This document shows, piece by piece, positions 1 through 64,000 of a DNA stretch of 64,000 nucleotides (position 1 is its first letter; each line of letters starts with the position of its first letter). This stretch comes from an uncultured Bacteroidia bacterium. Lineage in GTDB: Bacteria; Bacteroidota; Bacteroidia; Bacteroidales; UBA932. The stretch covers positions 186,001 through 250,000 of the forward strand of contig CACZXH010000007.1 of assembly GCA_902785065.1 (NCBI GenBank), given 5' to 3'. The position numbers and the translations under genes are program-made. Below the pieces are notes generated by a model. The model searched no databases, was not told the DNA's origin, and worked only from the letters and a program-made list of their open reading frames with translations.

Positions 1-367
1 GAACATGGTGTCGGGCTCGGATTCCGTCTATGTCGTCACCGGCCCGGTCTACCAGACTGTGGGCGGCAGCGAGACGGTCCGCACGTTCGTGAACTCCTCC
101 AATGATGACAAGGTCGTCCCGATTCCGAACTACTATTTCAAGGTTCTGCTGAAGGTCCGCCGCTCCGGCGGCACGGTGACCGCCGCCTCCGCCATCGGCT
201 TCTGGTTCACCCACGAGGCCCACAGCGGCGAGAACTGGCAGAACTTCGCCGTCAGTGTGGACGAAGTCGAACGGAAAACGGGCTTCAATTTCTTCGCGAA
301 CCTGCCACCCTCGGTGGAGACATCGGCGGAGGCCAACACCAATTGGAATACGTTCCGGAACTTCTAA
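1..367 (+). CDS. DNA/RNA non-specific endonuclease, C-terminal part (cut by window edge)
   Basis: The reading frame runs in from the left edge, so only the last 121 or so residues are visible. The order VYVVTGPVY, IPNYYFKVLLK, GFWF, FAVSVDEVERKTGFNFF is the C-terminal half of the NUC1/EndA family of secreted non-specific nucleases; the catalytic His lies upstream of the window. It converges on a second NUC-domain protein (504-3002), so the locus carries two related nucleases facing each other across one terminator hairpin. The product is probably exported, to judge from the family and its neighbour, but its signal region is not visible. Confidence 0.8.
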   Translation, partial: NMVSGSDSVYVVTGPVYQTVGGSETVRTFVNSSNDDKVVPIPNYYFKVLLKVRRSGGTVTAASAIGFWFTHEAHSGENWQNFAVSVDEVERKTGFNFFANLPPSVETSAEANTNWNTFRNF

Positions 368-414
368 TCGTTTTCTCCGTCCCGCTTAACCGCCTGTCTG
401 ACAGTGCTTTAACG

Positions 415-448
415 AATAATCCCTGGTGCGTTTTCACCAGGGATTATT
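415..448. terminator. Bidirectional terminator hairpin between convergent nuclease genes
   Basis: A perfect 14-bp stem (AATAATCCCTGGTG and its complement) closes a 6-base loop. It lies between the stops of two convergent genes and is flanked by AT-rich sequence on both sides. The core CCCTGGTG/CACCAGGG stem recurs downstream of ftsZ (10174-10200), so it may be a preferred terminator stem in this genome. Confidence 0.75.
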
Positions 449-503
449 GTTTAATTAACTGAGTATCAGGAAGAAAGGAGGCATGGCACGAGGGGTACGA
501 ACG

Positions 504-3002
504 CTACAGCCCCCAGTCGGAGGCCTTAAAGGTATCCTTCGGGGCGTTCGGTACGTTCGGGAAGTAGGTCACGCCGGTAATGCGTTCCAGGTCCGCGACG
601 GACATCATTTCCCGGGAGGTAACCTTCTGACCCTTCAGGGAGTTGCTGTGGGTGCGGACGAAGGCGGCGCACTTGATTTCCGAAGCGGCGCAGTCCTTGA
701 GCGCCTTGCCGGAATTGCCCTGCTTGGTGCGGATGAGGACATAGTAGAACATCGTGGGCATGGACACGTCGTTCCGTCCACCATAGGAGATGACGGAAGG
801 ATTCTGCGTGACGCCGTAGCCGTCGGTGTATCTGTCAAAGTAGCAGCCGATGACCTCGTACAGCGTGTCAGCGCACACCTGCGTGTCGACCCAGTCTTCC
901 AGGTTATTCCAGCCGCCACCACCGGTATTGAATCCGGAGGATAGCTGCGGGGCGATGTTCGTGTAGTAGAATACGTCGCGGTTGGTAGCTGTCGACGACG
1001 TCCGTTCCGCGGATCCAAGCATGTGGCCCTTGTTGCAGCCGCCGCCGGTACTCTTGGAGTTGTATTGGATGCTGGAGGGGATATCCGGATCCTGCCGATA
1101 AGCGTCTGTCCGTCCGCTGCCGCCCACGTACATCGAATGTCTGGGAGCCGCCACCCACACCGGGCAGTGGTATTCGGCGCTATAGCAGACGGTATAGTTG
1201 CGGGCCGTCTTTCCGCCGGGGCCCTTTTCGCCGCCGGCGCACATGTGTATAGCGTAATACTGCGTGGGATCGTCGGAGTTCACCCGGTAATTCCCGGACT
1301 TGGTGATGTTCATCATCGGTGTCTCGAACCAGCCGGGCTGGTCGCCGCCGATGACGATCTCGCCGGCCGGCGTAGTGAAACTCTTGACCTCGCCGTAGTA
1401 GTACTGGTAAGTGGTCCCTTCCAGGACAGCAATGTATGCGCGATAATAATAGGTATGGCCGGCACCGAGTCCGTTGATAGACACATTGAAAGACCCGCCG
1501 TTCAAGTATTCCGCCTGCCAGTCTTCGGACAGGTCATCCGCGGAAAGGCCCCATTCCACGCCGCCGTAAGTGGGCGTTCCCGTGTAGGTGGCAGAAAGCG
1601 TGGCCTCGGTCTGGGTGACATTGGAGGAGCCGCCCGTGGTCACGGTCGGTGTGGAGGGCGTGGTTCCGCCGCCACCGCCGCCGGGGGCTTCGCCGTCCAG
1701 TTTGAAGAAGGTGACATCCTTCTGTGCGCTGGTATAGCAGCGGAACTGTCCGGAGCCTGCGTTGTACTGCAGGAAGCGGGAAGAATACTCAACATTGTAG
1801 GCACGCGTGACACCCTGCGTCGATGTGCTGAATGTCCACCGGTATTTATTCGTCGGTTCGCTCGTGCTGACATTCAGGGCGTTGCTGCTGGAATTCAATC
1901 CATAGTAATTGTTGCCCATCTTCATGGAATAACCGTTGACGGACTTCTCGATGCGGATGTTGTAGGCCTTGGCGGATTCGTATGGAATCTTTCCGTCTGA
2001 AATGCTCACCGAGGCGTGCGTTTTCGGGTCGCCGTCACCGTCCAGCACCAACTTGTCCGCCTCATACACAATCAGATAATCACCCGTCCAGTCAGCCTGT
2101 GCCTGGGTTACCTTCACATAGTTCTCGCCCACCGGAGCAAGTGGCGTTTTCGTCGCCCCTTGCATGCTGATTCCCAGGATGTTGCGGGTGTTCTGCGCAA
2201 AGGTTTTGGAGATGCCTTGGAATACTTTCCGGTATGTGGCCTTGTCAGTCGTGAGCGTCACCGTGAGCTCGGTCAGCTCCACCGGGAAGATGCTCACCCA
2301 GAACCGGAGGTTGCCGGAGGAATCGACGGAAAGGTTGTCGGCCAGGACCGTTACACGCGGGACGCCGGCGGTGGCGAACTCCTCGGTATTGCAGAGGTCA
2401 ATGATGACGTCGCCGGTCAGTTCGGCTCCGTTCTGCGCCTGCAGGACGATGTTCTGCACGGTTTCGTCGGTGTCCAGGGCGAGATTCTTCAGCGTAATGT
2501 CCCCATGGGCCGTCAGTCGTGTCCAAATCATGGGAATGGGAGCGTCCGGCAGGCTGCGCCAGTCGCCGGTGGAGGTGGCGGCCATCAGGTCCGCGGCCGG
2601 GTCGAAGGAGGTCGCCGTGGGCGTCTGGATCTGGGGCACGGCGGTGAACACGTCCGGCGCGTCGCTGAAGTCCGTCTGGGATACCGCCGGATACACGGCA
2701 TAGAAATGATGGGCGCCGACGAGGTCGGTCGGGAAACTCCCGGGCACGCGGAAAGCCGCCGTCAAGCTGTTTTCCGTCAAAGCGTCGGAGCGGTAGATGT
2801 TCGGTCCCACCCAACTTCCGTTCACGGAGTACGCCATGCTGATGGCGTCGCCGGCGGTCCATTCGATGGTTTCGCCGTTCCATCCGGTGCGGGTGGACGG
2901 ATCTTCCGAGGTCAGAATCAAGGCCTTTAACGGCTCGGAAACGGTTTCCTGACAACCCGCGAGGGCACATGCGGCCAGCGCCGCGAGCAATATCTTTCTC
3001 AT
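504..3002 (-). CDS. Multidomain lipoprotein with C-terminal DNA/RNA non-specific nuclease
   Basis: The 832-residue product starts at 3002, giving MRKILLAALAACALAGC with a lipobox Cys at 17; an in-frame extension upstream lacks a signal sequence and overlaps the small gene before it. Rough order: fimbrillin-like region (20-295), a beta-rich domain (290-437), a poly-Gly linker near 440, a fibronectin-III-like domain (445-545) and a NUC1/EndA-type nuclease (548-832). The nuclease keeps His in NKGHM (about 655) and the downstream TNIAPQ and N..W..LE motifs; the usual DRGH reads NKGH. It is probably a surface nuclease degrading extracellular DNA or RNA. It is last in a minus-strand operon with fucosidase and PNGase F. 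Lipidation and nuclease assignment are firm; substrate is inferred. Confidence 0.82.
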   Translation of the reverse strand: MRKILLAALAACALAGCQETVSEPLKALILTSEDPSTRTGWNGETIEWTAGDAISMAYSVNGSWVGPNIYRSDALTENSLTAAFRVPGSFPTDLVGAHHFYAVYPAVSQTDFSDAPDVFTAVPQIQTPTATSFDPAADLMAATSTGDWRSLPDAPIPMIWTRLTAHGDITLKNLALDTDETVQNIVLQAQNGAELTGDVIIDLCNTEEFATAGVPRVTVLADNLSVDSSGNLRFWVSIFPVELTELTVTLTTDKATYRKVFQGISKTFAQNTRNILGISMQGATKTPLAPVGENYVKVTQAQADWTGDYLIVYEADKLVLDGDGDPKTHASVSISDGKIPYESAKAYNIRIEKSVNGYSMKMGNNYYGLNSSSNALNVSTSEPTNKYRWTFSTSTQGVTRAYNVEYSSRFLQYNAGSGQFRCYTSAQKDVTFFKLDGEAPGGGGGGTTPSTPTVTTGGSSNVTQTEATLSATYTGTPTYGGVEWGLSADDLSEDWQAEYLNGGSFNVSINGLGAGHTYYYRAYIAVLEGTTYQYYYGEVKSFTTPAGEIVIGGDQPGWFETPMMNITKSGNYRVNSDDPTQYYAIHMCAGGEKGPGGKTARNYTVCYSAEYHCPVWVAAPRHSMYVGGSGRTDAYRQDPDIPSSIQYNSKSTGGGCNKGHMLGSAERTSSTATNRDVFYYTNIAPQLSSGFNTGGGGWNNLEDWVDTQVCADTLYEVIGCYFDRYTDGYGVTQNPSVISYGGRNDVSMPTMFYYVLIRTKQGNSGKALKDCAASEIKCAAFVRTHSNSLKGQKVTSREMMSVADLERITGVTYFPNVPNAPKDTFKASDWGL

Positions 3003-3006
3003 GGCG

Positions 3007-3144
3007 CTAAAGGTCTCCCAGGTCGTTGTCATTGTCGTAACCATAGTCGGCCCTGTTATCCCCGGTCGATTGGAGAAAGGCATGTTCGAACCGCGCCTCC
3101 ACGATGCGGATCGCCGGTTCGATATATTGCTTGAGGTTTTTCAT
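3007..3144 (-). CDS. 45-residue conserved-type small protein upstream of the nuclease lipoprotein
   Basis: An ATG at 3144 opens a 45-codon frame ending TAG four bases before the nuclease ATG. The peptide begins MKNLKQYIEPAIRIVEARFE and ends in an acidic Asp/Asn-rich tail (residues 29-45). Short proteins of the form MK..YIEP.I..VE followed by a polar tail occur next to lipoprotein genes in many Bacteroidales (from memory, not searched). The tight spacing suggests translational coupling with the nuclease. It has no signal sequence and no known function. Supporting a real gene are the codon pattern, the match to that small-protein style and its exact fit in an otherwise empty 165-bp gap. Confidence 0.65.
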   Translation of the reverse strand: MKNLKQYIEPAIRIVEARFEHAFLQSTGDNRADYGYDNDNDLGDL

Positions 3145-3168
3145 ATCAAGTATGATGCTGTGCAAAAA

Positions 3169-4419
3169 CTATTCCTCCCACACCAGGTACGCGGAAACGA
3201 GCCAATGGTTCATCTTGTCCCCGTCGATGGGCTGGGCGTCCGGGATGCTGATGGTGATGCGGTGCATGCCCGCGGCGAGTTCGCCGAGCGGGGCGTCATA
3301 CGGTTCGGCCTGGGAACCGGGGCACCATCCGGAGCGGGAAAGGTCGGAGGATGCGATCTCGCGGATGACGTCGTCCGGGCTCAGCGGCGTGCGGGGACCG
3401 TCCCGTCGGGTGACGACCGGTTGCCCGTTGCGGAGGTACCAGATGCCGGACGTGGGGTTATACAGGCGGAAGGATGAGCAGTCCGTACGCCAGGGAATGA
3501 AGTCGAGGACCGGCATTCCGTCCACGGAGACGAGATTCCGCTGTTTCGTGAACTCGTCTCCCTCGCTATGCCCGCCGTGGCCCGTCACAATGTACCGCAG
3601 GGAAGCCTTGGACGCGAACGTAGGGAGCTCGAAATCCACCGTCAGGTCCTTCCGGGCGAAGATGTCGGGATACTCCTGACCGACGTAATAGACCGTATTC
3701 ACGAGCGGGGTGACATGTCCACGGGGGATGGGTTCGTACTTGCATTCATCCTCTTTCACGTCGATGTCGACACTCGCCAGATAGCCTTCCGCGGTCCAGG
3801 TGTCGATGAAGACACCCACCCAGGCTTCGCCCTTCAGGAGCGGGTACAGGTCGGTAATATCGGCCTCCCAGACGGCCTCGGGGGCCCATTCGTCGATGTA
3901 GACAGGCTTCCGGGACGCGTAGGTGGTGGTGTCGCGGCGGCTGTAGTAGCCCACGCCGAAGGGGGTCATGAAGCGCATCAGCTCCACCGTGGGCGCGAAG
4001 TCGGGCCCCGGAACGGTGCCGACGAGCTTCTCGTACCGGGTGGAATCCACTTCCGGCCAGGCGGCTTCGCCCTTGGCGACGGACAGGATGTTCACCTTGG
4101 GACCGTCCGCCGGGATGACGAAGACCGAGCCGGACTTGTCCCAGCGGTCGCCGTCGGACTCTACGCGGACGGTGAGTTTCACGTCCACCTTCCGCTTGTA
4201 GTCGGGCAGCTGGATCTTCTTGAGGATGATCCGTCCGTTCGTGAGATGGACGATCCCGTCCGCATCCGCGTCGGTGAAACCGCCCAGGCTGTCCGGCAGG
4301 AACTGGACATGGGCATGGTCGAACACGGTGAGATGCGTGTCGCCGATGGCGCGGTAGGTGCGGGTGCAGGAGGCTGCGAGAAGTACCGCTGCAAGGCTGA
4401 GAATCAGGTATTTGCGCAT
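3169..4419 (-). CDS. PNGase F-like peptide-N-glycosidase, lipoprotein
   Basis: The start at 4419 gives MRKYLILSLAAVLLAASC with a lipobox Cys, 416 residues in all. The body matches the two-domain jelly-roll of Flavobacterium PNGase F: a WDKSGSVFVI block (about 93) equivalent to WDRYANVYV with its catalytic Asp, GVGYYSR then the IDTW block, a GHGGHSEGDEF block (about 289) carrying the second acidic residue, and SGWCPGSQAEPYD near the C-terminus. The Glu of TETW in the classical enzyme is Asp here. The enzyme would cleave N-glycans from asparagine on host glycoproteins at the cell surface. It lies 7 bp after the GH29 fucosidase stop, and fucose removal pairs naturally with N-glycan release. Confidence 0.85.
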   Translation of the reverse strand: MRKYLILSLAAVLLAASCTRTYRAIGDTHLTVFDHAHVQFLPDSLGGFTDADADGIVHLTNGRIILKKIQLPDYKRKVDVKLTVRVESDGDRWDKSGSVFVIPADGPKVNILSVAKGEAAWPEVDSTRYEKLVGTVPGPDFAPTVELMRFMTPFGVGYYSRRDTTTYASRKPVYIDEWAPEAVWEADITDLYPLLKGEAWVGVFIDTWTAEGYLASVDIDVKEDECKYEPIPRGHVTPLVNTVYYVGQEYPDIFARKDLTVDFELPTFASKASLRYIVTGHGGHSEGDEFTKQRNLVSVDGMPVLDFIPWRTDCSSFRLYNPTSGIWYLRNGQPVVTRRDGPRTPLSPDDVIREIASSDLSRSGWCPGSQAEPYDAPLGELAAGMHRITISIPDAQPIDGDKMNHWLVSAYLVWEE

Positions 4420-4426
4420 AGTGTCG

Positions 4427-5770
4427 TTAATTGGCGGTGATGACCTGGCCGGCACCCTTGTACAGCTTTACGGGGCCGTCCAGCAGGATGGCGAGGACCG
4501 TAATGCCCGGGTCCAGCGCCTGCTCGGGGACGTCGATCTCCAGCAGACCGGGGATGTCGTTCCAGTAGACCTTGTTGTAGACTTTGTAGTTGAGCATGTT
4601 GCCGCTGCCGACCACCCAGACGCGCTGGACCTGGTTCATGATGCCCTTGATCTCCACGGCGCCGTTCGGGCGGTAGGGGAGGTACACGTACAGGATGTCG
4701 CCAGCCTGGTTCAGCGTGGTGTAGCCGGGGGCGAAACCGGCGGGGATGCCCGCCCGGGTGCCGTAGATGGCCTCTTTATGCTTCCGGGTCCATCGGCCCA
4801 GTTCCTTCAGGACGGCCACCTGCTCTTCGGGGATCGTCCCGTCCGCGCGGGGACCGATGTCCAGCAGGAGGTTCCCGCCCATCGACAGGCAGTCCACGAA
4901 GGTCTTCAGGACCATTTGCGGGGTCTTGAAGTTGATGTCTGTATGCTGGAAGCCCCAGGAATCGTTGATGGTGTAGCACAGTTCCCAGTACCGGTCCTCG
5001 GGCCGGACGGTCGGGACGCCCTGCTCCGGGGTGCCGTAGTCGCCGTACCCCTGGATGCGGGAATTCACGATGACGTTCTTGTTGTAGGAAGCGAGGAGGT
5101 CGATGATCTCGGGCGCGTGCCAGGTTTCGGCGCTCTGCTCCCAGTCGCCGTCGAACCAGAATAGGTCGGGTTTATAGGCCTTGGAAAGCTCGGTGAGCTG
5201 GGCCTTGTCGAAGTCCACGAAGCGCTGCCAGCGGGCGGGATCGTCTGCGATGGCATAGCGGGTCTCGTCCTTGGTGAAGTTCGGGTAATCGGGGTGCGAC
5301 CAGTCCAGCAGGGAATAGTACAGGCCCACTTTCAGCCCGCGCTTGCGCGCTTCCTTGACGAAGGGCGTGAGGACGTCGCGGCCCGCCGGCGTCTGCCTGG
5401 GGATGCTGAGGCCGGAGGCTTTGGTGTCCCAGAGGGCGACGCCGTCGTGGTGCTTGGACGTAATGACCGTGTATTTAGCGCCGCTCTCCTGAATGAGGTC
5501 CGCCCAGAAGGACGGGTTGTATTTGTCGGCCGTGAAACCGCCCTTTTGCGCCATGTACTGCTCGTAGGGGAGGTATTTGTTGTAGAAGGACCAGCTTTCG
5601 GAGACTCCGTCCACGGCATAGATTCCCCAATGGATGAAGATGCCCAGCTTGGCGCTGTCGAACCAGGCCATCCGGGCGGTCTTCTGTTCCGGCGTTTCAC
5701 CGGCCCGCTGCGCCTGCAGCGGCACCACCGCCGCCAGTAGCGCGATACAGAGGAGAGTGCGTCTTTTCAT
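4427..5770 (-). CDS. Alpha-L-fucosidase, GH29
   Basis: The 447-residue exported enzyme starts at 5770 with a signal peptide (MKRRTLLCIALLAAVVPLQA). GH29 landmarks are LGIFIHWGIYAVDG near residue 45, SKHHDGVALWDT, and the nucleophile block LFWFDGDWEQ near 207, followed by DIGPRADGTI. Family members remove terminal alpha-L-fucose from glycoconjugates. It heads an operon with PNGase F, a small protein and a nuclease lipoprotein. A TATCTTTG box ends 6 bases before the start codon, so the mRNA leader must be very short or absent. Whether it acts on core or antennary fucose cannot be told from sequence. Confidence 0.92.
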   Translation of the reverse strand: MKRRTLLCIALLAAVVPLQAQRAGETPEQKTARMAWFDSAKLGIFIHWGIYAVDGVSESWSFYNKYLPYEQYMAQKGGFTADKYNPSFWADLIQESGAKYTVITSKHHDGVALWDTKASGLSIPRQTPAGRDVLTPFVKEARKRGLKVGLYYSLLDWSHPDYPNFTKDETRYAIADDPARWQRFVDFDKAQLTELSKAYKPDLFWFDGDWEQSAETWHAPEIIDLLASYNKNVIVNSRIQGYGDYGTPEQGVPTVRPEDRYWELCYTINDSWGFQHTDINFKTPQMVLKTFVDCLSMGGNLLLDIGPRADGTIPEEQVAVLKELGRWTRKHKEAIYGTRAGIPAGFAPGYTTLNQAGDILYVYLPYRPNGAVEIKGIMNQVQRVWVVGSGNMLNYKVYNKVYWNDIPGLLEIDVPEQALDPGITVLAILLDGPVKLYKGAGQVITAN

Positions 5771-5775
5771 ATGTA

Positions 5776-5812
5776 CAAAGATAGCATTTTCCAAAGATTT
5801 TGCCCATCTTTG
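5776..5812. promoter_or_regulatory. Divergent promoter pair for GH29 operon and HprK-like gene
   Basis: The minus strand reads TATCTTTG at 5783-5776, matching the Bacteroidota -7 consensus TAnnTTTG, 6 bases before the fucosidase ATG. The plus strand has CATCTTTG at 5805-5812, 7 bases before the ATG at 5819. No clear TTTG -33 box was found at 19-21 bases from either. Both imply near-leaderless transcripts. Confidence 0.55.
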
Positions 5813-5818
5813 TATATT

Positions 5819-6898
5819 ATGAACGTGGAAACGAGATTATATCGGATCGGCGGGCACATAATCCGCGTGCGGCTGGAAAGTCCCTGGACCTTCAAGGTCC
5901 TGACGGAGCAGCAGGTCGCACTTGTGGACCGTCTCCGGCGCGGGGAGGATATCGGCATTGAGACCGTTCCTGCGGACCGACGTGAGCAGCTTTCCGTCAA
6001 TGATGCCCTGATGGGCAAGGAGGTGATGACGCGCGAGATTTGGGACACGATGGACGATGCGGCACGCGTTGAATACCGGCACGCCCTGGACTTCCTGCAG
6101 TACGCGCCGTTCGAAGTGTCCGAAGGCGATCCCGTCTTCACCATGACGGTTCGGGCGGAAGTGCCGGCCTGGCTGGAGGAGACGCGCCCGCAGTGGACCC
6201 TGGCCACGGCCGTGGACGAACTGCCGCCCTACTATTACGGCTATACATTCGGGGACAAGACCATCTACGATTACATGATGACCCGGGAGGTCCGGGCCGG
6301 CTATTTCGTGATGAACAAGGACTATACGGAAGGGGAGTATTACCCCTGCCCGCGCATCGGCGGCCGGACGACCCTGTTCCAGGTCAACACCTCCCTGATG
6401 ATCCAGTATACTTTCGCTACGGCCGGGCTCGGGACGCTGCTTCTGCACGCATCGGTTACCCGCTACGAAGGCCGCGGCAACCTCTTCTTTGGGGTGAGCG
6501 GTACCGGGAAGAGTACACACAGTCGCCTGTGGCACGAATTCGTCCCCGGATCGGACTTGATGAACGACGACAACCCCATCATCCGCTATGAGGGCGGACG
6601 TTTCCTCGTGTACGGCTCGCCTTGGAGCGGTAAGACGCTTTGCTATCGCAACGTTGTCGCTCCGGTGAATGCGCTCGTGCGTCTGGAACAGTTCCCGGAG
6701 AACCGGATTTCCCGCCTGGAGCCCCTCCAGGCCTATGCGAGCGTTATCGCTGCCGTCTCCACCATCCGTTGGAACCATGACATCATGTCGCTCCTCGTCC
6801 CCACCATCGAACGCGTCGCCATGACCGTCCCCTGCTTCCAGCTCAAATGCCGCCCCGACGAAGAGGCGGTCCAGGTATGTAAGCGTGCCATCCTTTGA
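5819..6898 (+). CDS. HprK/PEPCK-fold P-loop protein of unknown function
   Basis: This 359-residue protein has a C-terminal P-loop GVSGTGKSTHSRLW near residue 227, then DLMNDDNPIIRY and a second glycine/lysine loop GSPWSGKT. That spacing is the HPr-kinase-like variant of the PEP carboxykinase fold. The N-terminal 200 residues are unassigned and have no signal or membrane segment. There is no HPr gene nearby, so a small-molecule or peptide kinase is as likely as a protein kinase. The start at 5819 is set by the promoter box just upstream. It may be co-transcribed with rpiB and truB, separated from rpiB only by a palindromic repeat. Confidence 0.65.
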   Translation: MNVETRLYRIGGHIIRVRLESPWTFKVLTEQQVALVDRLRRGEDIGIETVPADRREQLSVNDALMGKEVMTREIWDTMDDAARVEYRHALDFLQYAPFEVSEGDPVFTMTVRAEVPAWLEETRPQWTLATAVDELPPYYYGYTFGDKTIYDYMMTREVRAGYFVMNKDYTEGEYYPCPRIGGRTTLFQVNTSLMIQYTFATAGLGTLLLHASVTRYEGRGNLFFGVSGTGKSTHSRLWHEFVPGSDLMNDDNPIIRYEGGRFLVYGSPWSGKTLCYRNVVAPVNALVRLEQFPENRISRLEPLQAYASVIAAVSTIRWNHDIMSLLVPTIERVAMTVPCFQLKCRPDEEAVQVCKRAIL

Positions 6899-6921
6899 TT
6901 TTTGCCTTTTCGAAGATTTTT

Positions 6922-6948
6922 GTCATTTCGAGCTTGTCGAGAAATCTG
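6922..6948. repeat. Palindromic repeat, family B (copy 1)
   Basis: The 27-bp imperfect palindrome GTCATTTCGAGC-TTG-TCGAGAAATCTG sits between the HprK-like gene and rpiB and ends 7 bases before the rpiB ATG. The same sequence recurs at 15194-15220, with variants at 8077-8116, 17750-17776 and 39266-39300. Confidence 0.8.
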
Positions 6949-6955
6949 ATACGAT

Positions 6956-7387
6956 ATGAAAATAGGAATCTGCAACGACCACGCAGGCGTGGAGTATAAG
7001 AAGAAACTGATGAAAATGCTGCGCGAGCGCGGCATCGAGGTCGTCAATTACGGAACCGACACCGAGGTGAGCTGCGACTATCCCGACTTCGCCCACCGGC
7101 TCGCGGAAGCGGTCGAAAGCGGGGAAGTGGAGCTGGGCATCGCCCTCTGCGGCACCGGCAACGGCATGGCCATCACCCTGAACAAGCATCAGGGTATCCG
7201 GGCCGGTCTCGCCTGGTGTTCCGAGGTGGGGCGTCTCGTAAAGGCCCACAACAATGCGAATGTGCTGGTCCTTCCGGCCCGATTCATCCCGTACCGCATC
7301 GCCTCCAATATCGTCCGCACCTGGTTGGACACCGCCTTCGAAGGCGGCCGCCACCAGCGCCGCATCGACAAGATGCCCTGCCGATGA
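6956..7387 (+). CDS. rpiB: Ribose-5-phosphate isomerase B
   Basis: The 143-residue protein matches RpiB/LacAB isomerases over its length: MKIGICNDHAG at the N-terminus, YPDFA, and the catalytic Cys loop LCGTGNGMAI near residue 63, then NKHQGIRAGL and NNANVLVLPAR. It interconverts ribose 5-phosphate and ribulose 5-phosphate in the non-oxidative pentose phosphate pathway in the cytosol. Its stop overlaps the truB start in ATGA, so the two are translationally coupled. Confidence 0.95.
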   Translation: MKIGICNDHAGVEYKKKLMKMLRERGIEVVNYGTDTEVSCDYPDFAHRLAEAVESGEVELGIALCGTGNGMAITLNKHQGIRAGLAWCSEVGRLVKAHNNANVLVLPARFIPYRIASNIVRTWLDTAFEGGRHQRRIDKMPCR

Positions 7388-8343
7388 GTTTTTTCCAGCC
7401 TGCTCCCGGGGCCGTCCTGTCCCACGACATTGCCGACTACCCGGACGGCATCGTCCTGCCCATTGACAAACCCTGGCGGTGGACCTCGGCCGATGTCATC
7501 CGGAAGGTTAAGTTCGCGGCCTTCCGGCACTTCCGCAAGAAGAACCTGAAGGTGGGCCACGCCGGGACGCTGGACCCGCTGGCGACGGGCGTGCTGCTCG
7601 TGTGCCTCGGCCCGGCCTGCAAGCGCGCACAGGAGTTCCAGGACCATGACAAGGAGTATGTCGCCGGTATCCGTTTTGGCGCTACGACGCCTTCCTACGA
7701 CCTGGAAAAGGAAGTGGACCGGATGTTCCCGTACGACCAGGTGACGGAGGAAGCCGTCCGCGCCGTCCTCCCGTCCTTCCTGGGACCTCAAGAGCAGGTT
7801 GCGCCGCTGTTCAGTGCCAAGTCCGTCGATGGCGTCCGCGCCTACGAAATGGCCCGCAAACTGTACCGCAACGCGCAGAAAGGCATCCTGGACTCCGACT
7901 TCGACGCGGCGGCCCTCGAAACCCTCCATCGCAGCCGCATCACCATCTCCGATCTGGAACTCTTAGACTATGTAGAGGCAGCCGCTGTACCTTCGCGGAC
8001 GAACTTTTTTTCTCCCGAAAAAAGGTCGAAAAAAAGTTGTCCGACTCCGGATGCGGCTGCCACGTGCTCCCAGATTGTCATTTCGAGCGTAGCCGAAGGC
8101 GGAGTCGAGAAATCTGCTTCTTCCCGCATTAACGTAGCTGACACTTCTTCTTTGGGTCTGCCGGAAGCGAGGATCCGGATCGCCTGCTCGAAAGGCACGT
8201 ACATCCGCGCCTTCGCGCGTGACCTCGGCGAGGCACTCGGCACCGGTGCGCACCTGTCGGGCCTGGTGCGTACGAAAACAGGCGCCTTCCAGTTGGAAGA
8301 CGCCCTGTCTTTGGAAGAAGCCTTGGCCCTGCTGGCCGACTAG
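7384..8343 (+). CDS. truB: tRNA pseudouridine-55 synthase with repeat-derived internal insertion
   Basis: TruB makes pseudouridine 55 in the T-loop of tRNAs. The start at 7384 overlaps the rpiB stop. The catalytic block VGHAGTLDPLATGVLL lies near residue 60, and the conserved C-terminal block CSKGTYIRAFARDLGEALG near 265. The protein is 319 residues, clearly longer than usual for Bacteroidota TruB. The excess is one segment (about 205-255) encoded by two different palindromic elements (7996-8043 and 8077-8116) and the short stretch between and after them. The frame stays open throughout. The segment lies between LELLDYVEAA and LPEARIRIA, probably a surface loop, so activity may be kept. The stop shares a CTAG with the convergent gltX stop. 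Confidence 0.93.
   Translation: MSFFQPAPGAVLSHDIADYPDGIVLPIDKPWRWTSADVIRKVKFAAFRHFRKKNLKVGHAGTLDPLATGVLLVCLGPACKRAQEFQDHDKEYVAGIRFGATTPSYDLEKEVDRMFPYDQVTEEAVRAVLPSFLGPQEQVAPLFSAKSVDGVRAYEMARKLYRNAQKGILDSDFDAAALETLHRSRITISDLELLDYVEAAAVPSRTNFFSPEKRSKKSCPTPDAAATCSQIVISSVAEGGVEKSASSRINVADTSSLGLPEARIRIACSKGTYIRAFARDLGEALGTGAHLSGLVRTKTGAFQLEDALSLEEALALLAD
7996..8043. repeat. Inverted repeat inside truB (A/T-run hairpin)
   Basis: Arms at 7996-8012 (CGGACGAACTTTTTTTC) and 8028-8043 are complementary apart from one bulged or mismatched base, around a loop of about 15 bases. It is coding in truB (about residues 205-220) and unlike the surrounding GC-rich codons. No second copy was seen in the window. 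Confidence 0.75.
8077..8116. repeat. Palindromic repeat, family B, extended form inside truB
   Basis: It has the same ends as the other family B copies (GTCATTTCGAGC ... GTCGAGAAATCTG) but a longer centre, 40 bp in all. It is read in frame in truB as IVISSVAEGGVEKS (about residues 232-245). Confidence 0.8.
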
Positions 8344-10106
8344 ATCCGGCCCAGCCGGTTGGCGATGAACGTCATCCGGCGGGCGAATTCCTTGCGGCCG
8401 ATGAGGGAGATGATGGCGGCGATGCCCAGGCCGGAAGCGCTGCCCGTGAGGGCGAGGCGCAGGCTGTTCATCACCTTGCCCATCGGATACCCGCGCATCT
8501 TGATATAATCCTCTAGCTCTTTCTCCAGGGCCGGGACTTCCAGGGTTCCACGGTAAACCTCCAGGTCGTCAAAGCCGAATTCGCGACCGGTGATGTGCTG
8601 GCACACCTCGAAGCAGTACTCGTACCATTCCGGCTTCCAGAACTTGTCCACGTCCTTCGCCAGGAACGGAGCCGTGGCCAGTTCGTCATACACCTTGGCG
8701 CGGGGGTCGACTCGCTCCGGTGCGGCGACGGGACCGCCGGCCTTCACGCCGAAGGCGGCGTAGTCCTCCGGAGCGACGAAGAGATAGGGAGCGGCGTCCC
8801 AGAAGTCGGAAACGAAGGTGGCACGGTCCCGCAGGGTTTCGACCACGCGGGCCACATATTCCTTCGTGAAGATATGGTTCTCGAAATCAAAGCCTTCCGG
8901 GGACAGTTCCGAACCGGCCACGAGGGCGCAGGCGGGGCAGTCCACGATCTTGATGCCGTGCTTTTCCAGGATGGGGGCGTACAGGCCGGCCAGTTCAGCG
9001 GCCGGCTTCGCCCGGAGATACTCCTTGTTGTACCACTTGGCCTTGTCGGCGTTGAAGCGGGCGCCGGACTTGATGACGCGCTCCAGCGAGAACACCGGAA
9101 CCAGCTCGTCCAGCGTGTAGAGTTCGGTGTCATCGCCCGGGTTCCAGCCCAGGAAAGCGAGCATATTGACGAAAGCCTCCGGGAAGTAGCCGTCCTCCCG
9201 GTAGCCGCGGGAAACCTCGCCCTCGGCATTGACCCAGCGCAGGGGGAACACCGGGAATCCCAGGCGGTCGCCATCGCGCTTGGAGAGCTTGCCCTTGCCA
9301 TCCGGCTTGAGCAGCAGGGACAGGTGGGCGAACCGGGGCATGGTATCGGTCCATCCGAAAGCCTCATACAGCAGGTAATGCAGCGGCAGGGACGGGAGCC
9401 ATTCCTCGCCGCGGATGACCTCAGAGATTTCCATCAGATGGTCGTCCACGATGTTGGCGAGGTGGTAGGTCGGGAGTTCATCGGCCCGCTTCCAGAGCAC
9501 CTTGTCGTCCAGGGTGTCGGTATTGACGGAAATGTGGCCGCGGATCAGGTCGTCCATCTCCACGACGCGGTTCTGGGGCATCTTGAAGCGGACGGTCCAG
9601 TTCGTGGTTTCCGCCAGCAGGTGCTCCACCTCCCCTGGGGAAAGGGTGAGGGAATTGCGCAGGGACATGCGCGTCACGGCATTGTAGGTGAAGGTCTGGC
9701 CCTCCGCCTCGGCGGCTTTGCGGCAGGCGTCCAGCTCCTCGGGCGTGTCGAAAGCGTAGTAGGCCCATCCGGCCTCCACGAGCTGGTCGGCGAAGTCCCG
9801 GTAGATGGGGCGCCGCTGGCTCTGGCGATAAGGCGCATGGGGATGCTGCGGGGTCGAGGACTCCACGACCTTGCCGTCGGCATCCACACCCTCATCGGGA
9901 ATGATGCCGCACCAGCGCAGCGCTTCGATGATGTATTCCTCCGCGCCCGGGACGAACCGGTTGGAGTCGGTATCTTCGATTCGGAGGATAAAGTCTCCCC
10001 CGTGCTGCTTGGCATACAGGTAGTTATACAAGGCCGTCCGGACGCCGCCCATGTGGAGCGGGCCGGTCGGAGACGGGGCGAAACGGACACGTGTTCTTCT
10101 TTCCAT
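8340..10106 (-). CDS. gltX: Glutamyl-tRNA synthetase
   Basis: This 588-residue class I aminoacyl-tRNA synthetase charges tRNA-Glu. The HIGH-type signature lies in RFAPSPTGPLHMGG (8-21) and the KMSKS-type loop is KLSKRDGDRLG near 275. The C-terminal alpha-helical anticodon-binding region is longer than in E. coli (471 residues), with an Ala/Pro-rich insertion (GGPVAAPERVDP) near 440. It is transcribed alone after the ftsZ terminator from its own TAAATTTG box, and its stop codon overlaps that of truB on the other strand. Confidence 0.95.
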   Translation of the reverse strand: MERRTRVRFAPSPTGPLHMGGVRTALYNYLYAKQHGGDFILRIEDTDSNRFVPGAEEYIIEALRWCGIIPDEGVDADGKVVESSTPQHPHAPYRQSQRRPIYRDFADQLVEAGWAYYAFDTPEELDACRKAAEAEGQTFTYNAVTRMSLRNSLTLSPGEVEHLLAETTNWTVRFKMPQNRVVEMDDLIRGHISVNTDTLDDKVLWKRADELPTYHLANIVDDHLMEISEVIRGEEWLPSLPLHYLLYEAFGWTDTMPRFAHLSLLLKPDGKGKLSKRDGDRLGFPVFPLRWVNAEGEVSRGYREDGYFPEAFVNMLAFLGWNPGDDTELYTLDELVPVFSLERVIKSGARFNADKAKWYNKEYLRAKPAAELAGLYAPILEKHGIKIVDCPACALVAGSELSPEGFDFENHIFTKEYVARVVETLRDRATFVSDFWDAAPYLFVAPEDYAAFGVKAGGPVAAPERVDPRAKVYDELATAPFLAKDVDKFWKPEWYEYCFEVCQHITGREFGFDDLEVYRGTLEVPALEKELEDYIKMRGYPMGKVMNSLRLALTGSASGLGIAAIISLIGRKEFARRMTFIANRLGRI

Positions 10107-10131
10107 GGTTGTATCAAGCCGGTTTAATTTA

Positions 10132-10139
10132 CAAATTTA
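10132..10139 (-). promoter_or_regulatory. gltX promoter -7 box
   Basis: The minus strand reads TAAATTTG, a TAnnTTTG match, 26 bases before the gltX ATG, downstream of the dcw terminator. No -33 element was recognised. Confidence 0.55.
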
Positions 10140-10173
10140 GTCATTTTCGTCGGAATACCGTGTCTTAAACAAC

Positions 10174-10200
10174 GATCCCCGGTGAAATTCACCAGGGATC
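10174..10200 (-). terminator. Terminator of the dcw cluster after ftsZ
   Basis: An 11-bp stem (GATCCCTGGTG on the minus strand) pairs with CACCGGGGATC through one U-G wobble that exists only in the minus-strand RNA, which fixes its direction. It lies 54 bases past the ftsZ stop and before the gltX promoter. The core stem is the same CCCTGGTG seen at 415-448. Confidence 0.75.
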
Positions 10201-10253
10201 ACAACATAATCGATTAACAAATATAGAAAGATAAGAGTCCCGTCGCGGGTGTC

Positions 10254-11507
10254 TTATTTTTTTCCTTCGTGTGCGCGGCGGATGGCCGGAACGGCCTCCA
10301 GTTCGCTGATGCTCTCGCCGGGCTCCACGCACAGGCAGGGCTTCGTGTCCTCCGTGAAGTGGAAGCGGCGGGTGGGCTCGGCCGTGTTGAAGCCGACCTT
10401 GATAGACGGCGCCATGTCCGGAAGCGGCACTTCCGTGCCCTTGTAGGTGGTTTCCCACTGGAAGTCGCGGTCGATGATCACGATGTTCCCGAGGTTCACG
10501 TCCGTGATGTGGCCGAGCTGGCCCATGTCGAAGCCGGTGACGATGGCGGTGATCCGCACCTTGTCGCCGATCTCGGGATCGTCGTCCCAGATGAGGCCCT
10601 TCTTGAAGCGGTTGGCACTGCCCGTGTACTGGGTGATCATTTCGTCGATGGTCTCCAGTTCCTTCATCTTGATGCCGCGCTCATTGTTGCCGGAGGTGAT
10701 GTTGATGAGGACGTTCTTCGCGGTCTTGAGGTCGAAGTCATTCAGGAGCGGGGATTCGAAGGCGCCCTTGACGGCGTCCTCCAGGCGGTTGTTGCCCGTT
10801 CCGAGACCCGTGCCCATCAGGGCCATGCCGGAGTTCCGCATCATCTTGGACACATCCTTGAAGTCCACGTTGATATAACCGGGCTGGGTGATTACCTCGA
10901 TGATACCCCGGACGGCGGTCGCGAGGACCTCGTCGGCCATCGGGAAGGCTTCGTGGGCGAGGGTGTCGCCAAAGAACTCGTACAGCTTCTCGTTGTTGAT
11001 GATGAGGAGGCTGTCCACGTTCTTTTCCAGCTCGTGGATGCCGTCCACGGCCTTGGACTGGGATTCGTTGCCTTCGTTCTTGAACGGGATGGTGACGACG
11101 GCGACGGTGAGGATGCCGCGGTCCTTCGCCATCTTGGCGATGACCGGCGAGGCGCCCGTGCCCGTACCGCCGCCCATGCCGGCGGTGATAAAGAGCATTT
11201 CGGTGCCGTTGTCCAGCACTTTGGCGGCAATCTCATCCTGCGATTCCAGGGCGGCGTTGCGGCCTTCCACGGGGTCGGTGCCCGCGCCGAGGCCCTTGGA
11301 GCCCATCTGGATCTTCGTGGGAACCTCGCTCTTGTAGAGGGCCTGGGAGTCCGTGTTGCACACGATGAAGTTGCAGCCCTTGATCTTCTGCTTGTACATG
11401 TAGTTCACGGCATTGCAGCCTCCGCCGCCAACGCCGATGACCTTGATGATGGAGTTCTCCTCACTCCAGTCGCGGGGCATGATATCGTGGTCCATTGTCA
11501 TATCCAT
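10254..11507 (-). CDS. ftsZ: Cell division GTPase FtsZ
   Basis: FtsZ (417 residues) polymerises into the Z-ring at the division site. VIGVGGGGCNAVNYM near 24, the tubulin signature MGGGTGTGASPVIAK near 111, and NVDFKDV are present. The C-terminal tail is short and ends AVPAIRRAHEGKK, a diverged form of the conserved peptide that binds FtsA. The start is preceded by GAGGAGG about 8 bases upstream, an unusually good Shine-Dalgarno sequence for a Bacteroidota gene and unlike its neighbours. It follows ftsA by 18 bp and is last in the dcw operon. Confidence 0.97.
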   Translation of the reverse strand: MDMTMDHDIMPRDWSEENSIIKVIGVGGGGCNAVNYMYKQKIKGCNFIVCNTDSQALYKSEVPTKIQMGSKGLGAGTDPVEGRNAALESQDEIAAKVLDNGTEMLFITAGMGGGTGTGASPVIAKMAKDRGILTVAVVTIPFKNEGNESQSKAVDGIHELEKNVDSLLIINNEKLYEFFGDTLAHEAFPMADEVLATAVRGIIEVITQPGYINVDFKDVSKMMRNSGMALMGTGLGTGNNRLEDAVKGAFESPLLNDFDLKTAKNVLINITSGNNERGIKMKELETIDEMITQYTGSANRFKKGLIWDDDPEIGDKVRITAIVTGFDMGQLGHITDVNLGNIVIIDRDFQWETTYKGTEVPLPDMAPSIKVGFNTAEPTRRFHFTEDTKPCLCVEPGESISELEAVPAIRRAHEGKK

Positions 11508-11525
11508 ATCCTGGTCCTCCTCGTT

Positions 11526-13064
11526 TTACTTGTTTTCGTTCTCTTCTTCTTCCCGGGTCATCTCGTCGTAGAAATCCAGCACGCCGTTCTTGACTTTGGC
11601 GCCGATGTCCTTGATCTTGCCCTTGAACCAGCGCATCTTCGGCTTGTTGGGATCGGCTGCTTTCTTGACCTTCTCCTTTTTCTCCTTCTTCGGCTTCTCG
11701 GGCTTTTCCGGGGCCGCTTCGGGTTGCTCGGCGGGTCCATACTCATCCACGTCGATAAGCGTTCCCTGCTCGCCCTGCTGGAAGGTGGCGTCCGGCACGA
11801 AGAACGGCTCTTCCACCGTCTCCTCGGCCTCTTCCTCGGCGGTTTCCTCCGCCTCGGGGGCGTCGGCCCAGACCGGTTCCGGGCGGGTGACGCAGTCGGG
11901 CATCCGGTCGTCCTTGGCCGCGAGGACCATGCCGATGGCCGCGGCCGCCGACGGGTTGTACACGCCTGCGCCCACGGACGCGGAGAACAGGTGCCTCGGG
12001 AATCCGATGCGCACCTCGTAACCGGAAAGTTCCTTGAACAGGTTGGCGAAGTTCACGAGCGAGGCGCCGCCGCCGGTGAGGACGATACCGCCGCGCAGGT
12101 TGTTCTCCAGCCCGCTCTCCTGGATATAGTACAGGACCGCGTTGATAATCTCGCGGCTGCGCGCGTCGATGACTTCGGAAATGTACTTGACCGTCACTTC
12201 CTTATACGGCTCGGTGAGCCGGATCTGCAGGACCTTCTCGCTCAGCGAGGCGAGCTTGCCGGGCATGCAGGCGCCGAACTTGAGCTTGATCTTCTCGGCG
12301 AGGTCCTCCGAGATGGAGCACTCGGTGCGGATGTCGCCGGTGATGGTCTTGCCGCCGAAGGGAATCGCCACATAGGACCGCATGATGCCGCCCTGGTAGA
12401 TGGCGACGGACGTGACGCCTGCGCCGATATCCACGAGCGCGACGCCGCTCTGGCGGTCTTCCTCCGTGAGGACGGTCTTCGCGACCACGTCCGGGAGGAA
12501 GTACTTCTTCGCAATGGCGATGCCCATCGAATTGAAGATCTTGTCCACGGCGGTGGTGGCCCGGCGGCTGCCGATGAACACCTTGAAATTGCCCTCCAGT
12601 TCCTTGGAGAGGGTGCCCACGACGTCGCTTTCCACGAGCTGGATCTGGTCGTCGATGGAGAAGGACTGGGCCACGGCGCCATACATGATCTGGCTCGTCT
12701 CGTCATCCAGCGGGTAGGACTCGAGGGCCATCGCCTTCAGGTTCTCGACCTCCTCCTCGGTGATGTAGTCGTCGGGGTTGGAGCGGACGATGCCGCCCGT
12801 GGCCGTTTCCTGCCGCACGTCGCTGCGGGGCATGCCCACGACCACCTGCAGGATCTTGATCATCAGCTCATCCTCGGCCTCCTGGATCGCTTTCTTCAGG
12901 GGGAGGGACGCCTTCATCGGGTTGGCGACCACGCTGCCTCGGATGCCGGCGGACGGCGTCTCCTTGTAGTAGACGACCTGGACGTCATCCCCCTTCACGC
13001 GGGCCACACAGAGCCCGAGTTTGGACGTCCCCAAGTCAATTGACGCAATGTAACGTTCTTCCAT
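11526..13064 (-). CDS. ftsA: Cell division protein FtsA
   Basis: FtsA is an actin-like ATPase that anchors FtsZ to the membrane. The phosphate loop ASIDLGTSKLGLCV is at the N-terminus, DIGAGVTSVAIY near 215, and the second phosphate motif GIVLTGGGASLVN near 340. At 512 residues it is about 90 longer than E. coli FtsA because of a C-terminal Glu/Pro/Lys-rich tail. The last 45 residues include a basic amphipathic helix (RWFKGKIKDIGAKVKNGVLD), the probable membrane-targeting sequence. Confidence 0.96.
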   Translation of the reverse strand: MEERYIASIDLGTSKLGLCVARVKGDDVQVVYYKETPSAGIRGSVVANPMKASLPLKKAIQEAEDELMIKILQVVVGMPRSDVRQETATGGIVRSNPDDYITEEEVENLKAMALESYPLDDETSQIMYGAVAQSFSIDDQIQLVESDVVGTLSKELEGNFKVFIGSRRATTAVDKIFNSMGIAIAKKYFLPDVVAKTVLTEEDRQSGVALVDIGAGVTSVAIYQGGIMRSYVAIPFGGKTITGDIRTECSISEDLAEKIKLKFGACMPGKLASLSEKVLQIRLTEPYKEVTVKYISEVIDARSREIINAVLYYIQESGLENNLRGGIVLTGGGASLVNFANLFKELSGYEVRIGFPRHLFSASVGAGVYNPSAAAAIGMVLAAKDDRMPDCVTRPEPVWADAPEAEETAEEEAEETVEEPFFVPDATFQQGEQGTLIDVDEYGPAEQPEAAPEKPEKPKKEKKEKVKKAADPNKPKMRWFKGKIKDIGAKVKNGVLDFYDEMTREEEENENK

Positions 13065-13073
13065 ATCGTATAA

Positions 13074-13847
13074 CTATTTGTTTCTGCAAATGATCTGTCC
13101 GTCGAAGCGCACGTCCACAGTCTTGTACGGTGTCTCCCGGGAAGGGGCAACGCTTTCGTAGTACTGGCGGATGCGGCCGAATTTGGCTTCAATGTCGGTG
13201 GGCGTGCCGAAGACGAAGCGTTCACTGCCCTCGCGCGGCACCAGGACCAGGTTCCCGTCCTTCCGGACGGAGATCTGTCCCACCAGGTCGTTCCATTCCT
13301 TGCGGGCGCCCAGCCAGCGGACGAGGTCCAGCACGGACAAGACCCACTGCCGCTCCTTTTCCGTCTCGGGCGCCCCCTTGAAATTCTTGTCGATCTTCAG
13401 GGGCAGGGCGCCGTCCACGACCGGGACGCGGGCGGTGTGGCGCAGCTGGAGCGGGAACAGGAAGCCCTCCGCATCGGCATAGAAGCCGCCGGAAGCGCTC
13501 TGGAAGCGGACCACCGGCGCACGCTGGGTGACACTGATATGCAGGACGCCGTCGTCGGTGAGCCAGGCCTGGCTCTTGCGGACGGCGCTCTTTCCGTCAA
13601 TGACGGCCTCGACCTTCTTGAGGTCCACGCTGTCCAGCCGGAGCCCGAGATAGGTGCCGTAGTCCGCCATCCAGTCCTTGATATCGTCCGGGGAGATGAA
13701 CGCCAGGCTGTCGGCGATGATGGCGTCGACGCTGTTGCAGGTCACTTCCCGGCGGTTTTCCGCGCCCACGCGGTCGCCCACCAGCCAGAGAAACAGGCAG
13801 GCGGTGACGGCCGAGGCGGCGATGATATAGCGGACGACGGGTTTCAT
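13074..13847 (-). CDS. ftsQ: Cell division protein FtsQ
   Basis: This is a bitopic division protein of 257 residues: short cytoplasmic N-terminus, one membrane helix (8-24), then a POTRA-like periplasmic region (Val/Asn-rich start, SPDDIKDWMADYG, KKVEAVIDGKSAVRKSQAWL) and a beta domain ending near the C-terminus. Sequence identity to enteric FtsQ is low, and the assignment rests on topology and position between murC and ftsA. It starts one base inside the murC stop (TGATG). Confidence 0.88.
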   Translation of the reverse strand: MKPVVRYIIAASAVTACLFLWLVGDRVGAENRREVTCNSVDAIIADSLAFISPDDIKDWMADYGTYLGLRLDSVDLKKVEAVIDGKSAVRKSQAWLTDDGVLHISVTQRAPVVRFQSASGGFYADAEGFLFPLQLRHTARVPVVDGALPLKIDKNFKGAPETEKERQWVLSVLDLVRWLGARKEWNDLVGQISVRKDGNLVLVPREGSERFVFGTPTDIEAKFGRIRQYYESVAPSRETPYKTVDVRFDGQIICRNK

Positions 13848-15190
13848 CAGCGGTTCTTCACGAGTTCGGTGATCGGTCCGATGAAGCGGTCCACGTTGCC
13901 GGCCCCGAAGGTGACCAACACGTCGACCGGCTCATTCTCCAGGTATTCCAGGAGCTTCTCCTTCTCCACCAGCACCTTCTCGGGGGCGGTCACGTCCCGG
14001 AAGATGATGTCGGAAGTGACGCCCGGGATCGGTTCCTCGCGGGCGGGATAGATGGGAAGGAGGATGAGCTTGTCCACCGCACTCAGGGCGGCGGCGAACT
14101 CGGGTGCGAAGTCCCGGGTCCGGGTGTACAGGTGCGGCTGGAAGACAGCGGTGAGCTTCCGGCCCGGGAAAATGTCCCGGAGGGAGGCGATGGCCGCCGC
14201 GAGTTCCGCCGGATGATGGGCGTAGTCGTCGACATAGGCGGCACCCGGCTTGTTGACATGGACCTCCAGGCGGCGCTTGACGCCCTCGAAGGTGCCGATG
14301 GCGTGCTTCACGGCCTCCGGGTCCAACCCGTAGGTAAGGGCGACGGCGGCCGCGGCTATGCTGTTCTCGGCATTCACCCGGCCAGGCGCGCCGACGCGGA
14401 TCCCTTTCAGGATACCGCCCGGCCAGCGGAGGTCGTAGATGAAGTTGCCGCAGGCGTCCGGATGCGGGTCCATGGCATGGAAATCGGCCTCCGGATCGGT
14501 ATAATGGTAGGTTAGAAGGTTCGCTTTCGTGTCCGCGGCGGTGATGGGGACGCCCTTCTTGGCAATGACGGTCCCGCTTACCTGGGAGGCAAAGATCTGG
14601 AACGCCTCCAGGACATGGGCATAATCACCGTAAATGTCCAGATGGTCCGCGTCAATGGCCGTGATGACGGCGATCTCCGGGAAGAGCTGGTGGAAGGAGC
14701 GGTCGAACTCGTCGGCCTCGGCCACCACCACGTCGTTGTCGCTGACGAGGAGGTTTGTCCCGTAGTTGCGGGAGATGCCGCCGAGGAAGGCGGAACAGCC
14801 TTCCCCGCTCTCGGTGAAGATATGGGCGACCATCGTGGAGGTGGTCGTCTTGCCGTGTGTGCCGGAGACGGCGAGGCAGCGCTGGCCCTTCGCGACCTCG
14901 CCGAGGGCGAGGGAGCGCTTGACCACGCGGTATCCGTTCTCCCGTACGAAATCCAGTTCCCGGAGCTCGTGAATGGCCGGCGTCCAGATGACGAGGGTCT
15001 CATTCACATCCGCCGGAATGAGGTCCGGCCGGTCGTCGTAATGCACGCCGATCCCTTCCGCCGCCAGCTGCGCCGTCAGGTCTGACGGCGTCTTGTCATA
15101 GCCGGACACCGCATAACCCTTGAACTTGAAATACCGGGCCAGGGCGCTCATCCCGATACCACCGATGCCTATGAAATATACGTTCTTCAT
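13847..15190 (-). CDS. murC: UDP-N-acetylmuramate--L-alanine ligase
   Basis: MurC (447 residues) adds L-Ala to UDP-MurNAc in peptidoglycan precursor synthesis in the cytosol. The N-terminal Rossmann motif is FIGIGGIGMSALA, the ATP loop is VSGTHGKTTTSTM near 115, and the Mur ligase C-terminal domain contains YVDDYAHHPAEL. A family B palindrome ends a few bases upstream of its ATG, between murG and murC. Confidence 0.97.
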   Translation of the reverse strand: MKNVYFIGIGGIGMSALARYFKFKGYAVSGYDKTPSDLTAQLAAEGIGVHYDDRPDLIPADVNETLVIWTPAIHELRELDFVRENGYRVVKRSLALGEVAKGQRCLAVSGTHGKTTTSTMVAHIFTESGEGCSAFLGGISRNYGTNLLVSDNDVVVAEADEFDRSFHQLFPEIAVITAIDADHLDIYGDYAHVLEAFQIFASQVSGTVIAKKGVPITAADTKANLLTYHYTDPEADFHAMDPHPDACGNFIYDLRWPGGILKGIRVGAPGRVNAENSIAAAAVALTYGLDPEAVKHAIGTFEGVKRRLEVHVNKPGAAYVDDYAHHPAELAAAIASLRDIFPGRKLTAVFQPHLYTRTRDFAPEFAAALSAVDKLILLPIYPAREEPIPGVTSDIIFRDVTAPEKVLVEKEKLLEYLENEPVDVLVTFGAGNVDRFIGPITELVKNR

Positions 15191-15193
15191 CTT

Positions 15194-15220
15194 GTCATTT
15201 CGAGCTTGTCGAGAAATCTC
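15194..15220. repeat. Palindromic repeat, family B (copy 3), murC-murG junction
   Basis: It is identical to the copy at 6922-6948 over GTCATTTCGAGCTTGTCGAGAAATCT. The last two bases are part of the murG TGA stop, so the repeat occupies the whole murG-murC gap and overlaps the murG end. Confidence 0.8.
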
Positions 15221-16346
15221 AAACGAGTTTATATGCTTCGTCGCAAATCACCTGCGCCGCTTCCGTCAATGCCATTTTTCCGGCGTTCTCCTCCAGCGTG
15301 GCGATGCGTCCCGGGTCGGAGAGGAGCTCCACGGCCGTCGCCATCAGTTTCTCGGGCGCGTCGGCGTCCTTGACGATGAGGGCCGCATTGCGGCGCACGA
15401 GCGCCATCGCGTTGTGCGTCTGATGGTCCTCCGCCACGTTGGGCGAAGGCACGAAAATGGCTGCCTTGTGCATCGCGCACAGCTCTGACACCGTGCTGGC
15501 GCCGCTGCGCGTCACCACGGCGTCTGCCGCCGCGTACGCGAGATCCATCCGGGCGATGAAGTCATGGTGCTGCACGCCCGGGCAGGGGTGCTGGGCCATG
15601 AACTCGTCCACACCCTTCTTGTAGTACTTACCGCACTGCCAGATGACTTCGAGGTTCTCGCCGCCCGGGCAGCCGGCTTCGATCCATCGCTTCATCGACC
15701 GGTTCAGCGTACCGCTGCCGAGGCTGCCGCCCACGATGAACAGGTGCTTCTTCTCCGGATCCAGGTGGTAGTAGCCCATCGCCTCATCCTTCATCGCCGC
15801 CGTTGGCGGGGTGGAGACTTCCTTGCGGATGGGGTTGCCGCTCATCACGATCCGGTCCGCCGGGAAGAAGCGTTCCATTCCCTCGTAGGCGACGCAGATC
15901 TTCTGCACCCGCTTCCCGAGGAGCTTGTTCGTCAGGCCGGCGAAGCCGTTCTGCTCCTGGATGAGGGCGGGGACCTTCATCCCCGTCGCAGCCCAGAGCA
16001 GGGGCGCGCTCGCGTAGCCGCCCACGCCGATGACGATGTCCGGCTTGAACTCCCGGATGAGCTTTTTCGCCATCGACACGCTTTTCAGCACTCGGAAAGG
16101 CACCTGGAGGTCGTTGACGATGTTTTTCAGGTTCAGCTGGCGCTGCATCCCGACGATCGGGAGGCCGACGATCTTGTAGCCGGCGGCCGGCACCTTCTCC
16201 ATTTCCATCTTGCCGGTGGCGCCGACGAAGAGGATTTCCGTGTCCGGGTTCAGTTCCTTCAGTTTGTTCGCGATCGAGATGGCCGGGAAGATATGGCCGC
16301 CCGTGCCGCCGCCGCTGATGATGGCGCGTAAAGGTTTATACTCCAT
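15219..16346 (-). CDS. murG: UDP-GlcNAc--lipid I GlcNAc transferase
   Basis: MurG (375 residues) makes lipid II at the inner face of the membrane. The glycine loop IISGGGTGGHIFPAISIA follows the start, with IGVGGYASAPLLWAA, QEQNGFAGLTNKLL and a C-terminal RSGASTVSEL ... FVPSPNVAEDHQ donor-binding region. The ATG at 16346 overlaps the ftsW 3' end by 11 bases; an alternative ATG is at 16358. The stop codon is partly formed by a palindromic repeat. Confidence 0.96.
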   Translation of the reverse strand: MEYKPLRAIISGGGTGGHIFPAISIANKLKELNPDTEILFVGATGKMEMEKVPAAGYKIVGLPIVGMQRQLNLKNIVNDLQVPFRVLKSVSMAKKLIREFKPDIVIGVGGYASAPLLWAATGMKVPALIQEQNGFAGLTNKLLGKRVQKICVAYEGMERFFPADRIVMSGNPIRKEVSTPPTAAMKDEAMGYYHLDPEKKHLFIVGGSLGSGTLNRSMKRWIEAGCPGGENLEVIWQCGKYYKKGVDEFMAQHPCPGVQHHDFIARMDLAYAAADAVVTRSGASTVSELCAMHKAAIFVPSPNVAEDHQTHNAMALVRRNAALIVKDADAPEKLMATAVELLSDPGRIATLEENAGKMALTEAAQVICDEAYKLV

Positions 16347-17754
16347 AGTCTTGCTCATTGTCCAGGTTGGCGGATTCCAGATTGTCGAGGTCGTCCAGGC
16401 TGGCCTGGACCTCATCGGCGGGTTCCCGCTGGATGATGGGGACCGCTTCCTCCTCGCGCTTGCGCATTTTCAGGTACGTCTCGCGGCTGATGGACAGCAG
16501 GATGCCGAACACGGCGCTGAACACCAGGAACGAGGTGGTTCCGTGGCTCACCAGGGGCAGGGTCTGGCCGGTCTGGGGAACCAGGGGGAAATGGACATTG
16601 ACCATCATGTGCATGAAGGCCTGTCCGGTGATGAGGATGGCGAGTCCCGCCACCACGATCTTGTCGAAGTAGTTGTCGCAGTCCTTGGCGATGGTCGAGC
16701 TCCGGGCGAGGAGGCTGAAGTACAGCAGGATGATGAAGATCGCCCCGATGAAGCCGGTCTCCTCGATGATGAAGCTGAACATGTAGTCGCCGAAAATGAC
16801 CGGGACCGCATATTTCTGGGTGCTGTTGCCGATGCCCTTGCCCACAAGGCCGCCTTCCTTGATGGCGAGGAGGGCGCCCACCGGCTGCCGCAGCTCGTCA
16901 CGGGCCGCTTCGTATTCCGGCGAGCCGATCCGCGAGGTCAGGAGGATCTCCATCGTCGCGTCATCGTCGTTCGTGATACGGCTGATAGCCGTGTCGATAC
17001 GGTTGCTCTTCAGGAGGCCCGTCTGGTAGCCGACGAACAGCAGGCCCGCCAGGGCCACACAGCCGGTGAAGAACAGAGCGATTTCCTTGAAATTGACACC
17101 GCCGATCAGGATAATGAGGATCAGGACGGCGGCGAGGAACAGGGCCGACGAGTTGGATCCCGCCGCCACGAAACCGATGGTCAGGAGGGCGGGGAGGTAG
17201 ATATAGACGAGTTTCTCGCCGAGGGGCCGGGTGGTCCAGGTGAACAGTTTCGGCGCCAGCGCCGCCAGGAACTTGTTGAGTTTGAATTCGCCTTTCTTGT
17301 ACGCGTCCAGCGCCCAGGCGAGGTACAGGACCATGAAGACCTTCACGAACTCGTACACGTGGAGCTGCTTCCCGAACACCTTGATGATGCGGCGGGCGCC
17401 GTTGATTTCGCCGGCCTGGACGATTCCGAGGTTCAGGTTGAAGACCAGGATGACGAGCATCACCAGGGACAGGGGATAGCACCACTTGCCCACCCAGCGG
17501 TAGAGCCCGCTCCGGCCGAAAATGTACAGCAGGAGGATGACCAGCACGCCGAGACCCACCACCTTGAGCTGGGTGGTCATGATGCCGATGCGGTCCACGC
17601 CGGTTTCAATGGCCAGCAGCGGGGTGGAGGAGAACACGGAAATGACGGAAATGAGCATGAGGAGCAGGGCGATGATCAGCACCACCTTGTCCCCCCGGAA
17701 CCCGTCCATCCAGTTCCAGATGTTCCTTTTCTTTCCTTTTTTCTCCTTTGTCAT
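16336..17754 (-). CDS. ftsW: SEDS glycosyltransferase FtsW
   Basis: FtsW (472 residues) is a polytopic SEDS protein, the peptidoglycan polymerase partner of FtsI at the septum. About ten membrane helices are visible from residue 24 on, with the family hallmark VPQTGQTLPLVSHGTTSFL near 395. A large loop between residues 210 and 280 and an acidic 50-residue tail are present. The ATG of the start codon is supplied by the end of a family B palindrome (17750-17776): the repeat end GTCAT reads ATGAC on the coding strand. Confidence 0.94.
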   Translation of the reverse strand: MTKEKKGKKRNIWNWMDGFRGDKVVLIIALLLMLISVISVFSSTPLLAIETGVDRIGIMTTQLKVVGLGVLVILLLYIFGRSGLYRWVGKWCYPLSLVMLVILVFNLNLGIVQAGEINGARRIIKVFGKQLHVYEFVKVFMVLYLAWALDAYKKGEFKLNKFLAALAPKLFTWTTRPLGEKLVYIYLPALLTIGFVAAGSNSSALFLAAVLILIILIGGVNFKEIALFFTGCVALAGLLFVGYQTGLLKSNRIDTAISRITNDDDATMEILLTSRIGSPEYEAARDELRQPVGALLAIKEGGLVGKGIGNSTQKYAVPVIFGDYMFSFIIEETGFIGAIFIILLYFSLLARSSTIAKDCDNYFDKIVVAGLAILITGQAFMHMMVNVHFPLVPQTGQTLPLVSHGTTSFLVFSAVFGILLSISRETYLKMRKREEEAVPIIQREPADEVQASLDDLDNLESANLDNEQDYGV

Positions 17755-17776
17755 TTCGAGCGAAGTCGAGAAATCT
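17750..17776. repeat. Palindromic repeat, family B (copy 4), ftsW-murD junction
   Basis: The 27-bp sequence GTCATTTCGAGC-GAA-GTCGAGAAATCT fills the gap between murD and ftsW. One end contains the ftsW ATG and the other end contributes two bases of the murD TAG. Confidence 0.8.
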
Positions 17777-19109
17777 ACAGCTTCCTGACCGCGTCCTTGA
17801 ACTGCTGTCCGCGGTCCTCATAGTTCTTGAACAGGTCGAAGCTCGCGCAGCAGGGGGAGAGGAGGACCACGTCTCCCGGCTCGGCGAATTCCGCCGACTT
17901 GCGCACCGCTTCCTCGGCGGAGTGCGTGTCGGTCATGGGCTTGCCCATGGACCCGAACGCCGCGTGGATCTTCGCGTTGTCCACCCCGAGGCACACGATG
18001 GCCTTCACTTTCTCACGCACGAGGTCGTTCAGGATGGAATAGTCGTTGCCCTTGTCGGTGCCGCCCACGATCCAGACGACGGGGCGCTTCTGGCACTCGA
18101 GGGCGTACCAGGCGGAGTCGATGTTGGTGGCCTTGGAGTCGTTGATGTACAGGACGTCCTTGATCGACAGGACGGGCTCCAGGCGGTGCTCGATGGGCTG
18201 GAAGGTGGCCAGGGAGTTCCGGATCACCTCATTGTCGATGCCGGAGGCCTTGGCGGCCAGGGCGGCGGCCATCGAGTTGTAGATATTGTGCTTGCCGCCG
18301 AGGGCGAGTTCCTGGAGGTACAGGTCGGTCTCCTCCTCCTCGTAGCGGAGGACGATCTTGTCGTCGCGGAGGAAGGCGCCCTGCTCGACTTCCTTCTCCT
18401 GGGAGAAGGGCAGCATCTTGCAGCGCAGGATGATGTTGTCCAGGTGGCCGATGGTGATGTCGTCGTCGCTGTCGAAGATGAAGCAGTCGTCGCGGGTGAG
18501 GTTCTTGGTAATGTTGAACTTCGCGGCCACGTAGTTCTCCATCTTGTGGTCGTAGCGGTCCAGGTGGTCCGGGGTGATGTTCGTGATGATGGCGATGTCC
18601 GGCTTGAAGTCGTACACGTCATCCAACTGGAAGCTGCTGATTTCCAGGACGTAGTAGTCGAAGTGCTCGGTCGCGACCTGGTAGGCGTAGGACTTGCCGA
18701 TGTTGCCGCCGAGGCCCACGTTCAGGCCGGCGTTCTGCAGCAGGTAGTAGATCAGCGAGGTAGTCGTGGTCTTGCCATTGGACCCCGTGATGCAGATCTT
18801 CTTCGCGCTGTCGTACCGGCTCGCGAACTCGATCTCGGAGACGATGTGTGTCCCCTGCGCCCGGAGTTTCTGCACCATCGGCACGGTACCCGGGATACCC
18901 GGGGACTTGACGACCTCGTCGGCATTGAGGATCAGCTCTTCCGTGTGATGGCCTTCCTCGTAGGGAATCTCCCACTTTTTCAGGGTTTCGACATATTCGT
19001 CCTTGATCTTCCCCTTGTCGGACAGGAAGACATCGTGACCTTTCACTTTTGCCAGGACGGCTGCGCCCACTCCGCTTTCGGCGCCGCCCAGAACGACGAT
19101 TCTTGACAT
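17775..19109 (-). CDS. murD: UDP-MurNAc-L-Ala--D-Glu ligase
   Basis: MurD (444 residues) adds D-Glu to UDP-MurNAc-L-Ala. The N-terminus VVLGGAESGVGAAVLA, ATP loop ITGSNGKTTTTSLIYYLL near 112, LEISSFQLDD and YINDSKATNIDSAWYAL are all typical. It is 17 bp after mraY. Its stop sits in a family B repeat. Confidence 0.97.
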   Translation of the reverse strand: MSRIVVLGGAESGVGAAVLAKVKGHDVFLSDKGKIKDEYVETLKKWEIPYEEGHHTEELILNADEVVKSPGIPGTVPMVQKLRAQGTHIVSEIEFASRYDSAKKICITGSNGKTTTTSLIYYLLQNAGLNVGLGGNIGKSYAYQVATEHFDYYVLEISSFQLDDVYDFKPDIAIITNITPDHLDRYDHKMENYVAAKFNITKNLTRDDCFIFDSDDDITIGHLDNIILRCKMLPFSQEKEVEQGAFLRDDKIVLRYEEEETDLYLQELALGGKHNIYNSMAAALAAKASGIDNEVIRNSLATFQPIEHRLEPVLSIKDVLYINDSKATNIDSAWYALECQKRPVVWIVGGTDKGNDYSILNDLVREKVKAIVCLGVDNAKIHAAFGSMGKPMTDTHSAEEAVRKSAEFAEPGDVVLLSPCCASFDLFKNYEDRGQQFKDAVRKL

Positions 19110-19126
19110 ATATCTTTTTCTTTTTC

Positions 19127-20521
19127 TTATCTGATTTTCAACAAGGCCAGAGTGGAGACGGCCAGGAGGATCTGGACGATCCAGAACCGGAGGGTGACCT
19201 TCACCTCATGGAACCCGTGTCCGCCGTTCGGTTTGGCGAACCGGTTGTTGAGTCCTTCGGGAATCATCTCCACGTACGTCCAGGGCTCGGCGCCTTTCAC
19301 TTTCTTCCAGGTCTGGTAATGATGGTGCAGGGGAGTCATCGACCAGATGCGGCGGCCCTGGCCGCGCTTGATCCGGGTGAACTTGAACCAGGTCCGCTGC
19401 AGGATCACCGACAGGCTCTCCACGAAGAAGATCCCGCACAGCAAGGGGAGGAGCAGCTCTTTCCGGATCAGGACGGCGCTCACACCGATGATACCGCCGA
19501 TGGTGAGGCTCCCGGTGTCGCCCATGAACACCTGCGCCGGATAGGAATTGTACCAGAGGAAACCGATGAGGGCGCCCACGAAGGCGGACATGAAGATGGC
19601 CACTTCGCCGGTGCCGGGGATGTACATGATATTGAGGTAGTTCGAGTCGATGAGGTTGCCGCTCAGCCAGGCCAGGATGCCGATCACCACACCCACGATG
19701 GCCGAGGTGCCGGCCGCGAGGCCATCCAGGCCATCGGTGAGGTTGGTGCCGTTGGAGCAGGCGGTGATGACGAGGACGATCATGAGCACGTAAATGGCCC
19801 ACTTCACATACCAGCCCCAGGCGCCCTTGAACGGGGACAGCCACCGGTAGTCGAATTCATGGCGCTTGACGAAAGGGATGGTGGTCTTGGTGGACTTCAC
19901 CGCGTCTTCTTCCTGGTAGCGGCCGGAGGTGACCTGCGTTTCCGTGTTCACGTCCAGGTCGGCGCGGCCGGTGACGACCTCGATGGCGGGATCGGCCACC
20001 TTTTCGCGCACGACGATGTCCGGGCTCATCCACACGGTCAGGCCCACAATGAAACCGAGCGCCACCTGGCCCAGGAGTTTCGCCTTCTCCGGGAGTCCGT
20101 CGTGCTTCTTGGCGTCGCGGACGCCGGTCGCGCTGACGACCTTCTTGTCCTTCAGCTTGAGATAGTCGTCGGCGAAGCCCAGGGCGCCGCACCAGAGGGT
20201 GCTCACGAGCAGCAGGATGACATAGATGCTCGTCAGGTCGCAGAAGAGCAGGACGCCGGTCAGGAGGCCCAGGATGATGATGATGCCGCCCATGGTGGGG
20301 ACCCCCTTCTTGAGCTCGGCTCCGTCGAGGCCCAGGTCGCGGGGAACGTCGCCGATCTGGTGGCGCTGCAGGATGCGGATGATCCGCTTGCCCACGAGCA
20401 GGGTGAACAGGACGGCCGCCACCGTGGCCATCATGGCCCGGAAGGACAGGTAATGCATCAGTCCCATGCCGGGGATGTCCACCCCGGCCCTTTCGAGATA
20501 TCGGAACAGATGGTAAATCAT
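19127..20521 (-). CDS. mraY: Phospho-MurNAc-pentapeptide transferase
   Basis: MraY transfers phospho-MurNAc-pentapeptide to undecaprenyl phosphate (lipid I). The family motifs GVPTMGGIIIILG, GFADDYLK and the catalytic GTNLTDGLDGLAAG are present, with about ten membrane helices and a C-terminal TPLHHHYQ. At 464 residues it is about 100 longer than E. coli MraY; the excess is a hydrophilic segment (about 175-250) between helices, as in other Bacteroidota. The start overlaps the murE stop in TAATG. Confidence 0.97.
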   Translation of the reverse strand: MIYHLFRYLERAGVDIPGMGLMHYLSFRAMMATVAAVLFTLLVGKRIIRILQRHQIGDVPRDLGLDGAELKKGVPTMGGIIIILGLLTGVLLFCDLTSIYVILLLVSTLWCGALGFADDYLKLKDKKVVSATGVRDAKKHDGLPEKAKLLGQVALGFIVGLTVWMSPDIVVREKVADPAIEVVTGRADLDVNTETQVTSGRYQEEDAVKSTKTTIPFVKRHEFDYRWLSPFKGAWGWYVKWAIYVLMIVLVITACSNGTNLTDGLDGLAAGTSAIVGVVIGILAWLSGNLIDSNYLNIMYIPGTGEVAIFMSAFVGALIGFLWYNSYPAQVFMGDTGSLTIGGIIGVSAVLIRKELLLPLLCGIFFVESLSVILQRTWFKFTRIKRGQGRRIWSMTPLHHHYQTWKKVKGAEPWTYVEMIPEGLNNRFAKPNGGHGFHEVKVTLRFWIVQILLAVSTLALLKIR

Positions 20522-21975
20522 TACAGGATCAGTTTGAAGGTTTCAGTAACTATCTCTTTTTCGTCAAAATGCAGTTTTTCGTGCCCGATGATCTGGTAGT
20601 CCTCGTGGCCCTTGCCCGCCAGCAGGATCGTAGCGCCTTCGGGCGCCGTCAGGATGGCGGTGCGGATGGCTTCGCGGCGGTCCGTGATGAATACGGACTT
20701 GGCGAGTCCTTCCCAGTCCAGGCCGGCCCGGATATCGTTCAGAATGGCTTCCGGGTCTTCGGTCCGGCAGTTGTCGGAGGTGACGACGAGGCGGTCGGCG
20801 AGCCGGGCCGCGACCTGCGCCATCTCGGGGCGTTTGGTCTTGTCGCGGTCGCCGCCGCAGCCGAACAGGCAGATGAGCTGCCGCTCGGGGGCGACGTCGC
20901 GCAGGGTCCCCAGCACATTCTCCAGGGCGTCCGGGGTGTGGGCGTAGTCGATGACGACGGCCAGGTCGCGCGGGCCGCGGAGGTTCTCCAGGCGGCCGGG
21001 GGCGGACTGGAGGCCCGACAGGGCCACGAGGACCTCGTCCGGGTCCGTGCCCAGGCACACGGCGGTCGTGTAGATGGCGAGCAGGTTGTAGGCATTGTGC
21101 GCGCCGATGAGGCGGCTCCAGGTCTCCTTTCCGTCGATGCGGAGGAGCATGCCCTCGAAGCTCTGCTCCAGGATGCGGGCCGTGTGGTCGGCCGGACGCT
21201 TGCAGGCGTACGTGACCACCTTCGCGGCGGTGTTCTGGACCATTACGGGACCGTTCTTGTCATCGACATTGATGATCGCGTAGGCGGACTTCGGGAGATT
21301 GTCGAAGAAGAGCTTCTTGCAGCGGAGGTACTCCGCGAAGGTCTTGTGGTAGTCCAGGTGGTCGTGGGTCAGGTTGGAGAAGATGCCCGCGGCGAAGCGG
21401 AGGCCCGCCACGCGTTCCTGCTCCACGCCGATGGAGCTCACTTCCATGAAGCAGTATCCGCAGCCGGCGTCGACCATCTCGGCGAGGAGACGGTTGATGG
21501 TGATCGGGTCGGCCGTGGTGTTGGCGGTCTCGAGCCGGCGGTCGTCCACGTAGTTGGCAATGGTGGACAGCAGGCCGCAGGGATGGCCCAGGGCTTTGAA
21601 CAGGCGGTACAGCAGGGTGACGGTCGTGGTCTTCCCGTTCGTGCCGGTGATGCCCACGAGCGTCAGCTTCCGGCTCGGATGTCCGTAGAACGCATCCGCC
21701 GCCATCGCCACCGCATGCCGGCTGTTCGCCACCTGCACGAAGGTCACGTCATTCCCGGCCTGACCGGGAATCTCTTCGCAGATGACTGCCACGGCTCCTT
21801 TCTCCAGGGCCTGGCCAATGTACTTGTGCCCGTCGGAGGCGAAGCCGCGGACGGCAATGAACAGGGCGCCGGGCGTCACCTCCCGGGAATCCCCGGTGAC
21901 GGCGGTGATGTCGATGTCCTGCGAGCCGCGGATCTCCACGGCCTCGATATCCTGTATGAGTTCTCTCAGTTTCAT
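20521..21975 (-). CDS. murE: UDP-MurNAc-tripeptide synthetase MurE with repeat-encoded insertion
   Basis: MurE adds the third stem-peptide residue. The ATP loop is ITGTNGKTTTVTLLYRL, with TADPITINRLLAEM and the substrate-selecting motif DNCRTEDPEAI near the C-terminus. The usual meso-DAP signature is DNPR; here Pro is Cys while the DAP-contacting Arg remains, so diaminopimelate is still the likeliest substrate. Residues 67-77 ([11 protein letters not shown]) are encoded by a 27-bp palindrome also found in infB and elsewhere. They lie between the first strand-helix units of the N-terminal domain, a variable loop. The gene overlaps ftsI by four bases. Confidence 0.95.
   Translation of the reverse strand: MKLRELIQDIEAVEIRGSQDIDITAVTGDSREVTPGALFIAVRGFASDGHKYIGQALEKGAVAVICEEIPGQAGNDVTFVQVANSRHAVAMAADAFYGHPSRKLTLVGITGTNGKTTTVTLLYRLFKALGHPCGLLSTIANYVDDRRLETANTTADPITINRLLAEMVDAGCGYCFMEVSSIGVEQERVAGLRFAAGIFSNLTHDHLDYHKTFAEYLRCKKLFFDNLPKSAYAIINVDDKNGPVMVQNTAAKVVTYACKRPADHTARILEQSFEGMLLRIDGKETWSRLIGAHNAYNLLAIYTTAVCLGTDPDEVLVALSGLQSAPGRLENLRGPRDLAVVIDYAHTPDALENVLGTLRDVAPERQLICLFGCGGDRDKTKRPEMAQVAARLADRLVVTSDNCRTEDPEAILNDIRAGLDWEGLAKSVFITDRREAIRTAILTAPEGATILLAGKGHEDYQIIGHEKLHFDEKEIVTETFKLIL
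21748..21774. repeat. Palindromic repeat, family A (copy 1), inside murE
   Basis: It reads GTCATTCCCGGCC-TGA-CCGGGAATCTC on the plus strand, with an 8-bp core stem ATTCCCGG/CCGGGAAT. On the coding strand it reads EIPGQAGND. Other copies are at 47841, 50633, 55638 and 57926. Confidence 0.85.
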
Positions 21976-24137
21976 TTCAAGGTCAGTCGAATGGTTTCCC
22001 CCTTCTTGAGGGCGGCGCCGGGCGCCGGGTTCTGGGCCGTCACATGGCCGGTCCCTTCATACACACATTTGTAGCCGGCATTCTCCACGGCGTACAGGGC
22101 GTCCATCAGGGCGAAACCCTTCAGGTCGGGCGCCTTGCCGCCTTCCACCTGGACGCTGCGGGCCGCCATGGCGGGCAGGGTGCCGGTGGTGGCGATCCGC
22201 CCGGACCAGGTGTCGTCAATGGCGTAGATTTCGTCCACGATCTCCCGGACGGCCTGGGCGGGCTTGGTGCCGCCGTAGAAGCTCGCCCCGGACAGGTACG
22301 AATAGACCGTCACGAGGATGGTGTACTTCGGGTTATCCGCCGGGAAGAAACCCACGAAGGTGCCCTGGTTCTTCTTGCGGCCCCACGGGTCGTGGTACGG
22401 ATCGGCACTGCCCTTGCGCTCTTTCGGTGTCAGGACCACCTGCGCGGTGCCGGTCTTGCCTGCGACGGACAGCTTCGCGTCCTTCAGGCGCTTGGCCGTA
22501 CCGTCGTTCACGACGGCCTGGAGCGCGCGGGTCACCGTGTCGGCCGTGGCCCGGGTGCAAATGTTGTTCAGCACCGAGGGACCGTACTGCTTGAGCACCT
22601 TGCCGTCCTTCTCCACGCTCTCCACCACATAGGGCTTCATCATCCGGCCTTTGTTGGCGATGGCGTTGTAGAAGGTCACCACGTGCAGGGGGGTGACGGA
22701 CATGCCGTAGCCGTAGGCGGTGGTGCCCAGGGTCGTGCGGCTCCATCCCTTCGTGCCGGGCCGGTTCACGACCGGGGTGCCCAGGCCGTCCAGGTCGAAG
22801 TCGAACTTCTCGCCCAGGCGGTAGGCGTAGATGTGGTCGAAGAACTCCTGCGGATTGGCACCGTAGTACTTCTCCGGGAGATAGGTGAACACGTAGTTCG
22901 AGGAAATCTCGAACCCGTGTTTCACCGTGATCTCGCTGCGGCCGGTCAGCCGTTCGTAGTCCAGGATGTGGGCATCCAGGTTGTAGCCCGGAACGGCGCC
23001 GTGGTTGGTCGGAATAGTTTCTTCAAGGCTATGTACGTGCCCGTCCTCGACCAGGGACAGGAGCGTGACGGTTTTCATGACGGATCCCTGCTCGCCCACT
23101 TCCTTGAGGACGAGGTTGTCCCGCTCCCAGAGCTTGGAGCCCGGGATGGTGTCGCGGGAGAGGTTCACCATCGCGCGGATGGCGCCCGTCTCCACCTCCA
23201 TCAGGACGGCGATGCCGGCCCGGATCTGCGGATCGTCGGCGATCTGGCCGCGGAGGGCCCGGTCGGCGATGTCCTGGAAGTCGATGTTCAGGGTGGTGCG
23301 GATATCGTTGCCGTCCACGGCTTTCACCGTGGTGCTGTCGAAGTCGCGGATATACTTGCGGTCGTCGGTGACGCGGCGCCATTCGACGCCTTCCGTGCCG
23401 TGGAGTTCGTAGTCGTAGGTGCCCTCGATGCCGATGCGGTTCTGCTCGCGGACATAGCCGATGACGCGGCGGGCGAGGGTGTCGTACGGGTAGATGCGCT
23501 CGTCGTGCTCCTCGGCGATGAGGCCGCCCTTGTAGGCGCCTTCCCGGTAGAGGTGCAGCGTCTTCAGCGTCTGCAGGGTGGCATGGTTCACGTTCCGGCG
23601 GATGAGGACGTGCTTCTTGCCGTTCTCGCGCCCGGAGATGATGTCGCTGTAGTACTGGTCGGCGGACTTGGCGGGGAAGAGGCGGGCGAGCTCGCGGGAG
23701 AGTGTGTCGGCCTTGGCCTTCCAGAGCTTTTCGGCCGCAGCACCCTTGTACTGGGGCGCGGGGGCGTCCTTGCCTTCTTTCTTCAGCCGCTCGATCCGGC
23801 GGGCTTCCTTCCGGTCCATTTCCTCGAACTCGGACTTCCGGACGGTGCAGTCCATATAGATATCATAGAGGGGCGCCGTGATGGCGAGCGGCCGGCCGTC
23901 TTCGGCAAGGATGCGGCCGCGCTTGGGCTCCTCCACATAGCGGTCCGGCCGGGGGCGGAACAGGTTGATGACCCGCTTGTCCACGGAATAGGTCGCCTGG
24001 ATATGGCCGATGCACACGAGGATGCCCACCGACAGGATGATGAACAGCGTGGTAAGACCGACCATCACCAGGTGGATGCGGTCCCGGTTCTCGTAGGTGT
24101 CCCGGATTTCGGTCTTCTGTTTCTTCTTCGCGCTCAT
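21972..24137 (-). CDS. ftsI: Septal penicillin-binding protein FtsI (PBP3) with PASTA domain
   Basis: FtsI (721 residues) cross-links septal peptidoglycan and works with FtsW. After a cytoplasmic Lys-rich start there is one membrane helix (24-47), the PBP dimerisation domain starting RGRILAEDGRPLA, then the transpeptidase with SVMK (active Ser), SSNYVF (SxN) and VAGKTGTAQ (KTG). A C-terminal PASTA domain (APDLKGFALMDALYAVENAG to the end) is present, as in many Bacteroidota. Both ends overlap neighbouring genes. Confidence 0.95.
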   Translation of the reverse strand: MSAKKKQKTEIRDTYENRDRIHLVMVGLTTLFIILSVGILVCIGHIQATYSVDKRVINLFRPRPDRYVEEPKRGRILAEDGRPLAITAPLYDIYMDCTVRKSEFEEMDRKEARRIERLKKEGKDAPAPQYKGAAAEKLWKAKADTLSRELARLFPAKSADQYYSDIISGRENGKKHVLIRRNVNHATLQTLKTLHLYREGAYKGGLIAEEHDERIYPYDTLARRVIGYVREQNRIGIEGTYDYELHGTEGVEWRRVTDDRKYIRDFDSTTVKAVDGNDIRTTLNIDFQDIADRALRGQIADDPQIRAGIAVLMEVETGAIRAMVNLSRDTIPGSKLWERDNLVLKEVGEQGSVMKTVTLLSLVEDGHVHSLEETIPTNHGAVPGYNLDAHILDYERLTGRSEITVKHGFEISSNYVFTYLPEKYYGANPQEFFDHIYAYRLGEKFDFDLDGLGTPVVNRPGTKGWSRTTLGTTAYGYGMSVTPLHVVTFYNAIANKGRMMKPYVVESVEKDGKVLKQYGPSVLNNICTRATADTVTRALQAVVNDGTAKRLKDAKLSVAGKTGTAQVVLTPKERKGSADPYHDPWGRKKNQGTFVGFFPADNPKYTILVTVYSYLSGASFYGGTKPAQAVREIVDEIYAIDDTWSGRIATTGTLPAMAARSVQVEGGKAPDLKGFALMDALYAVENAGYKCVYEGTGHVTAQNPAPGAALKKGETIRLTLK

Positions 24138-24475
24138 CGCTTGTCGATCTTGATGGCCGGCTGCCCCGGCAGCGTCACGTCGGAGCCCAGCTGTTTCAGG
24201 CGTTTCGCCGTGGTGGAGGCGCTGTGCAGGCGCACAAGTTCGGCCTCCTTCTCGGCGTGGTAGATTTCCAGGTCCTTGAGGGCTGTCTTGTTCTCCTCCA
24301 CCCGGGTGAGGGTTCCGTCTACCTTCAGGCTCAGCAGGATGGAAATCCAGGCGAGCACGAACAGGTAGAGGATGTGCATGTAGTATTTGTGGGCGCCGAT
24401 GGAAAGGAGAAGTTCTCCTTTGCCCAGCGCGCGCCAGAAGTTCCTGATGCTCCGGCCGATTCCCTGCAGACTCAT
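24134..24475 (-). CDS. ftsL: Cell division protein FtsL-like
   Basis: This 113-residue bitopic protein has a basic cytoplasmic start, a membrane helix (about 34-52) and a leucine-zipper-like coiled coil (RVEENKTALKDLEIYHAEKE). Sequence conservation in FtsL is low. The call rests on topology, size and position between rsmH and ftsI, overlapping both by four bases. FtsL forms the FtsQLB complex that activates FtsWI. Confidence 0.85.
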   Translation of the reverse strand: MSLQGIGRSIRNFWRALGKGELLLSIGAHKYYMHILYLFVLAWISILLSLKVDGTLTRVEENKTALKDLEIYHAEKEAELVRLHSASTTAKRLKQLGSDVTLPGQPAIKIDKR

Positions 24476-25383
24476 TCCGCGGCCCTCCTTTCGGCTATCC
24501 GGAGCTTCGCGCTGCGGGCGCGGGTGTTCCCGGCGATTTCTTCCTCCTGGGGCAGGACGGGCTTCCGGTTCACGGCGACGAGCGGCGTGACGGTGCGTCC
24601 GTACAGGTCTTTCTCTTCGCGGCCTTCCACGTTGCCGGTCTTGATCCAGTTCTTGACCATCCGGTCCTCCAGGCTGTGGTAGGTGATGACCACGAGCCGG
24701 CCGCCATCCTTGAGGGAAGCCGTCGCGCCTTCGAGGAACTTCTCCAGGGAGCGCATCTCCTGGTTCACCTCGATGCGGAGGGCCTGGTAGATCTTGGCCA
24801 GGACCTTGTGCTCGGCACCCTTCGGAAGGATGCGGGCGACGGCGCGGTCCAGGTCGCCGGTCGTGCGGATTTCCTGCTGCTCCCGGGCGGCGGCGATGAG
24901 TTGGGCGACCCGGCGGGGCTGGTCCACCTCGCCGTACAGGCGGAGGATGCGCTCCAGGTCCTCGACGTCGGCGCCGTTCACGAGGTCGGCGGCGGTGGTT
25001 TTCCCGTCCGCGTTCATCCGCATGTCCAGCGGAGCGTCCTCGTATCGGAACGAGAAGCCGCGGTCTGCGGTGTCGAACTGGTGCGAGGATACGCCCAGGT
25101 CCGCCAGGATGCCGTCGAAGCGGACACCGTAGTGGCGGGCGTAGTTCTCGATGAAACGGAAGTTGTTGTGCACCATGGTCAGGCGCTTGTCGTCCGGCGC
25201 ATTGCTTACGGCGTCCCTGTCACGATCGAAGGCGATGACGCGCGCGCCATCGTGTAAGCGTGAAAGAAGTTCGGCAGTGTGGCCACCGCCTCCGAAAGTG
25301 GCATCGGCGTAAACGCCGTCGGGATTGATAACGAGGGCCGAAACGCTCTCGTCAAGCATTACAGGGGTATGGTATTCGGACAT
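24472..25383 (-). CDS. rsmH: 16S rRNA (cytosine-1402-N4)-methyltransferase
   Basis: RsmH/MraW (303 residues) methylates C1402 in the ribosomal P site using SAM. HTPVMLDE near the N-terminus, YADATFGGGGHT (SAM loop), ILADLGVSSHQFD, RGFSFRYEDAPLDMRM and VITYHSLEDRMVKNW are all diagnostic. The start at 25383 gives the standard N-terminus MSEYHTPV; an upstream in-frame extension overlaps mraZ and is rejected. It is 13 bp after mraZ. Confidence 0.97.
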   Translation of the reverse strand: MSEYHTPVMLDESVSALVINPDGVYADATFGGGGHTAELLSRLHDGARVIAFDRDRDAVSNAPDDKRLTMVHNNFRFIENYARHYGVRFDGILADLGVSSHQFDTADRGFSFRYEDAPLDMRMNADGKTTAADLVNGADVEDLERILRLYGEVDQPRRVAQLIAAAREQQEIRTTGDLDRAVARILPKGAEHKVLAKIYQALRIEVNQEMRSLEKFLEGATASLKDGGRLVVITYHSLEDRMVKNWIKTGNVEGREEKDLYGRTVTPLVAVNRKPVLPQEEEIAGNTRARSAKLRIAERRAAE

Positions 25384-25396
25384 GGTGCGAAACCTC

Positions 25397-25858
25397 CTAT
25401 TTCTTTGCGGAAAGTTTCGCTGCGGTTGCCTGGAACGTTTCGTCTCCCATGAGGGTGGACGCGCGACGTTCCTTGGGCCAGATTTCGATCTTGTAACCGA
25501 CCCCCGCGAACACGACTTCCTTGGTGATACCTGTCTGTTCAAGCAGTTCCGAAGGAATGTTCAGGCGGCCGAGTTTCCCGTCCGGGACGACATAATAGAC
25601 GCCGTCGTTGAATTTGCTCCAGAACGCGGCGTGTTCGGGATTGAGTTCAGGGTCGAGTCCTTCCAGGACCTGGTCGCACCTGCGGTCCCACTCTGCGCGG
25701 GTGAACAGGTTCAGGCAGTTGCCCTGGACGCTCTTCTTGACAACCAGGGTCATGTCTTCCTCGCCCGTCCGGACGAACTCGTCCCGGAAGACGGCCGGGA
25801 ACACGATGCGTCCCTTGTCGTCCACCTTGCCGAATGCATTTCCGCGGAATCTGACCAT
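25397..25858 (-). CDS. mraZ: Transcriptional regulator MraZ
   Basis: MraZ (153 residues) is a double AbrB-fold DNA-binding protein that represses the dcw operon. Two copies of the family motif are seen: GKVDDKGRIVFPAVFRDEF (about 10-28) and GKLGRLNIPSELLEQTGI (about 94-111). It is first in the cluster, and four TGGR repeats with 10-bp spacing lie upstream of its promoter, fitting autoregulation. Confidence 0.95.
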   Translation of the reverse strand: MVRFRGNAFGKVDDKGRIVFPAVFRDEFVRTGEEDMTLVVKKSVQGNCLNLFTRAEWDRRCDQVLEGLDPELNPEHAAFWSKFNDGVYYVVPDGKLGRLNIPSELLEQTGITKEVVFAGVGYKIEIWPKERRASTLMGDETFQATAAKLSAKK

Positions 25859-25899
25859 GGTTTTTCAGTGTTGAACTTATCTTTCTTTCACGCTGAGTG

Positions 25900-25907
25900 C
25901 AAAGTTA
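25900..25907 (-). promoter_or_regulatory. dcw cluster promoter -7 box
   Basis: The minus strand reads TAACTTTG, 42 bases before the mraZ ATG. It is the only TAnnTTTG match upstream of mraZ and would drive the whole mraZ-to-ftsZ operon. Confidence 0.65.
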
Positions 25908-25917
25908 AGAAAATCCT

Positions 25918-25951
25918 TCCATTTTCACCCATAATTTTCCAAATTTTTCCA
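25918..25951 (-). promoter_or_regulatory. Probable MraZ operator: four TGGR repeats at 10-bp spacing
   Basis: On the minus strand TGGA, TGGA, TGGG and TGGA begin at 25951, 25941, 25931 and 25921, exactly 10 bp apart, immediately upstream of the -7 box and covering the -33 region. E. coli and other MraZ proteins bind direct TGGGN repeats separated by 5 bases, the same 10-bp period. Binding here is inferred. Confidence 0.7.
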
Positions 25952-25958
25952 CAAAAAG

Positions 25959-25981
25959 TTATCAACAGGCACTGTGGATAT
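25959..25981. other. Inverted pair of DnaA-box-like sequences
   Basis: TTATCAACA at 25959-25967 and, on the other strand, ATATCCACA at 25981-25973 each differ by one base from TTATCCACA. They lie between the divergent mraZ and 26072 promoters. Two near-matches in AT-rich DNA could be chance. Confidence 0.3.
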
Positions 25982-26029
25982 CTGTAGGGCGTTTTTGGGA
26001 ATATTCACGAGATATTCGGAAATATTGAT

Positions 26030-26037
26030 TAACTTTG
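26030..26037 (+). promoter_or_regulatory. Promoter -7 box for the 26072-32324 operon
   Basis: TAACTTTG matches TAnnTTTG and lies 34 bases before the ATG at 26072, back-to-back with the mraZ promoter region. No -33 box at standard spacing was seen. Confidence 0.55.
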
Positions 26038-26071
26038 CATATTCTGGCGCAGTGTGCGTCAGGGGCTAAAA

Positions 26072-28141
26072 ATGAACAGGAAAGGCACTATCATAGCGAT
26101 CGTCGCCATTGCGCTGATGCTGGCGGGCATCGCGTGGGCGGTGAGCCGCCTCTACCGGGAGGACAAGCCCCGGCAGGCATCGGCCAATACCGAATACCCG
26201 CTCCTGCGGGCTGTCCCGGCCGACGCGGCTGCGGTGTTCTGTTTCGACGGCAGCGCGAAGGCGCAGAGCATCCTGGCGGATTCCGTCGGCGTTCTCAAGG
26301 CCTTCCTTGCGCCGGAAGATCCTGCGCTGATGGCCTACCTGGCCAAGGCCGGGGAGAGCCGCATGCTGGTTTCCCTGCACAACAGTGGCTCGCTGGTCCC
26401 GCTTGTTGCGGCGGAGCTCGCCTCGGCCGATTCCCTCCTCCTCGCACCCTATGAGACCCTGGCTGCGAAGGCCGGCCTCAAAACAGCGTACCAGGACGGC
26501 CTTCTCCTGGCCTCCCGCTCCGAAACGCTCCTGGGTTCCGCCCGCCGCCATCTGGATGAGGGCATCTGTATCCTTGAGGCCCCGGGCCTGGAAGAACTGA
26601 CCACCCGCATCGGCGGTGCCGCAGTAGCCTTCCTGTCGGCCCGCCAGACCCCGAAGCTTCTCCAGACCTGGTCCACCGCCCGGATCCGCCAGCACACGGA
26701 CTTTGTCCGCACCCTGGCTGACTGGACCGCCTTCGAGCTGGCCGCGGCCGACGGCAAGCACATGGTCCTGAAAGGGACCTCCGCCATCCCGGAGAAGGGT
26801 ACGAGTTTCCTGCGGGCTTTCCGTGGGCTCAAGATGCCGGTGGCTTCCTTCGGGGACGCCCTTCCTTATTTTGCCGATTACGCTGTCTCTATCCCCGTTG
26901 GGGATGTGTCCTCCTACCTGGAGCGCTACCGTTCCTTCCAGGATGCGAAGGGGAAGCTCAATCCTTATGACAAAGCACTGAAAGACAAGGCCGGACGGGC
27001 CATGGCGCCTGAACAGTGGGCCCTCCACTTCGGGATCAAGGAAGTCGTCCGCGCCGCTTATCAGCTGGACGGCATCCAGCAGCACATCGTCCTGGTGCGT
27101 TCCGGCCGGGATATCCCGTCGGGAAGCAATGCTTACCGGGGCAACTTGGCCACCCTCTTCGGCCGGCTGTTCGACGTCGTGGACACGGTGTGCGTATCCC
27201 TGCCCGGCCACTGGACCGTCATGGGCAGCGCCCCGGCCACGGACCCGTTCCTGGACAAGAAGTTCCTGGATTATCCGCTCCGGGAGCGGTTGTCCGACGC
27301 AGGCCTCTCGATGCCGGCCGGTATCGTGGCCTACGCCTCGGCCACGGACTTCCCGGCCGTGCTCACGGACCTTTTCTCGGCTGCGCCCGCCCGGGCCGTC
27401 GGCGCCTACGTGACCGGATCGGCCTACGCCCCGGCGCTCGCCGGCGTGGACCTGTCCTCCGGCGATCCGGACATCCGTGTCTCGCTGGACAAGCGCGCGC
27501 TCAAGGGCAACAAGGTGCAGGTGCTCGAGCGGGACACCACCGTGGTCATTCCCACCGGTCCCTTCCCGGTCCTGAACGGGGAAACCGGCAAGACGAACTC
27601 CTTCTACCAGAATGCGAACCTCTACCTGTGCCTGAACGATGAGAACGGCAAGGGCCTCTGGGGCGTTCCGTTCAAGCAGCCCATCTGCGGCTACGTGGAG
27701 AGCATCGACTATTACGGGAACGGCAAGATCCAGTTCCTGTTCGCCGCCGGGCAGGGCCTGTACCTGCTGGACCGCCTGGGCCGCTTCGTGAAGGACTTCC
27801 CGGCGGACCTCGGCAAGCCGGTCCTCCTGGGCCCGAAGGCCTATGACTTCACGGGCGCGCACGGGTATACGGTGATGGTCCTCCATCAGGACAATTCGCT
27901 GGAAATGTACAACCTCCACGGCCAGAAACCGGCCGCCTGGAAAGGCATCTACGCCCCCGAGACGGTCAAGGCGCTTCCGGAACTCCTGGAGGTCAAGGAC
28001 AAGAAATACTGGGTGGTCCGCACGTCCATCCGTACCCTCGTGTACGGCTTCGACGGCGGCGATCCCTCCCAGATCACTCCTACCTCCCGCGGCATCTCCG
28101 TCGAGTGCTACGACGGCAAGACCCGGGACATCAAACTGTAA
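26072..28141 (+). CDS. Membrane-anchored protein of unknown function, beta-rich C-terminus
   Basis: This 689-residue protein begins with one signal-anchor helix (about 6-25), so the bulk is periplasmic. I do not recognise a family with confidence. The C-terminal third (about 510-689) has repeating short blocks such as LLDRLGRFVKDFPADL and VMVLHQDNSLEMYNL, typical of a WD/PQQ-like beta-propeller. No catalytic motif or metal site stands out. It heads an operon with an acyl-CoA synthetase, a dCMP deaminase, an S41 protease and shikimate kinase. The start at 26072 gives the charged N-terminus MNRKGTII; an earlier ATG at 26054 is less likely. Confidence 0.75.
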   Translation: MNRKGTIIAIVAIALMLAGIAWAVSRLYREDKPRQASANTEYPLLRAVPADAAAVFCFDGSAKAQSILADSVGVLKAFLAPEDPALMAYLAKAGESRMLVSLHNSGSLVPLVAAELASADSLLLAPYETLAAKAGLKTAYQDGLLLASRSETLLGSARRHLDEGICILEAPGLEELTTRIGGAAVAFLSARQTPKLLQTWSTARIRQHTDFVRTLADWTAFELAAADGKHMVLKGTSAIPEKGTSFLRAFRGLKMPVASFGDALPYFADYAVSIPVGDVSSYLERYRSFQDAKGKLNPYDKALKDKAGRAMAPEQWALHFGIKEVVRAAYQLDGIQQHIVLVRSGRDIPSGSNAYRGNLATLFGRLFDVVDTVCVSLPGHWTVMGSAPATDPFLDKKFLDYPLRERLSDAGLSMPAGIVAYASATDFPAVLTDLFSAAPARAVGAYVTGSAYAPALAGVDLSSGDPDIRVSLDKRALKGNKVQVLERDTTVVIPTGPFPVLNGETGKTNSFYQNANLYLCLNDENGKGLWGVPFKQPICGYVESIDYYGNGKIQFLFAAGQGLYLLDRLGRFVKDFPADLGKPVLLGPKAYDFTGAHGYTVMVLHQDNSLEMYNLHGQKPAAWKGIYAPETVKALPELLEVKDKKYWVVRTSIRTLVYGFDGGDPSQITPTSRGISVECYDGKTRDIKL

Positions 28142-28170
28142 GTACTGAAACCGACCTTAACAACCTGAAA

Positions 28171-29832
28171 ATGGAATTCAAATCCGTCAACAAGATCATT
28201 GAGAGCAGCTTCCGGGAAAACTGGGACCGTCCCGCCCTCTCCAACTACCAGGGTGTGACGCTCAACTACCGGGACGTGGCGCGCCGGATTGCCAAACTGC
28301 ACATCGCCTTCGAGCAGTGCGGGCTCCAGCGGGGCGACAAAGTCGCCATCTGCTCCCGCAACCAGGCGAACTGGGGCGTGAGTTTCCTCGCCGCCCTTAC
28401 CTACGGCGCCGTGGCCGTGCCCATCCTGCATGAGTTCAAGGCCGGCAACATCCACTACCTGGTGAACCATTCCGAGGCCCGCGTCCTGTTCGTGGATGAG
28501 GTCATTTGGGAAGGTCTCACCCAGGATGAGATGCCCGGTCTCTCGGTCGTCGTCCAGATCAATACCTTCAAGTTCCTGTATGCCGACACCGAAGAACGTC
28601 AGAACGTACGTGAGCACTTGAACGAGTCTTTCGGCAAGAAGTATCCCGACTATTTCGGTCCCGAGCACTTGGATTATTATGAGGACAGCCCCGAGGAACT
28701 GGCGGTCATCAACTATACCTCCGGTACTTCCGGCTTCTCCAAGGGGGTCATGATTCCGTACCGGGCCCTGTACTCCAACATCGACTTCGCGAAGAACGAC
28801 GCCTGCCCGATGCTGAAACCCGGCATGCAGTGCGTGTCCATGCTCCCGTCGGCCCACATGTACGGCATGATGTTCGAGTTCCTTTATGAGATGACCTGCG
28901 GCATGCACGTGCACTTCCTGAGCCGCGTCCCCAGCCCCAAGATCATCATGAAGGCCTTCTCCGAGATCCATCCCGACATTATCATCGCCGTCCCGCTGGT
29001 GATGGAAAAGGTGTACAAGACCAAGCTCAAGCCGCTCATCGACCGCCGCAAGATCAAGCTCCTCATGAGCATTCCGGTGCTGGACAAGGTGATCGCCAAG
29101 CGCTTCTGCACCGAACTCACGACCGCTTTCGGCGGCCAGTTCGAGGAAGTGATCCTGGGCGGCGCCGCCTTCAATCCGGAGGTGGAGCAGTTCCTGCACA
29201 GGATCGGCTTCCATTATACGGTGGGCTACGGCATGACCGAGTGCGCCCCGATCATCGGCTACGCGCACTGGAACAAGGTGAAAGTGGGCTCTGCCGGCCG
29301 CGCGGCCAAGAACATGCTGATCCGCATCGACTCCCCGGATCCCCGCAACATCCCGGGCGAGGTGCAGGTCAGCGGCCCGAACGTGTGCCTGGGCTATTTC
29401 AAGAACGAGCAAGCCACCCGGGATTCCTTCACGGAGGACGGATGGTTCCGCACCGGCGACATGGGTATCATTGACGAGGACGGCTATCTGTTCCTGCGCG
29501 GCCGCTCCAAGTGCATGATCCTGGGCCCTTCCGGCCAGAATATCTATCCGGAGGAGCTCGAGGCCGTGATCAACAACTACACCTACGTCGTGGACTCCCT
29601 CGTCGTGGAGGATGACGGCGGACTGACCGCCCTCATCTATCCCGACTGGCATCAGGGCGAGCTGGACGGCATGACCCGTGACGCGCTCAAGGAGCGCCTC
29701 CTCAGCGTCCTCCCGGATATCAATTCCGAGCTCCCGAAATATGCGCAGATCCGCAAGGTCGAGTTCATGCCCGAGGACTTCGAGCGCACCCCCAAGAAGA
29801 GCATCAAGCGTTACCTGTACCAGCGCAACTAA
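28171..29832 (+). CDS. AMP-forming acyl-CoA synthetase (long-chain fatty acid--CoA ligase type)
   Basis: This 553-residue ANL-superfamily enzyme activates a carboxylic acid, probably a fatty acid, as acyl-AMP and then acyl-CoA. The P-loop is INYTSGTSGFSKGVM (about 191-205). VGYGMTECAPIIGY (A5), WFRTGDMG (A7), GRSKCMILGPSGQNIYPEE (A8 hinge) and a C-terminal Lys in TPKKSIKRYLY (A10) are present. No signal or membrane helix. Chain length cannot be predicted. The stop overlaps the next start in TAATG. Confidence 0.9.
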   Translation: MEFKSVNKIIESSFRENWDRPALSNYQGVTLNYRDVARRIAKLHIAFEQCGLQRGDKVAICSRNQANWGVSFLAALTYGAVAVPILHEFKAGNIHYLVNHSEARVLFVDEVIWEGLTQDEMPGLSVVVQINTFKFLYADTEERQNVREHLNESFGKKYPDYFGPEHLDYYEDSPEELAVINYTSGTSGFSKGVMIPYRALYSNIDFAKNDACPMLKPGMQCVSMLPSAHMYGMMFEFLYEMTCGMHVHFLSRVPSPKIIMKAFSEIHPDIIIAVPLVMEKVYKTKLKPLIDRRKIKLLMSIPVLDKVIAKRFCTELTTAFGGQFEEVILGGAAFNPEVEQFLHRIGFHYTVGYGMTECAPIIGYAHWNKVKVGSAGRAAKNMLIRIDSPDPRNIPGEVQVSGPNVCLGYFKNEQATRDSFTEDGWFRTGDMGIIDEDGYLFLRGRSKCMILGPSGQNIYPEELEAVINNYTYVVDSLVVEDDGGLTALIYPDWHQGELDGMTRDALKERLLSVLPDINSELPKYAQIRKVEFMPEDFERTPKKSIKRYLYQRN

Positions 29833-30233
29833 TGGAAAAATTCGACCACAGCTATCTGGAAATGGCGGCCATCTGGGCGCAGAACTCCTATTGCAAGCGC
29901 CGCAAGGTGGGCGCCCTCCTCGTGAAGGACCGGATGATCATTTCAGACGGGTACAACGGCACCCCTTCCGGCTTCGAGAATATCTGCGAGGAAGACGGCG
30001 TGACCAAACCTTATGTCCTGCACGCGGAGGCCAATGCCATCACCAAGGTGGCGAAGTCCGGCAACAGCAGCGAGGGCGCCACGCTTTACGTGACGGCGTC
30101 GCCCTGCCTGGAATGCTCCAAGTTGATCATCCAGTCCGGCATCAAGCGCGTGGTCTACCGGGACGAGTACCGGCTGACGGACGGGATCGACCTGCTCCGC
30201 CGGGCCGGTATCGAGGTGGAAAGAGTGGACTGA
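29832..30233 (+). CDS. dCMP deaminase family protein
   Basis: A zinc-dependent deaminase of 133 residues, with the catalytic HAEANAI (about 67-73) and the metal ligands SPCLEC about 30 residues later. The N-terminal WAQNSYCKRRKVGALLV and YNGTPSGFENICEE loops are typical of dCMP deaminase/ComEB rather than cytidine deaminase. It would supply dUMP for thymidylate synthesis. Translation is coupled to the preceding gene through TAATG. Confidence 0.9.
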   Translation: MEKFDHSYLEMAAIWAQNSYCKRRKVGALLVKDRMIISDGYNGTPSGFENICEEDGVTKPYVLHAEANAITKVAKSGNSSEGATLYVTASPCLECSKLIIQSGIKRVVYRDEYRLTDGIDLLRRAGIEVERVD

Positions 30234-30240
30234 CGCCGGT

Positions 30241-31830
30241 ATGGAGAACAAAAAGCAAAGCTGGATCCGCATCGTGGAGGTCCTGCTGGGCGTGTTGCTC
30301 GGCGTGGTCCTCACGCTCACGGTCGTCCGTTACCGGGAGAGCCGCCGCATCCTCAGCGCCAAGTACATCGAGTGGCGGAAACTGAACCTCATCCTGGACG
30401 AGATCGAGAAGAACTATGTCGATACCATCGACCAGGCCGGGGTGACGGACGCCGCCATCGCCGGGGCCCTGGCGCAGCTGGACCCGCACTCGGTGTACTT
30501 GCCGCCCGTGAAACGGCAGCAGGCCGACGAGGAGCTGGCCGGCAATTTCGAGGGGATCGGCATTCAGTTCAACGTGCCGAACGACACGGCCATCGTGCTG
30601 GAGGTGATTGCCGGCGGTCCGGCCGAAAAGGCGGGCATGCTGCCCGGCGACCGGCTCCTGAAGGTGGACGACAAGGTCATTGCCGGCGTGAAGTTCCCGC
30701 AGGACAGCATGGTCCGGCGGATGAAAGGCCCGTCCGGGACCAAGGTCCTCGTGACCGTGGGCCGCGGCCGGGACGTCATCCCCTTCGAGATCGTCCGCGG
30801 CAAGATTCCGCTGCACAGCATCGACGCCGCCTTCATGGTGGATGACACCATCGGTTACGTGCGGCTCGCGAAGTTCTCTTCCGCCACACGGAAGGATTTC
30901 ATCGAGGCCTACACGGGCCTGTTGGGGCAGGGCATGAAGCATCTGATGATGGACCTTCGGGACAATTCCGGCGGATTCCTGGAACAGGCGCTGTTGCTGT
31001 CCAACGAATTCCTGTCCAAGGGCGATACCATTGTCTATATGGAAGGCCTGCACCGGCCGCGCGAGGTGTTCCGGGCCGACGGCCGGGGCAAACTCAAGGA
31101 CATCGGCCTGACTGTCCTCATCAGCGAGAACTCGGCCTCCTCCAGCGAAATCTTCGCCGGGGCCATCCAGGACAATGACCGTGGCACCATTGTCGGCCGC
31201 CGGTCCTTCGGCAAGGGCCTCGTGCAGGAGCAGTTCGCCTTCACGGACGAATCCGGCCTGCGGCTCACCGTGGCGCGGTTCTACACGCCTTCCGGCCGCT
31301 GTATCCAGAAGCCGTATGACGACTACGAGTACGACATCTACAACCGGTACACGGGCGGTGAAGTCTTCTCGGCCGACAGCGTGAAACTGAATACCGAGGA
31401 TGTCCACCACACCCGGAGCGGTCGTGTCGTGTACGGCGGTGGCGGCATCATGCCGGATGTGTTCGTGCCTGTGGACACGACCCGCGCATCGGCCTTCTAT
31501 ATCGCCTGCAACCGGAAAACCACGCAAATGCGCTTCGCCGCCGCGATGTTCGACAAGTATTCGAAACGGCTCCTCGCCATCGACAACTATCCGGATATGG
31601 ACGCTTTCCTGAAACGGATCGACATTCCCGGCGAGTTCCGCCGCTTCGCGCTGAACCGTGACGGAATTACGGTCTCCGACGCGGAATACGCGGAGACGCT
31701 CGAGTACCTGCAGCCTCAGTTGAACGCCCTCGTCGCCCGTTACTCGAAGCTGAACGAAAACGCGTTCTACAAGTACTATCTGCCCGTGGACACCACCGTG
31801 GAGGCGGCCCTCAAGTCCATCCGGGAATGA
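30241..31830 (+). CDS. S41 family C-terminal processing peptidase
   Basis: A tail-specific serine protease of 529 residues with an N-terminal signal anchor (about 12-28), a PDZ domain around GIGIQFNVPNDTAIVLEVI to VGRGRDVIPF, and the S41 catalytic domain. The Ser-Lys dyad is in SENSASSSEIFAGAI (near 302) and RRSFGKGLVQEQ (near 325). Such proteases clip periplasmic proteins at their C-terminus. The end overlaps aroK by four bases. Confidence 0.93.
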   Translation: MENKKQSWIRIVEVLLGVLLGVVLTLTVVRYRESRRILSAKYIEWRKLNLILDEIEKNYVDTIDQAGVTDAAIAGALAQLDPHSVYLPPVKRQQADEELAGNFEGIGIQFNVPNDTAIVLEVIAGGPAEKAGMLPGDRLLKVDDKVIAGVKFPQDSMVRRMKGPSGTKVLVTVGRGRDVIPFEIVRGKIPLHSIDAAFMVDDTIGYVRLAKFSSATRKDFIEAYTGLLGQGMKHLMMDLRDNSGGFLEQALLLSNEFLSKGDTIVYMEGLHRPREVFRADGRGKLKDIGLTVLISENSASSSEIFAGAIQDNDRGTIVGRRSFGKGLVQEQFAFTDESGLRLTVARFYTPSGRCIQKPYDDYEYDIYNRYTGGEVFSADSVKLNTEDVHHTRSGRVVYGGGGIMPDVFVPVDTTRASAFYIACNRKTTQMRFAAAMFDKYSKRLLAIDNYPDMDAFLKRIDIPGEFRRFALNRDGITVSDAEYAETLEYLQPQLNALVARYSKLNENAFYKYYLPVDTTVEAALKSIRE

Positions 31831-32324
31831 TGATCGCCCTCACAGGCTTCATGGGAAGCGGAAAGACAACAGTCGGGAAGGTCCTCGCGGACTTTCTCGG
31901 CTGTCCTTTTATGGACCTGGACGACCTGGTCGTGAAGAAAGTGGGGAAGAGTATTCCCGATATCTTTGCGCAGGACGGGGAACCGGCTTTCCGCCAGTTG
32001 GAGGCCCAGGTACTGCGGAAAACCGTAGAGAAATACGCGGAAAGCACGGCCGTGCTGGCCCTCGGCGGCGGCGCCGTCCTGGCGCCCGCCTCGGCCGCCC
32101 TCCTGCACGAAAAAACCGTCTGCATCTACCTCAGAGCCTCCCTGGAAACCCTGCTGGCCCGGTTGGAAGGTGAGACCGCCGGCCGCCCGCTCGCGGATGC
32201 TTCTCTCGCCGACCGCCTCGCTGCACGCGAGCCCATCTACGAAAAAACCGCCCATGTCGTGATCGACACGGACGGTCTGTCTCCGGACGAGGTCGCGGAC
32301 GAGATCATCATCTCGGCCCTCTAG
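31827..32324 (+). CDS. aroK: Shikimate kinase
   Basis: This 165-residue P-loop kinase phosphorylates shikimate in aromatic amino acid synthesis. LTGFMGSGKTTVGKVLA, MDLDDLVVKK (DD shikimate-binding) and LALGGGAVL are diagnostic, and the lid Arg lies in GRPLAD. The start overlaps the S41 stop, and its TAG shares CTAG with the convergent parC stop. Confidence 0.95.
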   Translation: MMIALTGFMGSGKTTVGKVLADFLGCPFMDLDDLVVKKVGKSIPDIFAQDGEPAFRQLEAQVLRKTVEKYAESTAVLALGGGAVLAPASAALLHEKTVCIYLRASLETLLARLEGETAGRPLADASLADRLAAREPIYEKTAHVVIDTDGLSPDEVADEIIISAL

Positions 32325-35107
32325 AACAACGTCCAATCGGTAAAGTCAGAGGCGGGCTCTTCGGGCTCGTCTTTCTTTTTCAGCAACGCCGCGGCTTCGC
32401 CGCCTTCGGTGGCGGTGTCGGTGTCGGCAGCCGGCGCCGGTGTCTCGGGCAGCTCCGGAATCTCTTCGTCCAGCTCGATGTCGATGGGCTCTTCCTCCTC
32501 GGGGACAAGGTCGTCCTCAGGCTTGTGGAGCGGTTCGATGAACTCGACGGACTTGAGGTCCAGGCTGCTGCACTTCTTGCCCTTGGCCGCGAGGCCCTTC
32601 TTGGCGATGAACTCCTCGGCGTCGATCACTTCCGCTTCGCGACCTTCCTGGCGTCCGCCGAAAGTGAGTTTCACCTGCGGGTGGAGGTCGTCGGACAGGT
32701 CAATGAGCTTGGATCCCTTGGAATCGGAGATGAAGGAGACGGGCGTGTTGTTGCTCTCGACGAAGCTGAACCGCTTGATATAGTAGGCCTTTGCGGCATT
32801 GTCCCAGTAGAGGACCGTATAGGTGCGGTTCGGGTCCAGCTTGCCGATGCGGATCACGTCACCCTGATACTTGTTTACCAGCTCGTAGTTGGTGGTGTAG
32901 TAAGAGCCGTTGGAGAAGATCGCCAGGACGCGGTCGTTGCCGCTGTACTGTCCGATGTGCTCGCCGCGGCCGTCTTCGTTGAGGCGCTGGATGTCCGGAT
33001 CGTACCAGATGTCCTTCCCTTCGAGGGTGGTGACGCCCTTGGACTTGAGCTGGATCTTCTGGACGGGATACTTCGTGACCAGGTTGCCCCGGGAGGTGCG
33101 GCCCTTGATGGCGAGGGTGGAGAAGTCGTACTCAAGCTGGGACTTCTTGATGCCCTTCTTCGGACGCAGGCTGATCTTGACCGTCTCCGCCTCGCCGTTG
33201 TGGTTCACGCTGAACCACAGGATTTTGGACCCTTCGGCGCCGGTGGTGATGTCATACTCCTTGTCGCGGGTGATGGAGGTGATGGCAAAGCGCTTGGCGT
33301 AATGGACAGAACCTTTGCCGTCGCGGTAAATGACGTTGTAAATGGTGCGGGCGTCGTTCCGGTTGAACACGCCGGCCCATAGGAGGTCCTTCCCGAAGAA
33401 GGCCTTGTCGGCCACCTTGGTCACCCGGTACTTGCCATCCTTGCCGATGACGATGATCTCCGACAGGTCGGAGCAGTCGGCGATGAACTCGGCTCCCTCG
33501 GAATTCTTGAGGCCGATGCCCACGAAGCCTTCCGCGAGGTTCGCGTACAGCTTCGCGTTGTTGTTCACGACCTTGGTCGCAGCGATGGTTTCGAAAGAGG
33601 TAATCTCCGTGAGGCGCGGATGGTCCTTGCCGTACTTTTTCTTGAGGGAACGGAACCAGTCGATGGTGTACTGGGTCAGGTGCTCGAGCTTGTCCCGCAC
33701 GTCCTTCATTTCGTCCTCCAGGGCGTAGATCTTCTCGTCCAGGGCCTTGGTGTCGAACTTGGAGATCTTGCGGACCGGTTTCTCCACGAGCTTCAGGATG
33801 TCATCCATCACGATTTCGCGGTGGAGGAGGTCCTGGTACTGCTTCATCTGCTGGAAGATATCATCGAGCTGCTCTTCCCAGTCGCGCTGGTTCTGCTCCA
33901 GCACCTTGTAGATGCGGTTCTCGAAGAAAATGCGCTCCAGGGAGTCGTAGTGCCACTGGTCCTCCAGTTCGCCGAGTTTGATCTCCAGTTCGCGGCCCAG
34001 AAGCTCGCGGGTGTGGTACGTGTCGTACTCGAGGATGTCGTTGACAGACAGGAACTGCGGCTTGTCTTCCTTGATGACGCAGGCGTTCGGGTTGATGGTG
34101 GTCTCGCAGTCCGTGAAGGCGTACAGGGCGTCGATGGTCTTGTCCGGGGACACGTCGGCCGGGAGGTGGATGATGATCTCCACCTGGTCCGTGGTCATGT
34201 CCTCGATCTTCTTGATCTTGATCTTGCCCTTGTCCTTCGCCTTCAGGATGCTGTCGATGATCATGTGGGAGGTTTTCCCGTAGGGGATCTCCGTGATGGT
34301 GACCGTGCTCTTGTCGATCTTCTCGATACGGGCGCGGATCTTCACCTGGCCGCCCCGGCGGCCGTGGTTGTACTTCGAGCAGTCCGCGAGGCCTCCGGTG
34401 GGGAAGTCGGGATACAGCTCGTAGTCTTCCTCCTTCAGGATGGCGATGGAGGCGTCGATGAGTTCGTTGAAATTATGGGGAAGGATGCGGGACTGCATGC
34501 CCACGGCGATGCCTTCGGTGCCCTGCGCGAGCAGGAGCGGGAAGCGCACCGGGAGCTCGGTCGGCTCCTGGTTGCGGCCGTCGTAGGAAGTCATCCAGTT
34601 GGTGACCTTCGGGTCGAAGATCACTTCCTTGGCGAACTTGGAGAGCCGCGCCTCGATGTATCGGGCCGCGGCGTTGGAGTCGCCGGTGAGGATGTTACCC
34701 CAGTTTCCCTGGCAATCCACCGCGAAGCCCTTCTGGCCCAGTTGCACGAGGGCGCCCAGGATAGATGCGTCGCCGTGCGGGTGGTACTGCATCGCCTGGC
34801 CGACAATGTTCGCCACCTTGGTGTACCGGCCGTCGTCCATCTTGTACATCGCGTGCAGGACGCGGCGCTGGACAGGCTTCAGGCCGTCCACGATGTGCGG
34901 GACGGCACGCTGGAGGATCACGTAGGACGAGTAGTCCAGGAACCAGTCCTTGAACATGCCGGACAGCTTGTACTTCCGGCTGTCGCTACCCAGCAGGCGG
35001 GTGAACTTGCCCGTCGGCTGCGCGTTTTCATCAAGGGCCTGCTCCTCTTCGAGGTTCTGTTCTTCGTCGAGGGGTTCTTCCTGGATATCGTCGAATTCTT
35101 CGCTCAT
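32321..35107 (-). CDS. parC: DNA topoisomerase IV subunit A (ParC)
   Basis: This GyrA/ParC-family subunit cuts and rejoins DNA to decatenate chromosomes. DYSSYVILQRAVPHIVDGLK, MQYHPHGDASI and the active-site Tyr in AAARYIEARLSK are present, followed by a coiled-coil gate and a beta-pinwheel C-terminal domain. The GyrA box is absent, which with the 928-residue length and acidic C-terminal tail points to Bacteroidota ParC rather than GyrA. I chose 35107 (MSEEFDD), 13 bp after the era stop; an ATG at 35131 overlapping era is possible. parE is not in the window. Confidence 0.92.
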   Translation of the reverse strand: MSEEFDDIQEEPLDEEQNLEEEQALDENAQPTGKFTRLLGSDSRKYKLSGMFKDWFLDYSSYVILQRAVPHIVDGLKPVQRRVLHAMYKMDDGRYTKVANIVGQAMQYHPHGDASILGALVQLGQKGFAVDCQGNWGNILTGDSNAAARYIEARLSKFAKEVIFDPKVTNWMTSYDGRNQEPTELPVRFPLLLAQGTEGIAVGMQSRILPHNFNELIDASIAILKEEDYELYPDFPTGGLADCSKYNHGRRGGQVKIRARIEKIDKSTVTITEIPYGKTSHMIIDSILKAKDKGKIKIKKIEDMTTDQVEIIIHLPADVSPDKTIDALYAFTDCETTINPNACVIKEDKPQFLSVNDILEYDTYHTRELLGRELEIKLGELEDQWHYDSLERIFFENRIYKVLEQNQRDWEEQLDDIFQQMKQYQDLLHREIVMDDILKLVEKPVRKISKFDTKALDEKIYALEDEMKDVRDKLEHLTQYTIDWFRSLKKKYGKDHPRLTEITSFETIAATKVVNNNAKLYANLAEGFVGIGLKNSEGAEFIADCSDLSEIIVIGKDGKYRVTKVADKAFFGKDLLWAGVFNRNDARTIYNVIYRDGKGSVHYAKRFAITSITRDKEYDITTGAEGSKILWFSVNHNGEAETVKISLRPKKGIKKSQLEYDFSTLAIKGRTSRGNLVTKYPVQKIQLKSKGVTTLEGKDIWYDPDIQRLNEDGRGEHIGQYSGNDRVLAIFSNGSYYTTNYELVNKYQGDVIRIGKLDPNRTYTVLYWDNAAKAYYIKRFSFVESNNTPVSFISDSKGSKLIDLSDDLHPQVKLTFGGRQEGREAEVIDAEEFIAKKGLAAKGKKCSSLDLKSVEFIEPLHKPEDDLVPEEEEPIDIELDEEIPELPETPAPAADTDTATEGGEAAALLKKKDEPEEPASDFTDWTLF

Positions 35108-35120
35108 GGTAGGTTTCGGT

Positions 35121-36002
35121 TTAGAACTCATACCCGAAACGGCGGAGCTCCTTGCGGGACTCGCGCCAGTCCGGATCCACTTTCACAAACGTGGAGAGGA
35201 AGACCTTCTTCTGGAAGAAATCCTCCATCTCTAGGCGGGCTTCAGTGCCCACCTTCTTCAGGGCCGCGCCCTTCTTGCCGATGATGATGCCTTTCTGGGA
35301 CTCGCGCATCACATAGATGACGGCGCTGATCTCGTAGCGCTCCTCGCCCTCATGGAAAGCTTCGATCTCCACCTGGCAGCTGTAGGGAATCTCCTCGCCG
35401 TAGTTGAGGAAGATCTTCTCCCGCAGGATCTCCGAAGCGAAGAAGCGGAGGTTCTTGTCGGTGAACTGGTCCTTGTCGAACCAGGCCGGGGCTTCCGGAA
35501 GACGGCTGGAAACCGCCTCCAGGATGCTTTCGAGGTTGAACTTCTCCTGGGCCGAAGCCGGAATGATTTCCGCCTTGGGGAGCTTCTCGTGCCACCACTG
35601 CATCAGTTCGACGACCTTCTCCTGCGAGGAAATGTCGATCTTGTTGATGACGAGGACCACGGGGCATTCCACCTTCGCAAGCTTCTCGATGTAGGCCTCG
35701 TTCTTGTCGCCCTTCTCCACCGTGTCGGTGACGTACAGGATGATGTCCGCGTCGCCGATGGCGGTGTCCACGAAGTCCAGCATGCTCTGCTGGAGCCGGT
35801 AGTTGGGCTTCAGGATGCCGGGCGTGTCGGAGTAGACGATCTGGTAGTCCTCGCCGTTGACGATGCCCATGATGCGGTGGCGCGTGGTCTGCGCCTTGGC
35901 GGTCACGATGGACAACTTCTCCCCGACGAGCGCGTTCATCAGGGTGGACTTCCCGACGTTCGGGTTGCCGATGATGTTGACGAATCCTGCCTTGTGTGCC
36001 AT
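35121..36002 (-). CDS. era: GTPase Era
   Basis: Era (293 residues) is a ribosome-biogenesis GTPase that binds the 3' end of 16S rRNA. G1 GNPNVGKST, G3 DTPG, G4 NKID and the C-terminal KH domain with GIIIGKKGAALKKVGTEAR are all present. It overlaps the preceding pseudouridine synthase in TAATG and precedes parC. Confidence 0.97.
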   Translation of the reverse strand: MAHKAGFVNIIGNPNVGKSTLMNALVGEKLSIVTAKAQTTRHRIMGIVNGEDYQIVYSDTPGILKPNYRLQQSMLDFVDTAIGDADIILYVTDTVEKGDKNEAYIEKLAKVECPVVLVINKIDISSQEKVVELMQWWHEKLPKAEIIPASAQEKFNLESILEAVSSRLPEAPAWFDKDQFTDKNLRFFASEILREKIFLNYGEEIPYSCQVEIEAFHEGEERYEISAVIYVMRESQKGIIIGKKGAALKKVGTEARLEMEDFFQKKVFLSTFVKVDPDWRESRKELRRFGYEF

Positions 36003-37192
36003 TATACGTACGCCCCCATCTTCAGGATGTTCACCTCGCCCTCGGTCAGGTAGCGCCAGTCGCCCTTCTTGAGGCCCTTCTTGGTGAGGCCGGCGAAATA
36101 GACGCGGTCCAGGGCCTTCACTTCATAGCCCATGGACTCGAAGATGCGGCGGACGATCCGGTTCTTGCCGGAGTGGATCTCAATGCCCAGCTGGCGGTGG
36201 TCGCGGGCATCGATGTACTCGAGCTCATCGGCGGCGACGACGCCGTCCGTCAGCTCGATGCCGGCCAGCACCTTCTCCTTGTCCTCCTCGGCGAGGGGGT
36301 GGTCCAGGACGACCTGGTAGATCTTCTTCTTGTTGTAGGACGGGTGGGTCAGGCGCTCGGCCATCTCGCCGTCATTGGTGAACATCAGCACGCCGGTGGT
36401 GTTCTTGTCCAGGCGGCCGACCGGGAATACACGCGTCGGGCAGCCCTTGAGAATGTCCATGACGGTCTTTTCAGCGTGCGGGTCGCTGGCGGTGGTGACG
36501 TAACCCTTGGGCTTGTTCATCACGATGTACACTTTCTCCTCGCCCTTGAGACGCTCGCCGTTGAAGCGGATGTCGTCGGTGAGGACGTTGACTTTGGTGC
36601 CGAGTTCGGTGACGACCTCGCCGTTTACGGTGACGACACCGCTCTGGATGAGCGTGTCGGCCTCTCTGCGGGAGCAGACGCCGGAATTGGCGATGTACTT
36701 GTTCAGGCGGACGACCTCCTTGATCGGGGTCTTCGCGGTATCGTCGTCAGACCAGGCGTTGCCGCTCACCTGCGGCTTGCGGCTGAGCATGGCGCTCATA
36801 CCGGCGTCGGCCTCGGAACGCTTGCCCATGGGTTTGCGGCCGCGGGCCGGACCCGGCTTCGCGCCGAAAGACGGCTTGCCGTAACCGGACTTGCGGGGCT
36901 GTTCGCCATAAGGCTTCTCGCCGTACGGCCTGTCACTGCGCGGCTTGCTGCCATACGGCTTGCGCTCGCCGTACGGGCGCTCGCCCTGCGGACGGTCACC
37001 GTAGGTGCGGTGCTCGCCCTGCGGGCGGCCCTCGCCGTACGCTTTGTGTTCTCCATAGCTCCGGCGTTCACCCTGCGGACGGGCCGGACGGGCGCCATAG
37101 GCGCGCTGCGGCTGCTGGTCCGAATCAAAGGAACGGCTGGTGCTGTAATCTTCCCGATGTGGGCGGTATGGTTCTAAAGTGATAAAAATCAA
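36002..37192 (-). CDS. RsuA/RluB-type pseudouridine synthase with low-complexity N-terminus
   Basis: The catalytic half has an S4 domain (RLNKYIANSGVCSRREADTL) and the pseudouridylate synthase core with catalytic Asp in PVGRLDKNTTGVLMF, ending KALDRVYFAGLTKKGL. RluB modifies 23S U2605; RsuA modifies 16S U516; the sequence does not decide between them. The first 130 residues are repeats of YGE, PQGER and KPYG units, a basic low-complexity tail common in Bacteroidota homologues. No ATG precedes this tail; the only in-frame start is TTG at 37192, directly after a terminator-like hairpin. If the tail is not translated, starts near 36830 remain. Confidence 0.88.
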   Translation of the reverse strand: MIFITLEPYRPHREDYSTSRSFDSDQQPQRAYGARPARPQGERRSYGEHKAYGEGRPQGEHRTYGDRPQGERPYGERKPYGSKPRSDRPYGEKPYGEQPRKSGYGKPSFGAKPGPARGRKPMGKRSEADAGMSAMLSRKPQVSGNAWSDDDTAKTPIKEVVRLNKYIANSGVCSRREADTLIQSGVVTVNGEVVTELGTKVNVLTDDIRFNGERLKGEEKVYIVMNKPKGYVTTASDPHAEKTVMDILKGCPTRVFPVGRLDKNTTGVLMFTNDGEMAERLTHPSYNKKKIYQVVLDHPLAEEDKEKVLAGIELTDGVVAADELEYIDARDHRQLGIEIHSGKNRIVRRIFESMGYEVKALDRVYFAGLTKKGLKKGDWRYLTEGEVNILKMGAYV

Positions 37193-37207
37193 TGACTCAC
37201 GTCATTG
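37190..37207 (-). terminator. Terminator-like hairpin after tonB
   Basis: The minus strand reads CAATGAC-GTGA-GTCATTG followed by ATTTTTAT: a 7-bp stem with a T-rich tail, 24 bases after the tonB stop. The pseudouridine synthase TTG start is the last triplet of the stem. Confidence 0.55.
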
Positions 37208-37230
37208 TTGGGATAAGGTGTTGCTTTTCT

Positions 37231-38022
37231 TTACTGCAGTTTGAAAATGTAGGTGATCGTGCCGGTCTGGACAACGGGCGCATCCGCCTTGGTGTTGAAG
37301 TGGGCCTTCATCGCCGCATTGCGGGCGGCATTCCAGAGGCCGGTGTCGGTGACCGTGGTCCCTTCCACGCCCGGGACGGCTTCCGTCACGTTGCCGTACT
37401 GGTCCACCTTGACCCGGACGACGACGGTGCCTTCGAGCTGGGCGTTGTAGGAGGGCCGGGGCAGGGAGCCGACTACGTTGCGGCCGCTCAGATGCGCGTT
37501 GGCATTGCCCTGGGTGCGTCCTTCCTTCGTGTTACCGTCCGGCTCGCCGGCCTTGAAACCTTCGCGGGCCTCGGCCGCGCCGTGCGGCGCCGTAGCCTTG
37601 TCGTCCTGCTGGCTCATGCCGGGGAACGAGGCGCGGGGATCCAGTTTCGGCTCTTCCTTCTTCGGAGGCGCGGGAACTTCCACGTCGCCATGGCCGTTCT
37701 CCTTCGCCGCCGGCGTGCGGTTGGGCCGGTCGTTCACGTGGGGCGACTCCGCCTTCTGCACCAGCTCGACGGGCTGGGTGGGATCCGTCTCCTCCGCCTG
37801 GGGCTGCCGGCCGACCTTGGCGTCGACGGGCGTCTCTTCCTCCAGGATCTCCTCCTCGAAGTCGATGAGGAAACTGGTCTCCGGCGGCGGGGGATCCAGG
37901 TACTTCAGCCCCGCGGTCAGGCAGAAGACGAGGGCCACGACGTGGATGAGCACGGTGGCCGCAAGACCCGTCAGGCGGGCCCGCTTGTCCTCAGTCTGTC
38001 TGGAGCGGAGATACGGCTGCAT
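37231..38022 (-). CDS. TonB-family energy transducer
   Basis: This 263-residue bitopic protein has a cytoplasmic basic start, a membrane helix (about 18-40), a Pro/Glu-rich periplasmic spacer and a C-terminal TonB-like fold (PRPSYNAQLEGTVVVRVKVD ... FNTKADAPVVQTGTITYIF). It transmits proton-motive force from ExbBD to outer-membrane transporters. It follows exbB-exbD directly. Confidence 0.88.
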   Translation of the reverse strand: MQPYLRSRQTEDKRARLTGLAATVLIHVVALVFCLTAGLKYLDPPPPETSFLIDFEEEILEEETPVDAKVGRQPQAEETDPTQPVELVQKAESPHVNDRPNRTPAAKENGHGDVEVPAPPKKEEPKLDPRASFPGMSQQDDKATAPHGAAEAREGFKAGEPDGNTKEGRTQGNANAHLSGRNVVGSLPRPSYNAQLEGTVVVRVKVDQYGNVTEAVPGVEGTTVTDTGLWNAARNAAMKAHFNTKADAPVVQTGTITYIFKLQ

Positions 38023-38025
38023 CGC

Positions 38026-38436
38026 TTATTCGGGCTGGGTCGCCAGGATGACCTTGTAGTGGTTCCGCTTGGCGATGTTCATGATACCGACGATTTCGCC
38101 CACAGGGACGCTCTGGTCGGAGAAGATGGAGAAGGTCGGGTCCTCTTCGCCCGACAGGAGCTCGATGAGCCCGTCCTCCACTTCCTCGTAGGAGGCCGGA
38201 TTCCGGTCTCCGTTGATGTGGTAGGTGTAGGTGTCGTCGCCCCAGTCCTTGATGCTGACGCTCACGGTGGCCTTGGCCCCGATCTGGCCCGTGCTCTTCG
38301 GGAGGAGGAGCTTGAGGGCGTTCGGGTTGATCAGGGTTGAGGTCACGAGGAAGAAGATCAGCAGCAGGAACACGATATCCGTCATCGAGGATACCGAGAA
38401 CGACGCGTCCACCTTCGTGTTTCTCTTGAGTGCCAT
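38026..38436 (-). CDS. exbD: ExbD/TolR-family biopolymer transport protein
   Basis: This 136-residue protein has a single membrane helix carrying the functional Asp in SSMTDIVFLLLIFFLVTS, then a periplasmic domain ending in KRNHYKVILATQ. With the ExbB homologue upstream it forms the proton channel of the TonB system. It lies three bases from both neighbours. Confidence 0.92.
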   Translation of the reverse strand: MALKRNTKVDASFSVSSMTDIVFLLLIFFLVTSTLINPNALKLLLPKSTGQIGAKATVSVSIKDWGDDTYTYHINGDRNPASYEEVEDGLIELLSGEEDPTFSIFSDQSVPVGEIVGIMNIAKRNHYKVILATQPE

Positions 38437-38439
38437 AGA

Positions 38440-39165
38440 CTATTCTTCTCCGGGTTCGTGAAGGACGATGTCGATGAACTGCATCGTGGAGCTCTCCATC
38501 TTGTACACCAGGTTGGAGACCTTGGAGGTGAGCCAGTTGTAGCCGAAGTAAGCGATGATGCCCACGACGAGACCGCCCACGGTGGTGAGCATCGCGGTGT
38601 AGATACCGTCGCTGAGGAGGGTGATGTCGATGTTGTTGCCGGCCTTGGACATGTTGAAGAAGGCCTTGACCATACCCAGCACGGTGCCGAGGAAACCGAT
38701 CATCGGGGCGCCGCCGGCGATGGAGGCGAGGATCGGGAGACCCTTCTCCAGGCGGGAGACCTCCACGTTGCCGGTGTTCTCGATGGCGGACTGGATGTCG
38801 GCCATCGGACGGCCCAGGCGGTGGATGCCGGTCTCGACCATGCGGGCGACCGGATTGTCATACTTGCGGCAGAGGGTAACGGCCGACTTGGTCTTGCCCG
38901 CGTTCATGTAGTCGCGGATGTCGTTCATGAAGTTGCCGTCGATCTTGGAGGCCTTGTTCAGGGTCCACCACTTCCATCCGATGATGTAGATGGCGACGAT
39001 CGAGAGGGCGAGGAGGACCCACATCAGGGGACCGCCCATCGTGAACATCGAGAAGAGGCTCTCGCTCATCTGGGTAGGCTGCGCGGCCGGGGTCGCGGTG
39101 ACCTGCTCCAGGGCCTCTCCGGCGGCCTGGACCAGCGTGTCTGTCTGCAAAAGGTTGAAAAGCAT
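38440..39165 (-). CDS. exbB: ExbB/TolQ-family proton channel protein
   Basis: This 241-residue MotA/TolQ/ExbB protein has a membrane helix at about 45-65 and two more in the conserved C-terminal part (ILASIAGGAPMIGFLGTVLGMVKAFF and GIYTAMLTTVGGLVVGIIAYFGYN, written here as separate helices). It is first in the exbB-exbD-tonB operon; a TATCTTTG box lies 70 bases upstream. Confidence 0.92.
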   Translation of the reverse strand: MLFNLLQTDTLVQAAGEALEQVTATPAAQPTQMSESLFSMFTMGGPLMWVLLALSIVAIYIIGWKWWTLNKASKIDGNFMNDIRDYMNAGKTKSAVTLCRKYDNPVARMVETGIHRLGRPMADIQSAIENTGNVEVSRLEKGLPILASIAGGAPMIGFLGTVLGMVKAFFNMSKAGNNIDITLLSDGIYTAMLTTVGGLVVGIIAYFGYNWLTSKVSNLVYKMESSTMQFIDIVLHEPGEE

Positions 39166-39234
39166 ATTCGTTTGTTTTATCGTATTTTCAGGGGTTTTCG
39201 CACGCGTTTAGCGCACGCGTACGCAATCAACCTA

Positions 39235-39242
39235 CAAAGATA
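39235..39242 (-). promoter_or_regulatory. exbB operon promoter -7 box
   Basis: The minus strand reads TATCTTTG. The leader of about 65 bases between here and the exbB ATG contains two CACGCGT repeats (39201-39207, 39214-39220) of unknown significance. Confidence 0.5.
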
Positions 39243-39265
39243 CAAATTTTATTCCGAAAAACCTT

Positions 39266-39300
39266 GCCATTTCGACCAAGCGAAGCGCGTGGAGAAATCT
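39266..39300. repeat. Palindromic repeat, family B, diverged copy
   Basis: CCATTTCGACC ... GGAGAAATCT keeps both ends of family B with an expanded centre. It lies between the exbB promoter and the displaced 53-bp repeat, in a 386-bp stretch (39166-39551) that holds no intact gene. Confidence 0.65.
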
Positions 39301-39301
39301 C

Positions 39302-39354
39302 TTATTCCGGCAGGTCGGCGAGCTTGAGGAAGGCGGCGCGGAGGGAGCGCACCT
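39302..39354. repeat. 53-bp direct repeat, outer copy of the pcrA 3' end
   Basis: It is identical over 53 bases to 40079-40131, which is the stop codon and last 17 codons of pcrA. Identity stops at both edges. The pair brackets an M64 remnant and the DUF3237 gene. Confidence 0.9.
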
Positions 39355-39529
39355 CTGCCTGACCGGCCTGTACCGCCCGACCGAGGAAAGTATCATGTTC
39401 ACGAACAAGGGCCAGTACAACGCCCCGTCCCGCGAAGCCATCTACTACCGTATCCACAAGCTGGCCTACGGAGCCTCCTGGAAATACGACTACGAGACCT
39501 TCGTCTCCTGGGACGCGAAGAACCGGTAA
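39341..39529 (+). pseudogene. Remnant of an M64-type (IgA) metallopeptidase C-terminus
   Basis: A frame without a start codon, closed by TAA at 39527-39529, reads EGAHLCLTGLYRPTEESIMF, then continues through NAPSREAIYYRIHKLAYG and YDYETFVSWDAKNR. This matches my memory of the end of Bacteroidales M64 peptidases. The metal-binding HExxH part is missing. The fragment starts within the 53-bp repeat, so it is probably a fusion junction left by recombination. It is not expected to be expressed. Confidence 0.65.
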
Positions 39530-39551
39530 AAGTGAATGGGTATCTTGGATC

Positions 39552-40067
39552 CTACAGCTGTCGCTGGCTGGCTGTGGGATCCAGGCCGGCCGGCGGGCAG
39601 TAGATCCGGATCGTCAGGCCGCCGGCGCTGAAGTCGAGCTGGCCGAGGAGGGTGGCTGTGTTCAGGAAGGAGAGGGCCTTGCTGTCCGTGACGATGAACG
39701 GGTGCGTGAAGGGCTCGCGCATGTCGCCGTTGTTCTCGATGAAAATGTGGCAGTCGGCGCCGGTCAGGTCCTTGCCCACCAGCATGTAGCGGGCGGATAG
39801 CGTCCGGCCGGAAGGCTTGCCCACCTGGGTGTCGACCCCGGTCGGGAGCACCTCGCCCTTGAAATTGGCGCAGTCCACGCTGCCGGCGAAGGGGATCATG
39901 GTCACGGACACGGAATCGGCCATCACGGTCTGGGCGCCTTTGATGTCGATCTGGATGGTGAGCACTTCCTGGTAGCCGGGAGGGACTTCCGGCCTACGGA
40001 GAGGACCCTGGGCGAGGGCGCAAGCGCACAGCGCGGCGAGCGCAAGAGAAACAATCAGTCTTTTCAT
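39552..40067 (-). CDS. DUF3237 domain protein with signal peptide
   Basis: A 171-residue protein with an N-terminal signal (MKRLIVSLALAALCACALA). The body has the DUF3237 pattern: FKGEVLPTGVDTQVGKPSGR, LSARYML, HIFIENNGD, then a ...FLNTATLLGQLDF ... LTIRIY end. The family's biochemical role is unknown. It follows pcrA by 11 bp on the same strand but lies within the segment bounded by 53-bp repeats of the pcrA 3' end, which suggests it arrived by insertion. Confidence 0.75.
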   Translation of the reverse strand: MKRLIVSLALAALCACALAQGPLRRPEVPPGYQEVLTIQIDIKGAQTVMADSVSVTMIPFAGSVDCANFKGEVLPTGVDTQVGKPSGRTLSARYMLVGKDLTGADCHIFIENNGDMREPFTHPFIVTDSKALSFLNTATLLGQLDFSAGGLTIRIYCPPAGLDPTASQRQL

Positions 40068-40078
40068 AATCTTGGATT

Positions 40079-40131
40079 TTATTCCGGCAGGTCGGCGAGC
40101 TTGAGGAAGGCGGCGCGGAGGGAGCGCACCT
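40079..40131. repeat. 53-bp direct repeat, inner copy (functional pcrA 3' end)
   Basis: It starts exactly at the pcrA stop codon and includes the last 17 codons. It matches 39302-39354 without mismatch. Confidence 0.9.
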
Positions 40132-42256
40132 TGCCGTCGGCGAATTCGACCTCGAAGGTGGTCCAGTCCTTGTTCGCGGCACGGATGACGCCCTCGCCAA
40201 AGACGGTGTGGGTGACGGTGTCGCCGATGTGGAAGGGACTCTTGAGCTCCGCCCGTTCCTCGGTGAAGTCGACGCTATCTAGGTCGATGGGGCGGTGCGG
40301 ATCGAACTCCTCGTCCAGGACGTGGATGAGGTTCCGGGTGCCGCGCCAGAGCTCCTCGGGGATAAAGCCTTCGGTGACAACCATTTCCCGCTTGATTTCC
40401 GCGAGGAAGCGGGAGGGGTACTTGTTCATCTTCGTCGACAGGTTGAAGCCTTCCGACTCGGTGAGGAACAGCGCCTTCTCGGCGCGGGTGACGGCGACGT
40501 ACATAAGCCGGCGCTCCTCTTCCTCGCCGTTCTTCTTGTATTCGCGGATGGTCCTGAGGTTCGGGAACACGCCCTCGGACAGGCCGATGATGAAGACATA
40601 CGGGAACTCGAGGCCCTTCGCCTGATGGATGGTCATCAGCTTGAGGGTGGGGACGTCCTTGCGGTGGTCGTCGTTCGTGTATAGGGCGATGTCCTGGAGG
40701 TAGTCGGCGAGGGTGGATTCATCCGGGGTGCGGACGGACTCGTAGAAGCGGATGGAGGAGAGGAGTTCGTCCAGGTTCTCCAGCCGGTCTTCGTCCTGGT
40801 CCTCGCGGATGTCCTGCTTGAGGCCGGAACGGTCCAGCAGGCGGTTCAGGAGATCGCTCACGCGATGCTCTAGCGCATAGGCCTTGGCGTCCTCGACGAG
40901 GTCGACAAAGGCCTGGGCCGTCGGTTTTCCGTAGCCGTCGCGGATCTGGAGGGCGCTGAAGAGGGAGACGCCGTCGCGGTCCGCATCGGCCCTTAAAGTG
41001 TCCAGGAACTTCTTGCCGAGCTTGCGGGAGGGGACGTTGACGATGCGCTCAAAGGCGAGGTCGTCGTCCTGGTTGCTGACGAGGCGGAGGTAGGAGAGGG
41101 CGTCCTTGATCTCCCTTCTTTCGAAGAAGCGGGTGCCGCCCCAAACGGTGTATTCCAGGCGGGCGTTCAGGAGCGCCTGCTCCAGCGCGCGGGACTGGTA
41201 GGTGCTGCGGTACAGGATCGCGATGTCATTGACCTTGGCGTCATGGGCGAGAAGCGTCTTGATCTGCGCGACGATCCAGTCCATCTCCTCCTTCTCGGAC
41301 TTGCCGTGGTAGTGGATGACCGCGCGGCCTTCGGCCTTCCGGGTGAAGAGGTCCTTCGGGATGCGGTTCTTGTTGTGGGAGATGACCGAGTTGGCGACGT
41401 CCAGGATCTTCGGGGTGGAGCGGTAGTTCTCGTCCAGGATGACGGTCCGGTCGGCCGCGAACTGGACGAAGAGGTCCGGCCGCGCGCCGCGCCATTCGTA
41501 GATGGCCTGGTCCGGGTCGCCCACGATGAAGAGGTTGCGGTGCTTCGCCGCGAGCCGCTCCACGAGGTCCCAGTCGTCCAGGTTGCAGTCCTGCGCCTCG
41601 TCCACCATGATGTAGTTCAGCGTGTTCTGCCACCATTCGCAGGCCTCCGGGAAGCGGTCCAGGATGTATTTCGTGACGTTGATGAGGTCGTCGAAGTCGA
41701 GGGCGTAGTTCTTCATCTGCCGGCTCACGTAGCCCGCGAGGCGGTTGCCCTTCCGCATCTCGTCGGTGATCTTCGCCCCCGGGAGCATGAAGGCCGGGAT
41801 GTACCCGTTCAGGGCCTTGTCGACCGAGACCATGTCCAGGAACTGCTTGACCGTCTTCTCGGTGCGCTTGAGGCCCATCTCGTCCATCGCCTGCTTCGCG
41901 ATGGACTTGCAGTCCTCCTCGTCCAGGACGGTGAAGCCCTTGGGGAAGCCGAGGCGGTAGATCTCTTTCCGGAGGAACTTGACGCAGAAACCGTGGATGG
42001 TGCACACGAAGTCGTTGTAGTCGCCGCTGTGGACCATCCCCGCGATGCGGGCGCGCATCTCCGCGGCCGCCTTGTTCGTGAAGGTGAGGCACAGGATGTT
42101 CGCCGGGTCGATGCCGAGGACATTGACCAGGTACGCATACCGGTGGGTCAGCGCCTTCGTCTTGCCCGTACCGGCCCCGGCCACGACGCGGATCCTTCCC
42201 TCCGTCGTGGTCACGGCCTCCTTCTGGCGGCTGTTCAGTCCCTCGAAAATATCCAT
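40079..42256 (-). CDS. UvrD/PcrA-type 3'-5' DNA helicase
   Basis: This 725-residue SF1A helicase carries LNSRQKEAV (Q motif), Walker A VAGAGTGKTKAL, LTFTNKAAAEM (Ia), VDEAQD (II), GDPDQAIYEWRGA (III), LDENYRS (IV), TIHQAKGLEFPYVFI (V) and VAVTRAEKAL (VI). It ends in a KOW/Tudor-like segment (GDTVTHTVFGEGVIRAANKD) as in PcrA. It acts in repair and replication-fork clearing. The start at 42256 overlaps the pncA stop in TAATG; the upstream in-frame extension antiparallel to pncA coding is rejected. A PcrA or UvrD label is equally valid. Confidence 0.93.
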   Translation of the reverse strand: MDIFEGLNSRQKEAVTTTEGRIRVVAGAGTGKTKALTHRYAYLVNVLGIDPANILCLTFTNKAAAEMRARIAGMVHSGDYNDFVCTIHGFCVKFLRKEIYRLGFPKGFTVLDEEDCKSIAKQAMDEMGLKRTEKTVKQFLDMVSVDKALNGYIPAFMLPGAKITDEMRKGNRLAGYVSRQMKNYALDFDDLINVTKYILDRFPEACEWWQNTLNYIMVDEAQDCNLDDWDLVERLAAKHRNLFIVGDPDQAIYEWRGARPDLFVQFAADRTVILDENYRSTPKILDVANSVISHNKNRIPKDLFTRKAEGRAVIHYHGKSEKEEMDWIVAQIKTLLAHDAKVNDIAILYRSTYQSRALEQALLNARLEYTVWGGTRFFERREIKDALSYLRLVSNQDDDLAFERIVNVPSRKLGKKFLDTLRADADRDGVSLFSALQIRDGYGKPTAQAFVDLVEDAKAYALEHRVSDLLNRLLDRSGLKQDIREDQDEDRLENLDELLSSIRFYESVRTPDESTLADYLQDIALYTNDDHRKDVPTLKLMTIHQAKGLEFPYVFIIGLSEGVFPNLRTIREYKKNGEEEERRLMYVAVTRAEKALFLTESEGFNLSTKMNKYPSRFLAEIKREMVVTEGFIPEELWRGTRNLIHVLDEEFDPHRPIDLDSVDFTEERAELKSPFHIGDTVTHTVFGEGVIRAANKDWTTFEVEFADGKVRSLRAAFLKLADLPE

Positions 42257-42855
42257 TAAATCAGGTGGATCCCTTCCTCCTCCATCGCCTTCAGCGCCTC
42301 CACATGCCCGGCCGCATCGACCCAGGCGAGGGCATCCTTCAGGACGTACACCGCGAAACCGTCCTTCAGGAGGTCCTCCGCGGTGTTGCGGACGCAGTAT
42401 TCCGTGGCGATGCCGCACACGAGGACGTTCTTGATGTCCAGGAGCTTCAGGACCTCGGCGAGGCTCTGCCCGGCGGCGTTCATCCCCTCGAAGCCGCTGT
42501 ACTGCTCCTGGGTCGGGTCCTCGCCCTTGAAGAAGGTCAGGTCCTCCTTCACGTAGGGGAGGAGGGCTTCATGGACATCGGCTCCATGGGTGCCCTGGAC
42601 ACAGTGCGGCGGCCAGGGACCGCCCTGCTCGGCGAACGAGCAGTGGTCCGCGGGATGATGGTCCCGGATGAAGAGGATCGGATAGGTGGAAACGACGCCC
42701 GTGTCGTCGGCGTCCGTCCCGGCGGTGAGCCGATCGATGGCCTTCAGCGTGCCCTCGATGGCCCCCTCGGCCCCCTGGCACGCCATACTCCCGTCGATGA
42801 AGTCGTAGAGCATGTCCACGACCACCAGTGCGCTGTCTTTCAGGTTCTTTGCCAT
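42256..42855 (-). CDS. pncA: Nicotinamidase
   Basis: This 199-residue isochorismatase-fold amidase converts nicotinamide to nicotinate. The catalytic Asp is in VVVDMLYDF, a Lys follows in LPYVKEDLTFFKG, and the nucleophile Cys is in GIATEYCVRNTAEDL. HHPADHCSF gives the metal site. It is two bases after pncB, so the Preiss-Handler salvage steps are in one operon. Confidence 0.93.
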   Translation of the reverse strand: MAKNLKDSALVVVDMLYDFIDGSMACQGAEGAIEGTLKAIDRLTAGTDADDTGVVSTYPILFIRDHHPADHCSFAEQGGPWPPHCVQGTHGADVHEALLPYVKEDLTFFKGEDPTQEQYSGFEGMNAAGQSLAEVLKLLDIKNVLVCGIATEYCVRNTAEDLLKDGFAVYVLKDALAWVDAAGHVEALKAMEEEGIHLI

Positions 42856-42857
42856 GG

Positions 42858-44366
42858 CTAGTCGATCTCAAAGGCCTGGATCTGCTTCACGAGGTCGTCG
42901 ATCAGGCGCATCTTGGTGTCGTAGAGGTCGTCGGAGATGTCCACCTTGTAGTAGTGCGGGTTGATAAGGCGGGATTCCGCGGGCGAGAAGTGGTGCAAGT
43001 TGTCCTTGAAGAAGGCTTTCTTCTGCATCAGGGTGTGCTGCGGGCAGACGCGCTTGCCGTTCGCGATGGCCTGGTGCTGGAGCGGACGGGCCTCGTAGGT
43101 GCCGGCCTCGAAGGTCTTGTATTTGAAGGAGTCGTACTCGTCGCGGACGGTGATGGTCTCGCCTTTCTGGATGGCAAGGTCCATCTTGTCGCCGCGGAGG
43201 CAGGTGACATCGGCCTTGAACACGTAGCCATCGATCTTGTTGCCCTTGGAGGAGTCCAGGGCGCTGATGCGCCAGGTGATCTGGAAGCCCGGGTTGATGA
43301 GCTTGATCTTATCCTCGGAACGCTTCAGGACGGGCTGGTCGCCGATCTGCACGAGTTTGTACACGTTGCCGAAGCAGGGGGCGGCCTTGGAGGTGGCGAT
43401 CGCATCGCCCACGCCGTAACTGTCGATGCAGGCGCCCTGGCGCTCGAGGTCCGTGATCAGGTACTCGTCCAGGCTGTTGGTCGCGAAGATCTTGCACTTT
43501 TTCAGGCCGTGCTCGTCCAGGATGGAGCGGACTTCCTGCGAGAGGTACGCGAGGTCGCCGCTGTCCAGCCGGACGCCGTAGCCTCCGGGATAGCTGTCGT
43601 CGATGCCGTTCTCGCGGAAGGCGCGGATGGCGTTCTTGACACCGCACTTGAGGGTGTCGTACGTGTCGATGAGGAGGATGATGTTCTCGCCCCGGTGCGT
43701 GCGGATGTAGTCGCAGAAGGCCTGGTGCTCGCCCTCGACGGTGCTGCCGTAGGCGGTCACGAAGCTGTGCGCCATCGTGCCGGTGGAGGGGACGTTGTTC
43801 ATTGCGCCGGTGAGGATGTTGGAGGAGGAGGCGCAGCCGGCGATCTGCGCGGCTTTGCCGCCGTACACGGCGGCCCAGGGGCCGTGTGCCCGCCGGGAGC
43901 CGAACTCCGAGACCGGCTTGTCCGTCGCGCGGCACACGCGGGAGGCCTTCGTCGCGACGGCCATCTGGTGGTTCAGGATGCACAGCATCGGGGTCTCCAG
44001 GACCTGGGCCTCGATCATGGGTGCGACAACGGTGACGATGGGCTGCGTGGGGAAGGCGATCTCGCCTTCGCGCATGCAGTACACCGCGCCGGTGAACTTC
44101 ATGGTGCTCAGATACTTGCGGAACTCCTTGTAGTCGTCCCCGGGGAGGAACTTCTCATAGAATTCCTCCGGCTCGGTGCCCAGCTTCTGGACCATCTGGA
44201 TGACTTCCTCCGTGCCGCTCACGACGGCCCAGTTGTTGTTCTCCGGCGCCTTCCGGTAAAACAGGTTGAAGGTGGCGATTTCCTTGTCCTTCCCGCATTC
44301 CAGGTACGACTTTCCCATCGTGTACTGGTACTTGTCGGAGCAATAGGCAGTGTTCAGTTTGTCCAT
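42858..44366 (-). CDS. pncB: Nicotinate phosphoribosyltransferase
   Basis: This 502-residue enzyme makes nicotinate mononucleotide from nicotinate and PRPP for NAD salvage. YCSDKYQYTMG at the start, EFGSRRAHGPWAAV, GTMAHSFVTAYG, LLIDTYDTL, VRLDSGDLAYLSQEVR and FATNSLDEYLI are conserved. The start at 44366 gives MDKLNTAYCSDKYQ; the frame continues 14 codons upstream without support. It is followed by pncA. Confidence 0.95.
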   Translation of the reverse strand: MDKLNTAYCSDKYQYTMGKSYLECGKDKEIATFNLFYRKAPENNNWAVVSGTEEVIQMVQKLGTEPEEFYEKFLPGDDYKEFRKYLSTMKFTGAVYCMREGEIAFPTQPIVTVVAPMIEAQVLETPMLCILNHQMAVATKASRVCRATDKPVSEFGSRRAHGPWAAVYGGKAAQIAGCASSSNILTGAMNNVPSTGTMAHSFVTAYGSTVEGEHQAFCDYIRTHRGENIILLIDTYDTLKCGVKNAIRAFRENGIDDSYPGGYGVRLDSGDLAYLSQEVRSILDEHGLKKCKIFATNSLDEYLITDLERQGACIDSYGVGDAIATSKAAPCFGNVYKLVQIGDQPVLKRSEDKIKLINPGFQITWRISALDSSKGNKIDGYVFKADVTCLRGDKMDLAIQKGETITVRDEYDSFKYKTFEAGTYEARPLQHQAIANGKRVCPQHTLMQKKAFFKDNLHHFSPAESRLINPHYYKVDISDDLYDTKMRLIDDLVKQIQAFEID

Positions 44367-44405
44367 GATGTTTGTGTTTGTAGATGCCGCAGCGGGCGGT
44401 ATCCA

Positions 44406-44413
44406 CAAAGATA
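44406..44413 (-). promoter_or_regulatory. pncB operon promoter -7 box
   Basis: The minus strand reads TATCTTTG, 40 bases before the pncB ATG and just past the stop of the upstream phytase-like gene. Confidence 0.5.
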
Positions 44414-44433
44414 AGAAAAATACCGATAGGGTG

Positions 44434-45840
44434 TTACCGGAAGAGGATGACTTTCACATACTCGTTCGTCAGGCCGCCGGAGCCCTTCTGGGAGTCGGCG
44501 ATGAGGACGAGCGTGCGCCGGCCGTCCGGAAGGACGGGGCCGAGGCACATGCCTTCGAAATTGGCGAGGTTCAGGGCACCGGTGGTGAAGGTGCACAGGA
44601 GGGACTTGCGGAGGATGCCGGCGGTATCGTTGACCGGGTCCACGACATAGATGTGGATGTCCGTGAAAGCTCCTTGCAGCTTCTCCCACAGGCTTCCCTG
44701 GGGCACATAGACTTCCCGCTCCAGCACGAGCAGTCGGCCGTCGTCCAAGGCGGTGAGGGCAGGGACGCCGAACACGTAGGCGACGGTCCTCTGGCCGGTC
44801 TGCGTCGGTTCGCCGGTCTGGTAGAAATAGCGTCTGGCGGGCTTCCCTTCGCGGTCGAAGCTCTGCAGGCGGAGGATTCCCGGGAGGAAGGTATCGGTCT
44901 TCAGCGGCGCTTCCGTCGTGGTCCAGAACAGGCCGGTGCTCTCGTTGTAGGTAAGGGCCTCGAAGCCTTGGTTATCGACGATTCCCTTCAGGTCTTTCGG
45001 TACCTTCAGGCTGACGCCGGCATCGTTCCCGTTGAGGTCGTAGCCGCGGATTTCCTGGTTCTTCTCGGAGGAAACGTACAGCCGGTTCTCGGAGGCGACG
45101 AAGGCGACGCCCTCGGTGTCCCGCTTCTTGCCGTCAGCCGCCGCTGTTCCGGGCGCGACTTGCCGCAGGACCGTACCGACGTTGCCATAATCGTCGATGG
45201 GAATCGCGAACCGCAGGATGCCGCCGCCTTTCAGGTTGTCGTCCACGACCGCATACTGGTTCCCGCCCAGCCAGGTGATGCCGGAGTATTCGCCGGGTTC
45301 GATGTCCAGGAGCGTGGCCGGCAGGGGTGTGGCCCGGAGGCCGGTATCAGGGGCCTCAGGCGGAAGGAGGGTCCCGTTCCACCGGTATGCGGTGCCGGGC
45401 TCGATGTTCCTGCCGGAGAGACGGGCGGACCAGAGGCGGCCGTCCGGCGCCTCGGCGACGGCGGCGACCGCCGTGAGGATGCCCGGCTCCTTCGCCATCC
45501 ACAGGACCATCGGCCCCGTTCCCGTCACCGGAAGGGTCCGGACTTCGCCCACCACGGGCACCAGCAGGACCTTGTCAATGCCTGCCGGCAGGCCGTCCAG
45601 TTGCATCCGGACATAGGCGCTGGCGTGCCGGACGGTAAAGAGCGAATCGCCTTTCTCCGTGACGGTGGTGTCCGTCACGAAATGGTCCTGCGCGAACAGA
45701 CTGTCGGCCTCCACATCGCCCGCCACGGGTGTCCCGTCCTCGAACCGGACGGGTTCGTAAACGACCTTCCCCTTCGGTTGCGCACTGCAACCCAAGGCTA
45801 TGAAACTTGCCGCGAGGAGGCTGGAGAGAACCCTTTTCAT
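44434..45840 (-). CDS. Esterase-like activity of phytase family lipoprotein
   Basis: A 468-residue lipoprotein: MKRVLSSLLAASFIALGC gives a lipobox Cys. The body is a beta-propeller of the phytase-like esterase family, with EYSGITWLGGNQYAVVDD, DTEGVAFVASENRLYVSSE, NQGFEALTYN and a final LANFEGMCLGPVLPDGRRTLVLIADSQ. Substrate is unknown; a phosphoesterase role is only suggested by the family name. It starts near a TATCTTTG box, divergent from the kinase gene. Confidence 0.82.
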   Translation of the reverse strand: MKRVLSSLLAASFIALGCSAQPKGKVVYEPVRFEDGTPVAGDVEADSLFAQDHFVTDTTVTEKGDSLFTVRHASAYVRMQLDGLPAGIDKVLLVPVVGEVRTLPVTGTGPMVLWMAKEPGILTAVAAVAEAPDGRLWSARLSGRNIEPGTAYRWNGTLLPPEAPDTGLRATPLPATLLDIEPGEYSGITWLGGNQYAVVDDNLKGGGILRFAIPIDDYGNVGTVLRQVAPGTAAADGKKRDTEGVAFVASENRLYVSSEKNQEIRGYDLNGNDAGVSLKVPKDLKGIVDNQGFEALTYNESTGLFWTTTEAPLKTDTFLPGILRLQSFDREGKPARRYFYQTGEPTQTGQRTVAYVFGVPALTALDDGRLLVLEREVYVPQGSLWEKLQGAFTDIHIYVVDPVNDTAGILRKSLLCTFTTGALNLANFEGMCLGPVLPDGRRTLVLIADSQKGSGGLTNEYVKVILFR

Positions 45841-45850
45841 CGTACCGTCA

Positions 45851-45882
45851 TTTGCTTGCAAAGATAAGAATAATTAATTTTG
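45851..45882. promoter_or_regulatory. Overlapping divergent promoters for the phytase-like and kinase/RapZ genes
   Basis: Plus strand: TTTG at 45851-45854, 20 bases, then TAATTTTG at 45875-45882, a full Bacteroidota promoter ending 4 bases before the ATG at 45887. Minus strand: TATCTTTG at 45866-45859, lying between the two plus elements and 18 bases from the ATG at 45840. The two promoters cannot be occupied at once. Confidence 0.7.
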
Positions 45883-45886
45883 CATT

Positions 45887-47440
45887 ATGTCACTGGAATC
45901 CTTGTTCGAACAGTATACCGGGGCGGCGCCCGTCGCCAGCGTGGCGCTCACCGGGTCGGCCTCGCACCGGCGGTACTATCGCCTGACGGGGGCCGACGGG
46001 CGGACGCTCATCGGCGTGGAAGGCACCGACGCCGACGAGAACCGCGCCTTCCTCACGATCGACCGTCACTTCGCCGCTAAGGGCATCAACGTGCCGAAGG
46101 TGGTCGCTGTTGACGGCCTTTGCTATTTGCAGGAGGACCTGGGCACGACCGTCCTGTACGACGCGCTCGCTGCCGGCCGCGCCTCGGGGAACTATGGGCC
46201 GGATGAGGTCGCGCTGCTGCGCAAGACCCTCGCCGCCCTCCCGAAGATCCAGGTCGAGGGCGCCCGCGGACTGGATTTCTCGGTGTGCTACCCACAGCCG
46301 TCCTTCGACGCCCGGATGGTGGACTTCGACCTGAACTATTTCAAGTACGACTTCCTGAAACTCGTCGGTGTGGAGTTCAACGAGGTCTTCCTGCAGGACG
46401 ACTTCGACCGCCTGAAGGCGGACCTCCTGGCCGAACCTTCCGACACCTTCCTGTACCGGGACTTCAACGCCCGGAACGTGATGCTGGTGGACGGGGAACC
46501 CTGGTTCATTGACTTCCAGGGCGGACGCCGCGGCCCCGTCTATTACGACGTGGCCTCCTTCCTCTGGCAGGCCCGCGCCAAGTATCCGGAAGCCCTGCGC
46601 GAAGAACTGCTGCAAGTGTACCTGGACGCGCTGAAGGCCTATTTGCCCGTGGATGAAGCCCATTTTCGGGAACGCCTCCGCCTCTTTATCCTCTTCCGGA
46701 TGCTCCAGGTCCTCGGCTGCTACGGTTACCGTGGCCTCTGGGAAGGCAACAAAGCCTTCTCCTCCAGCATCCCCCCGGCCCTGGCGATCGTCAAGTCCCT
46801 TCTGCCGTTCAGCGACTATCCCTACCTGTCTGATGTCCTCGCCAAGCTTTGCGGGGGCGACCCGGAGGAGGGAGTGTTATTTCCCGAACCTGTGCCCACC
46901 CTCGGGCACATTAGAGGGAGGGGCCCGCAGGCCCGGAACGGGACTGTGGGAGGGACGGAGCAATCTTTGATTGCGGAGGGTTCGGGAAATAACACTCCCT
47001 CCGGAGAAAGGGCGCCCCTGACCGTGACCGTGTACAGTTTTTCCTTCAGGAAGGGCATACCCGAGGATACGTCCGGGAACGGGGGCGGGTATGTGTTCGA
47101 CTGCCGGTCGGTGCATAATCCCGGGAAATATGAGCGATTCAAGCAGTTGACCGGCCTGGATGAACCCGTCATACGGTTCCTGGAGGAGGACGGCGAAATC
47201 CTCCGCTTCCTGGACCACGTCTATGCCTTGGTCGATGCGCACGTGGAGCGCTTCCTCGAGCGCGGCTTCATGCACCTGCAGGTCAGTTTCGGATGCACTG
47301 GCGGCCAGCACCGCTCCGCCTACAGCGCCCAGCACCTCGCCGAGCACCTGGTCGCCAAGTATCCCGTCCGCGTGCACCTGATCCACCGCGAGCGGGGCAT
47401 CGAGCGCTGGTTACCCGAAGAGTGTGTCGAATGTAAGTGA
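45887..47440 (+). CDS. AmgK-like sugar kinase fused to RapZ C-terminal domain
   Basis: This 517-residue two-domain protein starts with an APH-fold kinase (1-325) that has YRDFNARNVMLVDG and WFIDFQGGRRGPVYYDVAS, the catalytic loop and Mg-binding motif closest to AmgK, the anomeric MurNAc/GlcNAc kinase of wall recycling. Residues about 373-517 match the RapZ C-terminal domain (YVFDCRSVHNPG, VSFGCTGGQHRSAYSAQHLA), which binds glucosamine-6-phosphate in E. coli. The N-terminal P-loop of RapZ is absent. The linker (about 327-372) is encoded by a 136-bp inverted-repeat element. The next gene is MurU-like. Kinase and RapZ-C fusions are known in Bacteroidota; a sugar-sensing kinase is my inference. 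Confidence 0.82.
   Translation: MSLESLFEQYTGAAPVASVALTGSASHRRYYRLTGADGRTLIGVEGTDADENRAFLTIDRHFAAKGINVPKVVAVDGLCYLQEDLGTTVLYDALAAGRASGNYGPDEVALLRKTLAALPKIQVEGARGLDFSVCYPQPSFDARMVDFDLNYFKYDFLKLVGVEFNEVFLQDDFDRLKADLLAEPSDTFLYRDFNARNVMLVDGEPWFIDFQGGRRGPVYYDVASFLWQARAKYPEALREELLQVYLDALKAYLPVDEAHFRERLRLFILFRMLQVLGCYGYRGLWEGNKAFSSSIPPALAIVKSLLPFSDYPYLSDVLAKLCGGDPEEGVLFPEPVPTLGHIRGRGPQARNGTVGGTEQSLIAEGSGNNTPSGERAPLTVTVYSFSFRKGIPEDTSGNGGGYVFDCRSVHNPGKYERFKQLTGLDEPVIRFLEEDGEILRFLDHVYALVDAHVERFLERGFMHLQVSFGCTGGQHRSAYSAQHLAEHLVAKYPVRVHLIHRERGIERWLPEECVECK
46867..47002. mobile_element. 136-bp MITE-like element with perfect 24-bp inverted ends, in frame
   Basis: The arms 46867-46890 and 46979-47002 are exact reverse complements over 24 bases (GGAGGGAGTGTTATTTCCCG plus AACC). 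Inside lie smaller hairpins: GTGCCC/GGGCAC near 46892-46909, a GGGCCC/GGCCC cluster, and GCAATC-TTT-GATTGC at 46960-46974. A GGA flanks each end, a possible 3-bp target duplication. It keeps the host frame open and forms the interdomain linker. It encodes no transposase. Confidence 0.8.
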
Positions 47441-47466
47441 TTGACAGTGATTGGCTTAACGATTTT

Positions 47467-47490
47467 TGAGTGCGCAAAATGGAGCACTCA
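47467..47490. other. Hairpin between the kinase/RapZ gene and the MurU-like gene
   Basis: TGAGTGC and GCACTCA form a 7-bp stem with a 10-base loop in the 103-bp gap. No T run follows, so termination is doubtful; it could be an RNA processing or attenuation element. Confidence 0.35.
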
Positions 47491-47543
47491 TCATTACGTA
47501 AGGTGTTGATAATAAACAAGTTCCATTCGACGGCCGTCAGACG

Positions 47544-48317
47544 ATGAAAGCGATGATCTTTGCCGCGGGGCTGGGGACCCGCCTGAAACCGATTACGGAC
47601 ACGATGCCGAAGGCGCTCGTGCCCGTGTGCGGGCAACCGTTGCTTTACCACGTCATCAACAAGCTTGTTGCGGCGGGGTATGACGACCTTGTGGTGAATG
47701 TCCATCACTTCCCGGACCAGATCATCCACTATCTCCACTCCCACGATTTCGGCGCCCGCATCGCCGTCTCCGACGAAAGGGATTTCCTGCGGGAGACTGG
47801 CGGGGGTATCCGCTATGCGAAGCACCTGCTGACAGAGGATGAGATTCCCGGTCTGGCCGGGAATGACGGAATCGAGCCCTTCCTCGTCCATAACGTGGAC
47901 ATTGTCAGTAACTTGGACCTCAACTGGCTGCGGGAGCAGCACCGGGAAGAGGCGCTGGCGACGCTGGTGGCGAGCGAACGGAAGACGCAGCGGTATTTCC
48001 TGTTTGACGAAGACAACCGGCTGAAAGGATGGACCAACATCGCGACCGGGGAAGTCCGCAGCCCGTTCCCGGACATCGACCCGGACCGGTGCCGCAAGCT
48101 CGCCTTCGCCGGCATCCACCTGATGTCGCCGGCCATCTTCGACGCCTTCGACCGGTACGGCTTCGGCGACCGTTTCTCCATCGTGGACTTCTACCTCCGC
48201 GCCTGCGCCGAGTATCCCATCTTCGCCGCCGTCCCGCCGGACTTCCAATTGGTTGATGTGGGCAAAAAAGAAACCCTCTCCGAAGCGGAAAGGGTTTGTG
48301 AAGCTATTCTGAAGTAA
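47544..48317 (+). CDS. MurU-like sugar-1-phosphate nucleotidyltransferase
   Basis: A 257-residue NTP transferase: MIFAAGLGTRLKPITDTMPKALVPV is the nucleotide-binding signature, with ETGGGIRYAKHLL, the metal Asp in FLVHNVDIVSN and FAGIHLMSP. Length and motifs fit MurU (MurNAc-1-P uridylyltransferase), and the preceding AmgK-like kinase would make its substrate, so the pair probably returns MurNAc to UDP-MurNAc, bypassing de novo synthesis. Residues 100-108 (EIPGLAGND) come from an in-frame family A palindrome placed just before the metal-binding strand. The last 30 codons double as a terminator for the convergent gene. Confidence 0.82.
   Translation: MKAMIFAAGLGTRLKPITDTMPKALVPVCGQPLLYHVINKLVAAGYDDLVVNVHHFPDQIIHYLHSHDFGARIAVSDERDFLRETGGGIRYAKHLLTEDEIPGLAGNDGIEPFLVHNVDIVSNLDLNWLREQHREEALATLVASERKTQRYFLFDEDNRLKGWTNIATGEVRSPFPDIDPDRCRKLAFAGIHLMSPAIFDAFDRYGFGDRFSIVDFYLRACAEYPIFAAVPPDFQLVDVGKKETLSEAERVCEAILK
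47841..47867. repeat. Palindromic repeat, family A (copy 2), inside the MurU-like gene
   Basis: GAGATTCCCGGTC-TGG-CCGGGAATGAC. It differs by one base from the copies at 21748 (read on the opposite strand) and 50633, and is read as EIPGLAGND in the same frame as in MurE and InfB. Confidence 0.85.
48264..48297 (-). terminator. Rho-independent terminator of the CPBP gene, inside the MurU-like CDS
   Basis: On the minus strand AAACCCTTTCCG-CTT-CGGAGAGGGTTT forms a 12-bp stem with one mismatch followed by CTTTTTT. It lies 28 bases past the CPBP stop and is wholly within the 3' end of the convergent MurU-like gene. Confidence 0.8.
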
Positions 48318-48324
48318 AAACCGA

Positions 48325-49296
48325 TTATTCAGCCGGTGTTTCAGCCGGAGTCTCTTCGACCACCACCTCGTCAGCCGGCGGGATGCGGTCGATGTTGCCC
48401 CAGGGATTCTCGACTTTGATGCGGGAGAAGGCCCAGAGGCAGGCGGCGAGGATGATGCAGCTGACCACGAAGAGGATCGTATAGGTGGACTTGTCCATGA
48501 TTTCGATCCAGTAGAGATCCTCATAGTCCTTGAATCGCTCGATGTTGGAGAGGATGACGGAGGTGCCGTTGTTCACGAAATGGATGATCATCGTGAGGAT
48601 CAGGGAGCCGGTCTTGTAGTAGACATAGCCCATCATGAGGCCGATCAGGAAGGCGTTCAGGGCCTGCCAGGGGTTCGCGTGGATGACGGCGAAGAAGAGG
48701 GCGGAGACGATGATAGCCCAGCCGGGCTTCATCTTCGTCAGCAGGCCGCGGAGCACCATGCCCCGGCAAAGCCATTCCTCGAAGATCGGGGCGAAAATGG
48801 CCACGACCAGGAAGGAGGACCAGAGCGGGCCGCCGGTCATCTGCTTCATGATTTCAGTGAACAGTTCATAGAACCGGGCCAGGATGGATGACTTGTTCGT
48901 CAGCTGCATGTTCCAGTAGTTGGGCAGGTCGAAGACGAACATCGAGGTGAAGGTCATCAGCACGGTGATGAGGATGAGCAGGACCATGCCGTAGGGCTCG
49001 AAATGCCTGTTGTCCAGCACATAACCCGGGTCGAACAGCATGTTCTTGCGGCTCTGGTTCGCCGCATAGACCATGGCGGGGAGGAACTGGAGGGGGTAGA
49101 CGACGATCATCCCGTAGTCCAGGATGGCTTGCTGGGACAGGAACAGGCCCAGGATGGCCTGGACGATGCCGCCCAGCAGGCCGCCCAGCAGGAACCAGCC
49201 GATAAAGCCGAACATTCCCTTGACACCGGGCACGTACCAGGCGTGGCCCGAGTAGAGGTCATAATCCTTGACCTTGCGTGCGGAGAAAGCAGCCAT
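48325..49296 (-). CDS. CPBP family intramembrane metalloprotease
   Basis: This 323-residue protein has about seven membrane helices and the CPBP/CAAX-protease motifs EEWLCRGMVLRG (EExxxR), FFAVIHANPWQAL and HFVNNGTS. Family members include prenyl-protein and bacteriocin-immunity proteases; the target here is unknown. It ends in an acidic Glu/Pro/Val tail. The start at 49296 is one base after the upstream nucleotidyltransferase stop. Confidence 0.88.
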   Translation of the reverse strand: MAAFSARKVKDYDLYSGHAWYVPGVKGMFGFIGWFLLGGLLGGIVQAILGLFLSQQAILDYGMIVVYPLQFLPAMVYAANQSRKNMLFDPGYVLDNRHFEPYGMVLLILITVLMTFTSMFVFDLPNYWNMQLTNKSSILARFYELFTEIMKQMTGGPLWSSFLVVAIFAPIFEEWLCRGMVLRGLLTKMKPGWAIIVSALFFAVIHANPWQALNAFLIGLMMGYVYYKTGSLILTMIIHFVNNGTSVILSNIERFKDYEDLYWIEIMDKSTYTILFVVSCIILAACLWAFSRIKVENPWGNIDRIPPADEVVVEETPAETPAE

Positions 49297-49297
49297 A

Positions 49298-50230
49298 TCA
49301 ATACAGGGGGCTGGGATAGACACCTTCTTCCACGAGGGAAGCGAACTTGGCGACGACGCCGGGGCGGTCCTCCTTGAAGGTCACGCCGAACCAGCGGGAC
49401 GGGGTGGAGAGCACCTCGCAGGAACCCTGGCCGGACTTGACGATGCAGTCCACGGCGAAGGGAATGTAGTATTCCTTCTTGGGCTCGTTGGCATTGACCT
49501 CCAGGAACTGCTCGAAGATGGCCTCGCTCTTGGCGAAGTAGTCGGGCGTGAAGCCCCACATGTTCATCGAGCACAGCGCCTTGGCGTCCAGGACGACATG
49601 CTTTTCGCCGGTGACGGAGTTGTTCCCGTACACGATGCCGTCGGCTTCCTGGCCGATTTCCAGATGTTCGGCGATATCGGTGAGGTTGCCGGCCTTGTCA
49701 TAGGCGCAGATTCCGCGGGAGACGGTGCCGTTCTCGGACAGGGTGTTGTCCAGTTCGAAGCCGACGATGCAGTACTGGCCGGTCGTTTCGGCGTGCGCGC
49801 GGCACCAGTCGCCGAGGATGCGGAAGGATTCCTTGCCGTAGAAGTCGTCGCCGTTGATGACGGCGAACGGCTCGTGGATGACGTCCTTCGCCATCAGGAC
49901 GGCGTGGGCGGTGCCCCAGGGCTTCACGCGCTCGGGATTGAGCGGGAAGCGGGCGGGAATCTTGTTCAGCTCCTGGGTGACGAAAACGAATTGGAGGGGC
50001 TCTCCGTCGACGGTCTTGACACCGGCGTACTTGGCCTGGACAGCCTTTTCCATATCGGCCTTGAAGGACTCGCGGACAATGTAGACGACCTTGCCGAAGC
50101 CGGCTTCCACGGCGTCGTGGATGGAATAGTCGATAATGGTCTCACCGTGGGGGCCGAGGCCGTCCATCTGCTTGAGTCCGCCGTAGCGGCTGCCCATGCC
50201 GGCGGCGAGGACGAGAAGGGTAGGTTTCAT
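49298..50230 (-). CDS. Nucleotidyltransferase family protein, probable sugar-phosphate type
   Basis: A 310-residue enzyme with LLVLAAGMGSRYGGLKQMDG (nucleotide signature), GTAHAVLMAKD and the metal Asp pair in FAVINGDDFYG, and a C-terminal region containing MNMWGFTPDYF. It is a different subfamily from the MurU-like gene nearby. The substrate is unclear. Transcription is from TAAATTTG at 50271-50278, with the CPBP gene downstream in the same unit. Confidence 0.82.
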   Translation of the reverse strand: MKPTLLVLAAGMGSRYGGLKQMDGLGPHGETIIDYSIHDAVEAGFGKVVYIVRESFKADMEKAVQAKYAGVKTVDGEPLQFVFVTQELNKIPARFPLNPERVKPWGTAHAVLMAKDVIHEPFAVINGDDFYGKESFRILGDWCRAHAETTGQYCIVGFELDNTLSENGTVSRGICAYDKAGNLTDIAEHLEIGQEADGIVYGNNSVTGEKHVVLDAKALCSMNMWGFTPDYFAKSEAIFEQFLEVNANEPKKEYYIPFAVDCIVKSGQGSCEVLSTPSRWFGVTFKEDRPGVVAKFASLVEEGVYPSPLY

Positions 50231-50270
50231 AGCGTATACGTTTTTTAAATTTGTTGTCGCGTAATTCATG

Positions 50271-50287
50271 CAAATTTACTAATTTCG
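50271..50287. promoter_or_regulatory. Divergent promoter boxes for the nucleotidyltransferase and FtsB-like genes
   Basis: The minus strand reads TAAATTTG at 50278-50271. The plus strand reads TAATTTCG at 50280-50287, one base off TAnnTTTG, 31 bases before the ATG at 50319. Confidence 0.5.
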
Positions 50288-50318
50288 CAGAAAAGTCGGA
50301 CAACAATCTCCCGGATTT

Positions 50319-50633
50319 ATGGCAGACCAGAAGCAGAAGGGCAGCCTGCTGACGCGCAGCGACCACAATTACTTCCTCCCGTTCGTGATCGTCATCACGG
50401 CGGTGGCGGCGCTGTGGCTGCTGTTCTTCTCCCACAGCAGCGTCTTGAACTGGGTCCGCGCGAACCTGGAGATCCAGCGCCAGGAGCGCCAGATGGAAAG
50501 GCTCCGCAACGACATCGACGCGATGGACGCCGAGATCCAGGCCCTCACGAACAGCCGGGATTCCCTGGAAAAGTTCGCCCGGGAAACCTACCACTTCGCC
50601 GCTCCGGGCGAAGATGTCTACATCATTGAATAG
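50319..50633 (+). CDS. FtsB/DivIC-like septum formation initiator
   Basis: This 104-residue bitopic protein has a cytoplasmic polar start, one membrane helix (about 22-39), a coiled coil (EIQRQERQMERLRNDIDAMD) and the conserved ending EKFARETYHFAAPGEDVYII. It probably completes the FtsQLB complex with ftsL and ftsQ in the dcw cluster. Its stop codon touches a family A palindrome that separates it from folP. Confidence 0.9.
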   Translation: MADQKQKGSLLTRSDHNYFLPFVIVITAVAALWLLFFSHSSVLNWVRANLEIQRQERQMERLRNDIDAMDAEIQALTNSRDSLEKFARETYHFAAPGEDVYIIE

Positions 50634-50659
50634 AGATTCCCGGTCAGGCCGGGAATGAC
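50633..50659. repeat. Palindromic repeat, family A (copy 3), shared by the FtsB-like and folP ends
   Basis: GAGATTCCCGGTC-AGG-CCGGGAATGAC begins at the last base of the FtsB-like stop codon and includes the last five codons and the stop of folP (SSFPA then TGA). It may serve as a terminator hairpin for both. Confidence 0.85.
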
Positions 50660-51444
50660 GAAAAGATCTCCACCGTGCGGCGCGCTTCGGCGACGTCGTG
50701 CACGCGGAGCCAGGTGGCGCCGCGCTGGAGCGCCAGCAAGTGCGCGACCTGCGTCGCGGGAAGCGATTCCTCAGGCGTAATGCCGAACCGCTTGTAAATC
50801 ATGCTTTTACGGGAGACGCCCACGAGGATGGGCATCTGCAGGACCTGCAGGAGGTCCAGTTCTTCCAGCAAGGTCCAGTTCTGTTCCACCGTCTTGGCGA
50901 AGCCGAAGCCCGGGTCCAGGATCCAGTCCGTGACACCGGCCTTCGCAGCCCGCTTGGCAAACGCCTTGAAATACCGCAGGACCTCCGCCGTCACCCCGTG
51001 GGGATAGTCGGTCATCGACTGCATCGTTTCCGGCGTTCCGCGCATATGCATGGCGATGTAGGGGAGGGCGAGCCGGCCCACGAGCGGCAGCATCTGCGCA
51101 TCGAACGTCCCGGCCGAAATGTCATTGACCATAAACGGGCCGATGAGGTCGTACGCCCGCTCGACGACGGATGACCAGTAAGTGTCGATGGAAACGCGGG
51201 CGTCCGGGAACGCCTGCCGGAGGGCCTGCAGGGCCGGTTCCAGCCGCCGCCACTCCTCGTCCGCCCCGACGGGCTGCGCCCCGGGCCGGGTGGAACAGGC
51301 GCCGATGTCGATCCAGTCCGCCCCTTCCGCGAGCATCGTTCCGACGCGTGATAGGAAGGCGTCCGGGTCCTGCGCCCGGCTCGCGGCGTAATACGAGTCG
51401 TCCGTGAGGTTTACGATGCCGAGGAGGTGGATTTTCGGTTTCAT
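50644..51444 (-). CDS. folP: Dihydropteroate synthase
   Basis: This 266-residue TIM-barrel enzyme condenses p-aminobenzoate with dihydropterin pyrophosphate in folate synthesis. LLGIVNLTDDSYY (usual NVTPDSF), DIGACSTRPGA, ILDPGFGFAKT, GVSRKSMI and LRVHDVAEAR are present. The Pro of the first motif is Asp. The C-terminal residues and stop codon come from a palindromic repeat. A TATTTTTG box ends 5 bases before the ATG. Confidence 0.94.
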   Translation of the reverse strand: MKPKIHLLGIVNLTDDSYYAASRAQDPDAFLSRVGTMLAEGADWIDIGACSTRPGAQPVGADEEWRRLEPALQALRQAFPDARVSIDTYWSSVVERAYDLIGPFMVNDISAGTFDAQMLPLVGRLALPYIAMHMRGTPETMQSMTDYPHGVTAEVLRYFKAFAKRAAKAGVTDWILDPGFGFAKTVEQNWTLLEELDLLQVLQMPILVGVSRKSMIYKRFGITPEESLPATQVAHLLALQRGATWLRVHDVAEARRTVEIFSSFPA

Positions 51445-51448
51445 AACG

Positions 51449-51466
51449 CAAAAATAGTTATATTTG
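51449..51466. promoter_or_regulatory. Back-to-back -7 boxes for folP and tmk
   Basis: The minus strand reads TATTTTTG at 51456-51449, 4 bases before the folP ATG; the plus strand reads TATATTTG at 51459-51466, 19 bases before the tmk ATG. Only two bases separate them. Confidence 0.6.
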
Positions 51467-51485
51467 TGAGATTAAACGAAAAATC

Positions 51486-52166
51486 ATGCTCATCGTGCTG
51501 GAGGGCCTGGACGGGGCGGGGAAGTCCACCCAGGTCAAGAAACTGAAGGAATACCTCACCGAACGCTGCGGAGCGCTGGAATACATCCATTTCCCGCGCT
51601 ACGACGCCCCCGTGTACGGCGACCTCATCGGCCGTTTCCTCAAGGGCGAATTCGGCAGCATCGAGGCCGTGCATCCGCAGCTTGTGGCCCTGCTCTTCGC
51701 GGAGGACCGGCATCGGGCTGCGCCGATGATGCGCGAGGCCCTGGATGCCGGCAAGGTGGTCCTGCTGGACCGCTACGTGTATTCCAACATCGCCTACCAG
51801 TGCGCGAAGCTTCCCCAGGGCCCCGAGCGGATCCGCCTCCGCAACTGGATCTTCGACACGGAGTATGGTGATTTCGACCTGCCGGAACCGGACCTGAACC
51901 TGTTCCTGGACGTTCCCATCGGTTTTGTCGAGCAGAGCCTCGCGGCGCACCGCCAGGGCGATGACCGTTCCTACCTGCATGGCGCACAGGACATCCATGA
52001 GGCGGACATCCGCTTCCAGGAGGCCGTCCGGGACATGTACCGCGCCGAGGCCGCCCGCGATGCGCATTTCCTGCGCATTGACTGCGGCGACGCCGAGGGC
52101 CGGATGCTCCCTCCGGACGACATTTTCACCAAGGTCCGCGCGGCCGTCGACCCGTATCTCGTATGA
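51486..52166 (+). CDS. tmk: Thymidylate kinase
   Basis: This 226-residue P-loop kinase phosphorylates dTMP to dTDP. LEGLDGAGKSTQVKKL, the substrate motif LLDRYVYSNIAYQ and the lid region GDDRSYLHG are seen. It overlaps the DoxX-like gene by four bases (ATGA). Confidence 0.95.
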   Translation: MLIVLEGLDGAGKSTQVKKLKEYLTERCGALEYIHFPRYDAPVYGDLIGRFLKGEFGSIEAVHPQLVALLFAEDRHRAAPMMREALDAGKVVLLDRYVYSNIAYQCAKLPQGPERIRLRNWIFDTEYGDFDLPEPDLNLFLDVPIGFVEQSLAAHRQGDDRSYLHGAQDIHEADIRFQEAVRDMYRAEAARDAHFLRIDCGDAEGRMLPPDDIFTKVRAAVDPYLV

Positions 52167-53329
52167 AAAAGGCACATCATAGAATCCGGCGTTTCTGCGC
52201 CATCATCATCGGCCTGGTGTTCCTCGCCTCGGGCCTGCTGAAACTGCTGGACCCGGTGGGGACCGGCCTCATCGTCAGCGAATACTTCAAGTTTTTCCAC
52301 CTGGGCTTCCTGCAGGGGACCGCGAAGGCCCTCGGCATGGTCCTGTCCCTCGTGGAGGCCACGACCGGCGCGGCGCTTATCAGCGGCGTCTTCCGCAAGA
52401 CAACGGCGGTTATCACGTCCATCCTCGTGGTATTCTTTACGATCGTCACCCTGATCCTCTGGATTGCGAATCCGGAAATGGACTGCGGCTGCTTCGGCGA
52501 GGCCATCCACCTCTCCCACGGGCAGACGCTCCTGAAGAACGTCGTCCTGCTGGCGTTGGCCGCCATCGCCTTCATCCCGTTCCAGAACTTCGGCGTGCCC
52601 CGGAAGGGAAAGTACGTGGCCTTCTTCCTGGCCGTTCCTTCCCTCGTCTTCGCCCTCTGCCACAACGCCCGGCACCTGCCGATGATCGACTTTACGGAGT
52701 TCGCTCCCGGCACGGAACTCTTTGCTTCGCTGGACAATGATTATCAGGAAATGGACGGTAAGGTCCCGACCTTCATTTACGAGCGGAACGGGCAGCGCGG
52801 GTCTTTCACCCTGGACGCCCTGCCGGATTCCACCTGGACTTTCGTCGGTGTGGACACCCTCAGCCGCAGCGGGATGTACAAGAACGCCGCCAAGCCGGTC
52901 CTCTCCTTCCGGGATGCGGAGGGCGAGTACCAGGACGAGCTGGCCGTGCTCGGGAAAGTGATGGTATTCTCCGTGTATGATCCGGAGGAGGCCGATTGGG
53001 ACTGCATCCGCTCACAGGCCGCCGAGGCCCGCGTCTGCGGCGCGACGCCCCTCATCCTCGCCGTCCCGGGCGAATACACCCCGGAAGATGTGTATCTGGC
53101 TGATTACAAGCCGCTTATCACGCTGAACCGTGCCAACGGCGGCGCGACCTACTTCAACGACGGGGAACTGATCTCGAAATGGAGTCCCCGCGACGTTCCC
53201 GAAGCGGAGGAACTCAAGAACCTGCTCGACCGCGAGCCCGTGGGCCTCTCCACCGATTTCATCACCGGACGCCGCATCCGGGCGCAGGGTTTCACGCTCT
53301 ACCTGCTGGCCATGCTTCTCCTTCTGTAA
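52163..53329 (+). CDS. DoxX/MauE-like membrane protein (BT_3928-type)
   Basis: This 388-residue protein begins with four membrane helices of DoxX/MauE type (about 10-145), including VFLASGLLKLLDPVGTG and the conserved DCGCFGEAI loop. Another helix follows near 152-170, then a soluble domain (about 175-370) resembling a thioredoxin-like fold but without CxxC, and a final hydrophobic segment. The Cys pair in DCGCFG hints at redox or quinone chemistry. It is coupled to tmk, as I recall for Bacteroidales BT_3928-family proteins. Confidence 0.75.
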   Translation: MKKAHHRIRRFCAIIIGLVFLASGLLKLLDPVGTGLIVSEYFKFFHLGFLQGTAKALGMVLSLVEATTGAALISGVFRKTTAVITSILVVFFTIVTLILWIANPEMDCGCFGEAIHLSHGQTLLKNVVLLALAAIAFIPFQNFGVPRKGKYVAFFLAVPSLVFALCHNARHLPMIDFTEFAPGTELFASLDNDYQEMDGKVPTFIYERNGQRGSFTLDALPDSTWTFVGVDTLSRSGMYKNAAKPVLSFRDAEGEYQDELAVLGKVMVFSVYDPEEADWDCIRSQAAEARVCGATPLILAVPGEYTPEDVYLADYKPLITLNRANGGATYFNDGELISKWSPRDVPEAEELKNLLDREPVGLSTDFITGRRIRAQGFTLYLLAMLLLL

Positions 53330-53335
53330 TACAAG

Positions 53336-53364
53336 AAACGCCCGCTCTTGGAAGCGGGCGTTTT
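53336..53364. terminator. Bidirectional terminator between DoxX-like gene and infB
   Basis: AAACGCCCGCT and GCGGGCGTTTT form a 10-bp GC-rich stem with flanking A and T runs on both strands, 7 bases after the DoxX-like stop and 21 before the infB stop. Confidence 0.9.
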
Positions 53365-53384
53365 CGTTCATGGGCGGGTCCTGT

Positions 53385-56137
53385 TTACAGGCTTCGCTTG
53401 ATTTCCACGACCGTGAAGGCCTCGATGATATCTCCGATGTGGATATCGTTGAAGCGTTCCAGGGCGCAGCCGCACTCGAAGCCGGTGGCGACTTCCTTGG
53501 CGTCGTCCTTGCCGCGCTGGAGCGAGGCGAGGGCGCCGGTGTACACCACGATGCCGTCGCGGATCAGGCGCACCTGGGCCTTGGCCGTGAGCTTGCCTTC
53601 CTTGACCTGGCAGCCGGCGATGGTGCCGACCTTGGAGATCTTGAAGGTCTGCTTGACCTCGGCGGTAGCGGTGACCTCTTCCTTCTTCTCCGGTTCGAGC
53701 ATACCCTCGATACCCTCTTTGACTTCGTTGATACAGTCGTAGATGACGGAGTAGAGGCGGATTTCGATGCCCTCCTTCTCCGCGGCACGGCGCGCTTCGG
53801 CGGAAGGACGGACCTGGAAGCCGATGATCACGGCATCGGAGGCCTCGGCCAGCAGGACGTCGCTCTCGGAGATGGCGCCCACGGCCTTGTGGATCACGTT
53901 CACGCGCACTTCCTCGGTGCTGAGCTTGATGAGGGAGTCGGACAGGGCTTCGACGGAACCGTCCACGTCGCCCTTGACGATGATGTTGAGTTCCTTGAAG
54001 TTGCCGATGGCGATACGGCGGCCGATCTCCTCGAGGGTGAGGTGCTTCTGGGTCTTGATGCCCTGGATGCGGATGAGCTGCTCGCGGCGGTTGGCGATGG
54101 ACTTGGCTTCCTTCTCGTCGGTCATCACGTTGAACTTCTCACCGGCGGCGGGAGCGCCGTTGAGGCCGAGGATGGACACCGGCGTGGAAGGGCCGGCTTC
54201 CTGGACCTTCTGTCCGCGTTCGTTGAACATCGCCTTGACACGGCCGTAGTAGCTGCCGGAGATGATCACGTCGCCCACATGCATTGTGCCGTCCTGCACG
54301 AGGACGGTGGCGAGGTAGCCACGGCCCTTGTCCAGGGAGGACTCGATGACGGCGCCGCTGCCGAGCTTGTTCGGATTGGCCTTGAGTTCCAGGAGGTCGG
54401 TCTCGAAGAGGACCTTCTCCAGGAGCTTGTCCACGTTGATACCCTTCTTGGCGGAGATTTCCTGGCACTGGTACTTGCCGCCCCAGTCTTCCACGAGGAT
54501 GTTCATCTCGGAGAGCTGGCGGCGGATGGTGTCGGGATTCGCACCGGGCTTGTCGATCTTGTTGATGGCGAACACCATCGGGACGCCGGCGGCCTGCGCG
54601 TGGGCGATGGCCTCCTTGGTCTGGGGCATCACGGCGTCGTCGGCCGCGACGATGATGATGGCGAGGTCGGTCATCTGGGCGCCGCGGGCGCGCATGGCGG
54701 TGAAGGCCTCGTGGCCCGGGGTGTCCAGGAAGGTGATGCGGCGGCCGCTGGCGAGCTTCACGTTGTACGCGCCGATGTGCTGGGTGATACCGCCCGCCTC
54801 GCCGGCGATGACGTTCGTGTTGCGGATGTTGTCCAGGAGGGAGGTCTTACCGTGGTCGACGTGACCCATCACGGTGATCACCGGAGGACGCTCGACGAGG
54901 TCTTCCTCCTTGTCCGGTTCCTGCTGCTCGATCTCCTCGGTCAGCTCGGCGGTGACGAATTCCACCTTGTAGCCGAACTCCTCGGCCACCAGGACGAGGG
55001 TCTCGGCGTCCAGACGCTGGTTGATGGACACCATCATACCCAGGGACATGCAGGCGCCGATGACCTTCACCACGGGGGTGTTGTTCATCAGGGTGGCGAG
55101 GTCGTTGACCGTTACGAACTCGGTGACTTTCAGTACCTTGTTCTCGGCCATCGCCTGCTCCATCTCCTCCTGCGAACGGATGGCGGCCAGTTCGCGCTTC
55201 TCCTTGCGGTGCTTCGCGCCGAAGTTGTTCTTGGTCTCGTTCATCCGCGCGTAGGTCTCCTTGACCTGCTTCTGGATCTCCTTCTGCATCTCCTCCTGCT
55301 CGGCCTCGGTGAGGACCGGCTTGGAGAAACGGTCGTTGCCGCGCTTGCGGCCCTTGCCGGCGGCTGCAGGTTCCTGCTTCTTGCCGCCCTTGTTGGGCTC
55401 GTTCTTCTTCGGGGTCTTGTCGGCCTGCACCTTGGTGACGTCCACTTTCTGGGAGCCGCCGCCCTTGATGCGTTCGCGCTTCTTGCCCTTCTTCGGGTCG
55501 AACTGCGTCAGGTCGATCTTGCCGACGACCTTGAGCTGGGTGGCGGGCTGGGCCGGGGCCTCCGGGGCGGGAGTTTCCGCTGGGGTCTGGGCGGAAGGGG
55601 TCTCCTCGACGGGGGCGGCAGGCTCAGGCTCTTGCTCATCATTCCCGGCTTGACCGGGAATCTCTTCTTCCGGCTCGGATGCAACGACCGGCTCCGGTTC
55701 GGGCTCGACTACGGGCTCCGGCTCCACGACGGGCTCCGGTTCGGGTTCCGGTTCGGGTTCGACCACGGGCTCCGGCTCCACAATCGGCTCCGGTCCGGGT
55801 TCGACCACGGGTTCAGGCTCCACGACGGGCTCCGGTTCCGGTTCCACGACGGGCTCCGGCTCCGGTTCCTTCACCGGTTCCGGCTCCACGGTGGCGCGGG
55901 ACAGGTTGTTGCTCTTGATCACGGTGACGCGCTCCGGCTCGTACTCGTCCTCTTCCTCGCGGGAGCCGGACGGGCGGCGGGAAGCCTTGTCCAGGATCTC
56001 GGTGAGCTTCACGTCCACCTTCTCGGCGGCTTCCTTGAGCTCGAGGTCCTTGCCGAACTTCTTGTGCAGCTCGGGCAGGAACTATCCAGCCCGATGTTGA
56101 ATTGCTTGATAAGTTTGTTCAGTCTGATTTCTGCCAT
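53385..56137 (-). CDS. infB: Translation initiation factor IF-2, frameshifted/deleted near the N-terminus
   Basis: IF-2 delivers initiator tRNA to the ribosome. The main frame (56081-53385) holds the G domain ([31 protein letters not shown]) and the C-terminal tRNA-binding domains. The true start appears to be ATG 56137 ([19 protein letters not shown]), but that frame does not join the main one: at about 56081-56086 the text passes from GLDS to [19 protein letters not shown] in another frame, and relatives have roughly 20 more residues between these blocks. The main frame is closed upstream by TAG at 56082-56084; its first plausible start is GTG 56018. A (Glu-Pro)n tract and a family A repeat ([11 protein letters not shown]) lie in the linker. 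This is either a real deletion or an assembly error. Confidence 0.9.
55638..55664. repeat. Palindromic repeat, family A (copy 4), inside infB
   Basis: ATCATTCCCGGCT-TGA-CCGGGAATCTC; read in infB as EIPGQAGND, the same peptide and frame as in MurE. It sits in the disordered N-terminal linker. Confidence 0.85.
55690..55890. repeat. Degenerate (Glu-Pro-Val) codon repeat in the infB linker
   Basis: Repeated CCGGTTCGGGTTC/CGACCACGGGCTC-type units of 12-18 bases encode [10 protein letters not shown] runs. Such acidic Pro-rich linkers occur in the N-terminal region of IF-2 and are prone to length change. Confidence 0.85.
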
Positions 56138-56160
56138 ATAGTAACCCCAGTTTTTTCAGT

Positions 56161-57432
56161 TTATTCTTCCTCGAATTCGGACTTCAGGATGGAGAAGACC
56201 TCTTCCACGGTCTCGTCTTCCAGGTCGGCGCGGCTGGCGATGTCGGCCGGCGAGAGGGCGAGGACGCTCTTCGCGGTGTCGCAGCCGATGGCCTGCAGGC
56301 GCTCGATGACCCAAGGGTCGATCACGTCGGTGAACTCGCTCAGGAGGACGTCTTCCTCTTCGGCCTCGTCCTGCGGGAGTTCGCGCCAGACCTCGATCTC
56401 GCGGCCGACGAGCATGCCGGCGAGCTTGATGTTGCAGCCGCCCTTGCCGATGCCCTTCTTCACTTCCTCGGCCTGCATGTAGACCTTGATCTTGTCCTCG
56501 GGACCTTCGCCCAGGTCGATGCGGGAAATGCGGGCCGGGTTGAGGGCGCGGGTGATCATGAGCTGCGTGTTCGCGGTCCACTGGATCACGTCGATGTTCT
56601 CGTTGCGGAGCTCGCGGACGATGCCCATGATGCGGGAACCCTTGACACCGATGCAGGCGCCGATCGGGTCGATGCGGTCGTCATAGGACTCCACGGCCAC
56701 CTTGGCGCGCTCGCCCGGGATGCGGACGACCTTCTTCACGGTGATCAGGCCGTCGTAGATTTCCGGAACCTCCATCTCGAACAGCTTCTCGAGGAAGGAG
56801 TCGGTGGTGCGGGACAGGACGATGTACGGTGTCGTGTTGTTCTTCATCTCCACGCTCTTGATGATGGCGCGGATGGTGTCGTTCTTCTTGAAGCGCTCGC
56901 CCGGGATCTGTTCGGACTTGGGCATGCGGAGCTCGTTGCCGTCCTCGTCGAGGATGAGGACCTCGTTCTTCCAGGTCTGGTACACCTCGCCGGTGAAGAT
57001 CTCGCCCACCTTGCCGGAGTACTTCTTGAAGACATTGGCCTTCTCGATGTCCATGATCCGGCCCTGCAGGTTCTGGCGGATGTTCAGGATGCCGCGGCGG
57101 CCGAAGGAGGAGAGGCTGAGCTTGCGGGTGTAGGTGTCGCCGATCTCGTAGTCGTCGTCACCGGTCTCCTCGGCGATCTCTTCCACGGTGATCTCCGTGG
57201 CGGGATTCTCGACTTCCTCGACCACCTCGAAGTTCTGGTAGATCTCGCAGTCGCCCTTGTCCACGTTGATGATCACGTCGAAGTTGTCGGCGCTGCCGTA
57301 GGTCTTGGCGAGCTGGGTGAGGAACACATCCTTCAGGACACCGAGCATCACGGGACGGTCGATGCTTTTCTCTTCCTTGAAATCCTTGAACGCGTCGATC
57401 AAGGTGATTTCTTTTTCTTTGTCTTTTGCCAT
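56161..57432 (-). CDS. nusA: Transcription termination/antitermination factor NusA
   Basis: NusA (423 residues) binds RNA polymerase and modulates pausing and termination. The N-terminal domain (1-125), S1 domain (GEIFTGEVYQTWKNEVLILD) and two KH domains (PGERAKVAVES, IGACIGVKGSRIMGIVREL, LNPARISRI) are present, with an acidic C-terminus ending in helix-hairpin-helix-like repeats. It sits between rimP and infB, the usual order. Confidence 0.96.
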   Translation of the reverse strand: MAKDKEKEITLIDAFKDFKEEKSIDRPVMLGVLKDVFLTQLAKTYGSADNFDVIINVDKGDCEIYQNFEVVEEVENPATEITVEEIAEETGDDDYEIGDTYTRKLSLSSFGRRGILNIRQNLQGRIMDIEKANVFKKYSGKVGEIFTGEVYQTWKNEVLILDEDGNELRMPKSEQIPGERFKKNDTIRAIIKSVEMKNNTTPYIVLSRTTDSFLEKLFEMEVPEIYDGLITVKKVVRIPGERAKVAVESYDDRIDPIGACIGVKGSRIMGIVRELRNENIDVIQWTANTQLMITRALNPARISRIDLGEGPEDKIKVYMQAEEVKKGIGKGGCNIKLAGMLVGREIEVWRELPQDEAEEEDVLLSEFTDVIDPWVIERLQAIGCDTAKSVLALSPADIASRADLEDETVEEVFSILKSEFEEE

Positions 57433-57447
57433 TGTGGTTATCTTGTA

Positions 57448-57915
57448 TTATTTGAAATCGATGTAGGGGGTGACGGAATTGATCTCGGCGAGCGGGCAGG
57501 TTTCCTCGTGCTCCACCTTCTCTTTCTTTTTCTTGCCTTCCACGGCCTCCAGGGCGGTGTACTGCAGGGTGACGGCTTCCTCGGTCGCCGCCTTGAGGAG
57601 GGCGACGAGCCGGCGCCCGCCCTTGAACTTCACGTCCACCTTGGAGCCCACGGCCTTCAGGTACTGCTTAAGTACCTTGAAGGGCCGGTCCAGTCCGGCG
57701 GAGGAGACGGTGAGGGAATAGTCCTCCACGTCCTGGTCGAACGCTTCGTGCACGACCTTGTCGATGGCGGCGCAGTCGTCCCAATCCACGATGCCGTCCT
57801 CCTTCTCGAGGACGATTTCCACGTCGTTCATGGCGTTCACCGTGACATCCACGATGAAGCATCCTCTTTCAGCGACCGCCGCTTCCACGGCCTGGATGAT
57901 CTCTTCCTTTTTCAT
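57448..57915 (-). CDS. rimP: Ribosome maturation factor RimP
   Basis: RimP (155 residues) assists 30S assembly. VNAMNDVEIVLEKEDGIVDWDDCAAI and LTVSSAGLDRPFKVLKQY match the family. The start at 57915 (MKKEEIIQAV) is preferred; the frame continues upstream through a family A palindrome as far as 58032, which would add a non-family N-terminus. First gene of rimP-nusA-infB. Confidence 0.93.
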   Translation of the reverse strand: MKKEEIIQAVEAAVAERGCFIVDVTVNAMNDVEIVLEKEDGIVDWDDCAAIDKVVHEAFDQDVEDYSLTVSSAGLDRPFKVLKQYLKAVGSKVDVKFKGGRRLVALLKAATEEAVTLQYTALEAVEGKKKKEKVEHEETCPLAEINSVTPYIDFK

Positions 57916-57925
57916 TTTTCCTTCC

Positions 57926-57952
57926 GTCATTCCCGGCTTGACCGGGAATCTC
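57926..57952. repeat. Palindromic repeat, family A (copy 5), in the rimP leader
   Basis: GTCATTCCCGGCT-TGA-CCGGGAATCTC lies 11 bases upstream of the rimP ATG, inside the expected 5' untranslated region. As RNA it would form a stable hairpin next to the start. Confidence 0.85.
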
Positions 57953-58001
57953 ATATAACAAAAAATAGGGGACCGTCCGTCCTCTATCTCATTCACGGCG
58001 G

Positions 58002-58047
58002 CAAAGATAGCAATTCTTTGCGGAATAACCAAATTTTCCTAACTTTG
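58002..58047. promoter_or_regulatory. Interleaved divergent promoters for rimP operon and amr operon
   Basis: Plus strand: TTTG at 58017-58020, 19 bases, TAACTTTG at 58040-58047. Minus strand: TTTG at 58033-58030, 20 bases, TATCTTTG at 58009-58002. Both match the full Bacteroidota consensus with correct spacing, and each -33 box lies inside the other promoter. Confidence 0.8.
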
Positions 58048-58061
58048 AACATCGTCCAGAC

Positions 58062-59561
58062 ATGATTCCGTTCCGTTTTCATATCGCGATTCTCCTAGCC
58101 CTTCTAACAGCCGTTCCTATGTCCCGTTATCCCGAAAACCAGAAAGTCCGGAAGCCCGCCGTCGCCGGCTCCTTCTATCCCGCCTCCGCCCGGGAAATCA
58201 AGTCCATGGCGGGGCCGTGGCTGCATCCCGCCGCCGGGGGCGACGCCCCGCAGGCGGTCATCGTCCCGCACGCCGGCTATGTGTTCAGTGGCGAGGTGGC
58301 CGCATCGGCCTTGAACCGTATCCCGCGGGGACACGCGTACAAGCGGATTTTCCTGCTCGGGCCGAGCCACCGCGTGGCCTTCACGGGCGCGAGCGTACAA
58401 ACCGCTTGCGCATGGGCGGAAACCCCGCTGGGGAAGGTCTCGGTTGATGTGGCCGTGGGTGAGGAACTCATCCGGGCGGGGGAGGGCGTGTTCACCTACC
58501 GGAGCGACGCGCACGACCGGGAGCACTGCCTGGAGGTCCAGCTGCCGCTGCTGCAACTGTCGCTTGGCGAGGTGCCGCCCATCGTCCCGATCGTTATCAG
58601 CACGGAGCGGCTCGGCGTATTGGAGCGGATCGCGGAGGTGCTGGAACCGTATTTCACGCCCGAAAACCTTTTTGTCATCAGCTCGGATTTCTCCCACTAT
58701 CCGTCCTATGAGGACGCGAAGAAGTCGGATCTGTTCATGGCGGAAACCATCGTCTCCGGCGGGCTCAACGAGTTCTTGAAAGCGCTCTCGGATGTCCACA
58801 AGCGGGGTTTCGTGGGCCAGGACACCGCCGCATGCGGTGCCTGTGCCATCGCTGTCTTGCTGTCCTTGATGGACGGGCAGGGGAGGAACCGCTTTGTCGT
58901 GGACCACGTGATGTACCGGAACTCCGGGGATTCGGTCTATGGGGACAAGGACCGGGTGGTGGGGTACAATGCGCTTGCCATCACCCGAGAACCAGGGAAA
59001 CCCGCGGAGGACGACCATCTGTTCCATTTCACGGAGGCTGAAAAACGGGCGATGCTCGCTGCCGCGCGGGCATCCATCTATTCCGCGCTGCGGCTGGACC
59101 ATGATATCGACGACACCCCCGTCGGCATCCTGAAGGAGAAGGGGTACGGCGTGTTCGTGACGCTGCACATGGACGGCCGCCTGCGGGGCTGTATCGGCAG
59201 GTTCACCTCTTCCAGCACTTTGCACGCCACGATCCGGGAGATGGCCCGGAGCGCTGCGTTCTCCGACCCGCGCTTCCCGGCCCTGTCCCGGAATGAGGCG
59301 CATAAAATTAAGATCGAGGTCTCCGTCCTATCCCCGCTCAAGCGGATCCATTCCATCGACGAGTTCAAATTGGGACGGGACGGCATCTATATGATCAAGG
59401 GCCCCTATCACGGGACATTCCTGCCGCAAGTTGCGACGGAAACCGGCTGGACTACGGAGGAATTCCTGGGCCATTGCGCCCGTGACAAGGCCGGCATCGG
59501 CTGGAACGGCTGGAAGGATGCCGAGTTGTACACCTATCAGACGGAGATCGTGGAGGAATGA
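58062..59561 (+). CDS. AmmeMemoRadiSam system protein: Memo domain fused to AMMECR1 domain
   Basis: A 499-residue fusion. Residues about 30-300 are the Memo-like, non-haem dioxygenase fold (VAGSFYPAS, IVPHAGYVFSG, LLGPSHRV, SSDFSHYPSY). Residues about 320-499 are the AMMECR1 domain (GVFVTLHMDGRLRGCIGRF, FLPQVATETGWTTEEFLGHC, EL YTYQ end). The system's reaction is unknown. The start at 58062, set by the promoter 14 bases upstream, gives a hydrophobic N-terminus (HIAILLALLTAVP) like a signal or anchor; an ATG at 58119 would remove it. The radical SAM partner follows with a four-base overlap. Confidence 0.9.
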   Translation: MIPFRFHIAILLALLTAVPMSRYPENQKVRKPAVAGSFYPASAREIKSMAGPWLHPAAGGDAPQAVIVPHAGYVFSGEVAASALNRIPRGHAYKRIFLLGPSHRVAFTGASVQTACAWAETPLGKVSVDVAVGEELIRAGEGVFTYRSDAHDREHCLEVQLPLLQLSLGEVPPIVPIVISTERLGVLERIAEVLEPYFTPENLFVISSDFSHYPSYEDAKKSDLFMAETIVSGGLNEFLKALSDVHKRGFVGQDTAACGACAIAVLLSLMDGQGRNRFVVDHVMYRNSGDSVYGDKDRVVGYNALAITREPGKPAEDDHLFHFTEAEKRAMLAAARASIYSALRLDHDIDDTPVGILKEKGYGVFVTLHMDGRLRGCIGRFTSSSTLHATIREMARSAAFSDPRFPALSRNEAHKIKIEVSVLSPLKRIHSIDEFKLGRDGIYMIKGPYHGTFLPQVATETGWTTEEFLGHCARDKAGIGWNGWKDAELYTYQTEIVEE

Positions 59562-60421
59562 AAGAGGCCCGGTTCTATATTCCGGTCGAGGGCGGCGTGG
59601 AATGTCGGCTCTGCCCCCATCACTGCCGGATCCAGGAAGGAGGCCGTGGCCGATGCCGAAGCCGCGAATGCCGGGATGGGAAGCTATGGGCTTTGTCCTA
59701 TGGCGCGCCTTGCGCCCTGGCCATCGATCCGGTTGAAAAGAAGCCCCTGAACAACTTCCTGCCGGGTACCTGGTGCCTCTCCCTGAGCTGCACCGGCTGC
59801 AACCTTTCCTGTCGATGGTGTCAGAACAGCGAGATTTCGCAGGTGGCGCCGGAGGGGGTGGATTGCACGGCGATGACGCCTGAGGAGGTGGTGGATTTGT
59901 GCGTCCGGCGCGGGTTACCCTCGATGGCCTATACCTATACGGAGCCGTTTACCTGGTGGGAGTTTATGTATGATATGGCAGTTCTTGCGCACGAACGGGG
60001 CTTGAAGAACATCCTGGTTTCGGCGGGGTTTGTGGAGAAAGAGCCTTTGCGGGAGCTGCTGCCGTATCTGGATGCGGCGAACATCGATATCAAGGCTTTT
60101 AACGATACGTTTTACCGCAGCTGGTGCGGGGCGCGGCTGTCGCCTGTGCTGGAAAACATCCTGGCGATGGATGCCGCCGGGGTGCACGTGGAGATTACGA
60201 ACCTGCTGATTCCGGGCCTGAACGATTCCGAAGAGCAGGTGCAGGCGTTATGTGGTTGGATGGTGGAAAACGGCCTCCAGCGCGTCCCGCTGCACTTCAG
60301 CCGCTACTTCCCGCGGTACAAGATGGCCACCCCGGGGCCGACGCCGAAGCAATCTTTGGCCCGGGCGCGCGAGGTGGCTTTGGCGCTGGGAATCGAGACC
60401 GTGTTTCTGGGGAATGTGTAG
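59558..60421 (+). CDS. amrS: AmmeMemoRadiSam system radical SAM enzyme
   Basis: This 287-residue radical SAM enzyme, related to pyruvate formate-lyase activators, has a Cys-rich N-terminus (CRLCPHHCRIQEG) and the cluster motif CNLSCRWC (CxxxCxxC) near residue 86. YTYTEPFTWWEFMYD, LVSAGFV and DAANIDIKAF follow. It overlaps the Memo-AMMECR1 gene, completing the three-component system in two genes. The substrate is unknown. Confidence 0.93.
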   Translation: MKEARFYIPVEGGVECRLCPHHCRIQEGGRGRCRSRECRDGKLWALSYGAPCALAIDPVEKKPLNNFLPGTWCLSLSCTGCNLSCRWCQNSEISQVAPEGVDCTAMTPEEVVDLCVRRGLPSMAYTYTEPFTWWEFMYDMAVLAHERGLKNILVSAGFVEKEPLRELLPYLDAANIDIKAFNDTFYRSWCGARLSPVLENILAMDAAGVHVEITNLLIPGLNDSEEQVQALCGWMVENGLQRVPLHFSRYFPRYKMATPGPTPKQSLARAREVALALGIETVFLGNV

Positions 60422-60424
60422 GGT

Positions 60425-60709
60425 TTAGTCCTTATCGTCGGCCTTGTCTTGGGGCTCGTCCCTCTCCAGGAGGATGAGGCCGCGTTTCATGCGGCCGAGG
60501 AAGGTGTCGGCCGCGTCGTCGGCCGTCTCGCTGGCCTCATAGACCTTCTCCTCCAGCTTTTTCCCGATTTCCTTTTCCTGCTCGGGGGTGAGCTTGGATG
60601 TGTCCAGGCCGTCGAAGGTCTTGTCCACCTCGTCGAATACGTTTTCGGCGGTGGAGGAGATGGTGTCGCCGAAGTTCTTCAGGGTTTCTATGAATTTCTT
60701 GATGCCCAT
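60425..60709 (-). CDS. Small highly charged protein, unknown
   Basis: 94 residues, no signal or membrane helix, mostly predicted helix with many Asp, Glu and Lys (MGIKKFIETLKNFGDTISST start, acidic PQDKADDKD-type end). I do not recognise it. It is six bases after the TPR-like gene and last in a three-gene minus-strand unit, so it may act with that protein. Confidence 0.6.
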   Translation of the reverse strand: MGIKKFIETLKNFGDTISSTAENVFDEVDKTFDGLDTSKLTPEQEKEIGKKLEEKVYEASETADDAADTFLGRMKRGLILLERDEPQDKADDKD

Positions 60710-60715
60710 AGGGAT

Positions 60716-61801
60716 TTATTCGATTGGATCGTCATCATATTTTTCGGCCAGGTCCATGTATTCCTGCCTTTTCTGGTAGTCTCCGAGCATGTCGTAGGCC
60801 CGCGCGATGGTGTGGCTCGTCCAGAACAGGAGCTCACGGTACTTGCCGGGGTACTGCTCGTAGTAAGAGAACGCTTCCAGGAGCAGGGGCAGGGCCTCGG
60901 CCGGCCGATCCAGCCCTATCAGGCAGATGCCCGCGCTGCGGCGGGCCTCGGCGAGGAACTCCCGATCGGATCTGGGGGACTTTTCCAGGATCCGGATAAG
61001 CTTGTTGTACTTCTCCAGGGCCTCCGCGTGGCGGCCGCCCATGAACAGGATATCGGCCTGCAGCTCCCAGGCAAGGGCGTTTTCCTTGCTGTAGGTGCCA
61101 TACAGGTATTCGGAGAGCTCCTGGTCATCCCAGGCCGCATCGAGGGCCTCTTCCGTGTACTCCGGGTGTTCCGTCATCTGGTCCCGGAGGAACCGGGCTT
61201 GTTCGTAAAGGGCCTTCCGGAGCGTCTCCTTGTCGGCCCCGATCGTCCGGAGCAGGAGGACGGTTTCCCGGTGGGTTTCCGCTGTCATCCGGTACCATTC
61301 ATCGAGTTCGAGGTCGCAGCTTTCGCCGAGCGCATGGATCTTTTCCTTGGCCTGTTTCCGGATGGACTCCGCCGGCTGCCGCTCCAGTTCCTCCCAGGAG
61401 AACGTCTGTTTCCGGGTGAAGCCCTTCTCTTCCAGCCGGAGTCCGCCTTCGCGGAGGAAATCGACCACCGCCCGGACATCGGCTTCCGTGACGCCGGCCA
61501 GGCTGGAGAGTTCCTGCAGGGAAACCTGCATCAGGAAGGCGACGGAATCGATCTCATGGGCCAGGAGGATGTCCACGGTATGCCCGGGCAGGTCCGTGTC
61601 GATGAACTTCCGTCCCAGGAACGGGTTCTCCCGGATGGCGGCCTGGACGGAGGAATCGATCAGGAACCCGAACCATGTCCGGTCCGGATCGGTTTCCCGG
61701 AGCCGATAGTACGCCTCCCGCAGCTCCGCATCGGCATGCGCAGCCTTGTACAGCCGGATCTGCTCGGTCAGCCAGGGGTTGATGGGATGGTCGGCAGGCA
61801 T
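60716..61801 (-). CDS. Unknown protein: helix-hairpin-helix segment plus TPR-like repeats
   Basis: A 361-residue soluble protein. Residues about 72-120 (ILLAHEIDSVAFLMQVSLQE then LSSLAGVTEADVRAVVDFLR) resemble the RNA polymerase alpha C-terminal HhH fold; residues about 230-355 are helical pairs of TPR type (ADILFMGGRHAEALEKYNKL, LEKSPRSDREFLAEARRSAG). No catalytic motif. Part of a minus-strand unit with 61804-62343 and 60425-60709, spaced 2 and 6 bases. Confidence 0.6.
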   Translation of the reverse strand: MPADHPINPWLTEQIRLYKAAHADAELREAYYRLRETDPDRTWFGFLIDSSVQAAIRENPFLGRKFIDTDLPGHTVDILLAHEIDSVAFLMQVSLQELSSLAGVTEADVRAVVDFLREGGLRLEEKGFTRKQTFSWEELERQPAESIRKQAKEKIHALGESCDLELDEWYRMTAETHRETVLLLRTIGADKETLRKALYEQARFLRDQMTEHPEYTEEALDAAWDDQELSEYLYGTYSKENALAWELQADILFMGGRHAEALEKYNKLIRILEKSPRSDREFLAEARRSAGICLIGLDRPAEALPLLLEAFSYYEQYPGKYRELLFWTSHTIARAYDMLGDYQKRQEYMDLAEKYDDDPIE

Positions 61802-61803
61802 CG

Positions 61804-62343
61804 TCAGTTGCCGAGGTTTACTTTCTCATACCTGTACCCGAGCCGGCCCAGTTCGATGGCGGCTCCGATCTTGAACATCACTTCGACTGTCACGAGGAAG
61901 AACTGGTAGGCCTCTGCCGTGCCTGGCTCCATGCATTCCCGCATCAGGAAGTGGTAGGCATTGGCAGAACAGGTCTGCATGGCAGGCACACTGTGCTTGC
62001 GGTCCTTTAGGATGCTGTCGGTGATATAGTCGTCCATGTCGTCGAACCCCCGTTCGCCCTGGAAGAACGAGTAAGGGAAATCTTGGTACTTCGCCCAGTC
62101 CTTGTCCCAGAGGTATGCGATGGCCATCCCGAGGTAGCCGGCGCAGGCGAGGCAGTACTCCGGATAGGCGTTGAAGTTCCGCACGGCGTCCCCGTAGAAA
62201 GACGGGGCGAGGCGCATCCAGGCATCGTCGATGTCCGGCGATGCGAGCAGCGTCCCCTTCAGCAGGCCGCTGCCCGTGCAAGTCTCGAGGAGATTGGCGG
62301 TGAGGTCGTCCTTGTATTTTTCGACGGTGGTTTCTGTTGGCAT
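61804..62343 (-). CDS. Conserved-type hypothetical protein, 179 residues
   Basis: Not recognised. It is a soluble, helix-rich protein with aromatic-rich blocks (YLGMAIAYLWDKDWAKYQDF, FSFFQGERGFDDMDDYITD-like) and several Cys. It is first in a three-gene unit, with a TATCTTCG box (one base off TAnnTTTG) at 62372-62365. The tight spacing with the HhH/TPR protein suggests a shared role. Confidence 0.6.
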   Translation of the reverse strand: MPTETTVEKYKDDLTANLLETCTGSGLLKGTLLASPDIDDAWMRLAPSFYGDAVRNFNAYPEYCLACAGYLGMAIAYLWDKDWAKYQDFPYSFFQGERGFDDMDDYITDSILKDRKHSVPAMQTCSANAYHFLMRECMEPGTAEAYQFFLVTVEVMFKIGAAIELGRLGYRYEKVNLGN

Positions 62344-62481
62344 GATTGGTGGGTGTTACGGGTACGAAGATAGGGATTTTTGGCGGGAATGGCAATTGGG
62401 GGGCAATACCGTCATGCCCGAATAACGCGAATTGGCAGAGCCGACGAATAACCATCAAATAATCATAGCATGCCGGCCAAT

Positions 62482-63834
62482 TCATCTCTCCGTTCCCATT
62501 GCCCTGAGGGCCGTTAGGGTAAGAGGGATGGACAGGAGGAAAGCGCAGAGGTCAGATGCGGTCTGTGCAATCTCTATCCCTAAGAACCCCAGGAGGGCTC
62601 GCCCTATGAAAAGGGCCGGGATAAAGAAAAGCCCCTGGCGGGCCGTGGCCATGATGACGGCAGGGATGGTCTTCCGGATATTCTGGAGGTACATGTTCGA
62701 CATCACGACCATCCCGGTGAGCGGGAAGGAAAGGCATTGGTAACGGAGGATTCTCGTGCCGATGCGGATGACTTCAAGGTCATCGGCTCGGAAAACCCGA
62801 ACGATACCCGGGGCGAAGATGAATCCCAGGATCGCGAGGATGAGACAATAGACCGTGGAGACGGTCAGGCTATGGCGGAAAGCCGCCCTCACCCTGTCGT
62901 AGCGCCCTGCCCCATAATTGAATCCGCAAACAGGTTGGAAGCCTTGCCCGTATCCGATCATCGCGGCTCCAGCCAACATGGCGATCCTGCTGACGACCGA
63001 AAAGGCCGCAACGGCTTCATCGCCGTAAGCGGCGGCTGTCTGGTTCAGGCAAATGGCTGCGACGCTCATCAATCCCTGCCGGGCTAGGGAAGGGAGGCCA
63101 CCGGCGTTGATTTCCCGGTACGTATTCCAGGATGGACGGAAGTTCCCAAAGCGGATTTTGATACCCCCTTTCTTTCCGCAGATGGACAGCATGATAGTGA
63201 AACTCACCGCCTGTGAGATGGCCGTCGCCAGACCGGCGCCCCGGATGCCCAGACCGAAGCCGAAAATCAGAATCGGGTCCAGGGCTACGTTGAGAATGGC
63301 TCCGGAAGCTATGCCGATCATGGACAGGAGGGCATTTCCCTGGTGCCGCATCTGGTTGTTCATCGTGAAGCAACACATGATGAACGGCGTGCCCAAAAGG
63401 ATGAAGCGGTAATAATCCTTGGCATAGGGGAGAATGGTATCCGTCGACCCGAAGAAGCGGAGCAGGGGATCCATCAGGAAGAAACCGGCCACGGCAATCA
63501 AGCAGCCCGTGATGAACGAAGAGAAGAAACCTACAGCGGCCATTCTTTCCGCCTCGTCCGTGTGGCGGCTCCCAAGCGCCCGGGAGATGAAATTTCCTGA
63601 ACCCTGGCCGAAATAGAAAGCGATGGCCTGAATGAGGGCCATGTAGGAGAAGACGATGCCGAGGGCGGCCACGGACTGCGTATTGATCTGCCCCACGAAG
63701 AACGTGTCCGCCAGGTTGTAAATGCCGGAGACCAGCATGCTGATGATGGACGGAACGGCCAACGAGGACACGAGATGCCCTACAGGAGCCGTAGTCATCC
63801 GGATGAACTTCTCTTTCTGAAGGTCGGCGGTCAT
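62482..63834 (-). CDS. MATE family efflux transporter
   Basis: A 450-residue, twelve-helix MATE (multidrug and toxin extrusion) antiporter: LAVPSIISMLVSGIYNLADT, FFVGQINTQSVAALGI, YYRFILLGTPF, MNNQMRHQGNA and a second matching half (ASQAVS..., GYGQGFQPVCGFNYGAGRY) are seen. It probably exports cationic compounds using an ion gradient; the substrate is not predictable. The start at 63834 follows a TACCTTTG box at 63855-63848. Confidence 0.92.
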   Translation of the reverse strand: MTADLQKEKFIRMTTAPVGHLVSSLAVPSIISMLVSGIYNLADTFFVGQINTQSVAALGIVFSYMALIQAIAFYFGQGSGNFISRALGSRHTDEAERMAAVGFFSSFITGCLIAVAGFFLMDPLLRFFGSTDTILPYAKDYYRFILLGTPFIMCCFTMNNQMRHQGNALLSMIGIASGAILNVALDPILIFGFGLGIRGAGLATAISQAVSFTIMLSICGKKGGIKIRFGNFRPSWNTYREINAGGLPSLARQGLMSVAAICLNQTAAAYGDEAVAAFSVVSRIAMLAGAAMIGYGQGFQPVCGFNYGAGRYDRVRAAFRHSLTVSTVYCLILAILGFIFAPGIVRVFRADDLEVIRIGTRILRYQCLSFPLTGMVVMSNMYLQNIRKTIPAVIMATARQGLFFIPALFIGRALLGFLGIEIAQTASDLCAFLLSIPLTLTALRAMGTER

Positions 63835-63847
63835 AAGCTTCTCTTTG

Positions 63848-63855
63848 CAAAGGTA
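63848..63855 (-). promoter_or_regulatory. MATE gene promoter -7 box
   Basis: The minus strand reads TACCTTTG, 13 bases before the ATG at 63834. Confidence 0.5.
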
Positions 63856-63942
63856 AGCAAATTTGACGGACCGGTTGTTTTTCGGTGCTTGGTTTCCAGA
63901 CTGCCGAGGCTGTGCAGGGCATTGTGCGTGGAAATGCGGCGG

Positions 63943-63994
63943 GACCGTTATGCCCGAGTTGCCACCGTCATGCCCGACTTGATCGGGCATCTTT
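63943..63994. repeat. ACCGTCATGCCCGA-type repeats with palindrome (family C)
   Basis: ACCGTTATGCCCGA (63943) and ACCGTCATGCCCGA (63964) lie in tandem; the second extends into the palindrome ATGCCCGA-CTTGA-TCGGGCAT (63970-63990), the same layout as family A with other bases. A third half-copy, ACCGTCATGCCCGA, is at 62408. The stretch 63856-64000 otherwise holds no gene. Confidence 0.7.
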
Positions 63995-64000
63995 CAATGA

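Follow-up and report, generated by a model that had tools for sequence, protein, structure and literature searches.

The window, as we call the whole 64-kb stretch of DNA that was analysed, holds six copies of a palindromic repeat of 25-28 bp (Table 1). A search with the pattern GATTCCCGGTCNNGCCGGGAATGAC, allowing up to 3 mismatches, found 5 sites in the window, and none of 100 dinucleotide shuffles produced a match. The five copies reported by an earlier, sequence-only reading of this DNA were each located, and the diverged unit in the MatE-family ORF, which contains the listed ATG start of that ORF, is a sixth that was absent from its list. As that reading had described, the copies in MurE, the MurU-like protein and InfB share one orientation and frame, EIPG(Q/L)AGND, and two further copies lie at gene edges. 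The unit between the convergent genes starts on the final base of the TAG that ends the DivIC-like ORF, and it encloses the TGA that ends the dihydropteroate-synthase-like ORF; the unit upstream of RimP precedes the rimP-nusA-infB cluster. The description of a selfish-looking palindrome in frame within conserved, partly essential enzymes is borne out.

Table 1. Repeat units and their host genes in the window.
Feature	Position	Strand	Evidence or remark
murE (UDP-MurNAc-tripeptide ligase type), host	20521..21975	-	three Mur_ligase Pfam domains, PDB MurE hits
Repeat unit inside murE, peptide EIPGQAGND	21748..21774	-	pattern match and frame reading
MurU-like nucleotidyltransferase, host	47544..48317	+	NTP_transferase Pfam; PDB hits include N-acetylmuramate 1-phosphate uridylyltransferase
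Repeat unit inside MurU-like gene, peptide EIPGLAGND	47841..47867	+	pattern match, alignment of relatives
Repeat unit between convergent genes (DivIC-like and dihydropteroate-synthase-like/Pterin_bind)	50633..50659	+	
infB (translation initiation factor 2), host	53385..56018	-	IF-2, IF2_N and GTP_EFTU Pfam domains
Repeat unit in infB, peptide EIPGQAGND, low-complexity N-terminal linker	55638..55664	-	1 mismatch to pattern
Repeat unit immediately upstream of RimP start codon	57926..57952	-	
Diverged unit GATGCCCGATCAAGTCGGGCATGAC, 5' end of MatE-family ORF	63967..63991	-	

On its reverse strand the repeat reads CGTC-ATTCCCGG-CTTGA-CCGGGAAT-CTC. The stem formed by ATTCCCGG and CCGGGAAT is 8 bp long and begins with AT, a test that is affected by the search pattern itself, which demanded GAT and AT. 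Variants change both sides of the stem together, and the loops are of 5 nt (TCAAG, TCAGG, TCGAG or TCTGG). In the 74 listed rows, where one site appears twice, 63 have the G through which the reverse strand reads CGTC, and 10 have A (TGTC). At the short tail, CTC or TC, the position preceding GAT holds A in 65/74 rows and the next one outward holds G in 50/74. Pairs of units no more than 90 bp apart (n=26) are mostly head-to-head (19), with 5 tail-to-tail and 2 head-to-tail, and tandem 3' half-copies adjoin some units.

CGTC-tagged REPs (Di Nocera et al. 2013, PMC3733652) end in an unpaired CGTC, which in many is TGTC or CCTC. Their stem is 8-9 bp long and starts with two complementary positions, AT; they have a loop of 4-5 nt and a short unpaired tail, CCA in most but not all, and their dimers are mainly head-to-head. 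The class takes in Neisseria dRS3 and Rickettsia RPE-4 and RPE-6 (PMC3733652); CGTC REPs have previously been reported in Bacteroidetes, and REPs within genes are also known. The repeat in the window shares with this class, dRS3 included, the CGTC end, the 8-bp AT-starting stem and the 5-nt loop, as well as the predominance of head-to-head dimers, the absence of a flanked transposase and the presence of some in-gene copies. Compared by description, its stem of 8 and loop of 5 agree with the text for CGTC family 2 of the four. It differs in its tail (CTC, where CCA is common), in having about one third of sampled units in genes and in the tandem 3' half-copies. It is very probably a further CGTC-tagged REP, of a known kind, which is unusually well tolerated inside genes.

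The palindrome had been likened to Rickettsia palindromic elements. This comparison is apt, because the repeat fits the description of the CGTC-tagged REPs, a class that includes RPE-4 and RPE-6, but CGTC repeats were already known from Bacteroidetes. The likeness to RPE-4 and RPE-6 is one of class assignment (PMC3733652); they have in-gene copies in R. conorii, and the host phylum differs. The Rickettsia RPEs of 105-146 bp (PMC2229807) are likewise palindromic elements fused in frame into conserved proteins, and one protein carrying such an element was proved to be translated and active, but they are far longer than the 25-28 bp unit or the pair of ~60 bp, which fall outside that size range. 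GTAG REPs and REPINs are short hairpins too, frequently arranged as inverted pairs and with lineage-specific expansion; however, they have a GTAG end and a RAYT transposase, whereas the ends here are CGTC and CTC, the GTAG end is absent and no RAYT is flanked. Among the matches listed from the open-licence literature (titles and abstract starts), no paper dealt with in-frame palindromes for this genus or for Bacteroidales.

The genome carries ~73 units in total, and a genome search with up to 3 mismatches gave 57 matches against 0 for the reversed control. The core sequence is present in 22 of 49 same-genus genomes and in 0 of 32 genomes of other families. Some matches are found at contig ends, for example in G020:C180. 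When G000 was compared with its sister genome G003, some units had been gained or lost, and 18/21 and 16/17 of the units compared were common to both. These presence/absence differences indicate what is probably continuing turnover, which is modest since most of the units compared are shared.

A census was made of units fetched from the genus, which are not all units of all relatives. Units less than 250 bp from a locus end were excluded and those with similar flanks merged (230 raw to 191), while at least three same-site pairs in homologous genes of different species (L009/L237, L068/L234 and L082/L206) stayed unmerged and may be non-independent; the pattern also admits other CGTC-like sequences, such as L044. 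Units inside open coding-like frames numbered 65 of 191, and 126 were not scored in-gene, including 2 of doubtful grade, both in L218, that were counted as neither in-gene nor edge. The figure of 65/191 underestimates the true coding location because the same test scored just 370/600 random positions in the window and 394/846 in repeat loci as in-gene, and relative to random positions the in-gene copies are 1.4- to 1.8-fold below expectation. The hosts are unrelated enzymes, with a Pfam family found for 48 of 53 host ORFs.

The main palindrome can be read through in four of its six frames, and the two that contain stops could hardly score, as an open frame belongs to the in-gene definition. 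The EIPG frame is used by 33 of the 65 in-gene units, and the others by 16, 12, 3 and 1. Core singles (n=29) occupy these four frames in the numbers 18/5/5/1, a bias to EIPGQAGND, the commonest (p=4.6e-5). It had been proposed that the palindrome is tolerated only in the frame giving a Gly/Asn-rich peptide, and this single-frame hypothesis was rejected, with 32/65 in-gene units in four non-EIPG frames. The converse, copies spread evenly over six frames and mostly outside genes, was seen only in its second part: the frames are uneven, and most units were not scored in-gene.

The nine residues had been suggested to be an insertion in each host. This is upheld for the MurU-like protein, where they occur in 0/40 aligned relatives and the loop is shorter in 38/40, and the residues in InfB, at a low-complexity linker, are missing from the 3 relatives aligned. 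In the MurU-like model residues 101-108 have pLDDT <50, so that the loop is of low confidence (disordered) in the predicted structure. Two MurU relatives, L094 and L123, have different and longer inserts, that of L094, the nearest, being another inverted-repeat insert in the same loop. A hairpin scan of MurU relatives gave 4 matches against a codon-shuffle expectation of 2.60, and lends no support to recurrence there, because none of the 4 is a repeat unit at the loop.

In MurE the copy is not a simple insertion, as loop length varies within the genus. Among MurE relatives only two share the residues: G003, which has a head-to-head pair of units, and G014, where the palindrome is decayed and the peptide EIPAQAGKD is retained. 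In G038 (78% identical) the loop is equally long but made of unrelated residues. The scan of MurE orthologues gave 11 matches (1.40 expected from codon shuffles), of which 6 are the conserved host stretch FMEVSSI, 1 is elsewhere and 4 are at the loop in 3 genomes. Other repeat types were recognised by eye at MurE in G005 and G089. Among other hosts, superoxide dismutase, asparagine synthetase B and WecB show a net insertion relative to solved homologues, but in MurB and UvrA, and similarly in MurE, the unit replaces a loop of similar length without added residues, which is a point against the reading given below; the HI0933 comparison points neither way. The MurE loop and one HI0933-family loop carry different repeats or orientations in different species, and in G003 most of the HI0933-family insert is missing. 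Scans of MurB and HI0933 each gave 4 matches, against codon-shuffle expectations of 0.70 and 0.45 respectively, with 1 elsewhere in each. Repeat-like peptides were also noticed by eye in MurB relatives.

Occurrence in many conserved enzymes, in several frames and in the same loop across species makes the repeat look like a small mobile element whose survival depends on tolerance by the protein. Very probably, a CGTC-tagged REP has multiplied in this Bacteroidales genus, is still turning over and persists in genes at tolerant loops. The 25-28 bp hairpin, as a single unit or head-to-head pair, would land both between and inside genes, perhaps moving as a single-strand hairpin on which an enzyme acts in trans, and in-gene copies would persist if the frame is open and the added residues are placed in a loop or linker that accepts them. 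Retention would reflect tolerance, not benefit. A positive role for the added loops, with permissive loops as repeated landing sites, seems improbable to us: the frame bias, the differing repeats and orientations in the MurE and HI0933-family loops across species and the other insert in the MurU loop of L094 are in keeping with it, but insertion-tolerant loops alone would give equal recurrence, copies decay (as in G014) and G003 is without most of the HI0933-family insert.

It is likewise improbable that the repeat is kept at gene ends for a function as nucleic acid (a terminator, mRNA stabiliser or protein-binding site), with in-gene copies as by-products. Of the 191 units, 124 are not scored in-gene, hairpin pairing is preserved, and window copies lie at a convergent junction and ahead of rimP; against this, the core is missing from 27/49 same-genus genomes, gene context is variable and the deficit of in-gene copies is small. 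That EIPGQAGND is a selected protein motif, with the DNA similarity secondary to the peptide, is scarcely credible despite the share of in-gene units in the EIPG frame and the EIPAQAGKD kept by G014 MurE after its palindrome decayed, and this reading was rejected: the identical DNA is also read in four other frames and occurs outside genes, the stem changes are paired at the DNA level and the host enzymes are unrelated. Mis-joining of short repeats in metagenome assemblies is just as hard to credit, since the separate assemblies G000 and G003 hold the same in-frame copies with aligned flanks, and reading frames are open across the copies, although the genomes are fragmentary and matches such as that in G020:C180 are at contig ends.

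If the repeat is such a tolerated mobile element, its in-gene copies naturally mark out the loops that tolerate insertions, essential enzymes being among the hosts, and are a direct example of mobile DNA lengthening proteins. A bolder proposal, which we put forward tentatively and regard as somewhat doubtful, is that conserved enzymes of this genus owe many of their new surface loops to several families of short, mobile palindromic repeats, as one main source. Permissive loops (MurE, the HI0933 family, MurB and MurU) would be hit repeatedly, after which the inserts would be trimmed, would decay or would grow by tandem half-copies, with the repeat active without a RAYT beside it.

Checks of the Y1 genes of G000 and its relatives linked no transposase to the repeat. 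Neither of the two Y1 genes in G000 has a repeat within ~1.5 kb (matches are at chance level), and RAYT was rejected as the mover for want of adjacency to either. CGTC REPs, being without a dedicated transposase, may be dying out, and whether new copies form has been asked (PMC3733652); the gains and losses between G000 and G003 point to continuing turnover, and as the genus has many sequenced species, the mover can be looked for. A Y1 gene is present in 20/22 repeat-bearing genomes, with none found in the other 2, and in 17/27 without the repeat (Fisher p=0.043), an association that is weak and confounded by genome completeness. Among the matches listed for the relatives, one unit lies less than 2 kb from a Y1 gene (G032:C16).

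All five copies of the palindrome that the sequence-only reading had placed in the window lie exactly where it put them. One strand of the unit has the sequence GAGATTCCCGGTCAAGCCGGGAATGACG, the opposite strand CGTC-ATTCCCGG-CTTGA-CCGGGAAT-CTC. When the genome carrying the window (G000; 2.74 Mb in 50 contigs, 95% complete) was searched, 57 matches with up to three mismatches were found (reversed control: 0), and a looser stem pattern gave 81 (control: 6). A palindrome rule applied to the fetched stretches (loci, L numbers) of G000 returned 73 units, at least one of which is of another sequence type. Stem variants change in pairs (TTCCCGG/CCGGGAA, TTCCGGG/CCCGGAA, TGCCCGG/CCGGGCA, TTGCCGG/CCGGCAA and TGGCCGA/TCGGCCA), and because the variation is paired, the common property of the copies is the hairpin and not the peptide.

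Some copies (L004, L007, L012, L027, L037, L255 and L261) are followed by tandem repeats of the unit's 3' half, roughly TCAAGCCGGGAATGACG; these half-copies are also seen in frame within proteins, where they encode residue runs like QAGND or ARND. A second CGTC-like repeat, ATTTCTCGACAAGCTCGAAATGAC, has 20 matches in the genome. The unit at the convergent junction also contains the TGA stop of a dihydropteroate-synthase-like ORF, and the first residues of the MatE-family protein may be repeat-encoded, or its start may be misplaced.

Repeat copies in the window and their surroundings
Feature	Window position	Strand	Context
Palindromic unit	21748-21774		murE
Palindromic unit	47841-47867		MurU-like gene
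Palindromic unit	50633		
Palindromic unit	55638-55664		infB
Palindromic unit	57926		
ATTTCTCGACAAGCTCGAAATGAC, copy 1	6922-6945	-	
ATTTCTCGACAAGCTCGAAATGAC, copy 2	15194-15217	-	nearly fills the 28-bp gap between the Mur ligase and Glyco_transf_28 dcw genes
Convergent junction around the unit at 50633	50631-50661		unit adjoins a DivIC-like gene's TAG stop
Diverged unit	63967-63991		listed ATG of a MatE-family ORF within the unit

Carriage within genes was scored for stretches around units in G000 and same-genus relatives (a subset of the relatives' units), which came to 191 units after those with similar flanks were merged. A unit was counted as in-gene if the frame was open through it and coding-like on either side; 65 were in-gene, 2 doubtful and 124 not in-gene. 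Random positions scored in-gene more often, in 370 of 600 cases across the window and 394 of 846 when drawn from the same loci, so the repeat is rarer in genes than expected, by about 1.8-fold (p=2.7e-11) and 1.4-fold (p=0.0016) respectively; it is depleted in genes, yet common there. The 65 units occupy 52 host ORFs and the two doubtful units one more, giving 53, of which 23 belong to G000 and 48 were assigned a Pfam family, including MurE, the MurU-like enzyme, InfB, MurB, FtsK and UvrA (L235, L260). Further hosts are asparagine synthase, superoxide dismutase, HydF, methionine synthase, a WecB-type epimerase and several glycoside hydrolases. Both MurE and InfB are essential proteins. The relative position of the unit ranges from 0.06 to 0.79 in ORFs taken from stop to stop, some truncated by the end of the stretch, and as these positions span so much of the ORF, misplaced start codons do not in general account for in-gene units.

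The sequence-only reading had proposed that the palindrome is tolerated in one frame only, that giving EIPG(Q/L)AGND. By frame, the 65 in-gene units number 33 (the EIPG frame), 16, 12, 3, 1 and 0, where the single unit uses a frame that only a loop variant opens, and 12 head-to-head pairs were found within genes. Presupposing four equally likely frames and independence of units, the single in-gene units (n=41) are distributed 23/10/7/1 (p=1.4e-5) and the core singles (n=29) 18/5/5/1 (p=4.6e-5), so that the preference is real but is a bias, not a rule. An even spread over six frames with most copies outside genes had been named as telling against the proposal; most units were indeed not scored as in-gene, but those that were are not spread evenly over frames. 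The bias is partly due to scarcity of RFPVKPGMT, perhaps because this peptide is hydrophobic and basic with an internal ATG.

Whether the residues are inserted was addressed by alignment. For the MurU-like enzyme the suggested insertion was borne out, as the residues occur in none of 40 relatives and the loop is shorter in 38 of them; in its structural model (mean pLDDT 91.7), residues 101-108 (IPGLAGND) fall below 50. Net insertion against solved homologues was also seen for superoxide dismutase, asparagine synthetase B and WecB, and none for MurB and UvrA, while the HI0933-family comparison favoured neither outcome. Two loops of the MurB homologues (L307-L336) are strongly length-variable within the genus and often contain peptides resembling the repeat, CHSERSEES and VIPSEVEES for example. 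The nearest named MurU relative, from metagenome genome RUG12336 (L094; 76% identical), carries at the MurU loop an in-frame 119-bp inverted repeat (10289-10407) with 29-nt arms, 90% complementary, which differs from the unit.

For MurE, where an insertion had likewise been suggested, the picture is mixed; loop length varies widely among the 30 sequences aligned (G000 included, out of 61 found), and units differ among genomes at the loop. G000 has one unit and the sister genome G003 a head-to-head pair; G014 has a copy that shares 22 of 25 bases by visual count, G083 a repeat in the opposite orientation, and G005 and G089 other repeat types with half-copies, identified by eye. In an HI0933-family protein, intact hairpins lie at the same loop in 3 of 30 sequences (G000, G008 and G037), in three frames and two orientations, and most of the insert is absent from G003. 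Separate events at the same sites point to insertion-tolerant loops.

The window repeat is a clean, real example of an already known kind. In PMC3733652, CGTC REPs are defined, dRS3, RPE-4 and RPE-6 are equated with members, Bacteroidetes are listed among the hosts, and REPs within genes, including uvrA, are reported. The review PMC2229807 describes in-frame RPE fusions in 19 Rickettsia reading frames, with one RPE-bearing protein shown to be translated and active, and PMC12306157 states that REPs seldom overlap coding regions. No account of in-frame palindromes in this genus, or of recurrence at one loop, was found in the open-licence papers searched. Two features would surprise a specialist: the repeat's high frequency in genes, and the occupation of the same loops by different palindromes.

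Two Y1-transposase genes were found in G000. One (within L031 1-3162, contig C15) is flanked by pairs of another palindrome, GTGACGTCCC..GGGACGTCAC, about 51 bp apart, resembling a RAYT with its own repeats; these pairs also occur alone on contigs C10 and C2. The CGTC repeat is near either gene no more than by chance, which agrees with PMC3733652, where no transposase flanked by CGTC repeats was found and continued formation of new copies is left open.

The core sequence (up to one mismatch) is present in 22 of 81 genomes searched, all within the window's own genus (49 genomes), and absent from all 32 genomes of other families of the order. G003 is about 90-98% identical to G000 by block in the window part. 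Across 21 aligned stretch pairs, 18 G000 units are shared and 3 absent from G003, and 16 G003 units are shared and 1 absent from G000. The clearest differences are this G003-only unit, at the 3' end of a window ORF spanning 42256-42855 (flank identity 0.96 and 0.91), and a G000-only half of a pair at L011 (0.91 and 0.95). A G000-only mixed pair of 65 bp (L020; right flank 0.61) and the third G000-only unit (L028; left flank 0.47) are weaker cases because one flank is poorly identical, as is also so for some units scored as shared (L005, L050). No target duplication was evident by eye. The data show no more than gain or loss of units between closely related species. Orthologous units at L034, L050 and L053 differ from those of G003 by a C:G to G:C stem-pair swap, accompanied at L050 and L053 by a loop change, which is consistent with compensatory change or with one subtype having replaced another.
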